NCBI RefSeq assembly: GCF_027887165.1
Contig: NC_077234.1
Location: forward strand, 169,172,388-169,236,387
Source: Monodelphis domestica
Taxonomy: Eukaryota; Chordata; Mammalia; Didelphimorphia; Didelphidae
Length of the DNA: 64,000 nucleotides
Direction of reading: 5' to 3'
The number at the start of each line of letters is the position of its first letter. The stretch's first letter is position 1. A program made the position numbers and the translations under genes. Below the pieces are notes generated by a model, which was given only the letters and a program-made list of their open reading frames with translations, did no database searches and was not told the DNA's origin. Shown here piece after piece: positions 1 to 64,000 of the stretch.

Positions 1-384
1 TCAAAGTTGTTTTGATCTGCATTTCTCATTCATTATTTAAAGTAGTTTTCATATAGTTATATATAGCTTTGATTTATTCATTACTTACCCATCTTATTAT
101 AACCAAAAACAAAGTAGATTAATTGAATTAATAAAAGCATGATAACACTGGGAGACATCAAGCAAGAGGTAATATAATATATATCCTTCACTTTTATAGC
201 ATCCCACAAACTATATTTCAACTCTGCCTATGGAGGTGTATCATATGCCTACAGGTAGTGCAGGTGTTTTGTTTTGTTTTTTTACGTGTCTTTTTCCTTT
301 GACAAAATATAGCACTCATTCCTATTGAAAACACTAGAAAGTGTAGGAATAGAAGGTCCTTTCCTAAAAATAATAAACAGTATA
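1..384. other. Unassigned AT-rich sequence
   Basis: AT-rich DNA with short T runs and no recognisable gene or repeat family. The short reading frames here have no family resemblance. Confidence 0.4.
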
Positions 385-745
385 TATTAAAAACCATCAG
401 CAAGCATCATCTGCAATGGAGATAAATTAGAAGCCTTCGCAATAAGATCAGGAATGAAGCAAGGATGCCCATTATTTAACATTGGACTAGAAGTGCTAGC
501 AATAGCAATTAGAGAAGAAAAAGAAATTGAAGGATTAAAGTAGGCAATGAGGGGACTAAACTATCATTCTTTGCAGATGATATGATGGTATACCTAGAGA
601 ATTCTAGCGAATTAATAAAAAACCTAGTGGAAATAATCAACAACTTTAGAAATGCAAAATAAATCCACATAAATCATCAGCATTCTATATATTTCCAATA
701 CAACTCAGCAGCAAGAATTAGAAAGAGAAATTCCATTTACAAGTG
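385..745 (+). mobile_element. L1 LINE ORF2 fragment (reverse transcriptase)
   Basis: Plus-strand translation gives an L1 ORF2 reverse-transcriptase stretch: a [20 protein letters not shown]-like block, then a [16 protein letters not shown]-like block, then the catalytic FADD motif followed by MMVYLEN. This order is diagnostic of L1 ORF2. The copy is truncated at both ends and has internal frame breaks. It lies in the opposite orientation to the L1 pieces immediately to its right, so it is a separate insertion or was rearranged. Confidence 0.8.
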
Positions 746-1432
746 TCTTTTTTTCATTTTAAATTTATTTATTTAATTAATTAATTTAGAATATTACCCC
801 ATGGTTACATGATTCACATTCTTTCCCTCCCCACCTCACCCACCTCCCATAGCCAATGAACAATTCCACTTGGTTTTACATGTGTCATTGATCAAGACCT
901 ATTCCTATATTATTAAAATTTACACTAGGGTGATCATTTACTCTACATCCCCAATCATATCCCCATTGACCAATATGATCAAGCAGTTCGTTTTCTTCTA
1001 CATTTTGGCTCCAAGAGTTCTTTCTCTAGATGTAGATAATGTTTTTTCTCATAAGGCCCTCAGAATTCTCCTGGATCATTGCATTGCTGCTAGTAGAGAA
1101 GTCCATTGCATTCTATTGTGCCACAGTGTATCAGTCTCTGTGTATAATGTTTTCCTGGTTCTGCTCTTTTTGCTCTGCATCAATTTCTGGAGGTTGTTCT
1201 AGTTCACATAGAATTCCCCCAGTTCAGTATTCCTTTTAGCACAATAGTATTCCATCACCAATAGGTAACACAATTTGTTCAGCCATTCTCCAATTGAAGG
1301 ACCTCTCCTCATTTTCCAATTTATTGCCTCCACAAACAGCATGGCTATACATATTTTTGTACAAGTCTTTTTCCTAATTATCTCTTCAGGGTACAAACCC
1401 AGCAGTGGTATGACTGGATCAAAGGACAGGCA
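746..1432 (-). mobile_element. 5'-truncated L1, minus strand (3' UTR and ORF2 C-terminus)
   Basis: The left end is T-rich (the poly(A) tail of a minus-strand element), followed by an L1 3' UTR and then the reverse complement of the ORF2 C-terminus (SIGEWLNKL, then MEYYCAKRN). It ends where the T run of the next L1 begins. The same 3' UTR appears on the plus strand near 62090-62230. Confidence 0.8.
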
Positions 1433-2790
1433 GTCTTTTTTTTTTAATATATTTTATTTGATTATTTCCAAGCATTATTCGTTAAAGACATAGATCATTT
1501 TCTTTTCCTCCCCCCCACCCCCCATAGCCGACGTGTAAGTCCACTGGGCATTAGATGTTTTCTTGATTTGAACCCATTGCTTTGTTGATAATATTTGCAT
1601 TATAGTGTTCATTTAGAGTCTATCCTCTGTCATGTCCCCTTAACCTCTGTATTCAGGCAGTTGCTTTTTCTCGGTGTTTCCACTCCCATAGTTTATCCTT
1701 TCCTTATGAATGGTGTTTTTTTCTCCTGGATCCCTGCAAGTTGTTCAGGGACATTACACCGCCACTAATGGAAAAGTCCATTACGTTCGATTATACCACA
1801 GTGTATTAGTCTCTGTGTACAATGTTCTCCTGGTTCTGCTCCTCTCACTCTGCATCACTTCCTGGAGGTTGTTCCAGTCTCCATGGAACTTCTCCACTTT
1901 ATTATTCCTTTTAGCACAATAGTATTCCATCACCAACATATACCACAGTTTGTTCAGCCATTCCCCAATTGATGGGCATCCCCTCGTTTTCCAGTTTTGG
2001 GCCACCACAAAGAGCGCAGCTATGAATATTTTTGTACAAGTCTTTGTGTCCATTATCTCTTTGGGGTACAGACCCAGCAGTGCTATGGCTGGGTCAAAGG
2101 GTAGATATTCTTTTGTCGCCCTTTGGGCATAGTTCCAAATTGCCTTCCAGAATGGTTGGATCAATTCACAACTCCACCAGAAATGCATTAGTGTTTCAAT
2201 TTTGTCACATCCCCTCCAACATTTATTACTTTCCTTTGCTGTCATATTAGCCAATTTGCCAGGTGTGAGGTTGTAACTCGGTGTTGTTTTGATTTACATT
2301 TCTCTATAAGAGATTTAGAACACTTCTTCATGTACTTATTGATAGTTGTGATTTCTTTATCTTAAAATTATCTATTCCTGTCCCTTACCCATTTATCAAT
2401 TGGGTAATGGCTTAATTGTTTTGTACAACTGATTTAGTTCCTTATAAATTTGAGTAATTAGATCTTTGTCAAAGGTTTTTGTTATATTTTTTCTAATTTG
2501 TTGCTTCCCTTCTAATTCTGGTTACATTGGTTTTATTTGTAAAAAACCTTTTTAATTTAATGTAATCCTTTACATTTTGTAATATTTTCTATCTCTTGCT
2601 TGGTTTTAAAATCTTTCATTTCCCATAGATCTGACAGGTATACTATTCTATGTTTACCTAATTTACTTATAGTTTCCTTCTTTATATTTAAGTTATTCAT
2701 CCATTCTGAGTTTATATTGGTGTAGGGTATGAGATGTTGATCTAATCTCTAATTATTGATCTAATGTAAACCTAATCTCACCCATACTTT
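1433..2790 (-). mobile_element. L1 3' end with ORF2 C-terminal domain, minus strand
   Basis: A T run at 1436 marks the poly(A) tail. A 3' UTR follows to about 1780, then the reverse complement of the ORF2 C-terminus. Minus-strand translation of 2254-1781 includes CWRGCDKIETLMHFWWSCEL, PFDPAIALLGLYPKE, SIGEWLNKLWYMLVMEYYCA, the standard L1 C-terminal blocks. Translation continues in broken frames to about 2760. Beyond that the sequence jumps to L1 5'-half sequence, so most of ORF2 is missing, either by internal deletion or because two elements abut. Confidence 0.85.
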
Positions 2791-5640
2791 TTTTCTAATC
2801 CACTCTGATATTTGCTTTTGTTTTATGGGTGAGTTCATCCAATTCACATTCAGAGTTATGATTATCATCTGTGTATTCCCCATCATTTTGATTTCCTCTC
2901 CTAGTCCTGCCCTTTCTTCTTTCATTATTTCCTTCTACACCAGTTTTGCTTTTAATCAGTCACCCTAATCCCCATCCTTATTTTACTTCCCTTTCCACCT
3001 CCTCCCTTCTTTTTTTTTCTTTAGGGTCTATTAAATTCCCTTCCCCCTCTCTTTTCCTCCCTTTTGGTACTCCCCACCCCAATTCCCCCCACCCCCGCTT
3101 GGTTTTTCCCTTTCAACTTCCCCATAGGTTAAGAGGTTAAGATAGAATTCAATACTCCAATGGATCTAGATGCTCTTCCCTCTTAGAACTGATTCCGCTG
3201 AGAGTAAGGTTTAAGTATTACCTATTACATTCTCTTTCTCTCCTTCTTATAATAGCATTCTTCCCCCCCCCACCTTCCCATGCACCTCTTTCTGTGGTAT
3301 TATTTATCTTATTTTTCTTCTTCTTTCAAGTTTCTCTTGGTACCATCTTCTATTCCCCCCCCCCTTTTTTACATATTATCTTAAACCATTTAATACCCCA
3401 ACCTCTACCTGTTGTTAGGGTGGAAATGACAGAGAGAGGAATGAATTTGCAGAGGTTGGTTTAGCTGCATGCTAGGAATCTGATGACCAGGGGATTCTAG
3501 ATTCTAGAGAAAAGATTTGAAGGGACACCAACCAAATGAAGGGGCTTTTGCTTCCTGGTTCCTAGAGCTATTATCAAATCTATAGTGAGGTTGAAGGGAA
3601 ACCTTTGGACCTTCTGGGAAGAACCTTTCCTCACTAGAAGATATACACCAAAGAAGATCTTTATAATATCAAGCCTGATCTAATCAAGAGTCAACCAACA
3701 TGGAGGATTAATTATACTCAGGTATGGACAGTGAGGGCTTGGGGAAACTAGCCAGAGACAGGAAAGGGCTTAGGGAGCTTCAAGAAAAACAAAGAATTTA
3801 CCATGTGGGAAACATAGAGGGAGAAGCGAGTGAGACTTCTTAGAGTTAGGGAAACCTTGTTCCTGAATCCTCCCTTCCTAATCCTTTCATTTTATTATTA
3901 ATAAATCCTTTACCTTTATACCAACACTGTTTGGAGGCCTGATCGTGCACTGCTCCCAGTAGGTAAGGCCATTGGCTTTACTACACTGAGAGATACTGAG
4001 GGATCCCATATACCTCAGTGTACTATATTATTTCACTATGAATAATTCTTCTAACTACTATGATAGTGAATACAGTTTTTGAGAGTTACAAATATCATTT
4101 TTCCATATAGGAATATAAGGAATTTGACCCTACTGAAGCTCTTAAAAATTTCCCCCTTCTTTCTTATTTACCTTTTTATGTTTCTCTTGAATTTTATATT
4201 TGAACTTCAACTTTTCTGATTAATTCTGATCTTTTCTCTACAAACACTTGGGCATTTTCCATTTTGTTAATGCCCATACTTTTCTCAGGAAGTATATAAT
4301 CAGTTTTGATGGGTAGGTGATTCTTGGTTATAGACCCAATTCTCTTGCCTTTCTGAATATCATATTTCAAGCCTTGTGGTCCTTTAGTTTAGAGGCTGAT
4401 CCTGTGTAATCCTAATTAGTGCTCCTTGATATCTGAATTGTCTCTTTCTGGCTTCTTACAGTATTTTCTCTTTAGCTTGGAAACTCTTGAATTTGGCAAT
4501 TACATTCCTGGGGGTTGTCTTTTGAGGACTTAATGTAGAGGGTGATCTATGAACTCTTTCAATGATTATTTTGCCCTCTTGGTCAAGAATATCAGGGCAA
4601 TTTTCTTAGATAATTTCTTGTAGCATGATGTCAAGGCCTCTATTTTTTCCAGGTTTTCAGGTAGACCTATGATTCTCAAATTATCTCTCCTGGACCTGTT
4701 TTCCAGGTCTGTAGTCTTCTCAATGAGATATTTCATGTTTCCTTCTATTTTGTCATTCTTTTGACTTTGCTTTATTAATTCTTGCTGTCTTTTGAGTCAT
4801 TAGCTTCTACTTGCCTAATTCTTTAAAGACTGGTTGTCAGCTATGATCTTTTGATTTTCCTTTTCAGTTTGGTCTATCTTGCTTTTCATGGCTTCTAGCA
4901 GGTCAATTCTGGTCTCCAATTTGCTTATCATTTCATGTGATTTTTGTGTTTCTTTTTCCAAGTGGGAGATTCTGTCTTTTAAACTGTTGTTTTCTTTTGT
5001 TTTAATTACTTGCATTTCTATTTCTCATTTTTCTGCCCATTTTTCTTCTATTTTTTTTAAATTTGGTTCTCAAACTTCATGTTGAGTTCCTTGAGAGCTT
5101 ATCACCAATATCCATTGGGGGGGGGGGGGAGTTTGGATGTGTTTGCTTGTTTGTCACTCTCTGCTGTCTCCTCTGTTGACCGCTGTTTTTCACCATAGAA
5201 GTTATCCAGGGTCAGAGGCTTTTTCTTATTTTTCTTTTTGATAGTTGTAGATTTTAGTTCTTCAGTGTTGATGGCCATTGTTGTGTTATTTTTTCTTCCC
5301 TTCCCAGCCAGAAGTCAAAGTACGGAGGGTAGGCAGCTGTCTCTGTATTGAACTACAGAGTGGTTTTTGCCCTGAGGCTATTTTTCAGTCTCTGCCAGTC
5401 TGCTGTGGGCAGCCCCTCTTTGCCCTCTCTCTGTGCCCAAGCTGCATATTCCTCAGCCTCCTGGGGTCCCAAGTCTCACTGCCCTCAGGGGTAAGTCTGT
5501 GGTGTCTTGACTTTCTGTTATACACTTTTAGCAAATATAGCTCTTTTTCTCTAGCTGAACTCTGCTGACGCTTTTTTGAAAGTGGGCTGCCTCAGTCTCT
5601 CATCCCATACTCCTTTGTCCTAAAGAACAGATTCAATAGA
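2791..5640 (-). mobile_element. L1/HAL1-like 5' half with ORF1, minus strand
   Basis: On the minus strand an ORF1 start lies near 5277 (MAINTEELKSTT). A coiled-coil block follows at 5015-4815 (heptad-rich, SHLEKETQKSHEMISKLETR), then an RRM-like block near 4690-4500 (ENLRIIGLPE) and the ORF1 C-terminal region. This is the usual L1 ORF1p order. No ORF2 endonuclease or RT follows, so the piece is HAL1-like (ORF1 without ORF2) or an internally deleted L1. It is interrupted at about 3412-4030 by an LTR-like insertion. Frames are broken. Confidence 0.75.
3412..4030 (+). mobile_element. Probable solitary LTR inside the L1/HAL1 copy
   Basis: About 0.6 kb of sequence unlike the flanking L1 begins TGTTAGGG and carries a polyadenylation signal (AATAAA near 3900) about 130 bp from its right end, the expected LTR layout. 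The L1 sequence resumes afterwards. I could not settle the exact ends or a target duplication. It is a fossil with no coding content. Confidence 0.45.
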
Positions 5641-6267
5641 CTTTCATTTCTCCACATACTTGACTGAACTTTGCTTCATGAGAATCCCCTTTTTGCTTTA
5701 GTAGCCCATATGTGAGATATTTTTTAACTAGGTGAGACTAATTTTTCTCATAACAGCTATTTACACCTATTTGTTATCCCCTTCTCAAAGAACTCAACTC
5801 AAGCATGTGCAGCAATTTGTCATATCTAACCTGCTTTCTTTTCTGATAAATCATACCCAAGAGACTCTATAGGTCATTGTCATGCACAGTTTGATATATT
5901 TTCTATCTGCTCTAGATCCACTGAGCTCTTGATCATCAGATGAAGACTTTCTCTAGGCAACATTAATTTAGAATTCAGAAAAGTGCTAATGTACTCCAAC
6001 ATACCAATGCTCATGCACATGTGCTGCTATTTTGTCTCAGTATGCACTATAATGTACAAAATACAGCAACAGTGGTCAATACTATAATAGTACATAAGAT
6101 CTTATGCAAAACAAACTGACATTTTTTGATCACTGGGAAAGCCCACAGAAATATAATAGTTTCTTTAGGGATTTATTGGCAATCTTTGCTATTACTCACA
6201 TGTCTACTTATAACCTAGATTCAACACATTGTCTTAGCCCCTTTCCTACAGGAAATTCTACCTTCTT
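5641..6267. other. Unassigned intergenic sequence
   Basis: AT-rich unique-looking DNA between two L1/HAL1 copies. I see no gene, RNA or repeat family that I can name. Confidence 0.35.
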
Positions 6268-8100
6268 AGACAGTTACTTTTTTTTTATCTGTTGATACCC
6301 AATAGATTTGGCTCCATCCTCTTACTTTTATCCTATGTGTGTCTACCTTCCTCACGTGTGTTTCTTGTAGACAGCATATGGTAGGGTTTTTAATCCACTC
6401 TGCTATTCACTTACATTTTATGGGTGAGTTCATTCCATTCACATTTAGAGTTATGATTACCAGTTGTGTATTTCCCAGCATTTTGATTTCTACTCCTAGG
6501 CCTGACTTTTCTTCTTTCACTATTTCCTTCTACACCAATGTTTTGTTTTTAATCAGTCCCCCTAATTTCCATCCTTATTTTACTTCCCTTTATTCCCCTC
6601 TCCCTTCTTATTTCCCCCTTATTTACAGTCTTTTTAAACTACCCCCCCATCCTCTCCCTCCCTTGTACTGCTTCCCTCCCCACCAGTCCGTTTGTTACCC
6701 TTCTACTTCCTTATAGGGTGCAAATCAATTCTCTGCCCCCAATGGATTGGATTGTTCTTCCTTCTTTGTATCAATTTCAATACATGTAAGAGTTGAGTAT
6801 TTCCTATCTCCAACCTCTTTACCCTTCCAGTGCATTGATGTTCTCCCCCCTCCTGCCATGAATTTCTTTGTGACATATAAATTTTCCCCCTTTTGTTTCT
6901 TTTCCCATTTCTTTTAGTCTTAACCTCTTTTTTAGCTCTAGTTGTATACATACACATATACACACACATATATAAGTATTTTTGCATACATATATCTATA
7001 TACATATTTATGTCTTGGCATTCCATCCTATACAGTTTGTCACTGTTCCCTCTAAGTGTAATTCTTCTAGCTGCCCAGGTGATAATAACATTTTTTTTTA
7101 AACCCTTACCTTCCGTCTTGGAGTCAATACTGTGTATTGGCTCCAAGGCAGAAGAGTGGTAAGGGCTAGGCAATGGGGGTCAAGTGACTTGCCCAGGGTC
7201 ACACAGCTGGGAAGTATCTGAGGCCAGATTTGAACCTAGGACCTCCCATCTCTAGGACTGGCTCTCAATCCACTGAGCTACCCAGCTGCCCCCGATAATA
7301 ACAATTTTTAAGAGTTACCAATGGCCTCTTTTCTTATAGGGATACATATCATTTTAACTTATTGGGTCTCTTAAAAAAAGTTTCTTTTTTTGTTGTTTTT
7401 TGCTTTGTTTTTCTTTTTTCCTCTTTTTTAATTACCTTTGATGATTCTCTTCAGTTCTGTGCTTGGGCATCAAATTTCCTATTCAGGTCTGATCTTTTCT
7501 TTACAAATGCTTGGAATTCTTCTATTTTGTTGAATGACCATACTTTCTCCTTTAAGTATATAGTCAGTTTTACTGAGTAGTTGATTCTTGGTTGTAGACC
7601 TAGTTCCCTTGCTTTCTGGAATATCATATTCCATGTCTTTCGGTCCTTCAGTGTAGATGAACTGGATCCTGTGTTATCCTCACTGTGTTTTCATGGTATC
7701 TGAATGACTTCTTCTTAGCAGCTTGTAATATTTTTTCCTTGGTCTGATAGTGCTTGAATTTGGCACAGCTTTCCCTGCAAGGTACTCCCTCCAGACCAGT
7801 ACCTTTGCCCGCCCAGAGGTTCCAACTGCCACTGGAGGCTTAGCTCTCTAGGTGGGGGAAGGGTCCCAGGACCTTCCTTCTTCCTTCCTCTTAGAACTGA
7901 GTGTTCTCAAATTCCAGCTTTTGGGGGGCATACCTTTTAAGTTGAGTCCAACAGAAGGGTTCCTTGACTCTGTCTTGTTGTTAGTTTTAATTTTCAGTCC
8001 TCTAGGAGCATTTAGTTTGTAATCAGTAAGGAAGGGTTTTCAGAGGTCGGAATGTTCAATGCCTCTATGCCGACATCTTGATCTCTCAGATAGTTACTTT
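6268..8100 (-). mobile_element. HAL1-like L1 derivative with target-site duplication, minus strand
   Basis: A 13-bp direct repeat (AGACAGTTACTTT at 6268-6280, AGATAGTTACTTT at 8088-8100, one mismatch) brackets the element. A T run at the left is the poly(A) tail. The right end on the minus strand begins GAGAGATCAAGATGTCGGC, like the 5' end of L1 elements. It therefore seems to run from its own 5' end to its tail in about 1.6 kb once the SINE inside is removed, carrying L1 5'-half sequence but no ORF2. It is a compact non-autonomous L1 derivative. Confidence 0.7.
7081..7303 (-). mobile_element. SINE1-type tRNA-derived SINE with perfect target duplication
   Basis: The element lies at 7091-7293, with direct repeats GATAATAACA at 7081-7090 and 7294-7303. 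A T run at the left marks the tail. The right end is the reverse complement of the tRNA-like head (GGCAGCTGGGTAGCTCAGTG). The body matches the common marsupial SINE pattern (CAAGTGACTTGCCCAGGGTC). It sits inside the HAL1-like copy, so it is younger. Confidence 0.9.
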
Positions 8101-8825
8101 TTAAACAAATCCTTTAGATCTTTTATTGTAACTGAAAACAAAAGAGTTGAATTGGATTAGAAAAAACATGACAGTTGAGAAGTTATCACAAGCAACAGAA
8201 AAGAGAGCACAAACCCATTACACTGATTTCTACCTTAAAACAACTTCCTTGAACCTCCCCTTCAGGCAGGGTATATGATCTTGCCCCACAGTCCTACCAT
8301 ACCATAAATGGAAACTGGGAAGTCACTTATAGGAGCAGCCTCATTCATAGGTCATCTCAAGCTTTACTGATCACCTCTGGTTTGAAAGGGCAAGAACAAA
8401 AATCTATCATGTTGCAGGTATCATAAAATAATTATGGTCTACTCTTTCCAGGCAAGAAGGAATGAGGTAATATGTCTTGTAAAAGGTCCCAACCAAAAGA
8501 ATTATTGTCTTTTCTTTCTTCCCATCTATTCTTCCTAGTGTTCTTTTTTAAAAAATCTGCTACTACCTGCATATTCATTTAGAATTCATATCCCTCAGGC
8601 TCCAAGAGTCTCAAGAGGAATGGGCATAAAAAACTAAAGTGTTGCCCCCCCTGACAAGATCACAGAACATACTTTATTAAACATTTGGTAAATATTTATT
8701 AAATACCTAGTGCTGCTCATCCTTCATTTTCAAAAAGGGCCAATGACATTCCAAGGTGATGTCTTGAATTGCACTTGTATTGGATTTAAGTGAGGCAGAG
8801 ATGCATGAAGTCATCAGTATCAAAC
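8101..8825. other. Unassigned sequence with a possible old SINE remnant
   Basis: Mostly unassigned. Around 8705-8825 a stretch with CCAATGACAT and GATGTCTTGA followed by TTTAAGTGAGGCAGAG resembles a repeat seen widely in marsupial DNA, but I cannot name the family with confidence. Confidence 0.3.
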
Positions 8826-9015
8826 AACTTATTTATTAATTCCCCAATTGATGGACATCCCCTCAATTTCTAATTCTTTGATACCATAAAAAGAGCTTCT
8901 ATTAATATTTTTCTATAAATAGGTCTTTTTCCCCTTTCCTAGATCCCTTTGGAATACAGATCTAGTAGAGGTATTGCTGAATTGAGGGTATGCACATTCT
9001 TATGGCCTTTTGGAT
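8826..9015 (-). mobile_element. L1 ORF2 C-terminal remnant, minus strand
   Basis: The sequence parallels the ORF2 C-terminal segment at 1940-2110 (CCCCAATTGATGGACATCCC), but is more diverged. It is an older, short, broken fragment. Confidence 0.6.
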
Positions 9016-9398
9016 TTACTCACTATCTATCTACCTATCTACCCAAGTTAATCTATAATCAATGAGGCTGTTAAAGCCTTAATTCTGTTTCTCTAACTCC
9101 AAGTAGAGAGCATGAGCTACACACGCTCTCCCCAGGAGACCCAGAGGAAAAAGCCTTTTGCAAGTCTCTGCAACTGACTAACCCCCCTCTGCCACACCCT
9201 TCTAATGGTCACTAACTGATAAGCAGCACAGCAGGGGGTCTCTGACAACCTGCACAGCAGGGGATCTCTTACTGAAAAATATTATTGCTCCTTTTCCTCT
9301 TAGATATAAAAAAGCAGAAGTTACTAAAAACTCTCTTAACAGTGAGTACTAGATTATTTTTGACAAATGCCAATTTACAATATAATTATGTTTGGTAC

Positions 9399-9702
9399 TA
9401 TAAAAATGGAGATTTGAACCCCGGACTTCAATTCCCAGAAGTCCTTGGTGGTTTCCAGAATCCCTGAAATCTCAGGTGAGGTCTTCACCTGGGCCGAGAG
9501 AAAAAGGGGTATTTAAACTGACTGTATGGCCTACTTGCTCTCTCTTGGCTTCCGCTTCTGGGCACACACGACTCTCTACCAGGCAGGCAAGATGTAGGTT
9601 GCATGTGCTTTTCCTTATTTCATATTTTCTTTATTTCTTGATCTTTAATAAACTTCTAAAAATATAACACTTTTAGAAGAGAAACTAATTTTAATTGTTA
9701 CA
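9399..9702 (+). repeat. 5' LTR of the ERV1-like fossil
   Basis: It shares with the copy at 11988-12290 the blocks CTTCAATTCCCAGAAGTCCT and GGTATTTAAACTGACTGTA. A polyadenylation signal lies in the last 60 bp. A TGG-starting stretch just downstream (about 9706) sits where a tRNA primer site would be, but I cannot assign the tRNA. Confidence 0.75.
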
Positions 9703-10267
9703 GTTATGGCAACCAAGTTGGATGAGAACTCAAATTTTTTTTAAACAAAAAGATAGCCTAGATAATGATTTCTAAGCCACGTTTCTCCAAGCCTTTTTAG
9801 CAAGCCTCTTGATTTATCTCACTTCTATCTGCAATCTAGACCCAGATTGTTCTCACCTGGTCTCAGTCCTGCCCGCCTTTCCCACCCAGCTCGGTTCCCA
9901 TTGCCTGCTTCTCTGCTCCAGCAATTCGGACCTATGCTTTCACTCACCTGGTCCCAACCAGCCCACAACCCTGGCCTCCAAGCAGATGGCTCATTGCCCT
10001 AGCATATCACTCATCGCCTCAGGCCCAAGACTCACTTTTACCAGCTGGTAAAAAAACGGGGGTGTTCTTTCCTTAGGCGACAATTAGCCTCCAAGTGGAT
10101 TGGGGGGTAGGGGACCATAGGGAGGGAGAAAGAAAGAAAGAAGGAAGAGACTTTTCCAAACAGGAACTTAAAGCATGGCTTCTTTAAGAGGATATCTTTT
10201 GACTGTGCTGATACTTTCATTTTTCTCACCTGCAACTCTTTAGCCAAATCTGAGATTCCTCACCATG

Positions 10268-10455
10268 GTGAGGCAACTGAGTGGCTCAGTGGATTGAGAG
10301 CCAGACCTAGAGACTGGAAATCCTGGGTTAAAATCTGACCTCAGACACTTCCTGGCAGTGTGGCCCTGGACAGGTCATTTGACCTTCATTGCCTACCACT
10401 TACCAATCTTCTGCCTTCTGACAATAGGCATCTAAATGGATAAAAAACCCAAGGA
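10268..10455 (+). mobile_element. SINE1-type tRNA-derived SINE
   Basis: The plus-strand head (GGCAACTGAGTGGCTCAGTG) carries B-box-like TGGGTTAAAATCTGACC, and the body contains GACCTCAGACACTTCCTGGC, the marsupial SINE1 layout. It is inserted in the interior of the LTR element, so it is younger than that element. Confidence 0.8.
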
Positions 10456-11987
10456 ACTTTAAAGAGACTGACATTTTTAAGGCTTTTCAGACTCTGATGT
10501 TTTATAAAAAATCTCTGTATTTTATTGCATTTGGCTGTTTGTTTTGTTTAAGGTTTAACTTTGTGATTTTAAGTTCATATATTACTGCATTCAATACTAT
10601 TCTGTTATGCTGAATCATTTAATGTACTGGGTTTTTAAACTACTGTTAAATTCTGTTGCTCTTCCCCTATAACCATACTGAACAGACATTATTGAGTAGG
10701 CTCATACAAAAACAGCTTTTCTATTTTTGACTTTGTAAATTGTCACATAGAGGATAGATGGACTCCATCAGAAAATTGCTATAACAACCTTTGGAAAATT
10801 TACTGAGCTAAATATCTCAAATTGATTTTAAGGGTTCTTTAGACATGATTTTTAGAATTTTTTCCTTAACAATCTCTGGTCACTTTGCCTGCCCCTAACA
10901 CAAGGTAAGGCCCATTTTGGTAGCTGAAGTGAAATACAATTATAAACCCCAACTCCCGAATTTATAAAAATGTGAATGGAAGTTGGGAAGTTAATCCCAG
11001 GGCATTTGTACCCCTAGAAGCCTACAAAAAAGGAGAATCTCTCCTTTATTCTCTTCAGCTCACTTTACAGAGTTTTGAGTTTTTTCTTAGACGCCTCTGC
11101 CACATTTTTGTAATGATATCTAGATTTTTTGATGATGTTCTAGACCCAAATAAGTTTTACTTTGTTTAAAAATATGTTTACCAAGGTTTAAATATTTGAT
11201 CTGTTTGTAGAAATTGTGACAAATATCCATCAGTTCATAGGCTTTTAAAAATGCTATACAAATGAGTATCCCAAACTTGGCTCCTAACCTGGCTCCTACA
11301 ATCTAGTCCCTTTTTCTCTTTCATAGTGTGGCAAACTTTCTGTAGTTCTGCCTACTGACTGGGTAAATGCTTACTTGCTTAGATCATTTTAATTGGGCCC
11401 TGATTCAAGGACCTGTTATAGATTTATTTTTCCTTAGAATTTTTATACATAAGACTTTGATAGTCTATATTTTCATCCAGAAATCATCTTTTTTATTTGG
11501 ATTTTTCTGATGTCTTTTTAATTTCTCTTACCAATTGATTCATATGCCTCACAACTCAGCCATGCATCCCTAAGTGATCCTGTGTTTTTCAATCACCCTC
11601 TTAATGGGGGAGTGTAAAAATATTATTACTTTAAATTGCAAAGTTTAAATTCCTTTTGAGAATAATTTTAGGTTAAGAAAGATGCAACCTCTCTGAATCC
11701 AGAAACTGAACTGTTTGGAGAAGACACCATGAAGATGCCTCCAGACCACAAGCTACATGAGAAGATCAAGAATGAACTTTGGGTGTGGTTGATTGAACAT
11801 TTATTTGTATGTATAATTTCATGCAAAAGGGGACTTCCCCCTAACTGGCTTTTTGTCAATGCATCTAGCAATTATTGGTTTTGTTCTTTTTTCCCCTCTT
11901 ATCCTCAAATTATTGTAATTTTAAGTTGATTATGTTTTCATGGTCCTTTTGGGGAAAATCTTTCCCAATAAGGATCAAATGGAGAAT

Positions 11988-12290
11988 TGTAAAAATGGAG
12001 ATTTGGACCCCGGACTTCAATTCCCAGAAGTCCTTGGTGGTTTCCAGAATACCCTGAAATCTCAGGTGAGGTCCTCACCTGGGCGGAAAGCAAAAGGGGT
12101 ATTTAAACTGACTGTACGGCCTACTTGCTCTCTCAACTTCCACTTCTGGGCACACGCGGCTCTCTACCAGGCAGGCAAGATGTAAGTTGCATGTGCTTTT
12201 CCTTATTTTGTATTTTCTTTATTTCTTGATCTTTAATAAACCTCTAAAAATATAATACTTTTAGCAGAGAAACTAATTTTAATCTTAACA
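11988..12290 (+). repeat. 3' LTR of the ERV1-like fossil
   Basis: Direct copy of the LTR at 9399-9702, starting TGTAAAAATGG and ending AACA, followed by GTAC, which matches the four bases in front of the 5' LTR. Confidence 0.75.
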
Positions 12291-12609
12291 GTACAGCTAG
12301 GCCACTTTCCTTCAAATTTTTAAAATTAATTTCCTTGATATTCTTGACCTTTTGTTCTTCCAAATGAATTTTGTTATAATTTTTTCCAGCTCTATGAAAT
12401 AATTTTTTTGGTAGTTTCATTGCTATGGCACTCTATACGTAAATTAAGTTGGGTAGAACTGTCATTTTTATTATATTGGTTCAGCCTACCCATAAGAATT
12501 AATATTTTCCCATTTGTTTAGATCCTTTATTTGTGTGAAAAGTGTTTTGTAATTTTATTCATATATTTTCTGGGTTTCTTGTGGCAAATAGGATCCCAGG
12601 TCTTTTTCT

Positions 12610-14217
12610 ATTTTTTATTTTTTAAAAACCCTTCCCTTCTGTCTTTGATTCAATACTGTTTGTTGGTTCTGAGGCAAAAGAGCCATAAAGGCTAAGCATA
12701 AGGTATTGTAAGAAGAGGGTTATAAAATGTAGTATTAGAATGGAGACTGACTAGTTACTTTGCCTTGTGTCTACAAAGTATCCCAGTTCTCCTTCTTGAA
12801 GGAAAGTCAAAAGTGAATGTTCTTTCACTGGGCTCAGCGCACAAACTGTCTTGGAGAGTATTATACATATAAAAAATATATTTATTTGTATTATAAAGGT
12901 TAAATGTAATAATAAAATAAGTTTGCTTTAACAACTAAGGGAACTAGATTTCCACCCACTCCTCTTTCATTGCAAGACAAAATTCTTCTGGCATTGGGAA
13001 TTCACCCAAACTACTCTATAAAGCTCCTTATCAATAACTAAAATACCCCCCAAAAAAAACTCTATCTGACTAACCTAACTCAGTTCTTAAATATAAGTTC
13101 AAGTATCTCTATATTTTAATATATTTTAATCTATATTTTAATCTCCAGCCTCTGACCCTCACCTGACACCCAGCTCTCACTTGTGGCTCCCAGTAGCTGC
13201 TACCATGAGGCAGTGGCCACACCCCGGGCAATGGCTTCGACAGGCTGGCTAAACCTTGTGAGGGTAGCCATCGGGTCGTCGTCGACCCCTGGTGAACCAG
13301 GGCTTTGCTCACACAGCATGTGAAGACTGCTTTGGCTGAACAGACGGAAGAAACCAATGAGAAGGTTCAACGGCTGAGATGGCGACGCAGCAAAGCACTG
13401 TGGAGTGCTTAGGGCGTGTTGGAGCACAAAAGACAACATGGCCATCCAATGCAGCTGAGGAAGTCTCCAGGTGTAATGACTTTTTGTGCCACTGGACCCA
13501 GGCTTCCAACGCCGAGAGAGTGGGACTGTCTGTGCAACGACTTTTCCACTTAAAGCTCCTTCATGCACAAGTGTCTTTGTGCACACTCATCTATACACCA
13601 TAGATGAAAACACACAAAGACAATCGTCATCCTTGGTTACTGAGAGACCAAATCTCTATATTAAAGTTGTCTCCAAGTGAGTAAAAACAATGAGTCAAAA
13701 TGACAGAGGCTCACTGAAACTCAGAGTTCAAGCAAGCAGGATCTTCTGTGATTCTTCTTCAAAACAAAATGTTATCACAACAGCAGATAGAAACTGGTTT
13801 CCTTCCTGGTATTTCCCAAAGTGGACAAAAGGAAAACTACCAAGATAGTTCACGTTTTCTCTTTGTTTCTCCTCAAAACCAATGCTGTGGTCTAAGAGAG
13901 TGAAAAAGCTGGCTAACCCCCACAACAGTCAGGGATTAACTGCCACTGCTCCACTCTCACACCTCCTCCTTCTCCTTTCATTCTAATCTTTTCACAGAAT
14001 TCCTTGCATGTGCCTCTCTGTACTTCTGGAGACAACATTCCAAGTCCTCAACCTATAAAGCTTATCTTATCAAACTATATCTTTTATAATCTCCTTCTTA
14101 TGGTATTAAGTGACTTGCTCAGAGTCACACAACTAGAAAGTGTCTGAGGCCATGTTTGAACCCAGTACCTCCTGTCTCTAGGCCTGACTTTCAATCTACT
14201 GAGTTACTTACCTTCTC
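12610..14217 (-). mobile_element. SINE1-type SINE split in two by a later insertion
   Basis: The left part (about 12610-12707) has the SINE tail and middle (AAACCCTTCCCTTCTGTCTT, then AGGCTAAGCATAAGG). The right part (14102-14217) resumes at AAGTGACTTGCTCAGAGTCA and runs to the head. Joining the two at the shared GGTATT restores the family layout. The interruption at 12707-14101 therefore landed inside a pre-existing SINE. Confidence 0.75.
12707..14101. mobile_element. 1.4-kb insertion with inverted ends, LTR-like or DNA element
   Basis: The insert is flanked by a short duplication (GGTAT or GGTATT at 12702-12707 and 14102-14107). Its ends are imperfect inverted repeats of about 20 bp (TGTAAGAAGAGGGTTATAAA against the complement of TATAATCTCCTTCTTA). 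No coding frame is convincing. A 5-6-bp duplication with TGTAAGAAG-type ends suits an old solitary LTR of an ERV2- or ERVL-like family, but the long inverted ends leave a DNA transposon possible. Confidence 0.5.
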
Positions 14218-14365
14218 TCCCCCCCCCACCCTACCCCCAGCTACAGTTATTTTTAATGTATTTCTCTTTCTTTCTCTTGCTATTGGACTTTGTTGGTAAT
14301 ATAGAGAAATACTTGTGATTTTTGTGGTTTTATTTTATAGCCTTTAATTTTACTAAAATTATTCC

Positions 14366-14405
14366 TTTTTTTAACCCTTATGTTCTGTCTTAGAATCTAT
14401 ACTGT
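14366..14405 (-). mobile_element. Short SINE tail remnant
   Basis: A T run followed by AACCCTTATGTTCTGTCTTA matches the 3' end of the SINE1-type elements seen at 7091 and 12620. Only about 40 bp remain. Confidence 0.4.
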
Positions 14406-17230
14406 CATTCTCTTTAATGACATTATTTCTTCTTTGACCCACTCATTCTCTAGAATAAGATTCTTTAGTTTCCAGTTAATTTTTAGTCTTTTTTTCTGAA
14501 AGTCTTTGTTCAGTGTAATTTTAATGCATTATGATCTGAGAAGGATGCATTTAATATTTCTACTTTTCTGCGTTTGGTTGTCAGGCTTTTATGCTCCTTT
14601 TGCATGGTCAATTTTTGTGAAAGATCATGTATTGCTGAGAAAAAAATATATTCCTTTATATTCCCATTCAATTTTCTCCAGAGGTCTATCATATCTAACT
14701 TTTATAAAATTCTATTTGACTCTTTAACTTTTTTCTTGTTTATTTTTTTATTGGATTTATCTAGTTCTGAGAGGAGAAAGTTGAGTTCACCCATTCGCAT
14801 AGTGTTATTATTTCTTCCTGTAATTCATGTAACTTCTCCTTTAGGAATTTGGATGCTATGCCATTTGGTGTTTTATATTTAGTACTGATATTACTTCATT
14901 TTCTATGGTACCTTTTTTCAAGATGTAATTTCCTCTCTTAAGCTTTTATGAGATCAATTTTTACTTTTGCTATATCTGAGATCATGACTGCTACTTCTGC
15001 TTTTTTACTCCAGCGGAACCATAATGGATTCTGCTCTAGCCTCTTACCTTTACTCTCTGTGTATCTTCCTACTTTGAATGTGTTTCTTATAAAAAGCATA
15101 TTATGGTCTTCTAGCTTTCAATCTACTCTACTACCTCTTCTGTTCTATGGATGTGTTTATCCCATTCACCTTTACAGTTATGATTACTATGTGCTTTCCT
15201 CCATATTATCCCCCTCACATCCATTTATCTATCTCTCATTCCTTTTGGCCTTTCCCTCTTCACAGATGTTTTGCTTCTGGCCACCACTTCCTCCAATTCA
15301 CCTTCCCTTTTGTCCATTTCCATTCTCATCCTCCTCTATTTTTTACCCTTTCCCTTCAATTTTCTTATAGATTAAGATAGATTTCTATAGCCACTTGAGT
15401 GTGGATGTAATTCTCACTCTGAGCCAATTGTAAGAGCCAATGAAAGTAAGAATCAAACATTGCCCGCCACCCCTTCATCTTGCTTTCCACCACATTGACT
15501 CTCACACACCTCTTCTGTCTCTCCTTTTCTTTTCTCCCAGTGTGTTTCCACTATCTCAATCCTTAATTTTGTTTTGTTGGACATCATTCCATCAAATTCA
15601 ATGTAATCCCTGCCCTCTCTATATATACTTCTACTCCATGACCTATTAGTAATAATGTTCTTAAGTATTTTAAGTACCTTAAGTATTTCTTATATCATAG
15701 ATATCTTAAGAATCCTAGTTATCACATTTCCATGTAGAAATGTAATTAGTTTACCTCATTGAGTCCCTTAATTTTTCTCTTTTCTGTTTACCTTTTTCTT
15801 CTTCTTTTGAATATTGAGTTTGATCATCAAGTTTTCTTATGAGCTCTGGTCTTTTTATCAAGAATACCCAGACGTCTTCCATTTCATTAAATATTCATTT
15901 ATTCCCCCTGGAGAATTATACTCAGTGTCATTGGGTAGGGGATTCTTTGTTGTAATACTAGATTCTTTGCCTTCCAAGTCCTCTAGTCCTTTAATGTAAA
16001 AGTCACTAGGTTCTATGTAATCCTCACTGTGACTCTAAGATATTTGAATTTCTTCCTTCTGTTTGCAGTATTCCTCCTTTACCTGGGAGTTATGGAATTT
16101 GACTAATAGTCCTGGAAGTTTTTAATTTGGGACCTCTTTCAGCAAGTGATTAGTAGATCTTTAAAATTTTCTATTTTCCCTTCTTGTTTGATAATATCAG
16201 GACAGTTTTCTCTGATGGCTTCTTGCAAGATGGTATGCAAATTCCTTTTCTGATCATTGCTTTCAAGTAGTCCAATGTTCTTAGTCTATCTTTGTTGGAT
16301 CTATTTTCCAGGTCAATTATTTTTCCAGTGAGATATTTCAAATTGTCTTTTATTTTTTCATTTTTTAATTTGTTTTATTGTTTCTTGATGTCTTATGGAG
16401 TCATTAGATTCCATTTACCCACTTCTAATTTTAGGTTGTTATTTTCTTTATTGGACTTTTATACTTCTTTTACCTTTTGGCCAACTTTCTTTTTAAAAAG
16501 TTGTTTTCTTCAGTGGATTTTTGTTCTTCCTTTTCCATTGGACCAATTCTAGTTTTTTTAGGAGCTGATTTATTCAGTGAGTTTTCTTATATCTTTTACC
16601 AAACTGTTGACCTTTCTCTCATTTCTTTTTCCATTTATCTTCTATTTCTCTTATTTTTTTATTTTTAAACTTCTTTTCAAATTCTTCCAGGAGTTCTTTT
16701 GGGGCCTTTTACACCTTTCTTTGAAGGTTCACATATTTCTGTTTTGGCACTGTTGTCCTCTTCTGAGTTTTTATTTTGATTCTCAGTCTCTAAAGTAATT
16801 TTCTAAAGTCAAGTCTTTCCTTTGTCTTTTGCTCATTTTTCAAGTCTTTTTAATCTTTTTATTTATTGGTGACCTTGACTCTATTTGGAAGTCCAGTGCT
16901 ATTCCTGGTGTGAAGCGAATTCTGTCTCTGGATTAACTTAGGTTCCTTGTGCCTTGGATTGAGCTGGATTCCATTCCCTAGCTACCAATTCCCTCAGGTG
17001 TGTTTGCACTGGACAACTCCACTCCAGGTTCCCCCTGGAGTACTTGATATATCTCCCATATTACCCCAGTGACATGGTTTTTTCCTGTTTGACACTGTCT
17101 TTTCTTAGTTCTGCCACTCCAGAATTCATTTTAAGGTGGTGGGGGGGTTTGGTAGTTGTTTGGAATTGGGTTTGGGTGAGCTCAGAGCATTCCTTACTTT
17201 TCCATCTTAGTTCCATAAAAGCAGAAGTCT

Positions 17231-18490
17231 CTCCAACTCATTACTTTTAGCAACAGAAATCTAAAACAGGAGAAGTTTTTGAGTGAGGATAACAGGTATG
17301 GTCCAAATGTGACTGTATATGTCAATACCTTTGTCTCATTTTGAAATTCAGGAGGAATGGGTAAAGGGACCTGTACTGAAGAGAGTTTGCAACATATTGT
17401 ATCCTTATAAAATAACTAGATATTTGTTAGGAATAGAAATAACTAAAATGTGTTGATAATTTAGAGCAAATATCTCAAACTCAAGACCCACCTGCAAAAC
17501 TCCCAAGAATGATATGAACCAGGTTTAAATGTAATTGGAAAATGTTTAAGAAAATAACAAAAATAGTTAATATTCACTTATGGTTTTCTAAATCAATGCA
17601 TAGCCAGTGGGGGAGTCCATTTCTATTCGAGTCTGACACCACTAATTTAGTTGTTTATAAGAGAATGGTGATTCCAAAGAACATAGTGGTAATAGGGTGA
17701 AAAGGAGCAAATTGAATTTGGATATGGATGGGCTAACTGGAATAGAAATAGAAATTCAGAATGAGAGGCTTGATGGAAAAGATTTTCACCTAAACTAAGT
17801 CATAATAATAGTGATATGGTAAGAAAAATATTAGAAAGCAGGCTGATGGGGCATGTTATCTGTAAAAGAGTGGGATTGTAAATCCACATAGTTCAATTAG
17901 AAATGTGACTTAGAATGTTGTTTAAGAGGAATGATGGTATGATACCATGGTCCCATATAGACTGTGCCTTGTTCTGTTAATGCTAAATGCTAAAAGTTCT
18001 GTTAATGCTAAATATGCAGCCACTGGTGGTAAAGAACATAAGAGTATCTTGCTTATATGATTTGTGTATCTGGTGATATCATTTTTGTTATTTTATCCTT
18101 CCATTGTACATTGACTTATCTGGAGCACTCTTGGCAATGTGAGAAGGGTAGTAAAGGGACATAAGCTAAATAATATTTAGATAGCTTGTGCAACACAGGA
18201 TATCATAATATAAACAAGAAGTCCATATTTCCCTGTGGAAACAAGGTTATAAGATAGGATATTATTCATGATTGCAATCATAACATACCACAGATATTTC
18301 TTGGAAAGGAAACTATGATTTCAAAGACCTCACACAAATCACATGTTCCAGTGGCTTTTTTGCAAGCATCTCCTAACAGTCTTCAAACTCAACTCAGGTT
18401 AGTGCAGAGATGGAAGAGATTTGATGGACACAAAGTAATTCCTCAAAGGACTGAGTATGAAATTTCAAAGGGAGCATTATTCTCCCCAGT
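17231..18490. other. Upstream flank of the micro-exon gene
   Basis: Unassigned sequence without recognised repeats, directly upstream of the predicted promoter. A small direct repeat (GTTCTGTTAATGCTAAAT twice, about 17974-18015) is present. Distal regulatory sites may lie here, but no specific factor site is called. Confidence 0.35.
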
Positions 18491-18492
18491 CT

Positions 18493-18500
18493 TTATAAGG
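18493..18500 (+). promoter_or_regulatory. TATA box of the micro-exon gene
   Basis: TTATAAGG lies about 50 bp before the chosen ATG (18543). Initiation about 30 bp downstream would fall near 18523-18528 and give a 5' leader of roughly 15-20 nt. This excludes the in-frame ATG at 18510 from the transcript and supports 18543 as the start. Confidence 0.6.
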
Positions 18501-18542
18501 GATGTTGCCATGGGTTCATACACCACAGGTGATACTGACACC

Positions 18543-18621
18543 ATGAGTACTACCAAGATATTCCTCCTTCTTTTCTCAGTGGCCATATTGGCCCTGAGCT
18601 CAGCTCAAACTGAAAATTCGG
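18543..18621 (+). CDS. Exon 1: signal peptide
   Basis: Starts MSTTK, then the hydrophobic core and cleavage region IFLLLFSVAILALSSAQ, then TENS. Likely cleavage is after SSA, leaving Gln first. The ATG has A at -3. Donor is G|GTAAGT, phase 1. The ALSSAQ ending resembles PRB/PRH/PRR4 signal peptides, which are likewise on their own exon. Confidence 0.85.
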
Positions 18622-21600
18622 GTAAGTGGGATACACTGGGAAACAGTAATCATGTTTAGAACTTTGGGATTCATCATTCAAATCAAATAAGGATTTGGGA
18701 AAAGTTATCTTCAATGATTCAGTTAATTTTATTTTCTCAGACTTAGATAATAGAAGGAAGTTATAGTACTACTTCTACAAATAAAAAGTAGCATTTATAA
18801 AATATCTAAAGGCTTGCAAAATATTTTATGTATGATATCATATCTTATTTTTTATAACAACTTCAGGAGGTAAGTGCTATTATTGTCTCCACTTTACAGA
18901 GAAAGGAACTGAGGCTGAGGTAAATGAAAAAGCTTGATTAACTTGCCTAGAAAGCCAAGTAGTATAGCAAGTAAGAGTCTTGGACTTGGAGTCAGGAAGA
19001 GCTGATTCCAAATCCTGCATCAGACATATACTAGCAGAGTGACCCTGTGTCCCAAGTCACTTAGCATCTCTCAGTCTCAGGTTCCTCGTTCATTACATTA
19101 CAGTTAGTCTGTATTTTGATTTTGTAAAATGGAGATAATAATAGCACTTTCTTTCTAAGGTAATTATGAGACTCAAGCAAGATAATATGTGTATAGCATT
19201 TTTGCAATCTTTAAAGGAATATGTACGCATTACCAATTATTAATTATTGTTGTTGTCAAATAACTAGCAAATGCCTAAGTCAGGATTTAAACTCAGATCT
19301 TCCTGACTTCAAATCTAGTACCCTATCCATTTTTCTACATCATCTGCTGATTTCAAATACCTTTCTCTAGCCCTGGGCACAAGCCGAAATTCAGCATCAT
19401 CTTTAAGCAACTGTTGTTTTACTACTATGGAGGTTTTTAATTATGTGAATCAAAATATCAGAATGAAATGGCTAATTCCATCACTTTTCCTGATGATTTC
19501 TGAGACAACAAACCTCTGAAAGTTCACTTGTCTTGATGATTGAATTGTTCATTCCCACCCCCACCCCAATTTGGACATCGGTTAGAGACTTTCATTCTCA
19601 TTGTACCAGTTTTTTTAGATTTATTTCAAATCATTCCCCTTCACATTCTTCAGTCAATAAAATTGGACTACTAACTGTTTTCTGGACATGAACTTTAATT
19701 TTCAGCTTTTGTCCTCATGAATGAAATATACTCAGTTGTCAGCTATTTTATAAAAAAAAATTTTATAAATTGTTATAAACTCCCTAGCTTTCTTCAAGAT
19801 CTGGAACCACAATACTATCATGTAAGTAAGAAGATCCATCAGTAAACAGATCCAGGTCAGCTCCTTCAATTGGAACAGCTTTTAATTCTGACCTAATCTG
19901 CTCTACCAACTTCACTACTTCCTCACATCCATGTAAAGGCTCACCATCCATTGGCAGATCGGGTAACAAAGTAGCTGGATTTAGCAAGATACATCTTTTT
20001 AATGTGATGTTATCATTACATAAGAGAACAATATCATACTTTCACAATCTCTTTACACTCAAGTGTAAACACTTGAATAAGAACTTGTCTCAAAAGTTCC
20101 TCAATCTGGTAAGCGCAATATACTATAAGTGAGGATACCAACACTAAATCTGCTGGTTTCTGCACTAGCAATGTAGCTACAGCAATTCTTATGAGACAGG
20201 GCACCATTCCCCCAACCACAGGATCTAATTCAGAACTATAATAAGCAATGGGCCTGAAATTTGGTCCCAGAGTTTGTGTCAGGACTCCAGAAGCTATTCC
20301 TTTGGTCTCATTTACAAAGAGATGGAATTCTTTGGAATAATCTGGTATTCCTAGCTCTGGAGCAATGAGATTAGACTTTGAGCTTTGCCAGAGCTTGCAT
20401 ATGTTCATATTTGAGAACTAAGGGGTCAGATACTTTATTCCTGGTCAGATCTGTTAGACATTTTGTAATCTCACTATACCCCTGGATCCACTGATGGAAG
20501 AATACTATGGTTCCAAGAATTACTCTTAGCTGCTTTTTTTTGGAGCACTGAACTTTTGTATATCTGATATTCTATTGGGGGAAGTACTCTTATTACTCTT
20601 TTCTAGAACAAACCATAAATACTAAACTCTAGACAAGAATCAAAGTAGTTTGGCCTTAGAAATCTTATGTCCATGCTTATACAATTCACAAAGAAGGATT
20701 TTACTATCACTGAGAGAAACATTGGCACTGAGGGATGTTAGAAGTATATCATCCACACAATACAAAAGCTTACTCATAATAAATATTATGGTTTTAAGAT
20801 CCTTCTTTAATATTTGGGAAAATATACTAGGATATGATTGAGAATTGCTATCTCTATTATTGGACAAGGTTTAGAGGGGAGAAATATTTCCAATTGACTT
20901 CCATCAAAAATTTTTGAGTTGTTCTTCTTAGTAAGCACAATTTCAACCTGGGAAAAATAAGCTTCTACTAGCAATTTAACTAACTTCAAAGGGGTCATCA
21001 GTGTGACCAAGGACCACAAGAAGTATTAAAGGCAGTAGAAATAAATTGCAAATTTTTGATAAATTCTCATTTTATCCACTGAATAATTTTTTCTACTGAA
21101 TCATATTGTTTCAACACTATTCTCCAAATACCTCTATTATCCATTAATTCTATCCCTCTTGACAACCCCTTATTTTCCCTTTTGTTTGTCTATATGGCTG
21201 CCCATAAACCTGCCTCTCTACCTGTAGTTCCTGAATTTGTCCACATCTCTCATTCTAGAACTTTTGGCCATTCATCTTCTTAAAGATAACAACCCAGGAA
21301 TAGTGGGTATCATTGAATTAATCAGACCAAGTAGGAGCTTGTTAAAATGCAATCATTCACTCTATCCAAAGCAAATAAATTTTGAAATGACAATTCCAAA
21401 TTGCTGTTCTATTTAGCCCTCTTTTTAGATGCAATTTTTCTCTTAGTTTCCTTTTTTGCCAATGCTATTGTTCTACATTTTAAAGGCAAAAAGCCTGTCT
21501 GGGAAAAATCGACCTATTATTTTCAATTTAACTAATATTCAACACTTCATGGGAGAGCACAATACACAAAGGAAATCATCAAGGCAATAGAAATCATTTA

Positions 21601-24600
21601 CATATTTTATGGAAACTCTGTTAGTATTCACAGCATAATGCTTTTTTACTCTGATGTAAATAATATTGCTTCAAACCTTTTCTCCAATTCCCTCTTTTTC
21701 AATTGATTCAACCCACATCATAATTGTGATTGTCACCTCTTGGTTTTTCTTGCCTGCAGCCCAAGCACCACAGCAACCTGTAGGTAATTAGCAATCTTTA
21801 TTTCTTCAATCATTGTTTCCTTTCTCATTATTGTTCAAGGAAGGTATCTGATATTCTAGAACACTTGGACATTTTCTCCTTTCAAGAGAGTCACAAATGA
21901 ATCAGTGGCTCATCTTTAACAGAAAGGATCAAATTAATAGGGAGCATTCTCTATTGCCATATCGTATGGGTGGGATACCCAGGCAAATAAATCAGAATTG
22001 CCATCCATTTTTCTAGCTAAGATTTGTGGTTGGGGAATAGTTTCTGTTACCTTCCATCCAAATTTTGGGGGTTTTTCTTCTTAGTTAATGCAGATTCAAT
22101 TGGGCAAAAAAGAGGCTGCAATTTGCAATTTTATTAACTTAAAAGGTGTCCACAGTTGAACAAGAGCCACAAGAAGTGGTCAAGCAGTAGAAATAAATTA
22201 TAAATTTTGGAAAAATTCTATGCTTTTGGCTGAGGAACACTTTTTTTCTATTTCTGTTGTATTTTTTCAACTGTTTTCTCCAAACACCTCTATTTTCCAT
22301 TAATTTTATCTGTATTCTAAATGTCACTCTTTCTTTTTTGTTCTACTAAACCATAACTCCAAATGAAGAACCAGCTCCAGCTCCCGGTAAATAGCAGTCT
22401 TTATGTCGGCAATCATTCTTTTCGGGCTTCTTATTGTCCAAAGGAAGATGTCTCTCATTCTAAAACACTTGAGCACTTTCTTCCTTAAAGAAATCAACCA
22501 ATGAGTCAGTGGCTCATCATTAACAGAAAGGATCAATATTAAATATGTGGTATTCTCTCCTGCCATTGCTTATGCACCAGTTACTCAGGCACATAATTCA
22601 CAATTGATCTCCTTTATTCTGGCCAGCATTTGTGACTAAGGAATAGTTCCTACTGACCTTGATCAAAAATTTTGTCATTGTTCTTTTTAGTAAGCACAAG
22701 TTCAATCCTGAGAAAAAAGAGGCTTCTCCTAGCAATTTCAGTATCTTCCAAAGGGTCATCCCTGCGACCAAGGGTCACAAAAAGTGGTCAGGGCAGTAGA
22801 AATCTCTTACAAATTTTGGGGAAATTCTCTTTTTATTCACTTAATAACTTTTTTCCTACTGAATCATGTTGTTTCAAGCCTATCTTCAAAGCACCTCTAT
22901 TTTCCATTAACTCCATCTCTCTTGACAACACCTTACTTTCCTGTTTGTCTATCTACACAGCTGCCCAAAAGCCACTCTGAGCCAAAGATACCATAAATCC
23001 TTCAAAAGTCTTTCTTTCCTTTCTCCCTGTAGTTCCTGGGCTTGTCAACTTCTCTCATTCTAGGACCTTTGCCCATTCATCTTTTTGAAGACAACCACCC
23101 AGGAATAGTGTGTAATTGTGAATGAGTCTGCCCAAGTAGGAAGTCAATAAGATGCTTCATTCTCTCATTCCAAGGCATATAAATGCTGAAATGAGGACAA
23201 ATAATTAAAAATTGCTGTCCTTCCATAGTCCTTGTTTTAGATACAATTTTTCTCTTAGTTTCCTTTTTTTCCATTTCTCTTGTTCAACACTTAAATGAAA
23301 AAAAAAAAACCTGTGTGGAAAAAATCAACCTATTATGTCCAATTTAATGGCATTCAACCTTCCTGAGGGAGAACAATACACAAAGGCAGTGGCCAAGCCA
23401 GTAGAAAGAAATTAAACATTTGTGGAATCTCTGTTAGAATTCCCAGTATAAAGTTTTTTTTTATCCAAATCATATTGCTTCCACCCTATTCTCCAAATAC
23501 TGCTTTTTCAATTTGTTCAACCCTCACCTTGATTGTGATTCTCTCCTCTTGGTTCTTCTTGCCTGCAGCTGAAAGCCAAGCACCACAGCAATCTGCAGGT
23601 AAGTAGCAGTCTTTATTTCTTCAATCATTGTTTCCTTCCTACTTATTGTCCTAAGGAAGTTGTCTGATATTCCAGAACACTTGGACATTTTCACCCTTCA
23701 AGAGAGCCACCAATGAATCTGTTGCTCATCTTTAACAGAAAGGATCAAATTAATAGGGAGCATTCTCTCTTTCAATAGAGTATGCTTGGGATACTAAGGC
23801 AAATAAATCAGAATTGCCATCCATTTTCCTGGCTAAGATTTGGGGTTGGGGAATAGTTTCTGTTACCTTCCATCCAAATTATGGGGGGTTTTCTTCTTAG
23901 TGAAGGCAGGTTCAATGGGGCAAAAAAGAGGCTTCAATTTACAATTTTACTAACTTGAAAGGTGTCCCCAGTTTGAACAAGAGCCACAAGACATGATCAG
24001 GCAGTAGAAATCAATTATAAATTTTGGAGAAATTCAATTCTCATTGACCAAGGAACATTTCTTTTTCTATTTACATCATATTGTTTCAATGATATTCTCC
24101 AATGACCTCTATTTTCAGTTAATTTTATCCATATTCTAAATGTCATTCTTTCTTTTTTGTGCTACTAACCAACAACTCCAAATGAAGAACCAGCTCCACC
24201 TCCCGGTAAGTAGCAGTTTTTATGTCACAATCATTCTTTACGGGCTCCCTATTCTCCAAAAGGAAGTTGTCTGACATTCCAGACTTGAACACTTTCTTCC
24301 TTTAAGAAATCAACCGATTAATCAGTGGCACATCTTTAACAGAAAGGATCAAGTTAATAGAGAGGATTCTCACTTGCCATAGTGTATGTGTGGGGTACAC
24401 CGGCAAATAATCTAGAATTGCCATCCATTTTTCAGACTAAGAATTGGGGCTGGGGAATAATTTCAATAACCTTCCATCTAAATTTTGGGGGTGTTTCTTC
24501 TTAGTGAACACAGGTTCAATGTGGCAAAAAAGAGACTTCAATTTGCAATTTTGCTAACTTCAAAGGTGTCCCCAGTTTGAACAAGAGCCACAAGACGAGC

Positions 24601-27600
24601 TTAGGCAGTAGATATCTAAAATAATTTTTGGAGAAATTCTATTCTATTTGACAGAGGAACATTTCTTTTTCTATTTCCGTAGTATTTTTTTCAACCGTAT
24701 TCTCCAAGCACCTCTATTTTCCATTAATTTTATCTGTATTCTAAATGTCATTCTTTCTTTTTTGTACTACTAAACAACTCCAAATGAAGAATCAGCTCCA
24801 GCTCCCGGTAAGTAGCAGTCTTTATGTCAGCAATCATTCTTTCTTGTCTTCTTTTGTCCAATGGAAGTTGTCTCATATTCTAGAGCACATGAACACCTTC
24901 CTCCTTAAAGAAATCAACCAATGAGGCAATGGCTCATCATTAACAGAAAGGATCAATATTAAATATGGGGCATTCTCTCCTGCTATTGCTTATGCACCCG
25001 TTACTCATAATTCACAGGCACATAATTCACAATTGATCTCCTTTATTCTGGCCAGCATTTGTGACTAAGGAAGAGTTCCTACTGACCTCGACCAAAAATT
25101 TTGGCATTGTTCTTTTTAGTAAGCACAAGTTCAATCCCAAGAAAAAAGAGGCTTCTACTAGCAATTTCAGTATCTTCCAAAGGGTCATTGGCCTGACCAA
25201 GGGTCACAAAAAGTGATCAGTGCAATAGAAATCTCTTATGAATTTTGGGGAAATCCTCATTTAATTCACTGATTAACTTTTTTTACTGAATCATGTTGTT
25301 TCAAGCCTATTCTCCAAGCACCTGTATTTTCCATGAACTCCATCTCTCTTGACAACCCCTTACTTTCCTGTTTGTCTGTCTACACAGGTGCCCAAAAGCC
25401 ACTCTGAGCCAAAGATACCATAAATCCTTCAAAAGTCTTTCTTTCTTCTCTCCCTGTAGTTTCTGGGCTTGTCAACTTCTCTCATTCTGGGACCTTTGCC
25501 CATTCATCTTTTTGAAGACAACCACCCAGGAATAGTGTGTAATTGTGAATGAGTCTGCCCAAGGAGGAACTAGATAAGATGTTTCATTCTCTCTTTCCAA
25601 ACCATATGAATGATGAAATGAGGACAAATTATTTTAAATTGTTGTCCTTTGATAGCCCTTGTTTTGGATACAATTTTTCACTTTTTCGCGATTTCTCTTG
25701 TTCAACACTTTAATTGAAAAAAAAACTGTCTGGAAAAAATCAACCTATTATGTCCAATTTAATGACATTCAAGCTTCCAGAGAGATCAATACACTAAAGC
25801 AGTGGTCAAGCCAATGGAAATCATTAAAATTTTTGTGGAACCTCTGTTAGAATTCCCAGTATAACTTTTTTTTTATTTACATCATATTGCTTCAACCCTA
25901 TTATCCAAATACTGCTTTTTCAATCAATTCGACCCACATCATGGTTGTGATTCTCTCCTCTTGGTTTTTCTTCCCTGCAGCTGAAAACCAAGCGCCACAG
26001 CAATCTGCAGGTAAGTAGCAATGTTTATTTCTTCAATCATTGTTTCCTTTCTCCTTATTGTCCCAAGGAATGTGTCTGATATTCTAGAATACTTGGACAT
26101 TTTCCCTGTTCAAGAGAGCCACCAATGAATCAGTGGCTCATCTTTAACAGAAAGGATCAAGTTAATAGGGTGCATTCTCTCTTGCCATAGAGTATGTGTG
26201 GGGTACTAAGGCAAATAAATCAGAATTGCCATCCATTTTTTATGGCTACGATTTGTGGCTGGGAAATAGTTTCTCTTACCTTCCTTCCAAATTTTGGGGG
26301 TTTTCATCTTAGTGAATTCAGGTCCAATTGGGCAAAAAAGAGGCTTCAATTTACAATTTTACTAACTTGAAAGGTGTCCCCAGTTTGAACCAGATCCTCA
26401 ATACATGGTCAGGCAGTAGAAATCAATTATAAATTTTGGAGAAATTCTATTCTCATTGACTGAGGAACATTTCTTTTTCTATTTATGTCATATTTTTCAA
26501 CTCTATATTCTCTAAGCACCTCCATTTTCCATTAATTTTATCCATATTCTAAATGTCATTCTTTATTTTTTGTGCTACTAAACAACAATGCCAAATAAAG
26601 AACCAGCTCCAGCTCCAGCTCCTGGTAAGTAGCAGTTTTTATGTCTGCAGTCATTCTTTCCTGGCTTCTTATTATCCAAAGGAAGTTGTCTGACATTCTA
26701 GAGCACTTGAACACTTTCTACCTTAAGGAAATCAACCAATGAATCAGTGGCACATCTGTAACAGAACCTATCAAGTTAAGAGGGAATATTCTCACTTGCC
26801 ATAGTATATGTATGGGGTAAACAGCCAAATAATCCAGAATTGCATCCATTTTTCTGGCTAAAATTTGGAGCTGGGGAATAGTTTGTCTTATCTTCCATTC
26901 AAATTTTGGGGGATTTTCTTCTTATTGAAGCAGGTTTAATTGGGCAAAAAAGAGACTTCAATTTGCCATTTTGCTAAGTTGAAAGGTGTCCCCAGTTTGA
27001 ACAAGAGCCACAAGACTTGGTCAGGCAGTAGAAATCAATCACAAATTTCGGAGAAAATCTATTCTATTTGACAGGGGAACATTTCTTTTTTTATTTCCAT
27101 CATATTTTTTCAACCATATTCTCCAAGCACCTCTTTTTTCCATTAATTTTATCTGTATTCTAAATGACACTCTTTCTTTTTTGTTCTACTAAACAACAAC
27201 TCCAAATGAAGAACCAGCTCCAGCTCCTGGTAAGTAGCAGCCTTTCTGTCGGCAATCATTCTTTCCTGTCTTCTTATTGTCCAAAGGAAGTTGTTTCACA
27301 TTCTAGAACACTGGAAAACTTTCTTCCTTAAAGAAATCAACCAATGAATCAGAGGCTCATCATTAACAGAAAGGATCAATATTAAATACGTGGTATTCTC
27401 TCCTGCCATTGCTTATGCACCAGTTACTCAGGCACATAATTCACAATTGGTCTCCTTTATTCTGGCCAGCATTTGTGACTAAGAAAGTGTTTCTATTGAC
27501 TTCGATCAAAATTTTTGGCATTGTTCTTTTAGTAAGCACAAGTTCAACCATAGAAAAAAGTGGCTTCTACTAGCAATTTCAGTATCTTCCAAAGGGTCAT

Positions 27601-30600
27601 CCCTGTGACCAAGGGTCACAAAACTTGGTCAAGGCAGTGGATATCTCTTCCAAATTTTGGGGAAATTCTCATTTTATTCACTAAATAACTTTTTTTTCTA
27701 GTGAATTATGTTGTTTCAACCCTATTATCCAAGCACCTCTATTTTCTATTAATTCCATCTCTCTTGACAACCCCTTACTTTCTTATTTATCTGTCTACAC
27801 ACCTGCCCAAAACCCACTCTTAGCCGGTTACCATAAATCCTTCAAAAGTCTTTCTTTCCTCTCATCCTGTCATTCCTGGGCTTGTCCACTTCTCTCTTTC
27901 TAGAAACTTTCCCCATTCATCTTCTTAAACCCAGGAATAGTGGCCAATGTTGAATGCGTCTACCCAAGTAAGAAGTCGATAAGATGCTTTATTAACTTTT
28001 TCCAAAGCATATGAATGTTTTAATGAGGACAAATAATTTTAAATTGCTGTCCTTTGATAGTCCTTGTTATGGATAGAATTTTTCTCTTAGTTTCCTTTTT
28101 CGTAATTTCTCTTGTTCAACACTTTAATGGAAAAAAAAAAACCTGTATGGAAAAATCTACCTATTATGTTCAATTTAACTGATATTCAAGTTTCATGAGA
28201 GAGAACAATACACAAAGGCGGTGGTCAAGCCAACAGATATAATTTACAAATTTCATGGAACCTCTGTTAGTATTCCCAGCATAACTTTTTTTTCTTTTAT
28301 TTATATCATATTGCTTCAACTCTATTCTCCAAATGCCTCTTTTTCAATCAATTCGACCCACATCATGGTTGTGATTCTCTCCTCTTGGTTTTTCTTCCCT
28401 GTAGCCGAAAACCAAGAACCACAGCAATCTGCAGGTAAGTAGCGGTCTTTATTGCTTCAATCATTGTTTCCTTTCTCCTCACTGTCCCCAGGAAATGTCT
28501 GATATTCTAGAACACTTGGACATTTTCCCTGTTCAAGAGAGCCACCAATGAATCAGTGGCTCATCTTTAACAGAAAGGATCAAGTTAATAGGGTACATTC
28601 TCTCTTGCCATAGACTATGTGTGGGGTACTAAGGCAAATAAATCAGAATTGCCATCCATTTTTTATGGCTACGATTTGTGGCTGGGAAATAGTTTCTGTT
28701 ACCTTCTATCCAAATTTTGGGGCTTTTTCTTCTTAGTGAATTCAGGTTCAATTGGGCCAAAAAGAGGCTTCAGTTTGCAATATTAATAATTTAAAGGTGT
28801 CCCCAATTTGAACAAGAACCAAGAAATCAATTATAAATTTTGGAGAAATTCTATTTATTTTGACCGAGAAACATTTCTTTTTCTATTTACATCGTATTGT
28901 TTCAATGATATTCTCCAATGACCTCTATTTTCAATTAATTTATCCATATTCTAAATGTCATTCTTTCTTTTTTTTTCCTACTAAACAACAACTCCAAATA
29001 AAGAACCAGCTCCAGCTCCAGCTCCCGGTAAGTAGCAGTCTTTATGTTGGCAGTCATTCTTTCCGGGGTTCTTATTGTCTAAAGGAAGTTGTCTGACATT
29101 CTAGAGCACTTGAACACTTTCTTCCTTAATGAAATCAACTGATTAATCAGTGGCACATCTTTAACAGAAAAGATCAAGTTAATAGGGAGTATTCTCACTT
29201 GCCATAGCATATGAATGGGGTACTCAGGAAAATAATACAGAATTGCCATCCATTTTTCAGGCTCAGATTTGGGGCTGGGCAATAGATTCTCTTACCTTCC
29301 ATCCAAAGTTTTGTTTTTTTTTTTTTCATACTGAAAGATCGTTCAATTGGTCAAAAAAGAGGCTTCAATTTGCCACTTTGCTAAGTTGAAAGGTGTCCCC
29401 AGTTTGAACAAGAGCCACAAGACTTGGTCAGGCAGTAGAAATCAATTATAAATTTTGGAGAAATTCTATTCTATTCCACAGAGGAACATTTCTTTTTCTA
29501 TTTCTGTAGTATTTTTTCAACCGAATTCTCCAAGCAGAATTTTATCTATATTCTAAATGTCATTCTTCCTTTTTTTTTTACTACTAAACAACAACAACTC
29601 CAAATGAAGAACCAGCTCCAGCTCCCGGTAAGTAGCAGTCTTTTTGCCCGCAATCATTCTTTCCTGTCTTCTTATTGTCCAAAGGAAGTTGTCTCTCATT
29701 CTAAAATATTTGAACACTATCTGCCTTCAAGAAATCAACCAATGAATCTGTGGCTCATCATTAACAAAAAGGATCAATATTAAATATGTGGTATTCTCTC
29801 CTGCCATTGCTTCTGCACTGGTTACTCAAGCACATAATTCACAATTGGTCTCCTTTATTCTGGTCAGAATCTGTGACTAAGGAAGAGTTCCTACTGACTT
29901 CAATCAAAAATTTTGGCATTGTTCTTTTTAGTAAGCACAAGTTCAATCCCGAGAAAACAGAGGCTTCTCCTAGCACTTTCAGTATCTTCCAAAGGGTCAT
30001 CCCTGCGACCAAGGGTCACAAAAAGTGGTCAGGGCTGTAGAAATCTCTTACAAGTTCTGGGGAAATCCTCATTTTTTTCACTGATTTACTTTTTCCTACT
30101 GAATCATGTTGTTTCAACCTTATTCTCCAAGCACCTCTATTCTCCATTAACTCCATCTCTCTTGATAACTCCTTGCTTTCCTGTTTGTCTGGCTACACAG
30201 CTGCCCAAAAGCCACTCTTAGCCGAAGTTACCATAAATCCTCCAAAAGTCTTTCTTTCCACTCTTCCTGTCATTCCTGGGCTTGTCCACTTCTCTCTTTC
30301 TAGAAACTTTCCCCATTCATCTTCTTAAACCCAGGAATAGTGGCCAATGTTGAATGAGTCTGCCCAAGTAGGAAGTCGATAAGATGCTTCATTCTCTCTT
30401 TCCAAGGCATATAAATGCTGAAATGAGGACAAATAATTTCAGTTTACTGTCCTTTGCTAGACCTTGTTTTGGTCACAATTTTTCTCTTAGTTTCCTTTTT
30501 CCTCATTTCTCTTGTTCAGTGCTTTAATGGCAAAAAAAACCTGTCTGGAGAAAATCAACCTTTTATATTCAATTTTACTAACATTCTAGCTTCCTGAGAG

Positions 30601-33600
30601 AGAACAATATGAAAGGCAGTGGTCAAGCCAATAGAAATCATTTACAAATTTCATGGAACCTCTGTTAGTATTCCCAGCATAACTTTTTTTTTATTTACAT
30701 CATACTGTTTCAACCTTTTTCTCCAAATGCCTCTTTTTCAATCAATTCGACCCACATCATGGTTGTGATTCTCTCCTCTTGGTTTTTCTTCCCTGCAGCT
30801 GAAAACCAAGCACCACAGCAATCTGCAGGTAAGTAGCAGTTTTATTTCTTCAATCATTGTTTCCTTTCTCATTATTGTCCCCAGGAAGGTGCCTCCCATT
30901 CTAGAATACTTGGACATTTCTGTCTTTCAAGATAGCCACCAATGAATCATTGGCTCATCTTTAACAGAAAGGATCAATTAATACCGAGCATTCTCTCTTC
31001 CCATAGCATATGTGTGGGCTACTCAGGATAATAAATCAGAATTGCCATCTTAGATTTGGGGTTGGGGAATACTTTCTGTTACCTTCCATCCAAATTATGG
31101 GGCGTTTTCTTCTCAGTGAAGGCAGGTTCAATGGGGTAAAAAAGCGGCTTCAATTTGCAATTTTTCTAACATGAAAGGTGTCCCCAGTTTGAACAAGAGC
31201 CACAATATTTGGTTAGGCAATAGAAATTATTTATAAATTTTGGAGAAATTCTATTCTAATTGACTGAGGAACATTTATTTTTCGATTTACGTCCTATTGT
31301 TTCAAAGATATTCTCCAAGAGCCTCTACATTGCAAGAATTTTATCAATAATCTAAATGTCATTCTTTCTTTTTTGTACTACTAAACAACAACTCCAAATG
31401 AAGAACCTGCTCCAGCTCCAGCTCCAGCTCCCGGTAAGTAGCAGTCTTTCTGTCCATCAGTCAATCTTTCCTGTATTCTTATTGTCCAAAAGGTGTTGTC
31501 TCTCATTGTAGAACACTTGAACACTTTTTTTCCTTAAAGAAAGCAACCAATGAATCAATGGCTAATTATTAATAGAAAGGATCAAGTTAATAGGGAGTAT
31601 TCTCACTTTCCATAGAGTATGCATGGTGTACACAGGCAAATAATCCAGAATTGCCATCCATTTTTCAGGCTCAGATTTGGGGCTGGGCAATAGATTCTCT
31701 TACCTTCTATCCAAAATTGGGGGGGGGGTTCTTCTTAGTAAATGAAGGTTTAATGGGGCAAAAAAGAGGCTTCAATTTGCCATTTTGCTAAGTTGAAAGG
31801 TGTCCCCAGTTTGAACAAGAGCCACAAGACTTGGTCAGGCAGTAGAAATCAATTATAAATTTTGGAGAATTCTATTCTATTCCACAGAGGAACATTTCTT
31901 TTTCTATTTCTGTAGTATTTTTTCAACCTTATTCTCCAAGCATCTCTATTTTCCATTAACTCCATCTCTCTTGACAACTCCTTGCTTTCCTGTTTGTCTG
32001 GCTACACAGCTGCCCAAAAGCCACTCTGAGCCACAGTTACAGTAAATCCTTCAAAACTCTTTCTTTCTTCTCTCCCTGTAGTTTCTGGGCTTGTCAACTT
32101 CTCTCATTCTAGGACCTTTGCCCATTCATCTTCTTGAAGACAACCACCCAGGAATAGTGTGTAATTGTGAATGAGTCTGCCCAAGTAGGAAGTCAATAAG
32201 ATGCTTCATTCTCACTTTCCAACGCATATAAATGCTGAAATGAGGACAAATAATTTCAGTTTACTGTCCTTTGCTAGACATTGTTTTGGTTACAATTTTT
32301 CTCTTAGTTTCTTTTTCCTCATTTCTCTTGTTCAACACTTTGGGGAAAAAAAAAAACCTGTCTGGAGGAAATCAGCCTATTATGTTCAATTTAACTGACA
32401 TTCTAGCTCACTGAGAGAACAATATGAAAGGCAGTGGTCAAGCCAATAGAAATCATTTACAAATTTCATGGAACCTCTGTTAGTATTCCCAGCATAAGTT
32501 TTTTTTTTATTTACATCATACTGGTTCAACCTTTTTCTCCAAATGCCTCTTTTTCAATCAATTCGACCCACATCATGGTTGTGATTCTCTCTTCTTGGTT
32601 TTTCTTCCCTTCAGCTGAAAACCAAGAACCACAGCAATCTGCAGGTAAGTAGCAGTCTTTATTGCTTCAATCATTGTTTCCTTTCTCCTTACTGTCCCCA
32701 GGAAATGCCTGATATTCTAGAACACTTGGACATTTTCCCTGTTCAAGAGAGCCACCAATGAATCAGTGGCTCATCTTTAACAGAAACGATCAAGTTAATA
32801 GGGTACATTCTCTCTTGCCATAGAGTATGTGTGGGGTACTAAGGAAAATAAATCAGAATTGCCATCCATTTTTTATGGATACGATTTGTGGCTGGGAAAT
32901 AGTTTCTGTTACCTTCTATCCAAATTTTGGGGCTTTTTCTTCTTAGTGAATTCAGGTTCAATTGGGCCAAAAAGAGGCTTCAATTTGCAATATTAATAAT
33001 TTAAAGGTGTCCCCAATTTGAACAAGAACCAAGAAATCAATTATAAATTTAGGAGAAATTCTATTTATATTGACCGAGAAACATTTCTTTTTCTATTTAC
33101 ATTATATTGTTTCAATGATATTCTCCAATGACCTCTATTTTCAATTAATTTCATCCATATTCTAAATGCCATTCTTTCTTTTTTTTTCTACTAAACAACA
33201 ACTCCAAATAAAGAACCAGCTCCAGCTCCAGCTCCTGGTAAGTAGCAGTCTTTATGTTGGCAGTCATTCTTTCCTGTCTTCTTATTGTCTAAAGGAAGTT
33301 GTCTGACATTCTAGAGCACTTGAACACTTTCTTCCTTAATGAAATCAACTGATTAATCAGTGGCACATCTTTAACAGAAAAGATCAAGTTAATAGGGAGT
33401 ATTCTCACTTGCCATAGCATATGAATGGGGTACTCAGGAAAATAATACAGAATTGCCATCCATTTTTCAGGCTCAGATTTGGGGCTGGGCAATAGTTTCT
33501 CTTACCTTCCATCCAAAGTTTTGGGGTTTTTTTTTTCATACTGAAAGATCATTCAATCAGTCAAAAAAGAGGCTTCAATTTGCCATTTTGCTAAGTTGAA

Positions 33601-36600
33601 AGGTGCCCCAGTTTGAACAAGAGCCACAAATGTGCTCAGGGAGTAGAAATCAATTATAAATTTTGGAGAAATTCTATTCTATTCCACAGAGGAACATTTC
33701 TTTTTCTATTTCTGTAGTATTTTTTCAACCGAATTCTCCAAGCACATCTATTTTCCATTCATTTTATCTATATTCTAAATGTCATTCTTCCTTATTTTTT
33801 TACTACTAAACAACAACTCCAAATGAAGAACCAGCTCCAGCTCCCGGTAAGTAGCAGTCTTTTTGCCTGCAATCATTCTTTCCTGTCTTCTTATTGTCCA
33901 AAGGAAGTTGTCTCTCATTCTAAAACACTTGAACACTTTCTTCCTTCAAGAAATCAACCAATGAATCTGTGGCTCATCATTAACAAAAAGGATCAATATT
34001 AAATATGTGGTATTCTCTCCTGCCATTGCTTCTGCACTGGTTACTCAAGCACACAATTCACAATTGGTCTCCTTTATTCTGGTCAGAATCTGTGACTAAG
34101 GAAGAGTTCCTACTGACTTCAATCAAAAATTTTGGCATTGTTCTTTTTAGTAAGCACAAGTTCAATCCCAAGAAAAAAGAGGCTTCTACTAGCAATTTCA
34201 GTATCTTCCAAAGGGTCATCCCTGCGACCAAGGGTCACAAAAAGTGGTCAGGGCTGTAGAAATCTCTTACAAGTTCTGGGGAAATCCTCATTTTTTTCAC
34301 TGATTTACTTTTTCCTACTGAATCATGTTGTTTCAACCTTATTCTCCAAGCACCTCTATTCTCCATTAACTCCATCTCTCTTGACAACTCCTTGCTTTCC
34401 TGTTTGTCTGGCTACACAGCTGCCCAAAAGCCACTCTTAGCCGAAGTTACCATAAATCCTCCAAAAGTCTTTCTTTCCACTCTTCCTGTCATTCCTGGGC
34501 TTGTCCACTTCTCTCTTTCTAGAAACGTTCCCCATTCATCTTCTTAAACCCAGGAATAGTGGCCAATGTTGAATGAGTCTGCCCAAGTAGGAAGTCGATA
34601 AGATGCTTCATTCTCTCTTTCCAAGGCATATAAATGCTGAAATGAGGACAAATAATTTCAGTTTATTGTCCTTTGCTAGACCTTGTTTTGGTTACAATTT
34701 TTCTCTTAGTTTCCTTTTTCCTCATTTCTCTTGTTCAGTACTTTAATGGCAAAAAAACAAACAAAAAAAAAACCTGTCTAGAAAAAATCAACCTATTATG
34801 TTCAATTTAACTGACATTCAAGCTTCCTGAGAGAGAACAATATGAAAGGCAGTGGTCAAGCCAATAGAAATCATTTACAAATTTCATGGAACCTCTGTTA
34901 GTATTCCCAGCATAACTTTTTTTTTATTTACATCATACTGCTTCAACCTTTTTCTCCAAATGCCTCTTTTTCAATCAATTCGACCCACATCATGGTTGTG
35001 ATTCTCTCCTCTTGGTTTTTCTTCCCTGCAGCTGAAAACCAAGCACCACAGCAATCTGCAGGTAAGTAGCAGTTTTATTTCTTCAATCATTGTTTCCTTT
35101 CTCATTATTGTCCCCAGGAAGGTGCCTCCCATTCTAGAATACTTGGACATTTCTGTCTTTCAAGATAGCCACCAATGAATCATTGGCTCATCTTTAACAG
35201 AAAGGATCAATTAATACCGAGCATTCTCTCTTCCCATAGAGTATGGGTGGCGTACTCAGGATAATAAATCAGAATTGCCATCTATTTTTCTAGCTAAGAT
35301 TTAGGGTTGGGGAATAGTTTCTGTTACCTTCCATCCAAATTATGGGGGGTTTCTTCTTAGTGAAGGCAGGTTCAATGGGGTAAAAAAGAGGCTTCAATTT
35401 GCAATTTTTCTAACATGAAAGGTGTCCCCAGTTTGAACAAGAGCCACAATATTTGGTTAGGCAATAGAAATTATTTATAAATTTTGGAGAAATTCTATTC
35501 TAATTGACTGAGGAACATTTATTTTTCGATTTACGTCCTATTGTTTCAAAGATATTCTCCAAGAGCCTCTACATTGCAAGAATTTTATCAATAATCTAAA
35601 TGTCATTCTTTCTTTTTTGTACTACTAAACAACAACTCCAAATGAAGAACCTGCTCCAGCTCCAGCTCCAGCTCCCGGTAAGTAGCAGTCTTTCTGTCCA
35701 TCAGCCAATCTTTCCTGTATTCTTATTGTCCAAAAGGTGTTGTCTCTCATTGTAGAACACTTGAACACTTTTTTTCCTTAAAGAAAGCAACCAATGAATC
35801 AATGGCTAATTATTAATAGAAAGGATCAAGTTAATAGGGAGTATTCTCACTTTCCATAGAGTATGCATGGTGTACACAGGCAAATAATCCAGAATTGCCA
35901 TCCATTTTTCAGGCTCAGATTTGGGGCTGGGCAATAGATTCTCTTACCTTCTATCCAAAATTGGGGGGGGGGGGTTCTTCTTAGTAAATGAAGGTTTAAT
36001 GGGGCAAAAAAGAGGCTTCAATTTGCCATTTTGCTAAGTTGAAAGGTGTCCCCAGTTTGAACAAGAGCCACAAGACTTGGTCAGGCAGTAGAAATCAATT
36101 ATAAATTTTGGAGAAATTCTATTTATATTGACCGAGAAACATTTCTTTTTCTATTTACATCATATTGTTTCAATGATATTCTCCAATGACCTCTATTTTC
36201 AATTAATTTCATCCATATTCTAAATGCCATTCTTTCTTTTTTTTTTCTACTAAACAACAACTCCAAATACAGAACCAGCTCCAGCTCCAGCTCCTGGTAA
36301 GTAGCAGTCTTTATGTTGGCAGTCATTCTTTCCTGTCTTCTTATTGTCTAAAGGAAGTTGTCTGACATTCTAGAGCACTTGAACACTTTCTTCCTTAATG
36401 AAATCAACTGATTAATCAGTGGCACATCTTTAACAGAAAAGATCAAGTTAATAGGGAATATTCTCACTTGCCATAGCATATGAATGGGGTACTCAGGAAA
36501 ATAATACAGAATTGCCATCCATTTTTCAGGCTCAGATTTGGGGCTGGGCAATAGATTCTCTTACCTTCCATCCAAAGTTTTGGGTTTTTTTTTTCTTACT

Positions 36601-39600
36601 GAAAGATCATTCAATCGGTCAAAAAAGAGGCTTCAATTTGCCATTTTGCTAAGTTGAAAGGTGTCCCCAGTTTGAACAAGAGCCACAAGACTTGGTCAGG
36701 CAGTAGAAATCAATTATAAATTTTGGAGAAATTCTATTCTATTCCACAGAGGAACATTTCTTTTTCTATTTCTGTAGTATTTTTTCAACCTTATTCTCCA
36801 AGCATCTCTATTTTCCATTAACTCCATCTCTCTTGACAACTCCTTGCTTTCCTGTTTGTCTGGCTACACAGCTGCCCAAAAGCCACTCTGAGCCACAGTT
36901 ACAGTAAATCCTTCAAAACTCTTTCTTTCTTCTCTCCCTGTAGTTTCTGGGCTTGTCAACTTCTCTCATTCTAGGACCTTTGCCCATTCATCTTCTTGAA
37001 GACAACCACCCAGGAATAGTGTGTAATTGTGAATGAGTCTGCCCAAGTAGGAAGTCAATAAGATGCTTCATTCTCACTTTCCAACGCATATAAATGCTGA
37101 AATGAGGACAAATAATTTCAGTTTACTGTCCTTTGCTAGACATTGTTTTGGTTACAATTTTTCTCTTAGTTTCTTTTTCCTCATTTCTCTTGTTCAACAC
37201 TTTGGGGAAAAAAAAACCTGTCTGGAGGAAATCAACCTATTATGTTCAATTTAACTGACATTCTAGCTCACTGAGAGAACAATATGAAAGGCAGTGGTCA
37301 AGCCAATAGAAATCATTTACAAATTTCATGGAACCTCTGTTAGTATTCCCAGCATAAGTTTTTTTTTTTATTTACATCATACTGGTTCAACCTTTTTCTC
37401 CAAATGTCTCTTTTTCAATCAATTCGACCCACATCATGGTTGTGATTCTCTCTTCTTGGTTTTTCTTCCCTTTAGCTGAAAACCAAGAACCACAGCAATC
37501 TGCAGGTAAGTAGCAGTCTTTATTGCTTCAATCATTGTTTCCTTTCTCCTTACTGTCCCCAGGAAATGCCTGATATTCTAGAACACTTGGACATTTTCCC
37601 TGTTCAAGAGAGCCACCAATGAATCAGTGGCTCATCTTTAACAGAAAGGATCAAGTTAATAGGGTACATTCTCTCTTGCCATAGAGTATGTGTGGGGTAC
37701 TAAGGAAAATAAATCAGAATTGCCATCCATTTTTTATGGATACGATTTGTGGCTGGGAAATAGTTTCTGTTACCTTCTATCCAAATTTTGGGGCTTTTTC
37801 TTCTTAGTGAATTCAGGTTCAATTGGGCCAAAAAGAGGCTTCAATTTGCAATATTAATAATTTAAAGGTGTCCCCAATTTGAACAAGAACCAAGAAATCA
37901 ATTATAAATTTAGGAGAAATTCTATTTATATTGACCGAGAAACATTTCTTTTTCTATTTACATCATATTGTTTCAATGATATTCTCCAATGACCTCTATT
38001 TTCAATTAATTTCATCCATATTCTAAATGCCATTCTTTCTTTTTTATTTCTACTAAACAACAACTCCAAATAAAGAACCAGCTCCAGCTCCAGCTCCTGG
38101 TAAGTAGCAGTCTTTATGTTGGCAGTCATTCTTTCCTGTCTTCTTATTGTCTAAAGGAAGTTGTCTGACATTCTAGAGCACTTGAACACTTTCTTCCTTA
38201 ATGAAATCAACTGAATTAATCAGTGGCACATCTTTAACAGAAAAGATCAAGTTAATAGGGAGTATTCTCACTTGCCATAGCATATGAATGGGGTACTCAG
38301 GAAAATAATACAGAATTGCCATCCATTTTTCAGGCTCAGATTTGGGGCTGGGCAATAGATTCTCTTACCTTCCATCCAAAGTTTTGGGTTTTTTTTTTCT
38401 TACTGAAAGATCATTCAATCGGTCAAAAAAGAGGCTTCAATTTGCCATTTTGCTAAGTTGAAAGGTGTCCCCAGTTTGAACAAGAGCCACAAGACTTGGT
38501 CAGGCAGTAGAAATCAATTATAAATTTTGGAGAAATTCTATTCTATTCCACAGAGGAACATTACTTTTTCTATTTCTGTAGTATTTTTTCAACCGAATTC
38601 TCCAAGCACCTCTATTTTCCATTAATTTTATCTATATTCTAAAAGTCATTCTTCCTTTTTTTTACTACTAAACAACAACTCCAAATGAAGAACCAGCTCC
38701 AGCTCCCGGTAAGTAGCAGTCTTTTTGCCTGCAATCATTCTTTCCTGTCTTCTTATTGTCCAAAGGAAGTTGTCTCTCATTCTAAAACACTTGAACACTT
38801 TCTTCCTTCAAGAAATCAACCAATGAATCTGTGGCTCATCATTAACAAAAAGGATCAATATTAAATATGTGGTATTCTCTCCTGCCATTCCTTATGCACT
38901 GGTTACTCAAGCACATAATTCACAATTGGTCTCCTTTATTCTGGTCAGAATCTGTGACTAAGGAAGAGTTCCTACTGACTTCAATCAAAAATTTTGGCAT
39001 TGTTCTTTTTAGTAAGCACAAGTTCAATCCCAAGAAAAAAGAGGCTTCTACTAGCAATTTCAGTATCTTCCAAAGGGTCATCCCTGCGACCAAGGGTCAC
39101 AAAAAGTGGTCAGGGCTGTAGAAATCTCTTACAAGTTCTGGGGAAATCCTCATTTTTTTCACTGATTTACTTTTTCCTACTGAATTATGTTGTTTCAACC
39201 TTATTCTCCAAGCACCTCTATTCTCCATTAACTCCATCTCTCTTGACAACTCCTTGCTTTCCTGTTTGTCTGGCTACACAGCTGCCCAAAAACCACTCTT
39301 AGCCGAAGTTACCATAAATCCTTCAAAAGCCTTTCTTTCCACTCTTCCTGTCATTCCTGGGCTTGTCCACTTCTCTCTTTCTAGAAACTTTCCCCATTCA
39401 TCTTCTTAAACCCAGGAATAGTGGCCAATGTTGAATGAGTCTGCCCAAGTAGGAAGTCGATAAGATGCTTCATTCTCTCTTTCCAAGGCATATAAATGCT
39501 GAAATGAGGACAAATAATTTCAGTTTACTGTCCTTTGCTAGACATTGTTTTGGTTACAATTTTTCTCTTAGTTTCCTTTTTCATCATTTCTCTTGTTCAG

Positions 39601-42600
39601 TGCTTTATTGGCAAAAAAAAAAAAAACCTGTCTGGAGAAAATCAACCTTCTATGTTTAATTTTACTGACATTCTAGCTTCCTGAGAGAGAACAATATGAA
39701 AGGCAGTGGTCAAGCCAATAGAAATCATTTACAAATTTCATGGAACCTCTGTTAGTGCTCCCAGCATAACTTTTTTTTTATTTACATCATACTGCTTCAA
39801 CCTTTTTCTCCAAATGCCTCTTTTTCAATCAATTCGACCCACATCATGGTTGTGATTCTCTCCTCTTGGTTTTTCTTCCCTGCAGCTGAAAACCAAGCAC
39901 CACAGCAATCTGCAGGTAAGTAGCAGTTTTATTCCTTCAATCATTGTTTCCTTTCTCATTATTGTCCCCAGGAAGGTGCCTCCCATTCTAGAATACTTGG
40001 ACATTTCTGTCTTTCAAGATAGCCACCAATGAATCATTTGCTCATCTTTAACAGAAAGGATCAATTAATACCGAGCATTCTCTCTTCCCATAGAGTATGG
40101 GTGGCGTACTCAGGATAATAAATCAGAATTGCCATCTATTTTTCTAGCTAAGATTTAGGGTTGGGGAATAGTTTCTGTTACCTTCCATCCAAATTATGGG
40201 GGGTTTCTTCTTAGTGAAGGCAGGTTCAATGGGGTAAAAAAGAGGCTTCAATTTGCAATTTTTCTAACATGAAAGGTGTCCCCAGTTTGAACAAGAGCCA
40301 CAATATTTGGTTAGGCAATAGAAATTATTTATAAATTTTGGAGAAATTCTATTCTAATTGACTGAGGAACATTTATTTTTCGATTTACGTCCTATTGTTT
40401 CAAAGATATTCTCCAAGAGCCTCTACATTGCAAGAATTTTATCAATAATCTAAATGTCATTCTTTCTTTTTTGTACTACTAAACAACAACTCCAAATGAA
40501 GAACCTGCTCCAGCTCCAGCTCCAGCTCCCGGTAAGTAGCAGTCTTTCTGTCCATCAGTCAATCTTTCCTGTATTCTTATTGTCCAAAAGGTGTTGTCTC
40601 TCATTGTAGAACACTTGAACACTTTTTTTCCTTAAAGAAAGCAACCAATGAATCAATGGCTAATTATTAATAGAAAGGATCAAGTTAATAGGGAGTATTC
40701 TCACTTTCCATAGAGTATGCATGGTGTACACAGGCAAATAATCCAGAATTGCCATCCATTTTTCAGGCTCAGATTTGGGGCTGGGCAATAGATTCTCTTA
40801 CCTTCTATCCAAAATTGGGGGGGGGTTCTTCTTAGTAAATGAAGGTTTAATGGGGCAAAAACGAGGCTTCAATTTGCCATTTTGCTAAGTTGAAAGGTGT
40901 CCCCAGTTTGAACAAGAGCCACAAGACTTGGTCAGGCAGTAGAAATCAATTATAAAATTTGGAGAAATTCTATTTATATTGACCGAGAAACATTTCTTTT
41001 TCTATTTACATCATATTGTTTCAATGATATTCTCCAATGACCTCTATTTTCAATTAATTTCATCCATATTCTAAATGCCATTCTTTCTTTTTTTTTTCTA
41101 CTAAACAACAACTCCAAATACAGAACCAGCTCCAGCTCCAGCTCCTGGTAAGTAGCAGTCTTTATGTTGGCAGTCATTCTTTCCTGTCTTCTTATTGTCT
41201 AAAGGAAGTTGTCTGACATTCTAGAGCACTTGAACACTTTCTTCCTTAATGAAATCAACTGATTAATCAGTGGCACATCTTTAACAGAAAAGATCAAGTT
41301 AATAGGGAATATTCTCACTTGCCATAGCATATGAATTGGGTACTCAGGAAAATAATACAGAATTGCCATCCATTTTTCAGGCTCAGATTTGGGGCTGGGC
41401 AATAGATTCTCTTACCTTCCATCCAAAGTTTTGGGGTTTTTTTTCTTACTGAAAGATCATTCAATCGGTCAAAAAAGAGGCTTCAATTTGCCATTTTGCT
41501 AAGTTGAAAGGTGTCCCCAGTTTGAACAAGAGCCACAAGACTTGGTCAGGCAGTAGAAATCAATTATAAATTTTGGAGAATTCTATTCTATTCCACAGAG
41601 GAACATTTCTTTTTCTATTTCTGTAGTATTTTTTCAACCTTATTCTCCAAGCATCTCTATTTTCCATTAACTCCATCTCTCTTAACAACTCCTTGCTTTC
41701 TTGTTTGTCTGGCTACACAGCTGCCCAAAAGCCACTCTGAGCCACAGTTACAGTAAATCCTTCAAAACTCTTTCTTTCTTCTCTCCCTGTAGTTTCTGGG
41801 CTTGTCAACTTCTCTCATTCTAGGACCTTTGCCCATTCATCTTCTTGAAGACAACCACCCAGGAATAGTGTGTAATTGTGAATGAGTCTGCCCAAGTAGG
41901 AAGTCAATAAGATGCTTCATTCTCACTTTCCAACGCATATAAATGCTGAAATGAGGACAAATAATTTCAGTTTACTGTCCTTTGCTAGACATTGTTTTGG
42001 TTACAATTTTTCTCTTAGTTTCTTTTTCCTCATTTCTCTTGTTCAACACTTTGGGGAAAAAAAAACCTGTCTGGAGGAAATCAACCTATTATGTTCAATT
42101 TAACTGACATTCTAGCTCACTGAGAGAACAATATGAAAGGCAGTGGTCAAGCCAATAGAAATCATTTACAAATTTCATGGAACCTCTGTTAGTATTCCCA
42201 GCATAAGTTTTTTTTTTTTATTTACATCATACTGGTTCAACCTTTTTCTCCAAATGTCTCTTTTTCAATCAATTCGACCCACATCATGGTTGTGATTCTC
42301 TCTTCTTGGTTTTTCTTCCCTTTAGCTGAAAACCAAGAACCACAGCAATCTGCAGGTAAGTAGCAGTCTTTATTGCTTCAATCATTGTTTCCTTTCTCCT
42401 TACTGTCCCCAGGAAATGCCTGATATTCTAGAACACTTGGACATTTTCCCTGTTCAAGAGAGCCACCAATGAATCAGTGGCTCATCTTTAACAGAAAGGA
42501 TCAAGTTAATAGGGTACATTCTCTCTTGCCATAGAGTATGTGTGGGGTACTAAGGAAAATAAATCAGAATTGCCATCCATTTTTTATGGATACGATTTGT

Positions 42601-45600
42601 GGCTGGGAAATAGTTTCTGTTACCTTCTATCCAAATTTTGGGGCTTTTTCTTCTTAGTGAATTCAGGTTCAATTGGGCCAAAAAGAGGCTTCAATATGCA
42701 ATATTAATAATTTAAAGGTGTCCCCAATTTGAACAAGAACCAAGAAATCAATTATAAATTTTGGAGAAATTCTATTTATATTGACCGAGAAACATTTCTT
42801 TTTCTATTTACATCATATTGTTTCAATGATATTCTCCAATGACCTCTATTTTCAATTAATTTCATCCATATTCTAAATGCCATTCTTTCTTTTTTTTTTC
42901 TACTAAACAACAACTCCAAATACAGAACCAGCTCCAGCTCCAGCTCCTGGTAAGTAGCAGTCTTTATGTTGGCAGTCATTCTTTCCTGTCTTCTTATTGT
43001 CTAAAGGAAGTTGTCTGACATTCTAGAGCACTTGAACACTTTCTTCCTTAATGAAATCAACTGATTAATCAGTGGCACATCTTTAACAGAAAAGATCAAG
43101 TTAATAGGGAGTATTCTCACTTGCCATAGCATATGAATGGGGTACTCAGGAAAATAATACAGAATTGCCATCCGTTTTTCAGGCTCAGATTTGGGGCTGG
43201 GCAATAGATTCTCTTACCTTCCATCCAAAGTTTTGGGGTTTTTTTTCTTACTGAAAGATCATTCAATTGGTCAAAAAAGAGGCTTCAATTTGCCATTTTG
43301 CTAAGTTGAAAGGTGTCCCCAGTTTGAACAAGAGCCACAAGACTTGGTCAGGCAGTAGAAATCAATTATAAATTTTGGAGAAATTCTATTCTATTCCACA
43401 GAGGAACATTTCTTTTTCTATTTCTGTAGTATTTTTTCAACCGAATTCTCCAAGCACATCTATTTTCCATTAATTTTATCTATATTCTAAAAGTCATTCT
43501 TCCTTTTTTTTACTACTAAACAACAACTCCAAATGAAGAACCAGCTCCAGCTCCCGGTAAGTAGCAGTCTTTTTGCCTGCAATCATTCTTTCCTGTCTTC
43601 TTATTGTCCAAAGGAAGTTGTCTCTCATTCTAAAACACTTGAACACTATCTTCCTTGAGGAAATCAACCAATGAATCTGTGGCTCATCATTAACAAAAAG
43701 GATCAATATTAAATATGTGGTATTCTCTCCTGCCTTTGCTTCTGCACTGGTTACTCAAGCACATAATTCACAATTGGTCTCCTTTATTCTGGTCAGAATC
43801 TGTGACTAAGGAAGAGTTCCTACTGACTTCAATCAAAAATTTTGGCATTGTTCTTTTTAGTAAGCACAAGTTCAATCCCAAGAAAAAAGAGGCTTCTACT
43901 AGCACTTTCAGTATCTTCCAAAGGGTCATCCCTGCGACCAAGGGTCACAAAAAGTGGTCAGGGCTGTAGAAATCTCTTACAAGTTCTGGGGAAATCCTCA
44001 TTTTTTTCACTGATTTACTTTTTCCTACTGAATCATGTTGTTTCAACCTTATTCTCCAAGCACCTCTATTCTCCATTAACTCCATCTCTCTTGACAACTC
44101 CTTGCTTTCCTGTTTGTCTGGCTACACAGCTGCCCAAAAACCACTCTTAGCCGAAGTTACCATAAATCCTTCAAAAGCCTTTCTTTCCACTCTTCCTGTC
44201 ATTCCTGGGCTTGTCCACTTCTCTCTTTCTAGAAACTTTCCCCATTCATCTTCTTAAACCCAGGAATAGTGGCCAATGTTGAATGAGTCTGCCCAAGTAG
44301 GAAGTCGATAAGATGCTTCATTCTCTCTTTCCAAGGCATATAAATGCTGAAATGAGGACAAATAATTTCAGTTTACTGTCCTTTGCTAGACATTGTTTTG
44401 GTTATAATTTTTCTCTTAGTTTCCTTTTTCATCATTTCTCTTGTTCAGTGCTTTATTGGCAAAAAAAAAAAAAACCTGTCTGGAGAAAATCAACCTTCTA
44501 TGTTTAATTTTACTGACATTCTAGCTTCCTGAGAGAGAACAATATGAAAGGCAGTGGTCAAGCCAATAGAAATCATTTACAAATTTCATGGAACCTCTGT
44601 TAGTGCTCCCAGCATAACTTTTTTTTTATTTACATCATACTGCTTCAACCTTTTTCTCCAAATGCCTCTTTTTCAATCAATTCGACCCACATCATGGTTG
44701 TGATTCTCTCCTCTTGGTTTTTCTTCCCTGCAGCTGAAAACCAAGCACCACAGCAATCTGCAGGTAAGTAGCAGTTTTATTCCTTCAATCATTGTTTCCT
44801 TTCTCATTATTGTCCCCAGGAAGGTGCCTCCCATTCTAGAATACTTGGACATTTCTGTCTTTCAAGATAGCCACCAATGAATCATTTGCTCATCTTTAAC
44901 AGAAAGGATCAATTAATACCGAGCATTCTCTCTTCCCATAGAGTATGGGTGGCGTACTCAGGATAATAAATCAGAATTGCCATCTATTTTTCTAGCTAAG
45001 ATTTAGGGTTGGGGAATAGTTTCTGTTACCTTCCATCCAAATTATGGGGGGTTTCTTCTTAGTGAAGGCAGGTTCAATGGGGTAAAAAAGAGGCTTCAAT
45101 TTGCAATTTTTCTAACATGAAAGGTGTCCCCAGTTTGAACAAGAGCCACAATATTTGGTTAGGCAATAGAAATTATTTATAAATTTTGGAGAAATTCTAT
45201 TCTAATTGACTGAGGAACATTTATTTTTCGATTTACGTCCTATTGTTTCAAAGATATTCTCCAAGAGCCTCTACATTGCAAGAATTTTATCAATAATCTA
45301 AATGTCATTCTTTCTTTTTTGTACTACTAAACAACAACTCCAAATGAAGAACCTGCTCCAGCTCCAGCTCCAGCTCCCGGTAAGTAGCAGTCTTTCTGTC
45401 CATCAGTCAATCTTTCCTGTATTCTTATTGTCCAAAAGGTGTTGTCTCTCATTGTAGAACACTTGAACACTTTTTTTCCTTAAAGAAAGCAACCAATGAA
45501 TCAATGGCTAATTATTAATAGAAAGGATCAAGTTAATAGGGAGTATTCTCACTTTCCATAGAGTATGCATGGTGTACACAGGCAAATAATCCAGAATTGC

Positions 45601-48600
45601 CATCCATTTTTCAGGCTCAGATTTGGGGCTGGGCAATAGATTCTCTTACCTTCTATCCAAAATTGGGGGGGGGTTCTTCTTAGTAAATGAAGGTTTAATG
45701 GGGCAAAAACGAGGCTTCAATTTGCCATTTTGCTAAGTTGAAAGGTGTCCCCAGTTTGAACAAGAGCCACAAGACTTGGTCAGGCAGTAGAAATCAATTA
45801 TAAAATTTGGAGAAATTCTATTTATATTGACCGAGAAACATTTCTTTTTCTATTTACATCATATTGTTTCAATGATATTCTCCAATGACCTCTATTTTCA
45901 ATTAATTTCATCCATATTCTAAATGCCATTCTTTCTTTTTTTTTTCTACTAAACAACAACTCCAAATACAGAACCAGCTCCAGCTCCAGCTCCTGGTAAG
46001 TAGCAGTCTTTATGTTGGCAGTCATTCTTTCCTGTCTTCTTATTGTCTAAAGGAAGTTGTCTGACATTCTAGAGCACTTGAACACTTTCTTCCTTAATGA
46101 AATCAACTGATTAATCAGTGGCACATCTTTAACAGAAAAGATCAAGTTAATAGGGAATATTCTCACTTGCCATAGCATATGAATTGGGTACTCAGGAAAA
46201 TAATACAGAATTGCCATCCATTTTTCAGGCTCAGATTTGGGGCTGGGCAATAGATTCTCTTACCTTCCATCCAAAGTTTTGGGGTTTTTTTTCTTACTGA
46301 AAGATCATTCAATCGGTCAAAAAAGAGGCTTCAATTTGCCATTTTGCTAAGTTGAAAGGTGTCCCCAGTTTGAACAAGAGCCACAAGACTTGGTCAGGCA
46401 GTAGAAATCAATTATAAATTTTGGAGAATTCTATTCTATTCCACAGAGGAACATTTCTTTTTCTATTTCTGTAGTATTTTTTCAACCTTATTCTCCAAGC
46501 ATCTCTATTTTCCATTAACTCCATCTCTCTTGACAACTCCTTGCTTTCTTGTTTGTCTGGCTACACAGCTGCCCAAAAGCCACTCTGAGCCACAGTTACA
46601 GTAAATCCTTCAAAACTCTTTCTTTCTTCTCTCCCTGTAGTTTCTGGGCTTGTCAACTTCTCTCATTCTAGGACCTTTGCCCATTCATCTTCTTGAAGAC
46701 AACCACCCAGGAATAGTGTGTAATTGTGAATGAGTCTGCCCAAGTAGGAAGTCAATAAGATGCTTCATTCTCACTTTCCAACGCATATAAATGCTGAAAT
46801 GAGGACAAATAATTTCAGTTTACTGTCCTTTGCTAGACATTGTTTTGGTTACAATTTTTCTCTTAGTTTCTTTTTCCTCATTTCTCTTGTTCAACACTTT
46901 GGGGAAAAAAAAACCTGTCTGGAGGAAATCAACCTATTATGTTCAATTTAACTGACATTCTAGCTCACTGAGAGAACAATATGAAAGGCAGTGGTCAAGC
47001 CAATAGAAATCATTTACAAATTTCATGGAACCTCTGTTAGTATTCCCAGCATAAGTTTTTTTTTTTTATTTACATCATACTGGTTCAACCTTTTTCTCCA
47101 AATGTCTCTTTTTCAATCAATTCGACCCACATCATGGTTGTGATTCTCTCTTCTTGGTTTTTCTTCCCTTTAGCTGAAAACCAAGAACCACAGCAATCTG
47201 CAGGTAAGTAGCAGTCTTTATTGCTTCAATCATTGTTTCCTTTCTCCTTACTGTCCCCAGGAAATGCCTGATATTCTAGAACACTTGGACATTTTCCCTG
47301 TTCAAGAGAGCCACCAATGAATCAGTGGCTCATCTTTAACAGAAAGGATCAAGTTAATAGGGTACATTCTCTCTTGCCATAGAGTATGTGTGGGGTACTA
47401 AGGAAAATAAATCAGAATTGCCATCCATTTTTTATGGATACGATTTGTGGCTGGGAAATAGTTTCTGTTACCTTCTATCCAAATTTTGGGGCTTTTTCTT
47501 CTTAGTGAATTCAGGTTCAATTGGGCCAAAAAGAGGCTTCAATATGCAATATTAATAATTTAAAGGTGTCCCCAATTTGAACAAGAACCAAGAAATCAAT
47601 TATAAATTTTGGAGAAATTCTATTTATATTGACCGAGAAACATTTCTTTTTCTATTTACATCATATTGTTTCAATGATATTCTCCAATGACCTCTATTTT
47701 CAATTAATTTCATCCATATTCTAAATGCCATTCTTTCTTTTTTTTTTCTACTAAACAACAACTCCAAATACAGAACCAGCTCCAGCTCCAGCTCCTGGTA
47801 AGTAGCAGTCTTTATGTTGGCAGTCATTCTTTCCTGTCTTCTTATTGTCTAAAGGAAGTTGTCTGACATTCTAGAGCACTTGAACACTTTCTTCCTTAAT
47901 GAAATCAACTGATTAATCAGTGGCACATCTTTAACAGAAAAGATCAAGTTAATAGGGAGTATTCTCACTTGCCATAGCATATGAATGGGGTACTCAGGAA
48001 AATAATACAGAATTGCCATCCGTTTTTCAGGCTCAGATTTGGGGCTGGGCAATAGATTCTCTTACCTTCCATCCAAAGTTTTGGGGTTTTTTTTCTTACT
48101 GAAAGATCATTCAATTGGTCAAAAAAGAGGCTTCAATTTGCCATTTTGCTAAGTTGAAAGGTGTCCCCAGTTTGAACAAGAGCCACAAGACTTGGTCAGG
48201 CAGTAGAAATCAATTATAAATTTTGGAGAAATTCTATTCTATTCCACAGAGGAACATTTCTTTTTCTATTTCTGTAGTATTTTTTCAACCGAATTCTCCA
48301 AGCACCTCTATTTTCCATTAATTTTATCTATATTCTAAAAGTCATTCTTCCTTTTTTTTACTACTAAACAACAACTCCAAATGAAGAACCAGCTCCAGCT
48401 CCCGGTAAGTAGCAGTCTTTTTGCCTGCAATCATTCTTTCCTGTCTTCTTATTGTCCAAAGGAAGTTGTCTCTCATTCTAAAACACTTGAACACTATCTT
48501 CCTTGAGGAAATCAACCAATGAATCTGTGGCTCATCATTAACAAAAAGGATCAATATTAAATATGTGGTATTCTCTCCTGCCTTTGCTTCTGCACTGGTT

Positions 48601-51600
48601 ACTCAAGCACATAATTCACAATTGGTCTCCTTTATTCTGGTCAGAATCTGTGACTAAGGAAGAGTTCCTACTGACTTCAATCAAAAATTTTGGCATTGTT
48701 CTTTTTAGTAAGCACAAGTTCAATCCCAAGAAAAAAGAGGCTTCTACTAGCACTTTCAGTATCTTCCAAAGGGTCATCCCTGCGACCAAGGGTCACAAAA
48801 AGTGGTCAGGGCTGTAGAAATCTCTTACAAGTTCTGGGGAAATCCTCATTTTTTTCACTGATTTACTTTTTCCTACTGAATCATGTTGTTTCAACCTTAT
48901 TCTCCAAGCACCTCTATTCTCCATTAACTCCATCTCTCTTGACAACTCCTTGCTTTCCTGTTTGTCTGGCTACACAGCTGCCCAAAAGCCACTCTTAGCC
49001 GAAGTTACCATAAATCCTCCAAAAGCCTTTCTTTCCACTCTTTCTGTCATTCCTGGGCTTGTCCACTTCTCTCTTTCTAGGAACTTTCCCCATTCATCTT
49101 CTTAAACCCAGGAATAGTGGCCAATGTTGAATGAGTCTGCCCAAGTAGGAAGTCGATAAGATGCTTCATTCTCTCTTTCCAAGGCATATAAATGCTGAAA
49201 TGAGGACAAATAATTTCAGTTTACTGTCCTTTGCTAGACCTTGTTTTGGTTACAATTTTTCTCTTAGTTTCCTTTTTCGTAATTTCGCTTGTTCAGTACT
49301 TTAATGGCAAAAAAACAAACAAACAAAAAAAAACCTGTCTAGAAAAAATCAACCTATTATGTTAAATTTAACTGACATTCAAGCTTCCTGAGAGAGAACA
49401 ATATGAAAGGCAGTGGTCAAGCCAATAGAAATCATTTACAAATTTCATGGAACCTCTGTTAGTATTCCCAGCATAACTTTTTTTTTATTTACATCATACT
49501 GCTTCAACCTTTTTCTCCAAATGCCTCTTTTTCAATCAATTCGGCCCACATCATGGTTGTGATTCTCTCCTCTTGGTTTTTCTTCCCTGCAGCTGAAAAC
49601 CAAGCACCACAGCAATCTGCAGGTAAGTAGCAGTTTTATTTCTTCAATCATTGTTTCCTTTCTCATTATTGTCCCCAGGAAGGTGCCTCCCATTCTAGAA
49701 TACTTGGACATTTCTGTCTTTCAAGATAGCCACCAATGAATCATTGGCTCATCTTTAACAGAAAGGATCAATTAATACCGAGCATTCTCTCTTCCCATAG
49801 AGTATGGGTGGCGTACTCAGGATAATAAATCAGAATTGCCATCTATTTTTCTAGCTAAGATTTAGGGTTGGGGAATAGTTTCTGTTACCTTCCATCCAAA
49901 TTATGGGGGGTTTCTTCTTAGTGAAGGCAGGTTCAATGGGGTAAAAAAGAGGCTTCAATTTGCAATTTTTCTAACATGAAAGGTGTCCCCAGTTTGAACA
50001 AGAGCCACAATATTTGGTTAGGCAATAGAAATTATTTATAAATTTTGGAGAAATTCTATTCTAATTGACTGAGGAACATTTATTTTTCGATTTACGTCCT
50101 ATTGTTTCAAAGATATTCTCCAAGAGCCTCTACATTGCAAGAATTTTATCAATAATCTAAATGTCATTCTTTCTTTTTTGTACTACTAAACAACAACTCC
50201 AAATGAAGAACCTGCTCCAGCTCCAGCTCCAGCTCCCGGTAAGTAGCAGTCTTTCTGTCCATCAGCCAATCTTTCCTGTATTCTTATTGTCCAAAAGGTG
50301 TTGTCTCTCATTGTAGAACACTTGAACACTTTTTTTCCTTAAAGAAAGCAACCAATGAATCAATGGCTAATTATTAATAGAAAGGATCAAGTTAATAGGG
50401 AGTATTCTCACTTTCCATAGAGTATGCATGGTGTACACAGGCAAATAATCCAGAATTGCCATCCATTTTTCAGGCTCAGATTTGGGGCTGGGCAATAGAT
50501 TCTCTTACCTTCTATCCAAAATTGGGGGGGGTTCTTCTTAGTAAATGAAGGTTTAATGGGGCAAAAAAGAGGCTTCAATTTGCCATTTTGCTAAGTTGAA
50601 AGGTGTCCCCAGTTTGAACAAGAGCCACAAGACTTGGTCAGGCAGTAGAAATCAATTATAAATTTTGGAGAAATTCTATTTATATTGACCGAGAAACATT
50701 TCTTTTTCTATTTACATCATATTGTTTCAATGATATTCTCCAATGACCTCTATTTTCAATTAATTTCATCCATATTCTAAATGCCATTCTTTCTTTTTTT
50801 TTTTCTACTAAACAACAACTCCAAATACAGAACCAGCTCCAGCTCCAGCTCCTGGTAAGTAGCAGTCTTTATGTTGGCAGTCATTCTTTCCTGTCTTCTT
50901 ATTGTCTAAAGGAAGTTGTCTGACATTCTAGAGCACTTGAACACTTTCTTCCTTAATGAAATCAACTGATTAATCAGTGGCACATCTTTAACAGAAAAGA
51001 TCAAGTTAATAGGGAATATTCTCACTTGCCATAGCATATGAATTGGGTACTCAGGAAAATAATACAGAATTGCCATCCATTTTTCAGGCTCAGATTTGGG
51101 GCTGGGCAATAGAATCTCTTACCTTCCATCCAATGTTTTGGGGGTTTTTTTTCTTACTGAAAGATCATTCAATCGGTCAAAAAAGAGGCTTCAATTTGCC
51201 ATTTTGCTAAGTTGAAAGGTGTCCCCAGTTTGAACAAGAGCCACAAGACTTGGTCAGGCAGTAGAAATCAATTATAAATTTTGGAGAATTCTATTCTATT
51301 CCACAGAGGAACATTTCTTTTTCTATTTCTGTAGTATTTTTTCAACCTTATTCTCCAAGCATCTCTATTCTCCATTAACTCCATCTCTCTTGACAACTCC
51401 TTGCTTTCCTGTTTGTCTGGCTACACAGCTGCCCAAAAGCCACTCTGAGCCACAGTTACAGTAAATCCTTCAAAACTCTTTCTTTCTTCTCTCCCTGTAG
51501 TTTCTGGGCTTGTCAACTTCTCTCATTCTAGGACCTTTGCCCATTCATCTTCTTGAATACAACCACCCAGGAATAGTGTGTAATTGTGAATGAGTCTGCC

Positions 51601-54600
51601 CAAGTAGGAAGTCAATAAGATGCTTCATTCTCACTTTCCAACGCATATAAATGCTGAAATGAGGACAAATAATTTCAGTTTACTGTCCTTTGCTAGACAT
51701 TGTTTTGGTTACAATTTTTCTCTTAGTTTCTTTTTCCTCATTTCTCTTGTTCAACACTTTGGGGAAAAAAAAAAAACCTGTCTGGAGGAAATCAACCTAT
51801 TATGTTCAATTTAACTGACATTCTAGCTCACTGAGAGAACAATATGAAAGGCAGTGGTCAAGCCAATAGAAATCATTTACAAATTTCATGGAACCTCTGT
51901 TAGTATTCCCAGCATAAGTTTTTTTTTTTATTTACATCATACTGGTTCAACCTTTTTCTCCAAATGCCTCTTTTTCAATCAATTCGACCCACATCATTGT
52001 TGTGATTCTCTCTTCTTGGTTTTTCTTCCCTTTAGCTGAAAACCAAGAACCACAGCAATCTGCAGGTAAGTAGCAGTCTTTATTGCTTCAATCATTGTTT
52101 CCTTTCTCCTTACTGTCCCCAGGAAATGCCTGATATTCTAGAACACTTGGACATTTTCCCTGTTCAAGAGAGCCACCAATGAATCAGTGGCTCATCTTTA
52201 ACAGAAAGGATCAAGCTAATAGGGTACATTCTCTCTTGCCATAGAGTATGTGTGGGGTACTAAGGAAAATAAATCAGAATTGCCATCCATTTTTTATGGA
52301 TACGATTTGTGGCTGGGAAATAGTTTCTGTTACCTTCTATCCAAATTTTGGGGCTTTTTCTTCTTAGTGAATTCAGGTTCAATTGGGCCAAAAAGAGGCT
52401 TCAATATGCAATATTAATAATTTAAAGGTGTCCCCAATTTGAACAAGAACCAAGAAATCAATTATAAATTTAGGAGAAATTCTATTTATATTGACCGAGA
52501 AACATTTCTTTTTCTATTTACATCATATTGTTTCAATGATATTCTCCAATGACCTCTATTTTCAATTAATTTCATCCATATTCTAAATGCCATTCTTTCT
52601 TTTTTTTTCTACTAAACAACAACTCCAAATAAAGAACCAGCTCCAGCTCCAGCTCCTGGTAAGTAGCAGTCTTTATGTTGGCAGTCATTCTTTCCTGTCT
52701 TCTTATTGTCTAAAGGAAGTTGTCTGACATTCTAGAGCACTTGAACACTTTCTTCCTTAATGAAATCAACTGATTAATCAGTGGCACATCTTTAACAGAA
52801 AAGATCAAGTTAATAGGGAGTATTCTCACTTGCCATAGCATATGAATGGGGTACTCAGGAAAATAATACAGAATTGCCATCCATTTTTCAGGCTCAGATT
52901 TGGGGCTGGGCAATAGAATCTCTTACCTTCCATCCAAAGTTTTGGGTTTTTTTTTTTCTTACTGAAAGATCATTCAATCGGTCAAAAAAGAGGCTTCAAT
53001 TTGCCATTTTGCTAAGTTGAAAGGTGTCCCCAGTTTGAACAAGAGCCACAAGACTTGGTCAGGCAGTAGAAATCAATTATAAATTTTGGAGAAATTCTAT
53101 TCTATTCCACAGAGGAACATTTCTTTTTCTATTTCTGTAGTATTTTTTCAACCGAATTCTCCAAGCACCTCTATTTTCCATTAATTTTATCTATATTCTA
53201 AAAGTCATTCTTCCTTTTTTTTACTACTAAACAACAACTCCAAATGAAGAACCAGCTCCAGCTCCCGGTAAGTAGCAGTCTTTTTGCCTGCAATCATTCT
53301 TTCCTGTCTTCTTATTGTCCAAAGGAAGTTGTCTCTCATTCTAAAACACTTGAACACTATCTTCCTTGAGGAAATCAACCAATGAATCTGTGGCTCATCA
53401 TTAACAAAAAGGATCAATATTAAATATGTGGTATTCTCTCCTGCCATTGCTTCTGCACTGGTTACTCAAGCACATAATTCACAATTGGTCTCCTTTATTC
53501 TGGTCAGAATCTGTGACTAAGGAAGAGTTCCTACTGACTTCAATCAAAAATTTTGGCATTGTTCTTTTTAGTAAGCACAAGTTCAATCCCAAGAAAAAAG
53601 AGGCTTCTCCTAGCACTTTCAGTATCTTCCAAAGGGTCATCCCTGCGACCAAGGGTCACAAAAAGTGGTCAGGGCTGTAGAAATCTCTTACAAGTTCTGG
53701 GGAAATCCTCATTTTTTTTACTGATTTACTTTTTCCTACTGAATCATGTTGTTTCAACCTTATTCTCCAAGCACCTCTATTCTCCATTAACTCCATCTCT
53801 CTTGACAACTCCTTGCTTTCCTGTTTGTCTGGCTACACAGCTGCCCAAAAACCACTCTTAGCCGAAGTTACCATAAATCCTTCAAAAGCCTTTCTTTCCA
53901 CTCTTCCTGTCATTCCTGGGCTTGTCCACTTCTCTCTTTCTAGGAACTTTCCCCATTCATCTTCTTAAACCCAGGAATAGTGGCCAATGTTGAATGAGTC
54001 TGCCCAAGTAGGAAGTCGATAAGATGCTTCATTCTCTCTTTCCAAGGCATATAAATGCTGAAATGAGGACAAATAATTTCAGTTTACTGTCCTTTGCTAG
54101 ACATTGTTTTGGTTACAATTTTTCTCTTAGTTTCCTTTTTCATCATTTCTCTTGTTCAGTGCTTTATTGGCAAAAAAAAAAAAAACCTGTCTGGAGAAAA
54201 TCAACCTTCTATGTTTAATTTTACTGACATTCTAGCTTCCTGAGAGAGAACAATATGAAAGGCATTGGTCAAGCCAATAGAAATCATTTACAAATTTCAT
54301 GGAACCTCTGTTAGTGCTCCCAGCATAACTTTTTTTTTTATTTACATCATACTGCTTCAACCTTTTTCTCTAAATGCCTCTTTTTCAATCAATTCGACCC
54401 ACATCATGGTTGTGATTCTCTCCTCTTGGTTTTTCTTCCCTGCAGCTGAAAACCAAGCACCACAGCAATCTGCAGGTAAATAGCAGTTTTATTTCTTCAA
54501 TCATTGTTTCCTTTCTCATTATTGTCCCCAGGAAGGTGCCTCCCATTCTAGAATACTTGGACATTTCTGTCTTTCAAGAGAGCCACCAATGAATCATTGG

Positions 54601-57600
54601 CTCATCTTTAACAGAAAGGATCAATTAATACCGAGCATTCTCTTCTCCCACAGAGTATGGGTGGGGTACTCAGGATAATAAATCAGAATTGCCATCTATT
54701 TTTCTAGCTAAGATTTGGGGTTGGGGAATAGTTTCTGTTACCTTCCATCCAAATTATGGGGGGTTTTCTTCTTAGTGAAGGCAGGTTCAATGGAGTAAAA
54801 AAGAGGCTTCAATTTGCAATTTTTCTAACATGAAAGGTGTCCCCAGTTTGAACAAGGGCCACAATATTTGGTTAGGCAATAGAAATTAATTATAAATTTT
54901 GGAGAAATTCTATTCTAATTGACTGAGGAACATTTATTTTTCGATTTACGTCCTATTGTTTCAAAGATATTCTCCAAGAGCCTCTACTTTGCATTAATTT
55001 TATCCATATTCTAAATGTCATTCTTTCTTTTTTGTACTACTAAAAAACAACTCCAAATGAAGAACCTGCTCCAGCTCCAGCTCCAGCTCCAACTCCAGCT
55101 CCAGCTCCAGCTCCAGCTCCCGGTAAGTAGCAGTCTTTCTGTCCGGCAATCATTCTTTCCTGTATTCTTATTGTCCAAAAGGTGTTGTCTCTCATTGTAG
55201 AACACTTGAACACTTTTTTCCTTAAAGAAAGCAACCAATGAATCAATGGCTCATTATTAACAGAAAGGATCAAGTTAATAGGGAGCATTCTCTCTTTCTA
55301 TAGAGTATGCATGGGGTACACAGGCAAATAATCCAGAATTGCCATCCATTTTTCTGGCTAAGATTTGAGGCTGGGCAATAGTTTCTCTTACCTTCCATCC
55401 AAATTTTGGCGTTTTTTTTCTTCTTAGTTAATGCAGGTTTAATGGGGCAAAAAGGAGGCTTCAATTTGCCATTTTGCTAACTTGAAAGGTGTCCCCAGTT
55501 TGAAAAAGAGCCACAAGACTTGGGCAGGCAGTAGAAATCAATTATATATTTTGAAAAAATTATAGTCTTTTGAAAGAAGAACATTTCTTTTTCTATTTCT
55601 GTCGTATTTTTTTCAACCATATTCTCCAATCACTTCTATTTTCCATTCATTTTTTCCATATTCTAAATGTCATTTTTTCTTTTCTGTACTACTGAACAAC
55701 AACTCCAAATGAAGAACCAACTCCAGCTCCCGGTAAGTAGCAGTCTTTTTGTCTGCAATCATTCTTTCCTGTCTTCTTATTGTCCAAAGTATGTTTCTCA
55801 GAGCACTTCAACAGTTTCTTCCTTAAAGAAACCATCTGATTAATTAGTGGCACATCGTTAACAGAAAGGATCAAGTTAATAGGGAGTATTCTCACTTGCC
55901 ATAGCATATGTGTGGTGTACACAGGCAAATAATCCAGAATTGCCATTCATTTTTCAGGCTCAGATTTCGGCCTGGGGGATAATTTCTCTTACCTTCCATC
56001 CAAATTTTGGGTGGTTTTCTTCTTAGAGAATGTAGTTTCAATGGGGAAAAAAAGAGGCTTCAATTTGCAATTTTACTAACTTGAAAGGTATCCCCAGTTT
56101 GAACAAGAGTGACAATATGTTGTCAGGCAATAGAAATCAATTATTAATTTTGGAGAAATTCTATTTTATTTGACTGAGGAACATTTATTTTTCTATTTAC
56201 GTCATATTTTTTTCAACTGAAATTCTCCTAACAACTCTATTTTCCATTAATTATATCCATATTCTAAATGTCATTCTTTCCTTTTTGTATTACTAAACCA
56301 CAACTCCAAATGATGAACCAGCTCCAGTTCCCAGTAAGCTGCAGTCTTTATGTTGGCAATTATTCTCTCCTGTCTTCTTATTGTCCAATGGAAGTTGTCT
56401 GACATTCTAGAACACTTGAACGCTTTCTTCCTTAAAGAAATCAACCAATGAATCAGTGACTCATCTTTAACAGAAAGCTTCAATTAAATATGTTACATTT
56501 TCTCTTGTCATAGCATCTGCACTGGGTACTCAGGAGCACAATTCATAATTGGTGTCCTTTTTTCTGGCCAACATTTGTGGCTGGGGAATAGTTTCTATTG
56601 ACTTCCATCAATAAAACACATAATGATTGACATACAAATATTTTGAGTTTATATTTCAGAGAGGTAGAGTGTAGGAACGAGGGACAGGAAGATTTGATAG
56701 CTTAACCCACTTTTTAAGACACTATCTAATAATCCTATCTTAACTGCAATAATCTCCTAAGGGTCAGTCCAAAAGATAGGTCAGAGATCTTATGTATAGA
56801 ATCTTTCGGCAAGAAGAGGCTGCAGTCCAGATGAGATGTCCTAGATGGTCCTGAGGGGTACTTGAGCTCCCAATTTTGTCCCTTAGTCCACCTAAAGGTA
56901 TTGAAAGTCTCCTATCCACTCCCACTTCAGAGGACTGCTTGTAGGATGATCCAAAGATGTCCCAGGAGCACTGATCAGCCACCTCCAGATTTTTTGGTAG
57001 CTCCCATCCCCCAAGAAAGTCCAACAATCTCCTCACCTGTTTGGAATCTCTCCCCTGCCAGCTCTGAAGATTCTCTGTCTGTCAATCATTCTTATGCACT
57101 CAGCATTACATTGCAACACATAAGAGAGACCCAGAGCCATAGGAATTGATTAACCCAATAAAAATTTGTCCCTAATTTTTAGGAAGTTCTCTTAGTTTTC
57201 ATTGAATAATATTTATTTCTATTTACATTATACTGCTTCTTCCAGATCCTCCTCTTTTTCAATTTGTTCTTCCCCCATTGTTAATACCATTCTTTCCTTT
57301 TCTTTTTTCTAGCTAAAAGAAGATATCATTCATTTTTCTGTAAGTAGCAGTCTGTGCCTCAAAAGTCTTTCTTTCCTTTCTCTGTTTAGTTCCTGGATCT
57401 TATCTCTTATTTTAGAACACTTGGGCTTTCATGTCCTTAAAGAAAACTACCCAGAAACAGTAGATAATAATGTACTGCTGAATATAAAGATTGCTCTCCT
57501 TACAGAGAAGCACTAGGAAACAGTGGGTAATAATGAATTGCCTTTTCAGTTAAGTAAAGATGCATCATTATCTCTTGCCAAAGTGTATATATTGAATATT

Positions 57601-59785
57601 GAGCACAGTTAATTCCAAATTGAGGTCTTATTTTCTGTCCCTGCTTTGGAGAAACCAAAAGTTTGTTTTAGTTTCCATTATTGTCTTTTGTGTTCTTCTT
57701 AGGATGTTAAATTTCTGTCAGGGAAAAAGGGGGCTCATAATTTCAGTTTAACAAACCTTGAAGGCTTTGTTGGAGCCCAACAGACATAGGAAGGGCTTCA
57801 TACAATAGAAATTGGATAAAATTTTTAAGAAATTCTATTAATTTTCATTGAATAACAATTTTTTATTTGTCATACTATTTCAACCATATCCTCCCAGTAT
57901 ATCTTTTTCAGTTAATTCTACCCCCTTGTATATGTCATTCTTTCCTTTTCATTTTTCTGTAGAGTAGGCCCAAACCCACAACTTGCTCCATCAGAATGAA
58001 TGAAACAGTTCATCCCTCAACAGTCTTTCTTTCATTTCTTCTTGTAGTCCCTGGAGCATGTCTCTCATTCTTGAACACTCGGGCATTTTTAGTCTTAAAG
58101 ATAACTACCCAAAATGCAGGGAGGAATGGAAAGAAAAGATCAAGTTAAGATGCATCATTCTCTCCTGCCATAGCATATGTATTGAGTACCAAGTCCTTTT
58201 TTTTGACCCTGGTTTGAGAAAAAAAATTACACTAATTTCTGTCGACTTTTTTGGTAGTGTTCCTCTTAGTAGGTGAACATTTTGACAGGAAAAAAATGAG
58301 ACTTGTACTTGCCATTTAACCAAATGTATTGGGTACTGAAGACAGTTAATTCCAAATTGGTGTCCTTTTTTTCTGACCCTGGTTTGAGAAAAAAAAATTA
58401 TACTAGTTTCTGACATTGACTTTTTTGGTGGTGTTCTTATTAGGTGAAAGTTTGGACAGGGAAAAATGAGGCTTGTACTTGCCATTTAACTAACTTTGTA
58501 GGTTTCCTAGAGAAACTAATAGTCAGAGGAAGTGCTCTTTACAATGGAAAATTGGTCACAAAATTTTAGGAAATTCTCTTAAGTTTTCTTTAAACAATAT
58601 TTTTTTCTACTTAAATCATTTTGTTTTAACCCTGTCCTCCAAGTACCTCTTTTTCAGTTAATTCTACCTCTTTGGTAAGTTTCATTCTTTCCTTTTAATT
58701 TTTCTTCACAGTTTTCAGCAAGAAAAGAGCTCAATCTCGAGGTAAGTAAGCAGCCTTACCTTAAAGAGTTTTTCTTTCCTTACTCCATTTAGTTCCTGGA
58801 TCTTATCTCTCATTCTAGAACACTTGGACTTTTATGTTCTTAGAGAAAACCACCCAGAAACAGAGGTTAATAATGAGCTGCTGTGGACAAGAGTTTTCAA
58901 GTTAAGATGCATCATTCTCTCTTGCCATAGCATATGTATTGAGTACTGAAGACAGGTAACTCCAAATTGATGTTCTTTATTCTGACCATGGCTAGGGGAA
59001 GAATGGTTGTATTAGTGTCCATCATTGACCTTTTTGGTGTTCTTCTTCTTAGTAGGTAACAATTCAGTCAGGGGGAAAGAAGGCTTATCATTGCAATTTA
59101 ACTAACTTTGAAGGCTACATTAGAGAGACCAGTAACAGTAGGAAGTGCTCTGTGCAATAGCGATTGGTCACAATTTTTAGGCAATTCTATTTGTTTTATT
59201 GAATAACTTTCTTTTCTATTTAAATCATACTGCTTCAGTTAAATCCTCTAACTACCTCTTTTTAGTTTATTCTACCTTCATAGTAAATGTCATTCTTTCC
59301 TTTTCCTTTCTCTAACCAGGAGCCCTCAGCCAAAAGCCTGCTCCATCTCAACCTAAGTCAAATATATTCCTCAACAATCTCTCTTTCTTCCCACATTGTA
59401 GCCCCTTGACATTTTCTCTCATTTGAAATCACTCTTGCCTTTATAACCTTAAAGATGAGTACCCAGAAATAATAGGGAAGAATAATTAGTCATATGGTCA
59501 AATTCAGATGCAATATTCCTTCTTGCCATAGCACATTGTCCTCTTTTTCCAACAGGGAATTTCCCATATCAAAAGCCCAGTCATTTTGTCTTATTCAATA
59601 AATTGGTCTTTGTTTCTAGCTGTCTTTCTTCCTTCATCTCTCTGTGTTTCTTCATATCCTTTTCTCTAACTTTCTCTTTGTTTCTACATGCCTCTGTCTC
59701 TTTTTCTCTTTCATATTTTGGTCTTTTGATAAATGGTACTTCAGAAGCAGAAGAGGGAAAGAAAGAAATGAAGTATCAAGACTAA
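18543..59785 (+). CDS. Predicted secreted A/P/E/Q-rich repeat protein encoded by about 47 micro-exons (whole gene span)
   Basis: Role: not proven. It is probably a secreted, intrinsically disordered protein. The signal peptide ends ALSSAQ like mammalian salivary proline-rich proteins (PRB/PRH/PRR4 family), which bind dietary tannins and calcium in saliva. That link is inference from the signal peptide and composition. Sequence: a signal exon, then 15 class A exons (AENQ(A/E)PQQSA) and 28 class B exons (EPAPAP with extra AP steps), then basic exons at 57313 and 58712 and a terminal exon at 59745 with stop and AATAAA. Every junction is phase 1 and every internal exon is a multiple of 3, so the frame stays open: 1293 nt, 430 residues. 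Mature protein would start at Gln, which could cyclise. The repeat body has Glu but no Lys or Arg; the tail is charged. Exons make up only about 3% of the span. The terminal exon choice is uncertain (see 59320 and 60749). Confidence 0.75.
18785..19345 (+). mobile_element. MAR1/MIR-like SINE interrupted by a THER1/MIR-like SINE (intron 1)
   Basis: The outer element has AGCATTTATAAAATATCTAA-type sequence and the CACTTTACAGAGAAAGGAAC block (18788-18950). It resumes at about 19258 with CAGGATTTAAACTCAGATCT. Between them (about 18957-19255) lies a second MIR-family SINE with GGAGTCAGGAAGAGCTGATT, AGTCACTTAGCATCTCTCAG and TGTAAAATGGAGATAATAAT. One old SINE is nested in another. Confidence 0.7.
19760..20880 (-). 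mobile_element. ERV1 (gammaretrovirus-like) pol remnant, antisense in intron 1
   Basis: Minus-strand translation gives recognisable gammaretrovirus-like pol parts in order from right to left: the reverse-transcriptase core around the YVDD-type motif (about 20800-20640), the connection region (FLG..FHQWIQGYSEITK, about 20530-20450), FVNETKGIASGVLTQTLGP (about 20310) and the start of RNase H (LNPATLLP then DLFTDGSSYL, about 19985-19830). No LTRs, gag or env were recognised. It is a broken partial copy and old. Confidence 0.85.
21760..21783 (+). CDS. Exon 2, class A variant (AQAPQQPV)
   Basis: 24 nt, acceptor TGCCTGCAG, donor GTAATT, phase 1-1. The shortest A exon and the first of the array; it lacks the usual EN pair. 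Confidence 0.75.
   Translation, partial: PKHHSNL
22369..22386 (+). CDS. Exon 3, class B (EPAPAP)
   Basis: 18 nt, acceptor AATGAAG after a CTACTAAAC branch-like motif, donor GTAAAT, phase 1-1. One B monomer expected after it is missing here. Confidence 0.75.
23569..23598 (+). CDS. Exon 4, class A (AESQAPQQSA)
   Basis: 30 nt, acceptor TTGCCTGCAG, donor GTAAGT, phase 1-1. Ser replaces the usual Asn at position 3. Confidence 0.8.
24188..24205 (+). CDS. Exon 5, class B (EPAPPP)
   Basis: 18 nt, acceptor AATGAAG, donor GTAAGT. Carries a PPP variant of the AP repeat. Confidence 0.75.
24790..24807 (+). CDS. Exon 6, class B (ESAPAP)
   Basis: 18 nt, acceptor AATGAAG, donor GTAAGT. The first Pro is replaced by Ser. 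Confidence 0.75.
25981..26010 (+). CDS. Exon 7, class A (AENQAPQQSA)
   Basis: 30 nt, acceptor TTCCCTGCAG, donor GTAAGT, phase 1-1. The Ala codon is GCG, a silent difference from other copies. Confidence 0.8.
26601..26624 (+). CDS. Exon 8, class B (EPAPAPAP)
   Basis: 24 nt, acceptor AATAAAG, donor GTAAGT; one extra AP hexanucleotide step. Confidence 0.75.
27212..27229 (+). CDS. Exon 9, class B (EPAPAP)
   Basis: 18 nt, acceptor AATGAAG, donor GTAAGT, phase 1-1. Confidence 0.75.
28405..28434 (+). CDS. Exon 10, class A (AENQEPQQSA)
   Basis: 30 nt, acceptor CCCTGTAG, donor GTAAGT. First copy with Glu at position 5, which later alternates with the Ala form. Confidence 0.8.
29004..29027 (+). CDS. 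Exon 11, class B (EPAPAPAP)
   Basis: 24 nt, acceptor AATAAAG, donor GTAAGT. Confidence 0.75.
29610..29627 (+). CDS. Exon 12, class B (EPAPAP)
   Basis: 18 nt, acceptor AATGAAG, donor GTAAGT. Start of the first 8-monomer higher-order unit. Confidence 0.75.
30799..30828 (+). CDS. Exon 13, class A (AENQAPQQSA)
   Basis: 30 nt, acceptor TTCCCTGCAG, donor GTAAGT. Confidence 0.8.
31404..31433 (+). CDS. Exon 14, class B (EPAPAPAPAP)
   Basis: 30 nt, acceptor AATGAAG, donor GTAAGT; two extra AP steps. Confidence 0.75.
32615..32644 (+). CDS. Exon 15, class A (AENQEPQQSA)
   Basis: 30 nt, acceptor TTCCCTTCAG, donor GTAAGT. Confidence 0.8.
33214..33237 (+). CDS. Exon 16, class B (EPAPAPAP)
   Basis: 24 nt, acceptor AATAAAG, donor GTAAGT. 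Confidence 0.75.
33829..33846 (+). CDS. Exon 17, class B (EPAPAP)
   Basis: 18 nt, acceptor AATGAAG, donor GTAAGT. Start of higher-order copy 2. Confidence 0.75.
35032..35061 (+). CDS. Exon 18, class A (AENQAPQQSA)
   Basis: 30 nt, acceptor TTCCCTGCAG, donor GTAAGT. Confidence 0.8.
35648..35677 (+). CDS. Exon 19, class B (EPAPAPAPAP)
   Basis: 30 nt, acceptor AATGAAG, donor GTAAGT. Confidence 0.75.
36273..36296 (+). CDS. Exon 20, class B (EPAPAPAP)
   Basis: 24 nt, acceptor AATACAG (a stronger CAG acceptor than the AAG forms), donor GTAAGT. Confidence 0.78.
37476..37505 (+). CDS. Exon 21, class A (AENQEPQQSA)
   Basis: 30 nt, acceptor CCCTTTAG, donor GTAAGT. Confidence 0.8.
38076..38099 (+). 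CDS. Exon 22, class B (EPAPAPAP)
   Basis: 24 nt, acceptor AATAAAG, donor GTAAGT. Confidence 0.75.
38691..38708 (+). CDS. Exon 23, class B (EPAPAP)
   Basis: 18 nt, acceptor AATGAAG, donor GTAAGT. Start of higher-order copy 3. Confidence 0.75.
39886..39915 (+). CDS. Exon 24, class A (AENQAPQQSA)
   Basis: 30 nt, acceptor TTCCCTGCAG, donor GTAAGT. Confidence 0.8.
40502..40531 (+). CDS. Exon 25, class B (EPAPAPAPAP)
   Basis: 30 nt, acceptor AATGAAG, donor GTAAGT. Confidence 0.75.
41124..41147 (+). CDS. Exon 26, class B (EPAPAPAP)
   Basis: 24 nt, acceptor AATACAG, donor GTAAGT. Confidence 0.78.
42326..42355 (+). CDS. Exon 27, class A (AENQEPQQSA)
   Basis: 30 nt, acceptor CCCTTTAG, donor GTAAGT. 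Confidence 0.8.
42926..42949 (+). CDS. Exon 28, class B (EPAPAPAP)
   Basis: 24 nt, acceptor AATACAG, donor GTAAGT. Confidence 0.78.
43539..43556 (+). CDS. Exon 29, class B (EPAPAP)
   Basis: 18 nt, acceptor AATGAAG, donor GTAAGT. Start of higher-order copy 4. Confidence 0.75.
44734..44763 (+). CDS. Exon 30, class A (AENQAPQQSA)
   Basis: 30 nt, acceptor TTCCCTGCAG, donor GTAAGT. Confidence 0.8.
45350..45379 (+). CDS. Exon 31, class B (EPAPAPAPAP)
   Basis: 30 nt, acceptor AATGAAG, donor GTAAGT. Confidence 0.75.
45972..45995 (+). CDS. Exon 32, class B (EPAPAPAP)
   Basis: 24 nt, acceptor AATACAG, donor GTAAGT. Confidence 0.78.
47174..47203 (+). CDS. Exon 33, class A (AENQEPQQSA)
   Basis: 30 nt, acceptor CCCTTTAG, donor GTAAGT. 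Confidence 0.8.
47774..47797 (+). CDS. Exon 34, class B (EPAPAPAP)
   Basis: 24 nt, acceptor AATACAG, donor GTAAGT. Confidence 0.78.
48387..48404 (+). CDS. Exon 35, class B (EPAPAP)
   Basis: 18 nt, acceptor AATGAAG, donor GTAAGT. Start of higher-order copy 5. Confidence 0.75.
49593..49622 (+). CDS. Exon 36, class A (AENQAPQQSA)
   Basis: 30 nt, acceptor TTCCCTGCAG, donor GTAAGT. Confidence 0.8.
50209..50238 (+). CDS. Exon 37, class B (EPAPAPAPAP)
   Basis: 30 nt, acceptor AATGAAG, donor GTAAGT. Confidence 0.75.
50831..50854 (+). CDS. Exon 38, class B (EPAPAPAP)
   Basis: 24 nt, acceptor AATACAG, donor GTAAGT. Confidence 0.78.
52036..52065 (+). CDS. Exon 39, class A (AENQEPQQSA)
   Basis: 30 nt, acceptor CCCTTTAG, donor GTAAGT. 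Confidence 0.8.
52635..52658 (+). CDS. Exon 40, class B (EPAPAPAP)
   Basis: 24 nt, acceptor AATAAAG, donor GTAAGT. Confidence 0.75.
53250..53267 (+). CDS. Exon 41, class B (EPAPAP)
   Basis: 18 nt, acceptor AATGAAG, donor GTAAGT. Start of the last, partial higher-order copy. Confidence 0.75.
54446..54475 (+). CDS. Exon 42, class A (AENQAPQQSA)
   Basis: 30 nt, acceptor TTCCCTGCAG. Its donor is GTAAAT rather than GTAAGT, so splicing may be slightly weaker. Confidence 0.78.
55063..55122 (+). CDS. Exon 43, expanded class B (60 nt, AP repeat)
   Basis: The longest repeat exon. It encodes E followed by nine PA or PT steps and a final P (20 residues, one Thr near the middle). It arose by expansion of the CCAGCT hexanucleotide. 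Acceptor AATGAAG, donor GTAAGT. Likely polymorphic in length. The opposite strand reads as a WS or GA repeat and is a shadow. Confidence 0.8.
55715..55732 (+). CDS. Exon 44, class B (EPTPAP)
   Basis: 18 nt, acceptor AATGAAG, donor GTAAGT. The branch-like motif is weakened (CTACTGAAC). Confidence 0.7.
56316..56332 (+). pseudogene. Class B slot with lost acceptor
   Basis: The sequence reads like a B exon (EPAPVP in phase 1), but the acceptor AAG is ATG here, so the usual 3' splice site is gone. The donor is shifted to A|GTAAGC. It probably does not enter the mRNA. Confidence 0.6.
56616..57123. mobile_element. Solitary LTR-like insertion inside an intron of the gene
   Basis: A 492-bp insert (56624-57115) starts TG and ends CA. 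It is flanked on both sides by ACACATAA (56616-56623 and 57116-57123), and array intron sequence resumes afterwards. TG/CA ends suggest a solitary LTR. An 8-bp duplication is longer than usual for LTR elements and may be a shorter one extended by chance, or indicate a hAT-type DNA element. No coding content. Confidence 0.55.
57313..57339 (+). CDS. Exon D1: basic micro-exon (AKRRYHSFF)
   Basis: 27 nt, acceptor TTTTTTCTAG, donor T|GTAAGTAGCAG, phase 1-1. First Lys/Arg-rich exon after the acidic repeat body. The KRR could be a proprotein cleavage site (inference). It occupies an A-type slot in a diverged monomer. Confidence 0.6.
57963..57996 (+). pseudogene. Class C-like slot, no usable donor
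   Basis: After TTTTTCTGTAG the sequence resembles the 59320 exon (CAACTTGCTCCATCAGAA) but runs into TGA in phase and has no GTAAGT donor. I treat it as dead or at best a rare terminal exon. Confidence 0.5.
58160..58500 (+). repeat. ~170-bp tandem duplication in an intron
   Basis: The block with GACCCTGGTTTGAGAAAAAA at 58205 recurs at 58375, 170 bp later, with matching flanks (TGTACTTGCCATTTAAC in both). It duplicates part of a monomer intron without an exon. Confidence 0.7.
58712..58741 (+). CDS. Exon D2: basic micro-exon (FFSKKRAQSR)
   Basis: 30 nt, acceptor TTCTTCACAG, donor G|GTAAGT, phase 1-1. The first residue depends on the upstream exon (Phe after D1, Val after a B exon). It contains KKR and ends SR. 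Confidence 0.65.
59320..59426 (+). CDS. Possible alternative terminal exon E
   Basis: Acceptor TCTCTAACCAG. In phase 1 it reads GALSQKPAPSQPK and continues open to a TGA at 59424. The usual donor position is destroyed (CCTAAGTCAAAT instead of a GTAAGT match), so it cannot easily be internal. An AATAAA at 59597-59602 could end such a transcript. It resembles the decayed class C slots and may be their source or relative. Whether it is used is unclear. Confidence 0.4.
59745..59785 (+). CDS. Terminal exon F with stop (EAEEGKKEMKYQD)
   Basis: Acceptor TACTTCAG; a second in-frame acceptor lies 6 nt further (AAGCAG), so the tail could start EAEEG or EEG. Phase 1 from exon D2 gives a charged 13-residue end and TAA at 59783. 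It is followed by AATAAA at 59828, which makes it the simplest terminal exon. Confidence 0.6.
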
Positions 59786-59827
59786 AAATGTCAAATGCCT
59801 ATTCAAAAGATTTGAATCTGAAACACA

Positions 59828-59833
59828 AATAAA
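59828..59833 (+). terminator. Polyadenylation signal AATAAA
   Basis: Canonical AATAAA 43 nt after the exon F stop; cleavage expected near 59845-59860. Confidence 0.6.
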
Positions 59834-60079
59834 GAACCGCTGCTTCTTAGCCATGCCTTGCAGCTTTATAGATACCCTCTCTGCTTCTTATTCCAATGCA
59901 CTCAACTAAGACCTGACTTCAAAATCAGTCATATCACTTATTACAGGGAGAGAGGACAAGAAGATATAGAAAGATTGGCAAGATGTTTTTATGCTTTCTC
60001 TGTCCCTAGATGGAAGGAATTGATGTGGATTGACTTCTATTTTATTGACTTATTTGTTGTTTACTTTACTATTTGTTAG

Positions 60080-60440
60080 TAGCGAGGTCAAGTAAGGCCA
60101 AATTAGTGTCCAGTTTTCTGATCTGGGAAAATCAGATTGCATATGTTTCTAATATTTGCTTTTGTGTTCTTCCTAATAAATGAAATATCTGTCAGGAAAG
60201 TAAAAGAGTCTTGTGTTACCACTTCAACTAACTAATAATTTCATTTAAATAGACCAATGGCCTGAGGAAATGATCAAAGCCAAAAAAAAGTTATAGTTTT
60301 TCGGCAACATTTCTCTAGTTTTCATTGAATAACATTGATCTAGTTCAGTCATACTGGTTGTCATGTCCTCACAGGCCTTCTTTTTCAATTATCTACTCCA
60401 TGGTTACCTCTATTATTTATGTAGAATGCAAGAGAAGCTT
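60080..60440 (+). repeat. Decayed array monomer downstream of exon F
   Basis: Array intron blocks are still visible (TTGTGTTCTTCCTAATAAAT, CTCTAGTTTTCATTGAATAA). The exon slot would start at 60425 after TTTATGTAG, but no good donor or symmetric frame is seen. It shows the array once reached past the exon F polyadenylation site. Confidence 0.55.
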
Positions 60441-60748
60441 ATCTTATATCATAGTAACAAATGATGGGAGATAAAGAAGATCACATCACAACATCTAATT
60501 TTCCATTCATTTCATTTCTCTTTTCTTCACTTCTCATACCTGTTGTATTTAAAATGTTTTGATAGCTTCAAAATAGATGGGATGAGTCCCTCATTTTATG
60601 AATAGTTATGTAACTTTTGCCAAGTGGTATTTTTGGTCCATCACATCCATTATATATCAGGCTTCCTCCTCCATTTGATTTTTCTCAAATTGAGATGGCT
60701 CTTCCCAGTACTTTAAGAAAATCAGAGTATCAACCACTTCCTCCACAG

Positions 60749-60882
60749 GTAAAGGGCAACACAAACCTAAAAGACGCGGTAGATTTGGTGTAAAGGTAGA
60801 ACGAAAAGCCAAGATCTCAAAGGAAAAAGGGAGATTAATCTTTAAGAGCCAAAAGTCCACTCAAATTGGAATTTTAAGGTAA
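60749..60882 (+). CDS. Possible alternative terminal exon G with cationic tail
   Basis: A good acceptor (ACTTCCTCCACAG) leads in phase 1 to a 44-residue open frame beginning GKGQHKPKRRGRFG and ending IGILR then TAA. It has 16 Lys/Arg against 2 Glu. AATAAA overlaps the stop (60881-60886) and another lies near 61010. It fits the gene's phase and could replace exon F by alternative splicing. A chance frame is possible, since 44 codons is short and there is no family match. Confidence 0.4.
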
Positions 60883-60889
60883 TAAATAT

Positions 60890-61639
60890 ATTTTCTCAAT
60901 GATTTAAAGCCTAGGTTTTCCTGTATGCTTAATGCCACCCCATTTTGTGTCTATCGGTTGCATCCCAGATTCTCTGCTATTCCATTTCCTGTGATTTATT
61001 TTATCTTCTCAATAAATTCCTTCTATATGATTTGTTCATCTTGGCCTTTTGTCATGATTATCACTGATCTAGAGATGCCTGATGGAAAATGATTCACCAA
61101 TGCTATTCCATTTCTGTGAAAGTAACTTTTATTTTTACTTGTAAAAGTCCTATTTGCATCTTCCTTCTGTTGTTGTGACTCATCCCTGCTTATGTCCTAT
61201 TCCCAAGTCTCCTCTATTTCAGTAATATCTAACTACTTTACTCTCATAAATACTAGAGAAGGGATCAGATTTTGGTCAGTCTAAATCCTGTGTCTGATTT
61301 CCATCTATTTTTTTTTCAGGAACTGAATAAGAAGAGGATATGAGACTGGCACCATGGAAATCCTTCAGTAGCTTAGCATAGAGATAAGAAGGAGTGGTCC
61401 TCTTGACTCTCATTCCTGTATTTAAAAAAACAAATAAACAAATCAGCTTCCATGCTTTGGCTTCTTCTTCTCCTTTTGGGTTTTTGTATCTCTGGACTTC
61501 AAGAGCTCAAAGTTCTGTATTTATGGACAGAAATATAGCACGAGATCCTTGTATCTTGGGTGACTCCAGAAAATTCTATAGATGTACAGACCTAACCTAT
61601 AGCCTGTAAGAAGGTCTGGGTCCCAGATTTATACATTCT
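60890..61639. other. Unassigned 3' flank
   Basis: AT-rich sequence with a polyadenylation-like signal near 61010 and no recognised repeat or gene. It could include 3' UTR if exon G is used. Confidence 0.3.
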
Positions 61640-61975
61640 TATAGAAAGCTGAGGAGCAACCAGGAAGTGCAATGTGTAGATTACTGAGCCCGGAGTCAGG
61701 AAGGTCTAAGTTCAAATCCAGCCTCAGATACTTACTATCTTTGTGGCTCTTGACAAGCCACTTAACCCCTATTTGCCTCTGTTTCTCATTGTAAAATGGG
61801 GACATACTCGAGAAGGAAATGACAAGCTCTCTAGTACCTTTACAAAAAAAAACCTCATGGAAAAAGTTCACATGCTTGGAAATGACTGAACAACTAAAGA
61901 ACAATATGGAAAGTGATGGAATAAAACTCTGACTCTTGCCTCTACACTTACTAGCTATATGACCTTAGGCAAACA
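61640..61975 (+). mobile_element. MIR/MON1-type SINE
   Basis: Contains GGAGTCAGGAAGGTCTAAGT, CAGCCTCAGATACTTACTAT and CATTGTAAAATGGGGACATA, then the MON1-like tail (GAAGGAAATGACAAGCTCTC, AAATGACTGAACAACTAAAG). A second, partial MIR piece (CTCTACACTTACTAGCTATA) follows. Confidence 0.75.
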
Positions 61976-62084
61976 AATGGACCAGTAAATAGACACTAGG
62001 TGTTTATTAGGCATCCAATGGAAGGCTTGAGATCTAATACAAAAGACTATAAATGATCACTAGTGCAAATATTAATAATATGGA

Positions 62085-62235
62085 AATAGGTCTTGATCAA
62101 TGACACATGTAAAACCCAGTGGAATTGCTTGTTGGCTATGGGAGGGGGTTGGGAAGAGGGAAGAGAAAGAACATGAATCTTGTAACCATGGAAAAATGTT
62201 CTTAATTAATTAAAAGATTTTAAAGCAAAAAAATG
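62085..62235 (+). mobile_element. 5'-truncated L1 3' end, plus strand
   Basis: It is the complement of the L1 3' UTR at 780-900 (GGTCTTGATCAATGACACAT), ending in an A-rich tail. Confidence 0.8.
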
Positions 62236-62935
62236 TAAAGATAAATAAATAATTACAAGTTTAAAACAAAATAAAAAAAGATCTAATTTGAAGCACCAAG
62301 GGACAAGGGCAAGGAGAGAATGGGGCAATGGAAGAGGGTATCAGGACAAAAGAAATCGCCTGGGTATAAATTGACAGAGAGGGTCTCAGTCATCAGAATG
62401 GAGATCAGCTCTGCTATGTTATAGTCTTCAGGCCATAGCAAGAAGTGGGGGTTCATCATTCCATAATGATCCTGAGAGAAGCTGCCCTCTGGATTTGGCA
62501 CTCTGAGATTCTGCCTACCTCTCATTACTTCTTCTTGTTGAAATGGAGGAATCCTTGCACTTTTGTCACCTTCACGCTAGTTTGGCACAAAGGCCATAGG
62601 TTTGATAGGGAAGGAATAGATTTTTTATCTTTGCTCTCTTTTCTGCTGTCCCAGGCAGAAAGTTGTTAAGAGCTGGCTAGCAAAGCCTCTTAGGTGCAAG
62701 CATAGTTCTTGAAAGTGTAAGGGGGGAGTTTTCAGTAACTTTCCCTGTCCCCTATCTTTATGGGAAGGGAGTTTTCTTGTACTCACTCCAAGGTGCTTCC
62801 TTGGGGGCATGACTCCCTCCCTGGTTTTACCCTTGGTCATCTCCCCATCATCACAAGGAATGGTTTACTTTCTAGCCATACATCTGTCAAAAGAGATTAA
62901 TGGCAGATGCTGTCAAACATCTGGCATCCACTGAT
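62236..62935. other. Unassigned sequence
   Basis: No gene or repeat family recognised. Reading frames are short and unconvincing. Confidence 0.3.
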
Positions 62936-63003
62936 TCTCATTTAGCACCATGCCTGGCACACAGTTGACACTGAATGAATGTTTATTGATTGATTGATTG
63001 ATT
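62936..63003 (+). mobile_element. MIR-type SINE 3' end
   Basis: AGCACCATGCCTGGCACACA followed by GAATGAATGTTTATTGATTG and a GATT repeat is the typical MIR-family 3' end. Confidence 0.6.
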
Positions 63004-63279
63004 TTCATGGCCAGAGAAACCTTGATAAAAGTATTTTCCCTGATACCAGGATATTTTTAAAATCAATAAATTCTCTCCCTTTGAATATAAACCCCCAACC
63101 CATTTAGGGTGACATGAGAACTATTTTAAATATCTCTCCCTTTTTAGGTTTTTCTCAACTTCTCAGTCAATATATCATCTAAGCACTAGAACACACTGTT
63201 TAGTAATTAAGCATGGTTTTATTAACATAAAGATGAAAATAAATTAAGATTAAAAAAAAGACTCCTATGGGCTCCAATG

Positions 63280-63473
63280 TTTCTTTAAAAAAAAAAAAAC
63301 CCTAACCTTCAGCCTAGTGTCAATTCTAAGACAGAAAAGCACCAAGGGCTAGGCAACTGGGGTTAAGTGACTTAAACAGGGTCATCCAGTTAGGAAGTAT
63401 ATGAGGCCATGTTTGAACCTGGGTCCTCCTGACTGTACAGCCTGTCGCTCTATCCACTATATTACCTAGCTTT
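63280..63473 (-). mobile_element. SINE1-type tRNA-derived SINE, minus strand
   Basis: Same layout as the element at 7091-7293: A/T-rich tail side with AACCCTAACCTTCAGCCTAG at the left, GGGTTAAGTGACTTAAACAG in the body, and the tRNA-like head at the right. Confidence 0.8.
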
Positions 63474-64000
63474 CTTGACCTACAACTTTCACAGCCCATG
63501 AGAGAGGCAGAAAGGTTATCCTCTCTTCCCATGTACTGTGGAGGAAGGAGAGAGAGGGTACCCTTTGAGCTGGAATAAGCCTCCTAACTGATAAATACCT
63601 CTCATATTTGTTCTGGATCACCACCCATTGGACCATCCTGGTCTTTATTTAGCTCTGCATATCTTTACTGGCTCCCATTGCCTGTGTCCTGCATTACAGG
63701 GACGGAAGATGTGTGTTCTACTTCTCTCTTTCTCTCTCCATGGTTCTTCAGGATCATTATTGCCACCGTTGCTTGTTGGCAGCGCCATTTTCCCTTATCT
63801 TCCCATACTCATGACAAGTCAGAAGTAGCTGAAGAAGCAAGTGCCTATGCCAATACATCATCCTCAAGCTCGTCACCAATGGAAAGGACATTATAGTATT
63901 CTGTGGGGCCTGAAATGTTGCAATCTTTTGGAAAAAAAACTGGGGCACATTTGATATCTGTAAGATATATCACAAATATAAAAAATCAGCCTTCAAAAAA
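63474..64000. other. Unassigned sequence at window end
   Basis: Slightly higher GC than its surroundings. Short open frames on both strands, none with a recognisable domain. Confidence 0.3.

Follow-up and report, generated by a model that had tools for sequence, protein, structure and literature searches.

A nested array of micro-exon cassettes in Monodelphis domestica that probably encodes a secreted protein related to salivary proline-rich proteins

A 64,000-nt window of the Monodelphis domestica genome (NC_077234.1, positions 169,172,388 to 169,236,387 of the forward strand; all coordinates below are those of the window) contains a nested array of short exon cassettes that we read as a protein-coding marsupial gene, most probably divergent kin to the salivary proline-rich protein (PRP) genes, with a rough probability of 0.72. 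The best explanation of the array includes a predicted product that would be secreted, disordered, acidic and rich in Ala, Pro, Glu and Gln.

Gene model and predicted product

In the model that we rebuilt from the sequence, all features lie on the forward strand. The signal-peptide exon MSTTKIFLLLFSVAILALSSAQTENS (18543-18621, 79 nt) ends in phase 1 at a GTAAGT donor, and a candidate TATA box (TATAA, 18494-18498) lies 49 nt 5' of its ATG. An upstream ATG at 18510-18512 is in frame with the ATG at 18543 and is probably 5' of the transcription start if the TATAA at 18494 is used.

Downstream of the signal exon, we resolve 43 micro-exons, 15 of type A and 28 of type B, every one of which is phase 1-1 and a multiple of three in length. 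The first A exon, A1, has 24 nt (21760-21783), while the other 14 have 30 nt each (23569-23598, 25981-26010, 28405-28434, 30799-30828, 32615-32644, 35032-35061, 37476-37505, 39886-39915, 42326-42355, 44734-44763, 47174-47203, 49593-49622, 52036-52065 and 54446-54475). The B exons are more variable in size: 11 are of 18 nt (22369-22386, 24188-24205, 24790-24807, 27212-27229, 29610-29627, 33829-33846, 38691-38708, 43539-43556, 48387-48404, 53250-53267 and, as the final micro-exon of the 43, 55715-55732), 11 of 24 nt (26601-26624, 29004-29027, 33214-33237, 36273-36296, 38076-38099, 41124-41147, 42926-42949, 45972-45995, 47774-47797, 50831-50854 and 52635-52658), five of 30 nt (31404-31433, 35648-35677, 40502-40531, 45350-45379 and 50209-50238), and one is a hexamer-expanded exon of 60 nt (55063-55122). 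The array is followed by tail exon T1 (57313-57339, 27 nt), which contains KRR, tail exon T2 (58712-58741, 30 nt), which contains KKR, and a terminal exon, T3, whose coding part (59320-59426) closes with TGA at 59424-59426. AATAAA signals are found at 59597-59602 and again at 59828 and 60175.

The joined exons specify a conceptual product of 452 aa with a repeat of the type AENQAPQQSAEPAPAPAP, to which each micro-exon contributes 6-20 residues. When a 22-aa signal is removed, at a cleavage site that is assumed from the likeness to PRPs and has no prediction tool behind it, the mature product has 430 aa and a pI of 4.05, with 133 Pro, 123 Ala, 49 Glu, 48 Gln and a single Gly. The rebuilt exon table bears out the gene model of the initial annotation: the number and phase of the exons, the stop and the polyA signal agree, as do the acidic 430-residue product and the coding share of about 3%, for which we count 1,359 nt within ~41 kb.

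Splice sites and reading frame

All 43 micro-exons are preceded by AG and followed by GT. The near-consensus donors that had been claimed for them are present throughout, with GTAAGT in 40, GTAAAT in two (B at 22369-22386 and A at 54446-54475) and GTAATT in one (A1). On the forward strand between 21201 and 56700, GTAAGT occurs 40 times, and all 40 occurrences are micro-exon donors; between 1 and 18500, there are three. Acceptors read CAG (10) or TAG (5) in the A exons and AAG (22) or CAG (6) in the B exons. Each of the 28 B exons has a TACTRA upstream and begins at the first AG past it.

Although the coding frame of the joined micro-exons has 0 stops, as the initial annotation had stressed for the 41-kb span, the other two forward frames have 1 and 19, and the three reverse-strand frames have 0, 1 and 0. 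Because the 43 micro-exons comprise 15 distinct sequences (6 A and 9 B) and most alternative frames contain almost as few stops, frame openness is weak evidence on its own, and we rejected it as proof of coding. The retention of splice sites and the lower number of substitutions in the B exons provide better evidence.

Slippage of the CCAGCT hexamer shifts B length by six and preserves both the frame and the phase of the AGs, and every AG inside the 28 B exons is in frame. A shifted B acceptor would thus trim a few residues and leave the protein unbroken. It counts against the gene reading that the acceptor is AAG in 22 of the 28 B exons and that in-frame AGs follow closely within the exon. 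By count from the exon table, 28 of the 49 Glu residues hinge on use of the first acceptor.

Nested duplication and decayed cassettes

The tandem array (21213-56615) is built by duplication at three tiers: an exon-plus-intron cassette of ~600 bp, a 2.42-kb A-B-B-D unit, and a 4.85-kb pair of units. Four successive 4.85-kb pairs, which open with the A exons at 35032, 39886, 44734 and 49593, are 99.1-99.5% identical to each other, whereas the pair at 25981 shows 90.6-90.7% identity with these four. Two classes of unit, with 97-99% or more identity, make up the stretch between 28405 and 54445, and unit types alternate from 25981 onward between those with NQAP and those with NQEP A exons. The first three units are 80-90% identical to the rest, and their splice borders are still intact. 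Units are 2394-2444 bp long with the exception of two (1809 and 1816 bp), among them the unit of the B exon at 31404-31433, from which a ~600-bp cassette is missing with the frame kept. Cassettes can be gained or lost in this way with the frame intact because all junctions are in phase 1. It speaks for the gene reading that, among 350 pairwise and non-independent gaps in the introns of 9 B cassettes, only 6.6% are divisible by three.

Introns between A and B and between two B exons measure 569-595 nt (~580 nt). Where one unit passes into the next, the intron between the final B and the following A (1171-1188 nt) spans two cassettes, since the exon of the fourth cassette, D, is decayed. We find 14 D remnants between 22961 and 53885, with starts at 22961, 25388, 27803, 30201, 32010, 34420, 36872, 39282, 41721, 44130, 46569, 48978, 51429 and 53841. 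The acceptor AG is present in 13 of the 14, GTAAGT in none, and an in-frame TGA in seven. Five remnants have an out-of-frame GTAAAT, the same hexamer that serves two accepted exons as donor, at 32 nt and behind the in-frame TGA. A non-consensus GTTAC is kept in 12 of the 14, and in 11 of these it lies at 26 nt and out of frame; in the remnant at 27803, it would give 24 nt, and the acceptor AG is lost. With GTAAGT absent, GTAAAT out of frame, GTTAC mostly so and TGA in half of the copies, we rejected the idea that D cassettes still act as exons. The 13 kept acceptor AGs and the five GTAAAT nevertheless count against the gene reading, since splicing of such a remnant into the transcript would introduce a TGA.

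Diverged cassette DNA extends beyond the array in both directions. Within intron 1, 20880-21759 is 72.9% identical to 25068-25980, and cassette DNA runs through the 3' exons as well. T3 probably became terminal by loss of its donor, as the donor-aligned place reads CTAAGT. Near 56333, a cassette with a decayed exon no longer has the acceptor AG seen in the related B cassettes and retains GTAAGC, another near 57963 is without a donor, and faint cassette traces are seen at 60145-60399, past the first two polyA signals.

Substitutions in exons and flanks

We counted substitutions on cassette trees, took the expectation from the flanks and calculated Poisson P values. In the B cassettes, the exon and donor have 7 substitutions against 22.0 expected (P 0.0002), and none of 37 non-overlapping flank windows is equally low. 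The A exon and donor have 8 against 16.5 expected (P 0.016), with 2 of 24 such windows equally low, and A and B pooled have 15 against 38.5 expected (P 1.4e-5). The picture is less clear with windows that include the acceptor and may overlap the exon: for A, 128 of 918 are at or below the core, and for B, 39 of 925. Constraint on the B exons is fairly solid, while that on the A exons taken alone is weak. A deficit is seen in the decayed D remnants as well (11 substitutions against 18.6 expected, P 0.041), so part of the deficit may be regional.

Relationship to salivary PRP genes

Salivary PRPs are usually described as having Pro/Gly/Gln-rich repeats. The initial annotation had set the array apart from PRP genes as carrying their repeats within one large exon, a contrast that is fair for the repeat region and misses that the signal exon is PRP-like. 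Aligned with the human PRP N-terminus, the signal-exon product scores 57, compared with 43 for the best full shuffle and 47 for the best signal-only shuffle (2000 each). With the 22-aa removal, the first split codon here falls at mature residue 5. In human PRB1, it is residue 22, which with a 16-aa signal is mature residue 6 (legend in PMC3235478). Both the PRP-type signal peptide and the early split codon are thus present, and from what is given in PMC3235478, human PRP genes likewise have a short first coding exon with a codon split just past the signal. PRH1/2 and PRB1-4 also resemble the array in encoding a secreted repeat protein with a similar signal peptide and in repeat-based length polymorphism.

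The repeat region differs. According to the same part of PMC3235478, human PRB repeats are 20-21 residues long, with several per exon and one to three exons, whereas here the repeats are spread over 43 exons of 6-20 residues each. The product is rich in Ala and Glu and nearly glycine-free (Gly 1/430), and it has neither a Pro/Gly/Gln-rich composition nor several repeats per exon. A Pfam search with the 452-aa product returned 0 families up to E 1, in a run that had no PRP as positive control. Because the signal exon and the place of the split codon resemble those of human PRPs, we favour a PRP-like gene that has diverged in marsupials; as the composition and the layout of the repeat exons depart from the usual description, membership in the family is likely rather than proven. 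The link is drawn from a short signal peptide and one intron position. Salivary PRPs that bind tannins are cited for some herbivorous Marsupialia in PMC7548203.

Other searches yielded no trustworthy relative. No protein matched residues 1-60 at E <= 1 among the 963 candidates of the collection searched. The whole product gave 18 matches among 7997 candidates scored (best 1.7e-10); 15 of these have no local BLASTP alignment and three cover 6% of the query, and we read all 18 as matches in A/P/E composition. No PDB chain matched the first 72 residues, and Rfam and tRNA searches found nothing.

Comparable gene designs

A signal exon followed by many small, symmetric exons of the same phase between long introns is the design that we observe here, and the earlier statement that no described gene has it does not hold, as three groups of genes share it in part. 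The MEGs of Schistosoma mansoni, as described in PMC10526429, encode secreted proteins with a signal peptide and resemble the array in having very short exons between long introns (10-20 exons of 6-81 bp, mostly multiples of three); they differ in belonging to an unrelated lineage and in having mostly 15-bp exons, and alternative splicing is reported for them. The aphid bicycle genes, as presented in PMC9168663, are secreted-protein genes with many small exons, and one of them, the M. sacchari megacycle, reaches 118 exons in ~100 kb and seemingly grew by internal tandem duplications. They share with the array the signal peptide, the strings of small same-phase exons and the internal tandem duplication; they differ in phase (2, versus 1 here) and in sequence, and near-identical higher-order DNA repeats, present here, go unmentioned for them in that text. 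Mammalian caseins form the third group: by PMC12470106, exon duplication in CSN1S1 and CSN1S2 has yielded several 18-24 bp exons in genes for gland-secreted proteins, including seven 24-bp exons in ruminant CSN1S1, whereas these genes have 16-21 exons and a comparable tandem array is not described there. What is unusual here is the number of micro-exons for a mammalian gene, together with the nested, partly homogenised higher-order repeats. A literature search on marsupial PRP genes with such exons, exon-repeat salivary genes and tandem micro-exon genes, judged by title and abstract opening and with subscription journals mostly outside its scope, brought up no such marsupial gene and no account of this organisation.

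Alternative explanations

The most serious competing interpretation keeps the gene and changes its family: a secreted repeat gene of milk, semen, skin or mineralised tissue, whose signal peptide would resemble that of PRPs by convergence. We regard this as unlikely, though less so than any other alternative. The AENQAPQQSAEPAPAPAP repeat is without PPQGG motifs of the PRP type, and there is no Pfam match; however, the signal exon outscores every shuffle, and caseins and other SCPP genes have phase-0 junctions, compared with phase 1 here. In favour of this alternative, alpha-s1-casein is a precedent for a gland gene gaining strings of 24-bp exons (PMC12470106).

A decaying or non-coding macrosatellite, in which the DNA is amplified with the exons of a formerly functional gene as passengers and transcripts either skip the array (signal to tail, in frame) or are lacking because the gene is silent, is in our estimate rather improbable. 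The 99.1-99.5% identity of the 4.85-kb repeats does look like satellite-style homogenisation, an open frame is cheap in CCAGCT hexamers, the consensus donor is absent from 14 of 14 D cassettes, and A-exon constraint is weak with the D remnants depressed as well. Against this, the splice borders of A and B exons are intact in 43 of 43 cases, including the first three units that are 80-90% identical to the rest, and substitutions in the B exon and donor are one third of the expectation. The same near-identity of the four 4.85-kb repeats, and of the two unit classes between 28405 and 54445 (97-99% or more), could also suggest that copies were falsely multiplied in the assembly. We consider such an artefact very improbable: the first three units differ from the rest by 10-20% and have the same design, and even if 28405-54445 (32 micro-exons) were collapsed to one unit per class (6 exons), 17 micro-exons would be left.

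Other elements in the window

Within intron 1, a retrovirus-like RNase H fragment on the reverse strand (20034-20417) matches Pfam RT_RNaseH_2 with E 2.6e-5, its 24.6 bits being below the 29.8 cut-off. A 170-aa open stretch on the reverse strand (1781-2293) is without a Pfam match and resembles the C-terminus of LINE-1 ORF2. An inverted match of 84% between 62050-62213 and 777-940, across the ends of the window, is probably a transposable element. Copies of a SINE head motif, which we take to be of marsupial type, occur at 18988-19014, 19284-19310 and 61692-61718 with 3 mismatches each (0 in 100 shuffles), which points to a marsupial, while a second SINE motif is absent.

Proposed mechanism and implications

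Under the preferred reading of a PRP-like gene, the repeat region would have grown by ~600-bp exon-plus-intron cassettes, then by 2.42-kb blocks of four cassettes, and then by 4.85-kb pairs of blocks. Unequal crossing-over in the introns could add or remove exons with the frame unbroken, allowing the product to lengthen. Such exchange would be frame-neutral because junctions share a phase and neighbouring introns are homologous, and exon number could therefore drift, or selection could use it to set protein length. The transcript would be spliced in an exocrine gland and the product secreted, probably into saliva, where, as a disordered chain with many binding sites, it may bind polyphenols from the diet, or else mineral and bacteria. 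Polyphenol binding appears the likeliest role, and binding to mineral or bacteria would come second. The basic tail (KRR, KKR) could serve as a convertase site. A bolder proposal, which we find tentative and somewhat short of an even bet, is that the satellite-like higher-order repeats are themselves coding, such that cassettes homogenised at three tiers, with in-frame gain, loss and A-B skipping, would form a length ratchet and a source of many salivary-binder isoforms.

MEG-type genes are easily overlooked by annotation, as noted in PMC10526429, and micro-exon genes such as this one would be easily missed as well. If our reading is true, a mammal builds a PRP-like repeat protein through duplication of intron-flanked micro-exons, in a design convergent with the secreted-protein genes of schistosomes and aphids. 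The array would then make testable both the recognition of 18-nt exons by the splicing machinery and the evolution of a coding gene under satellite-like unequal exchange.
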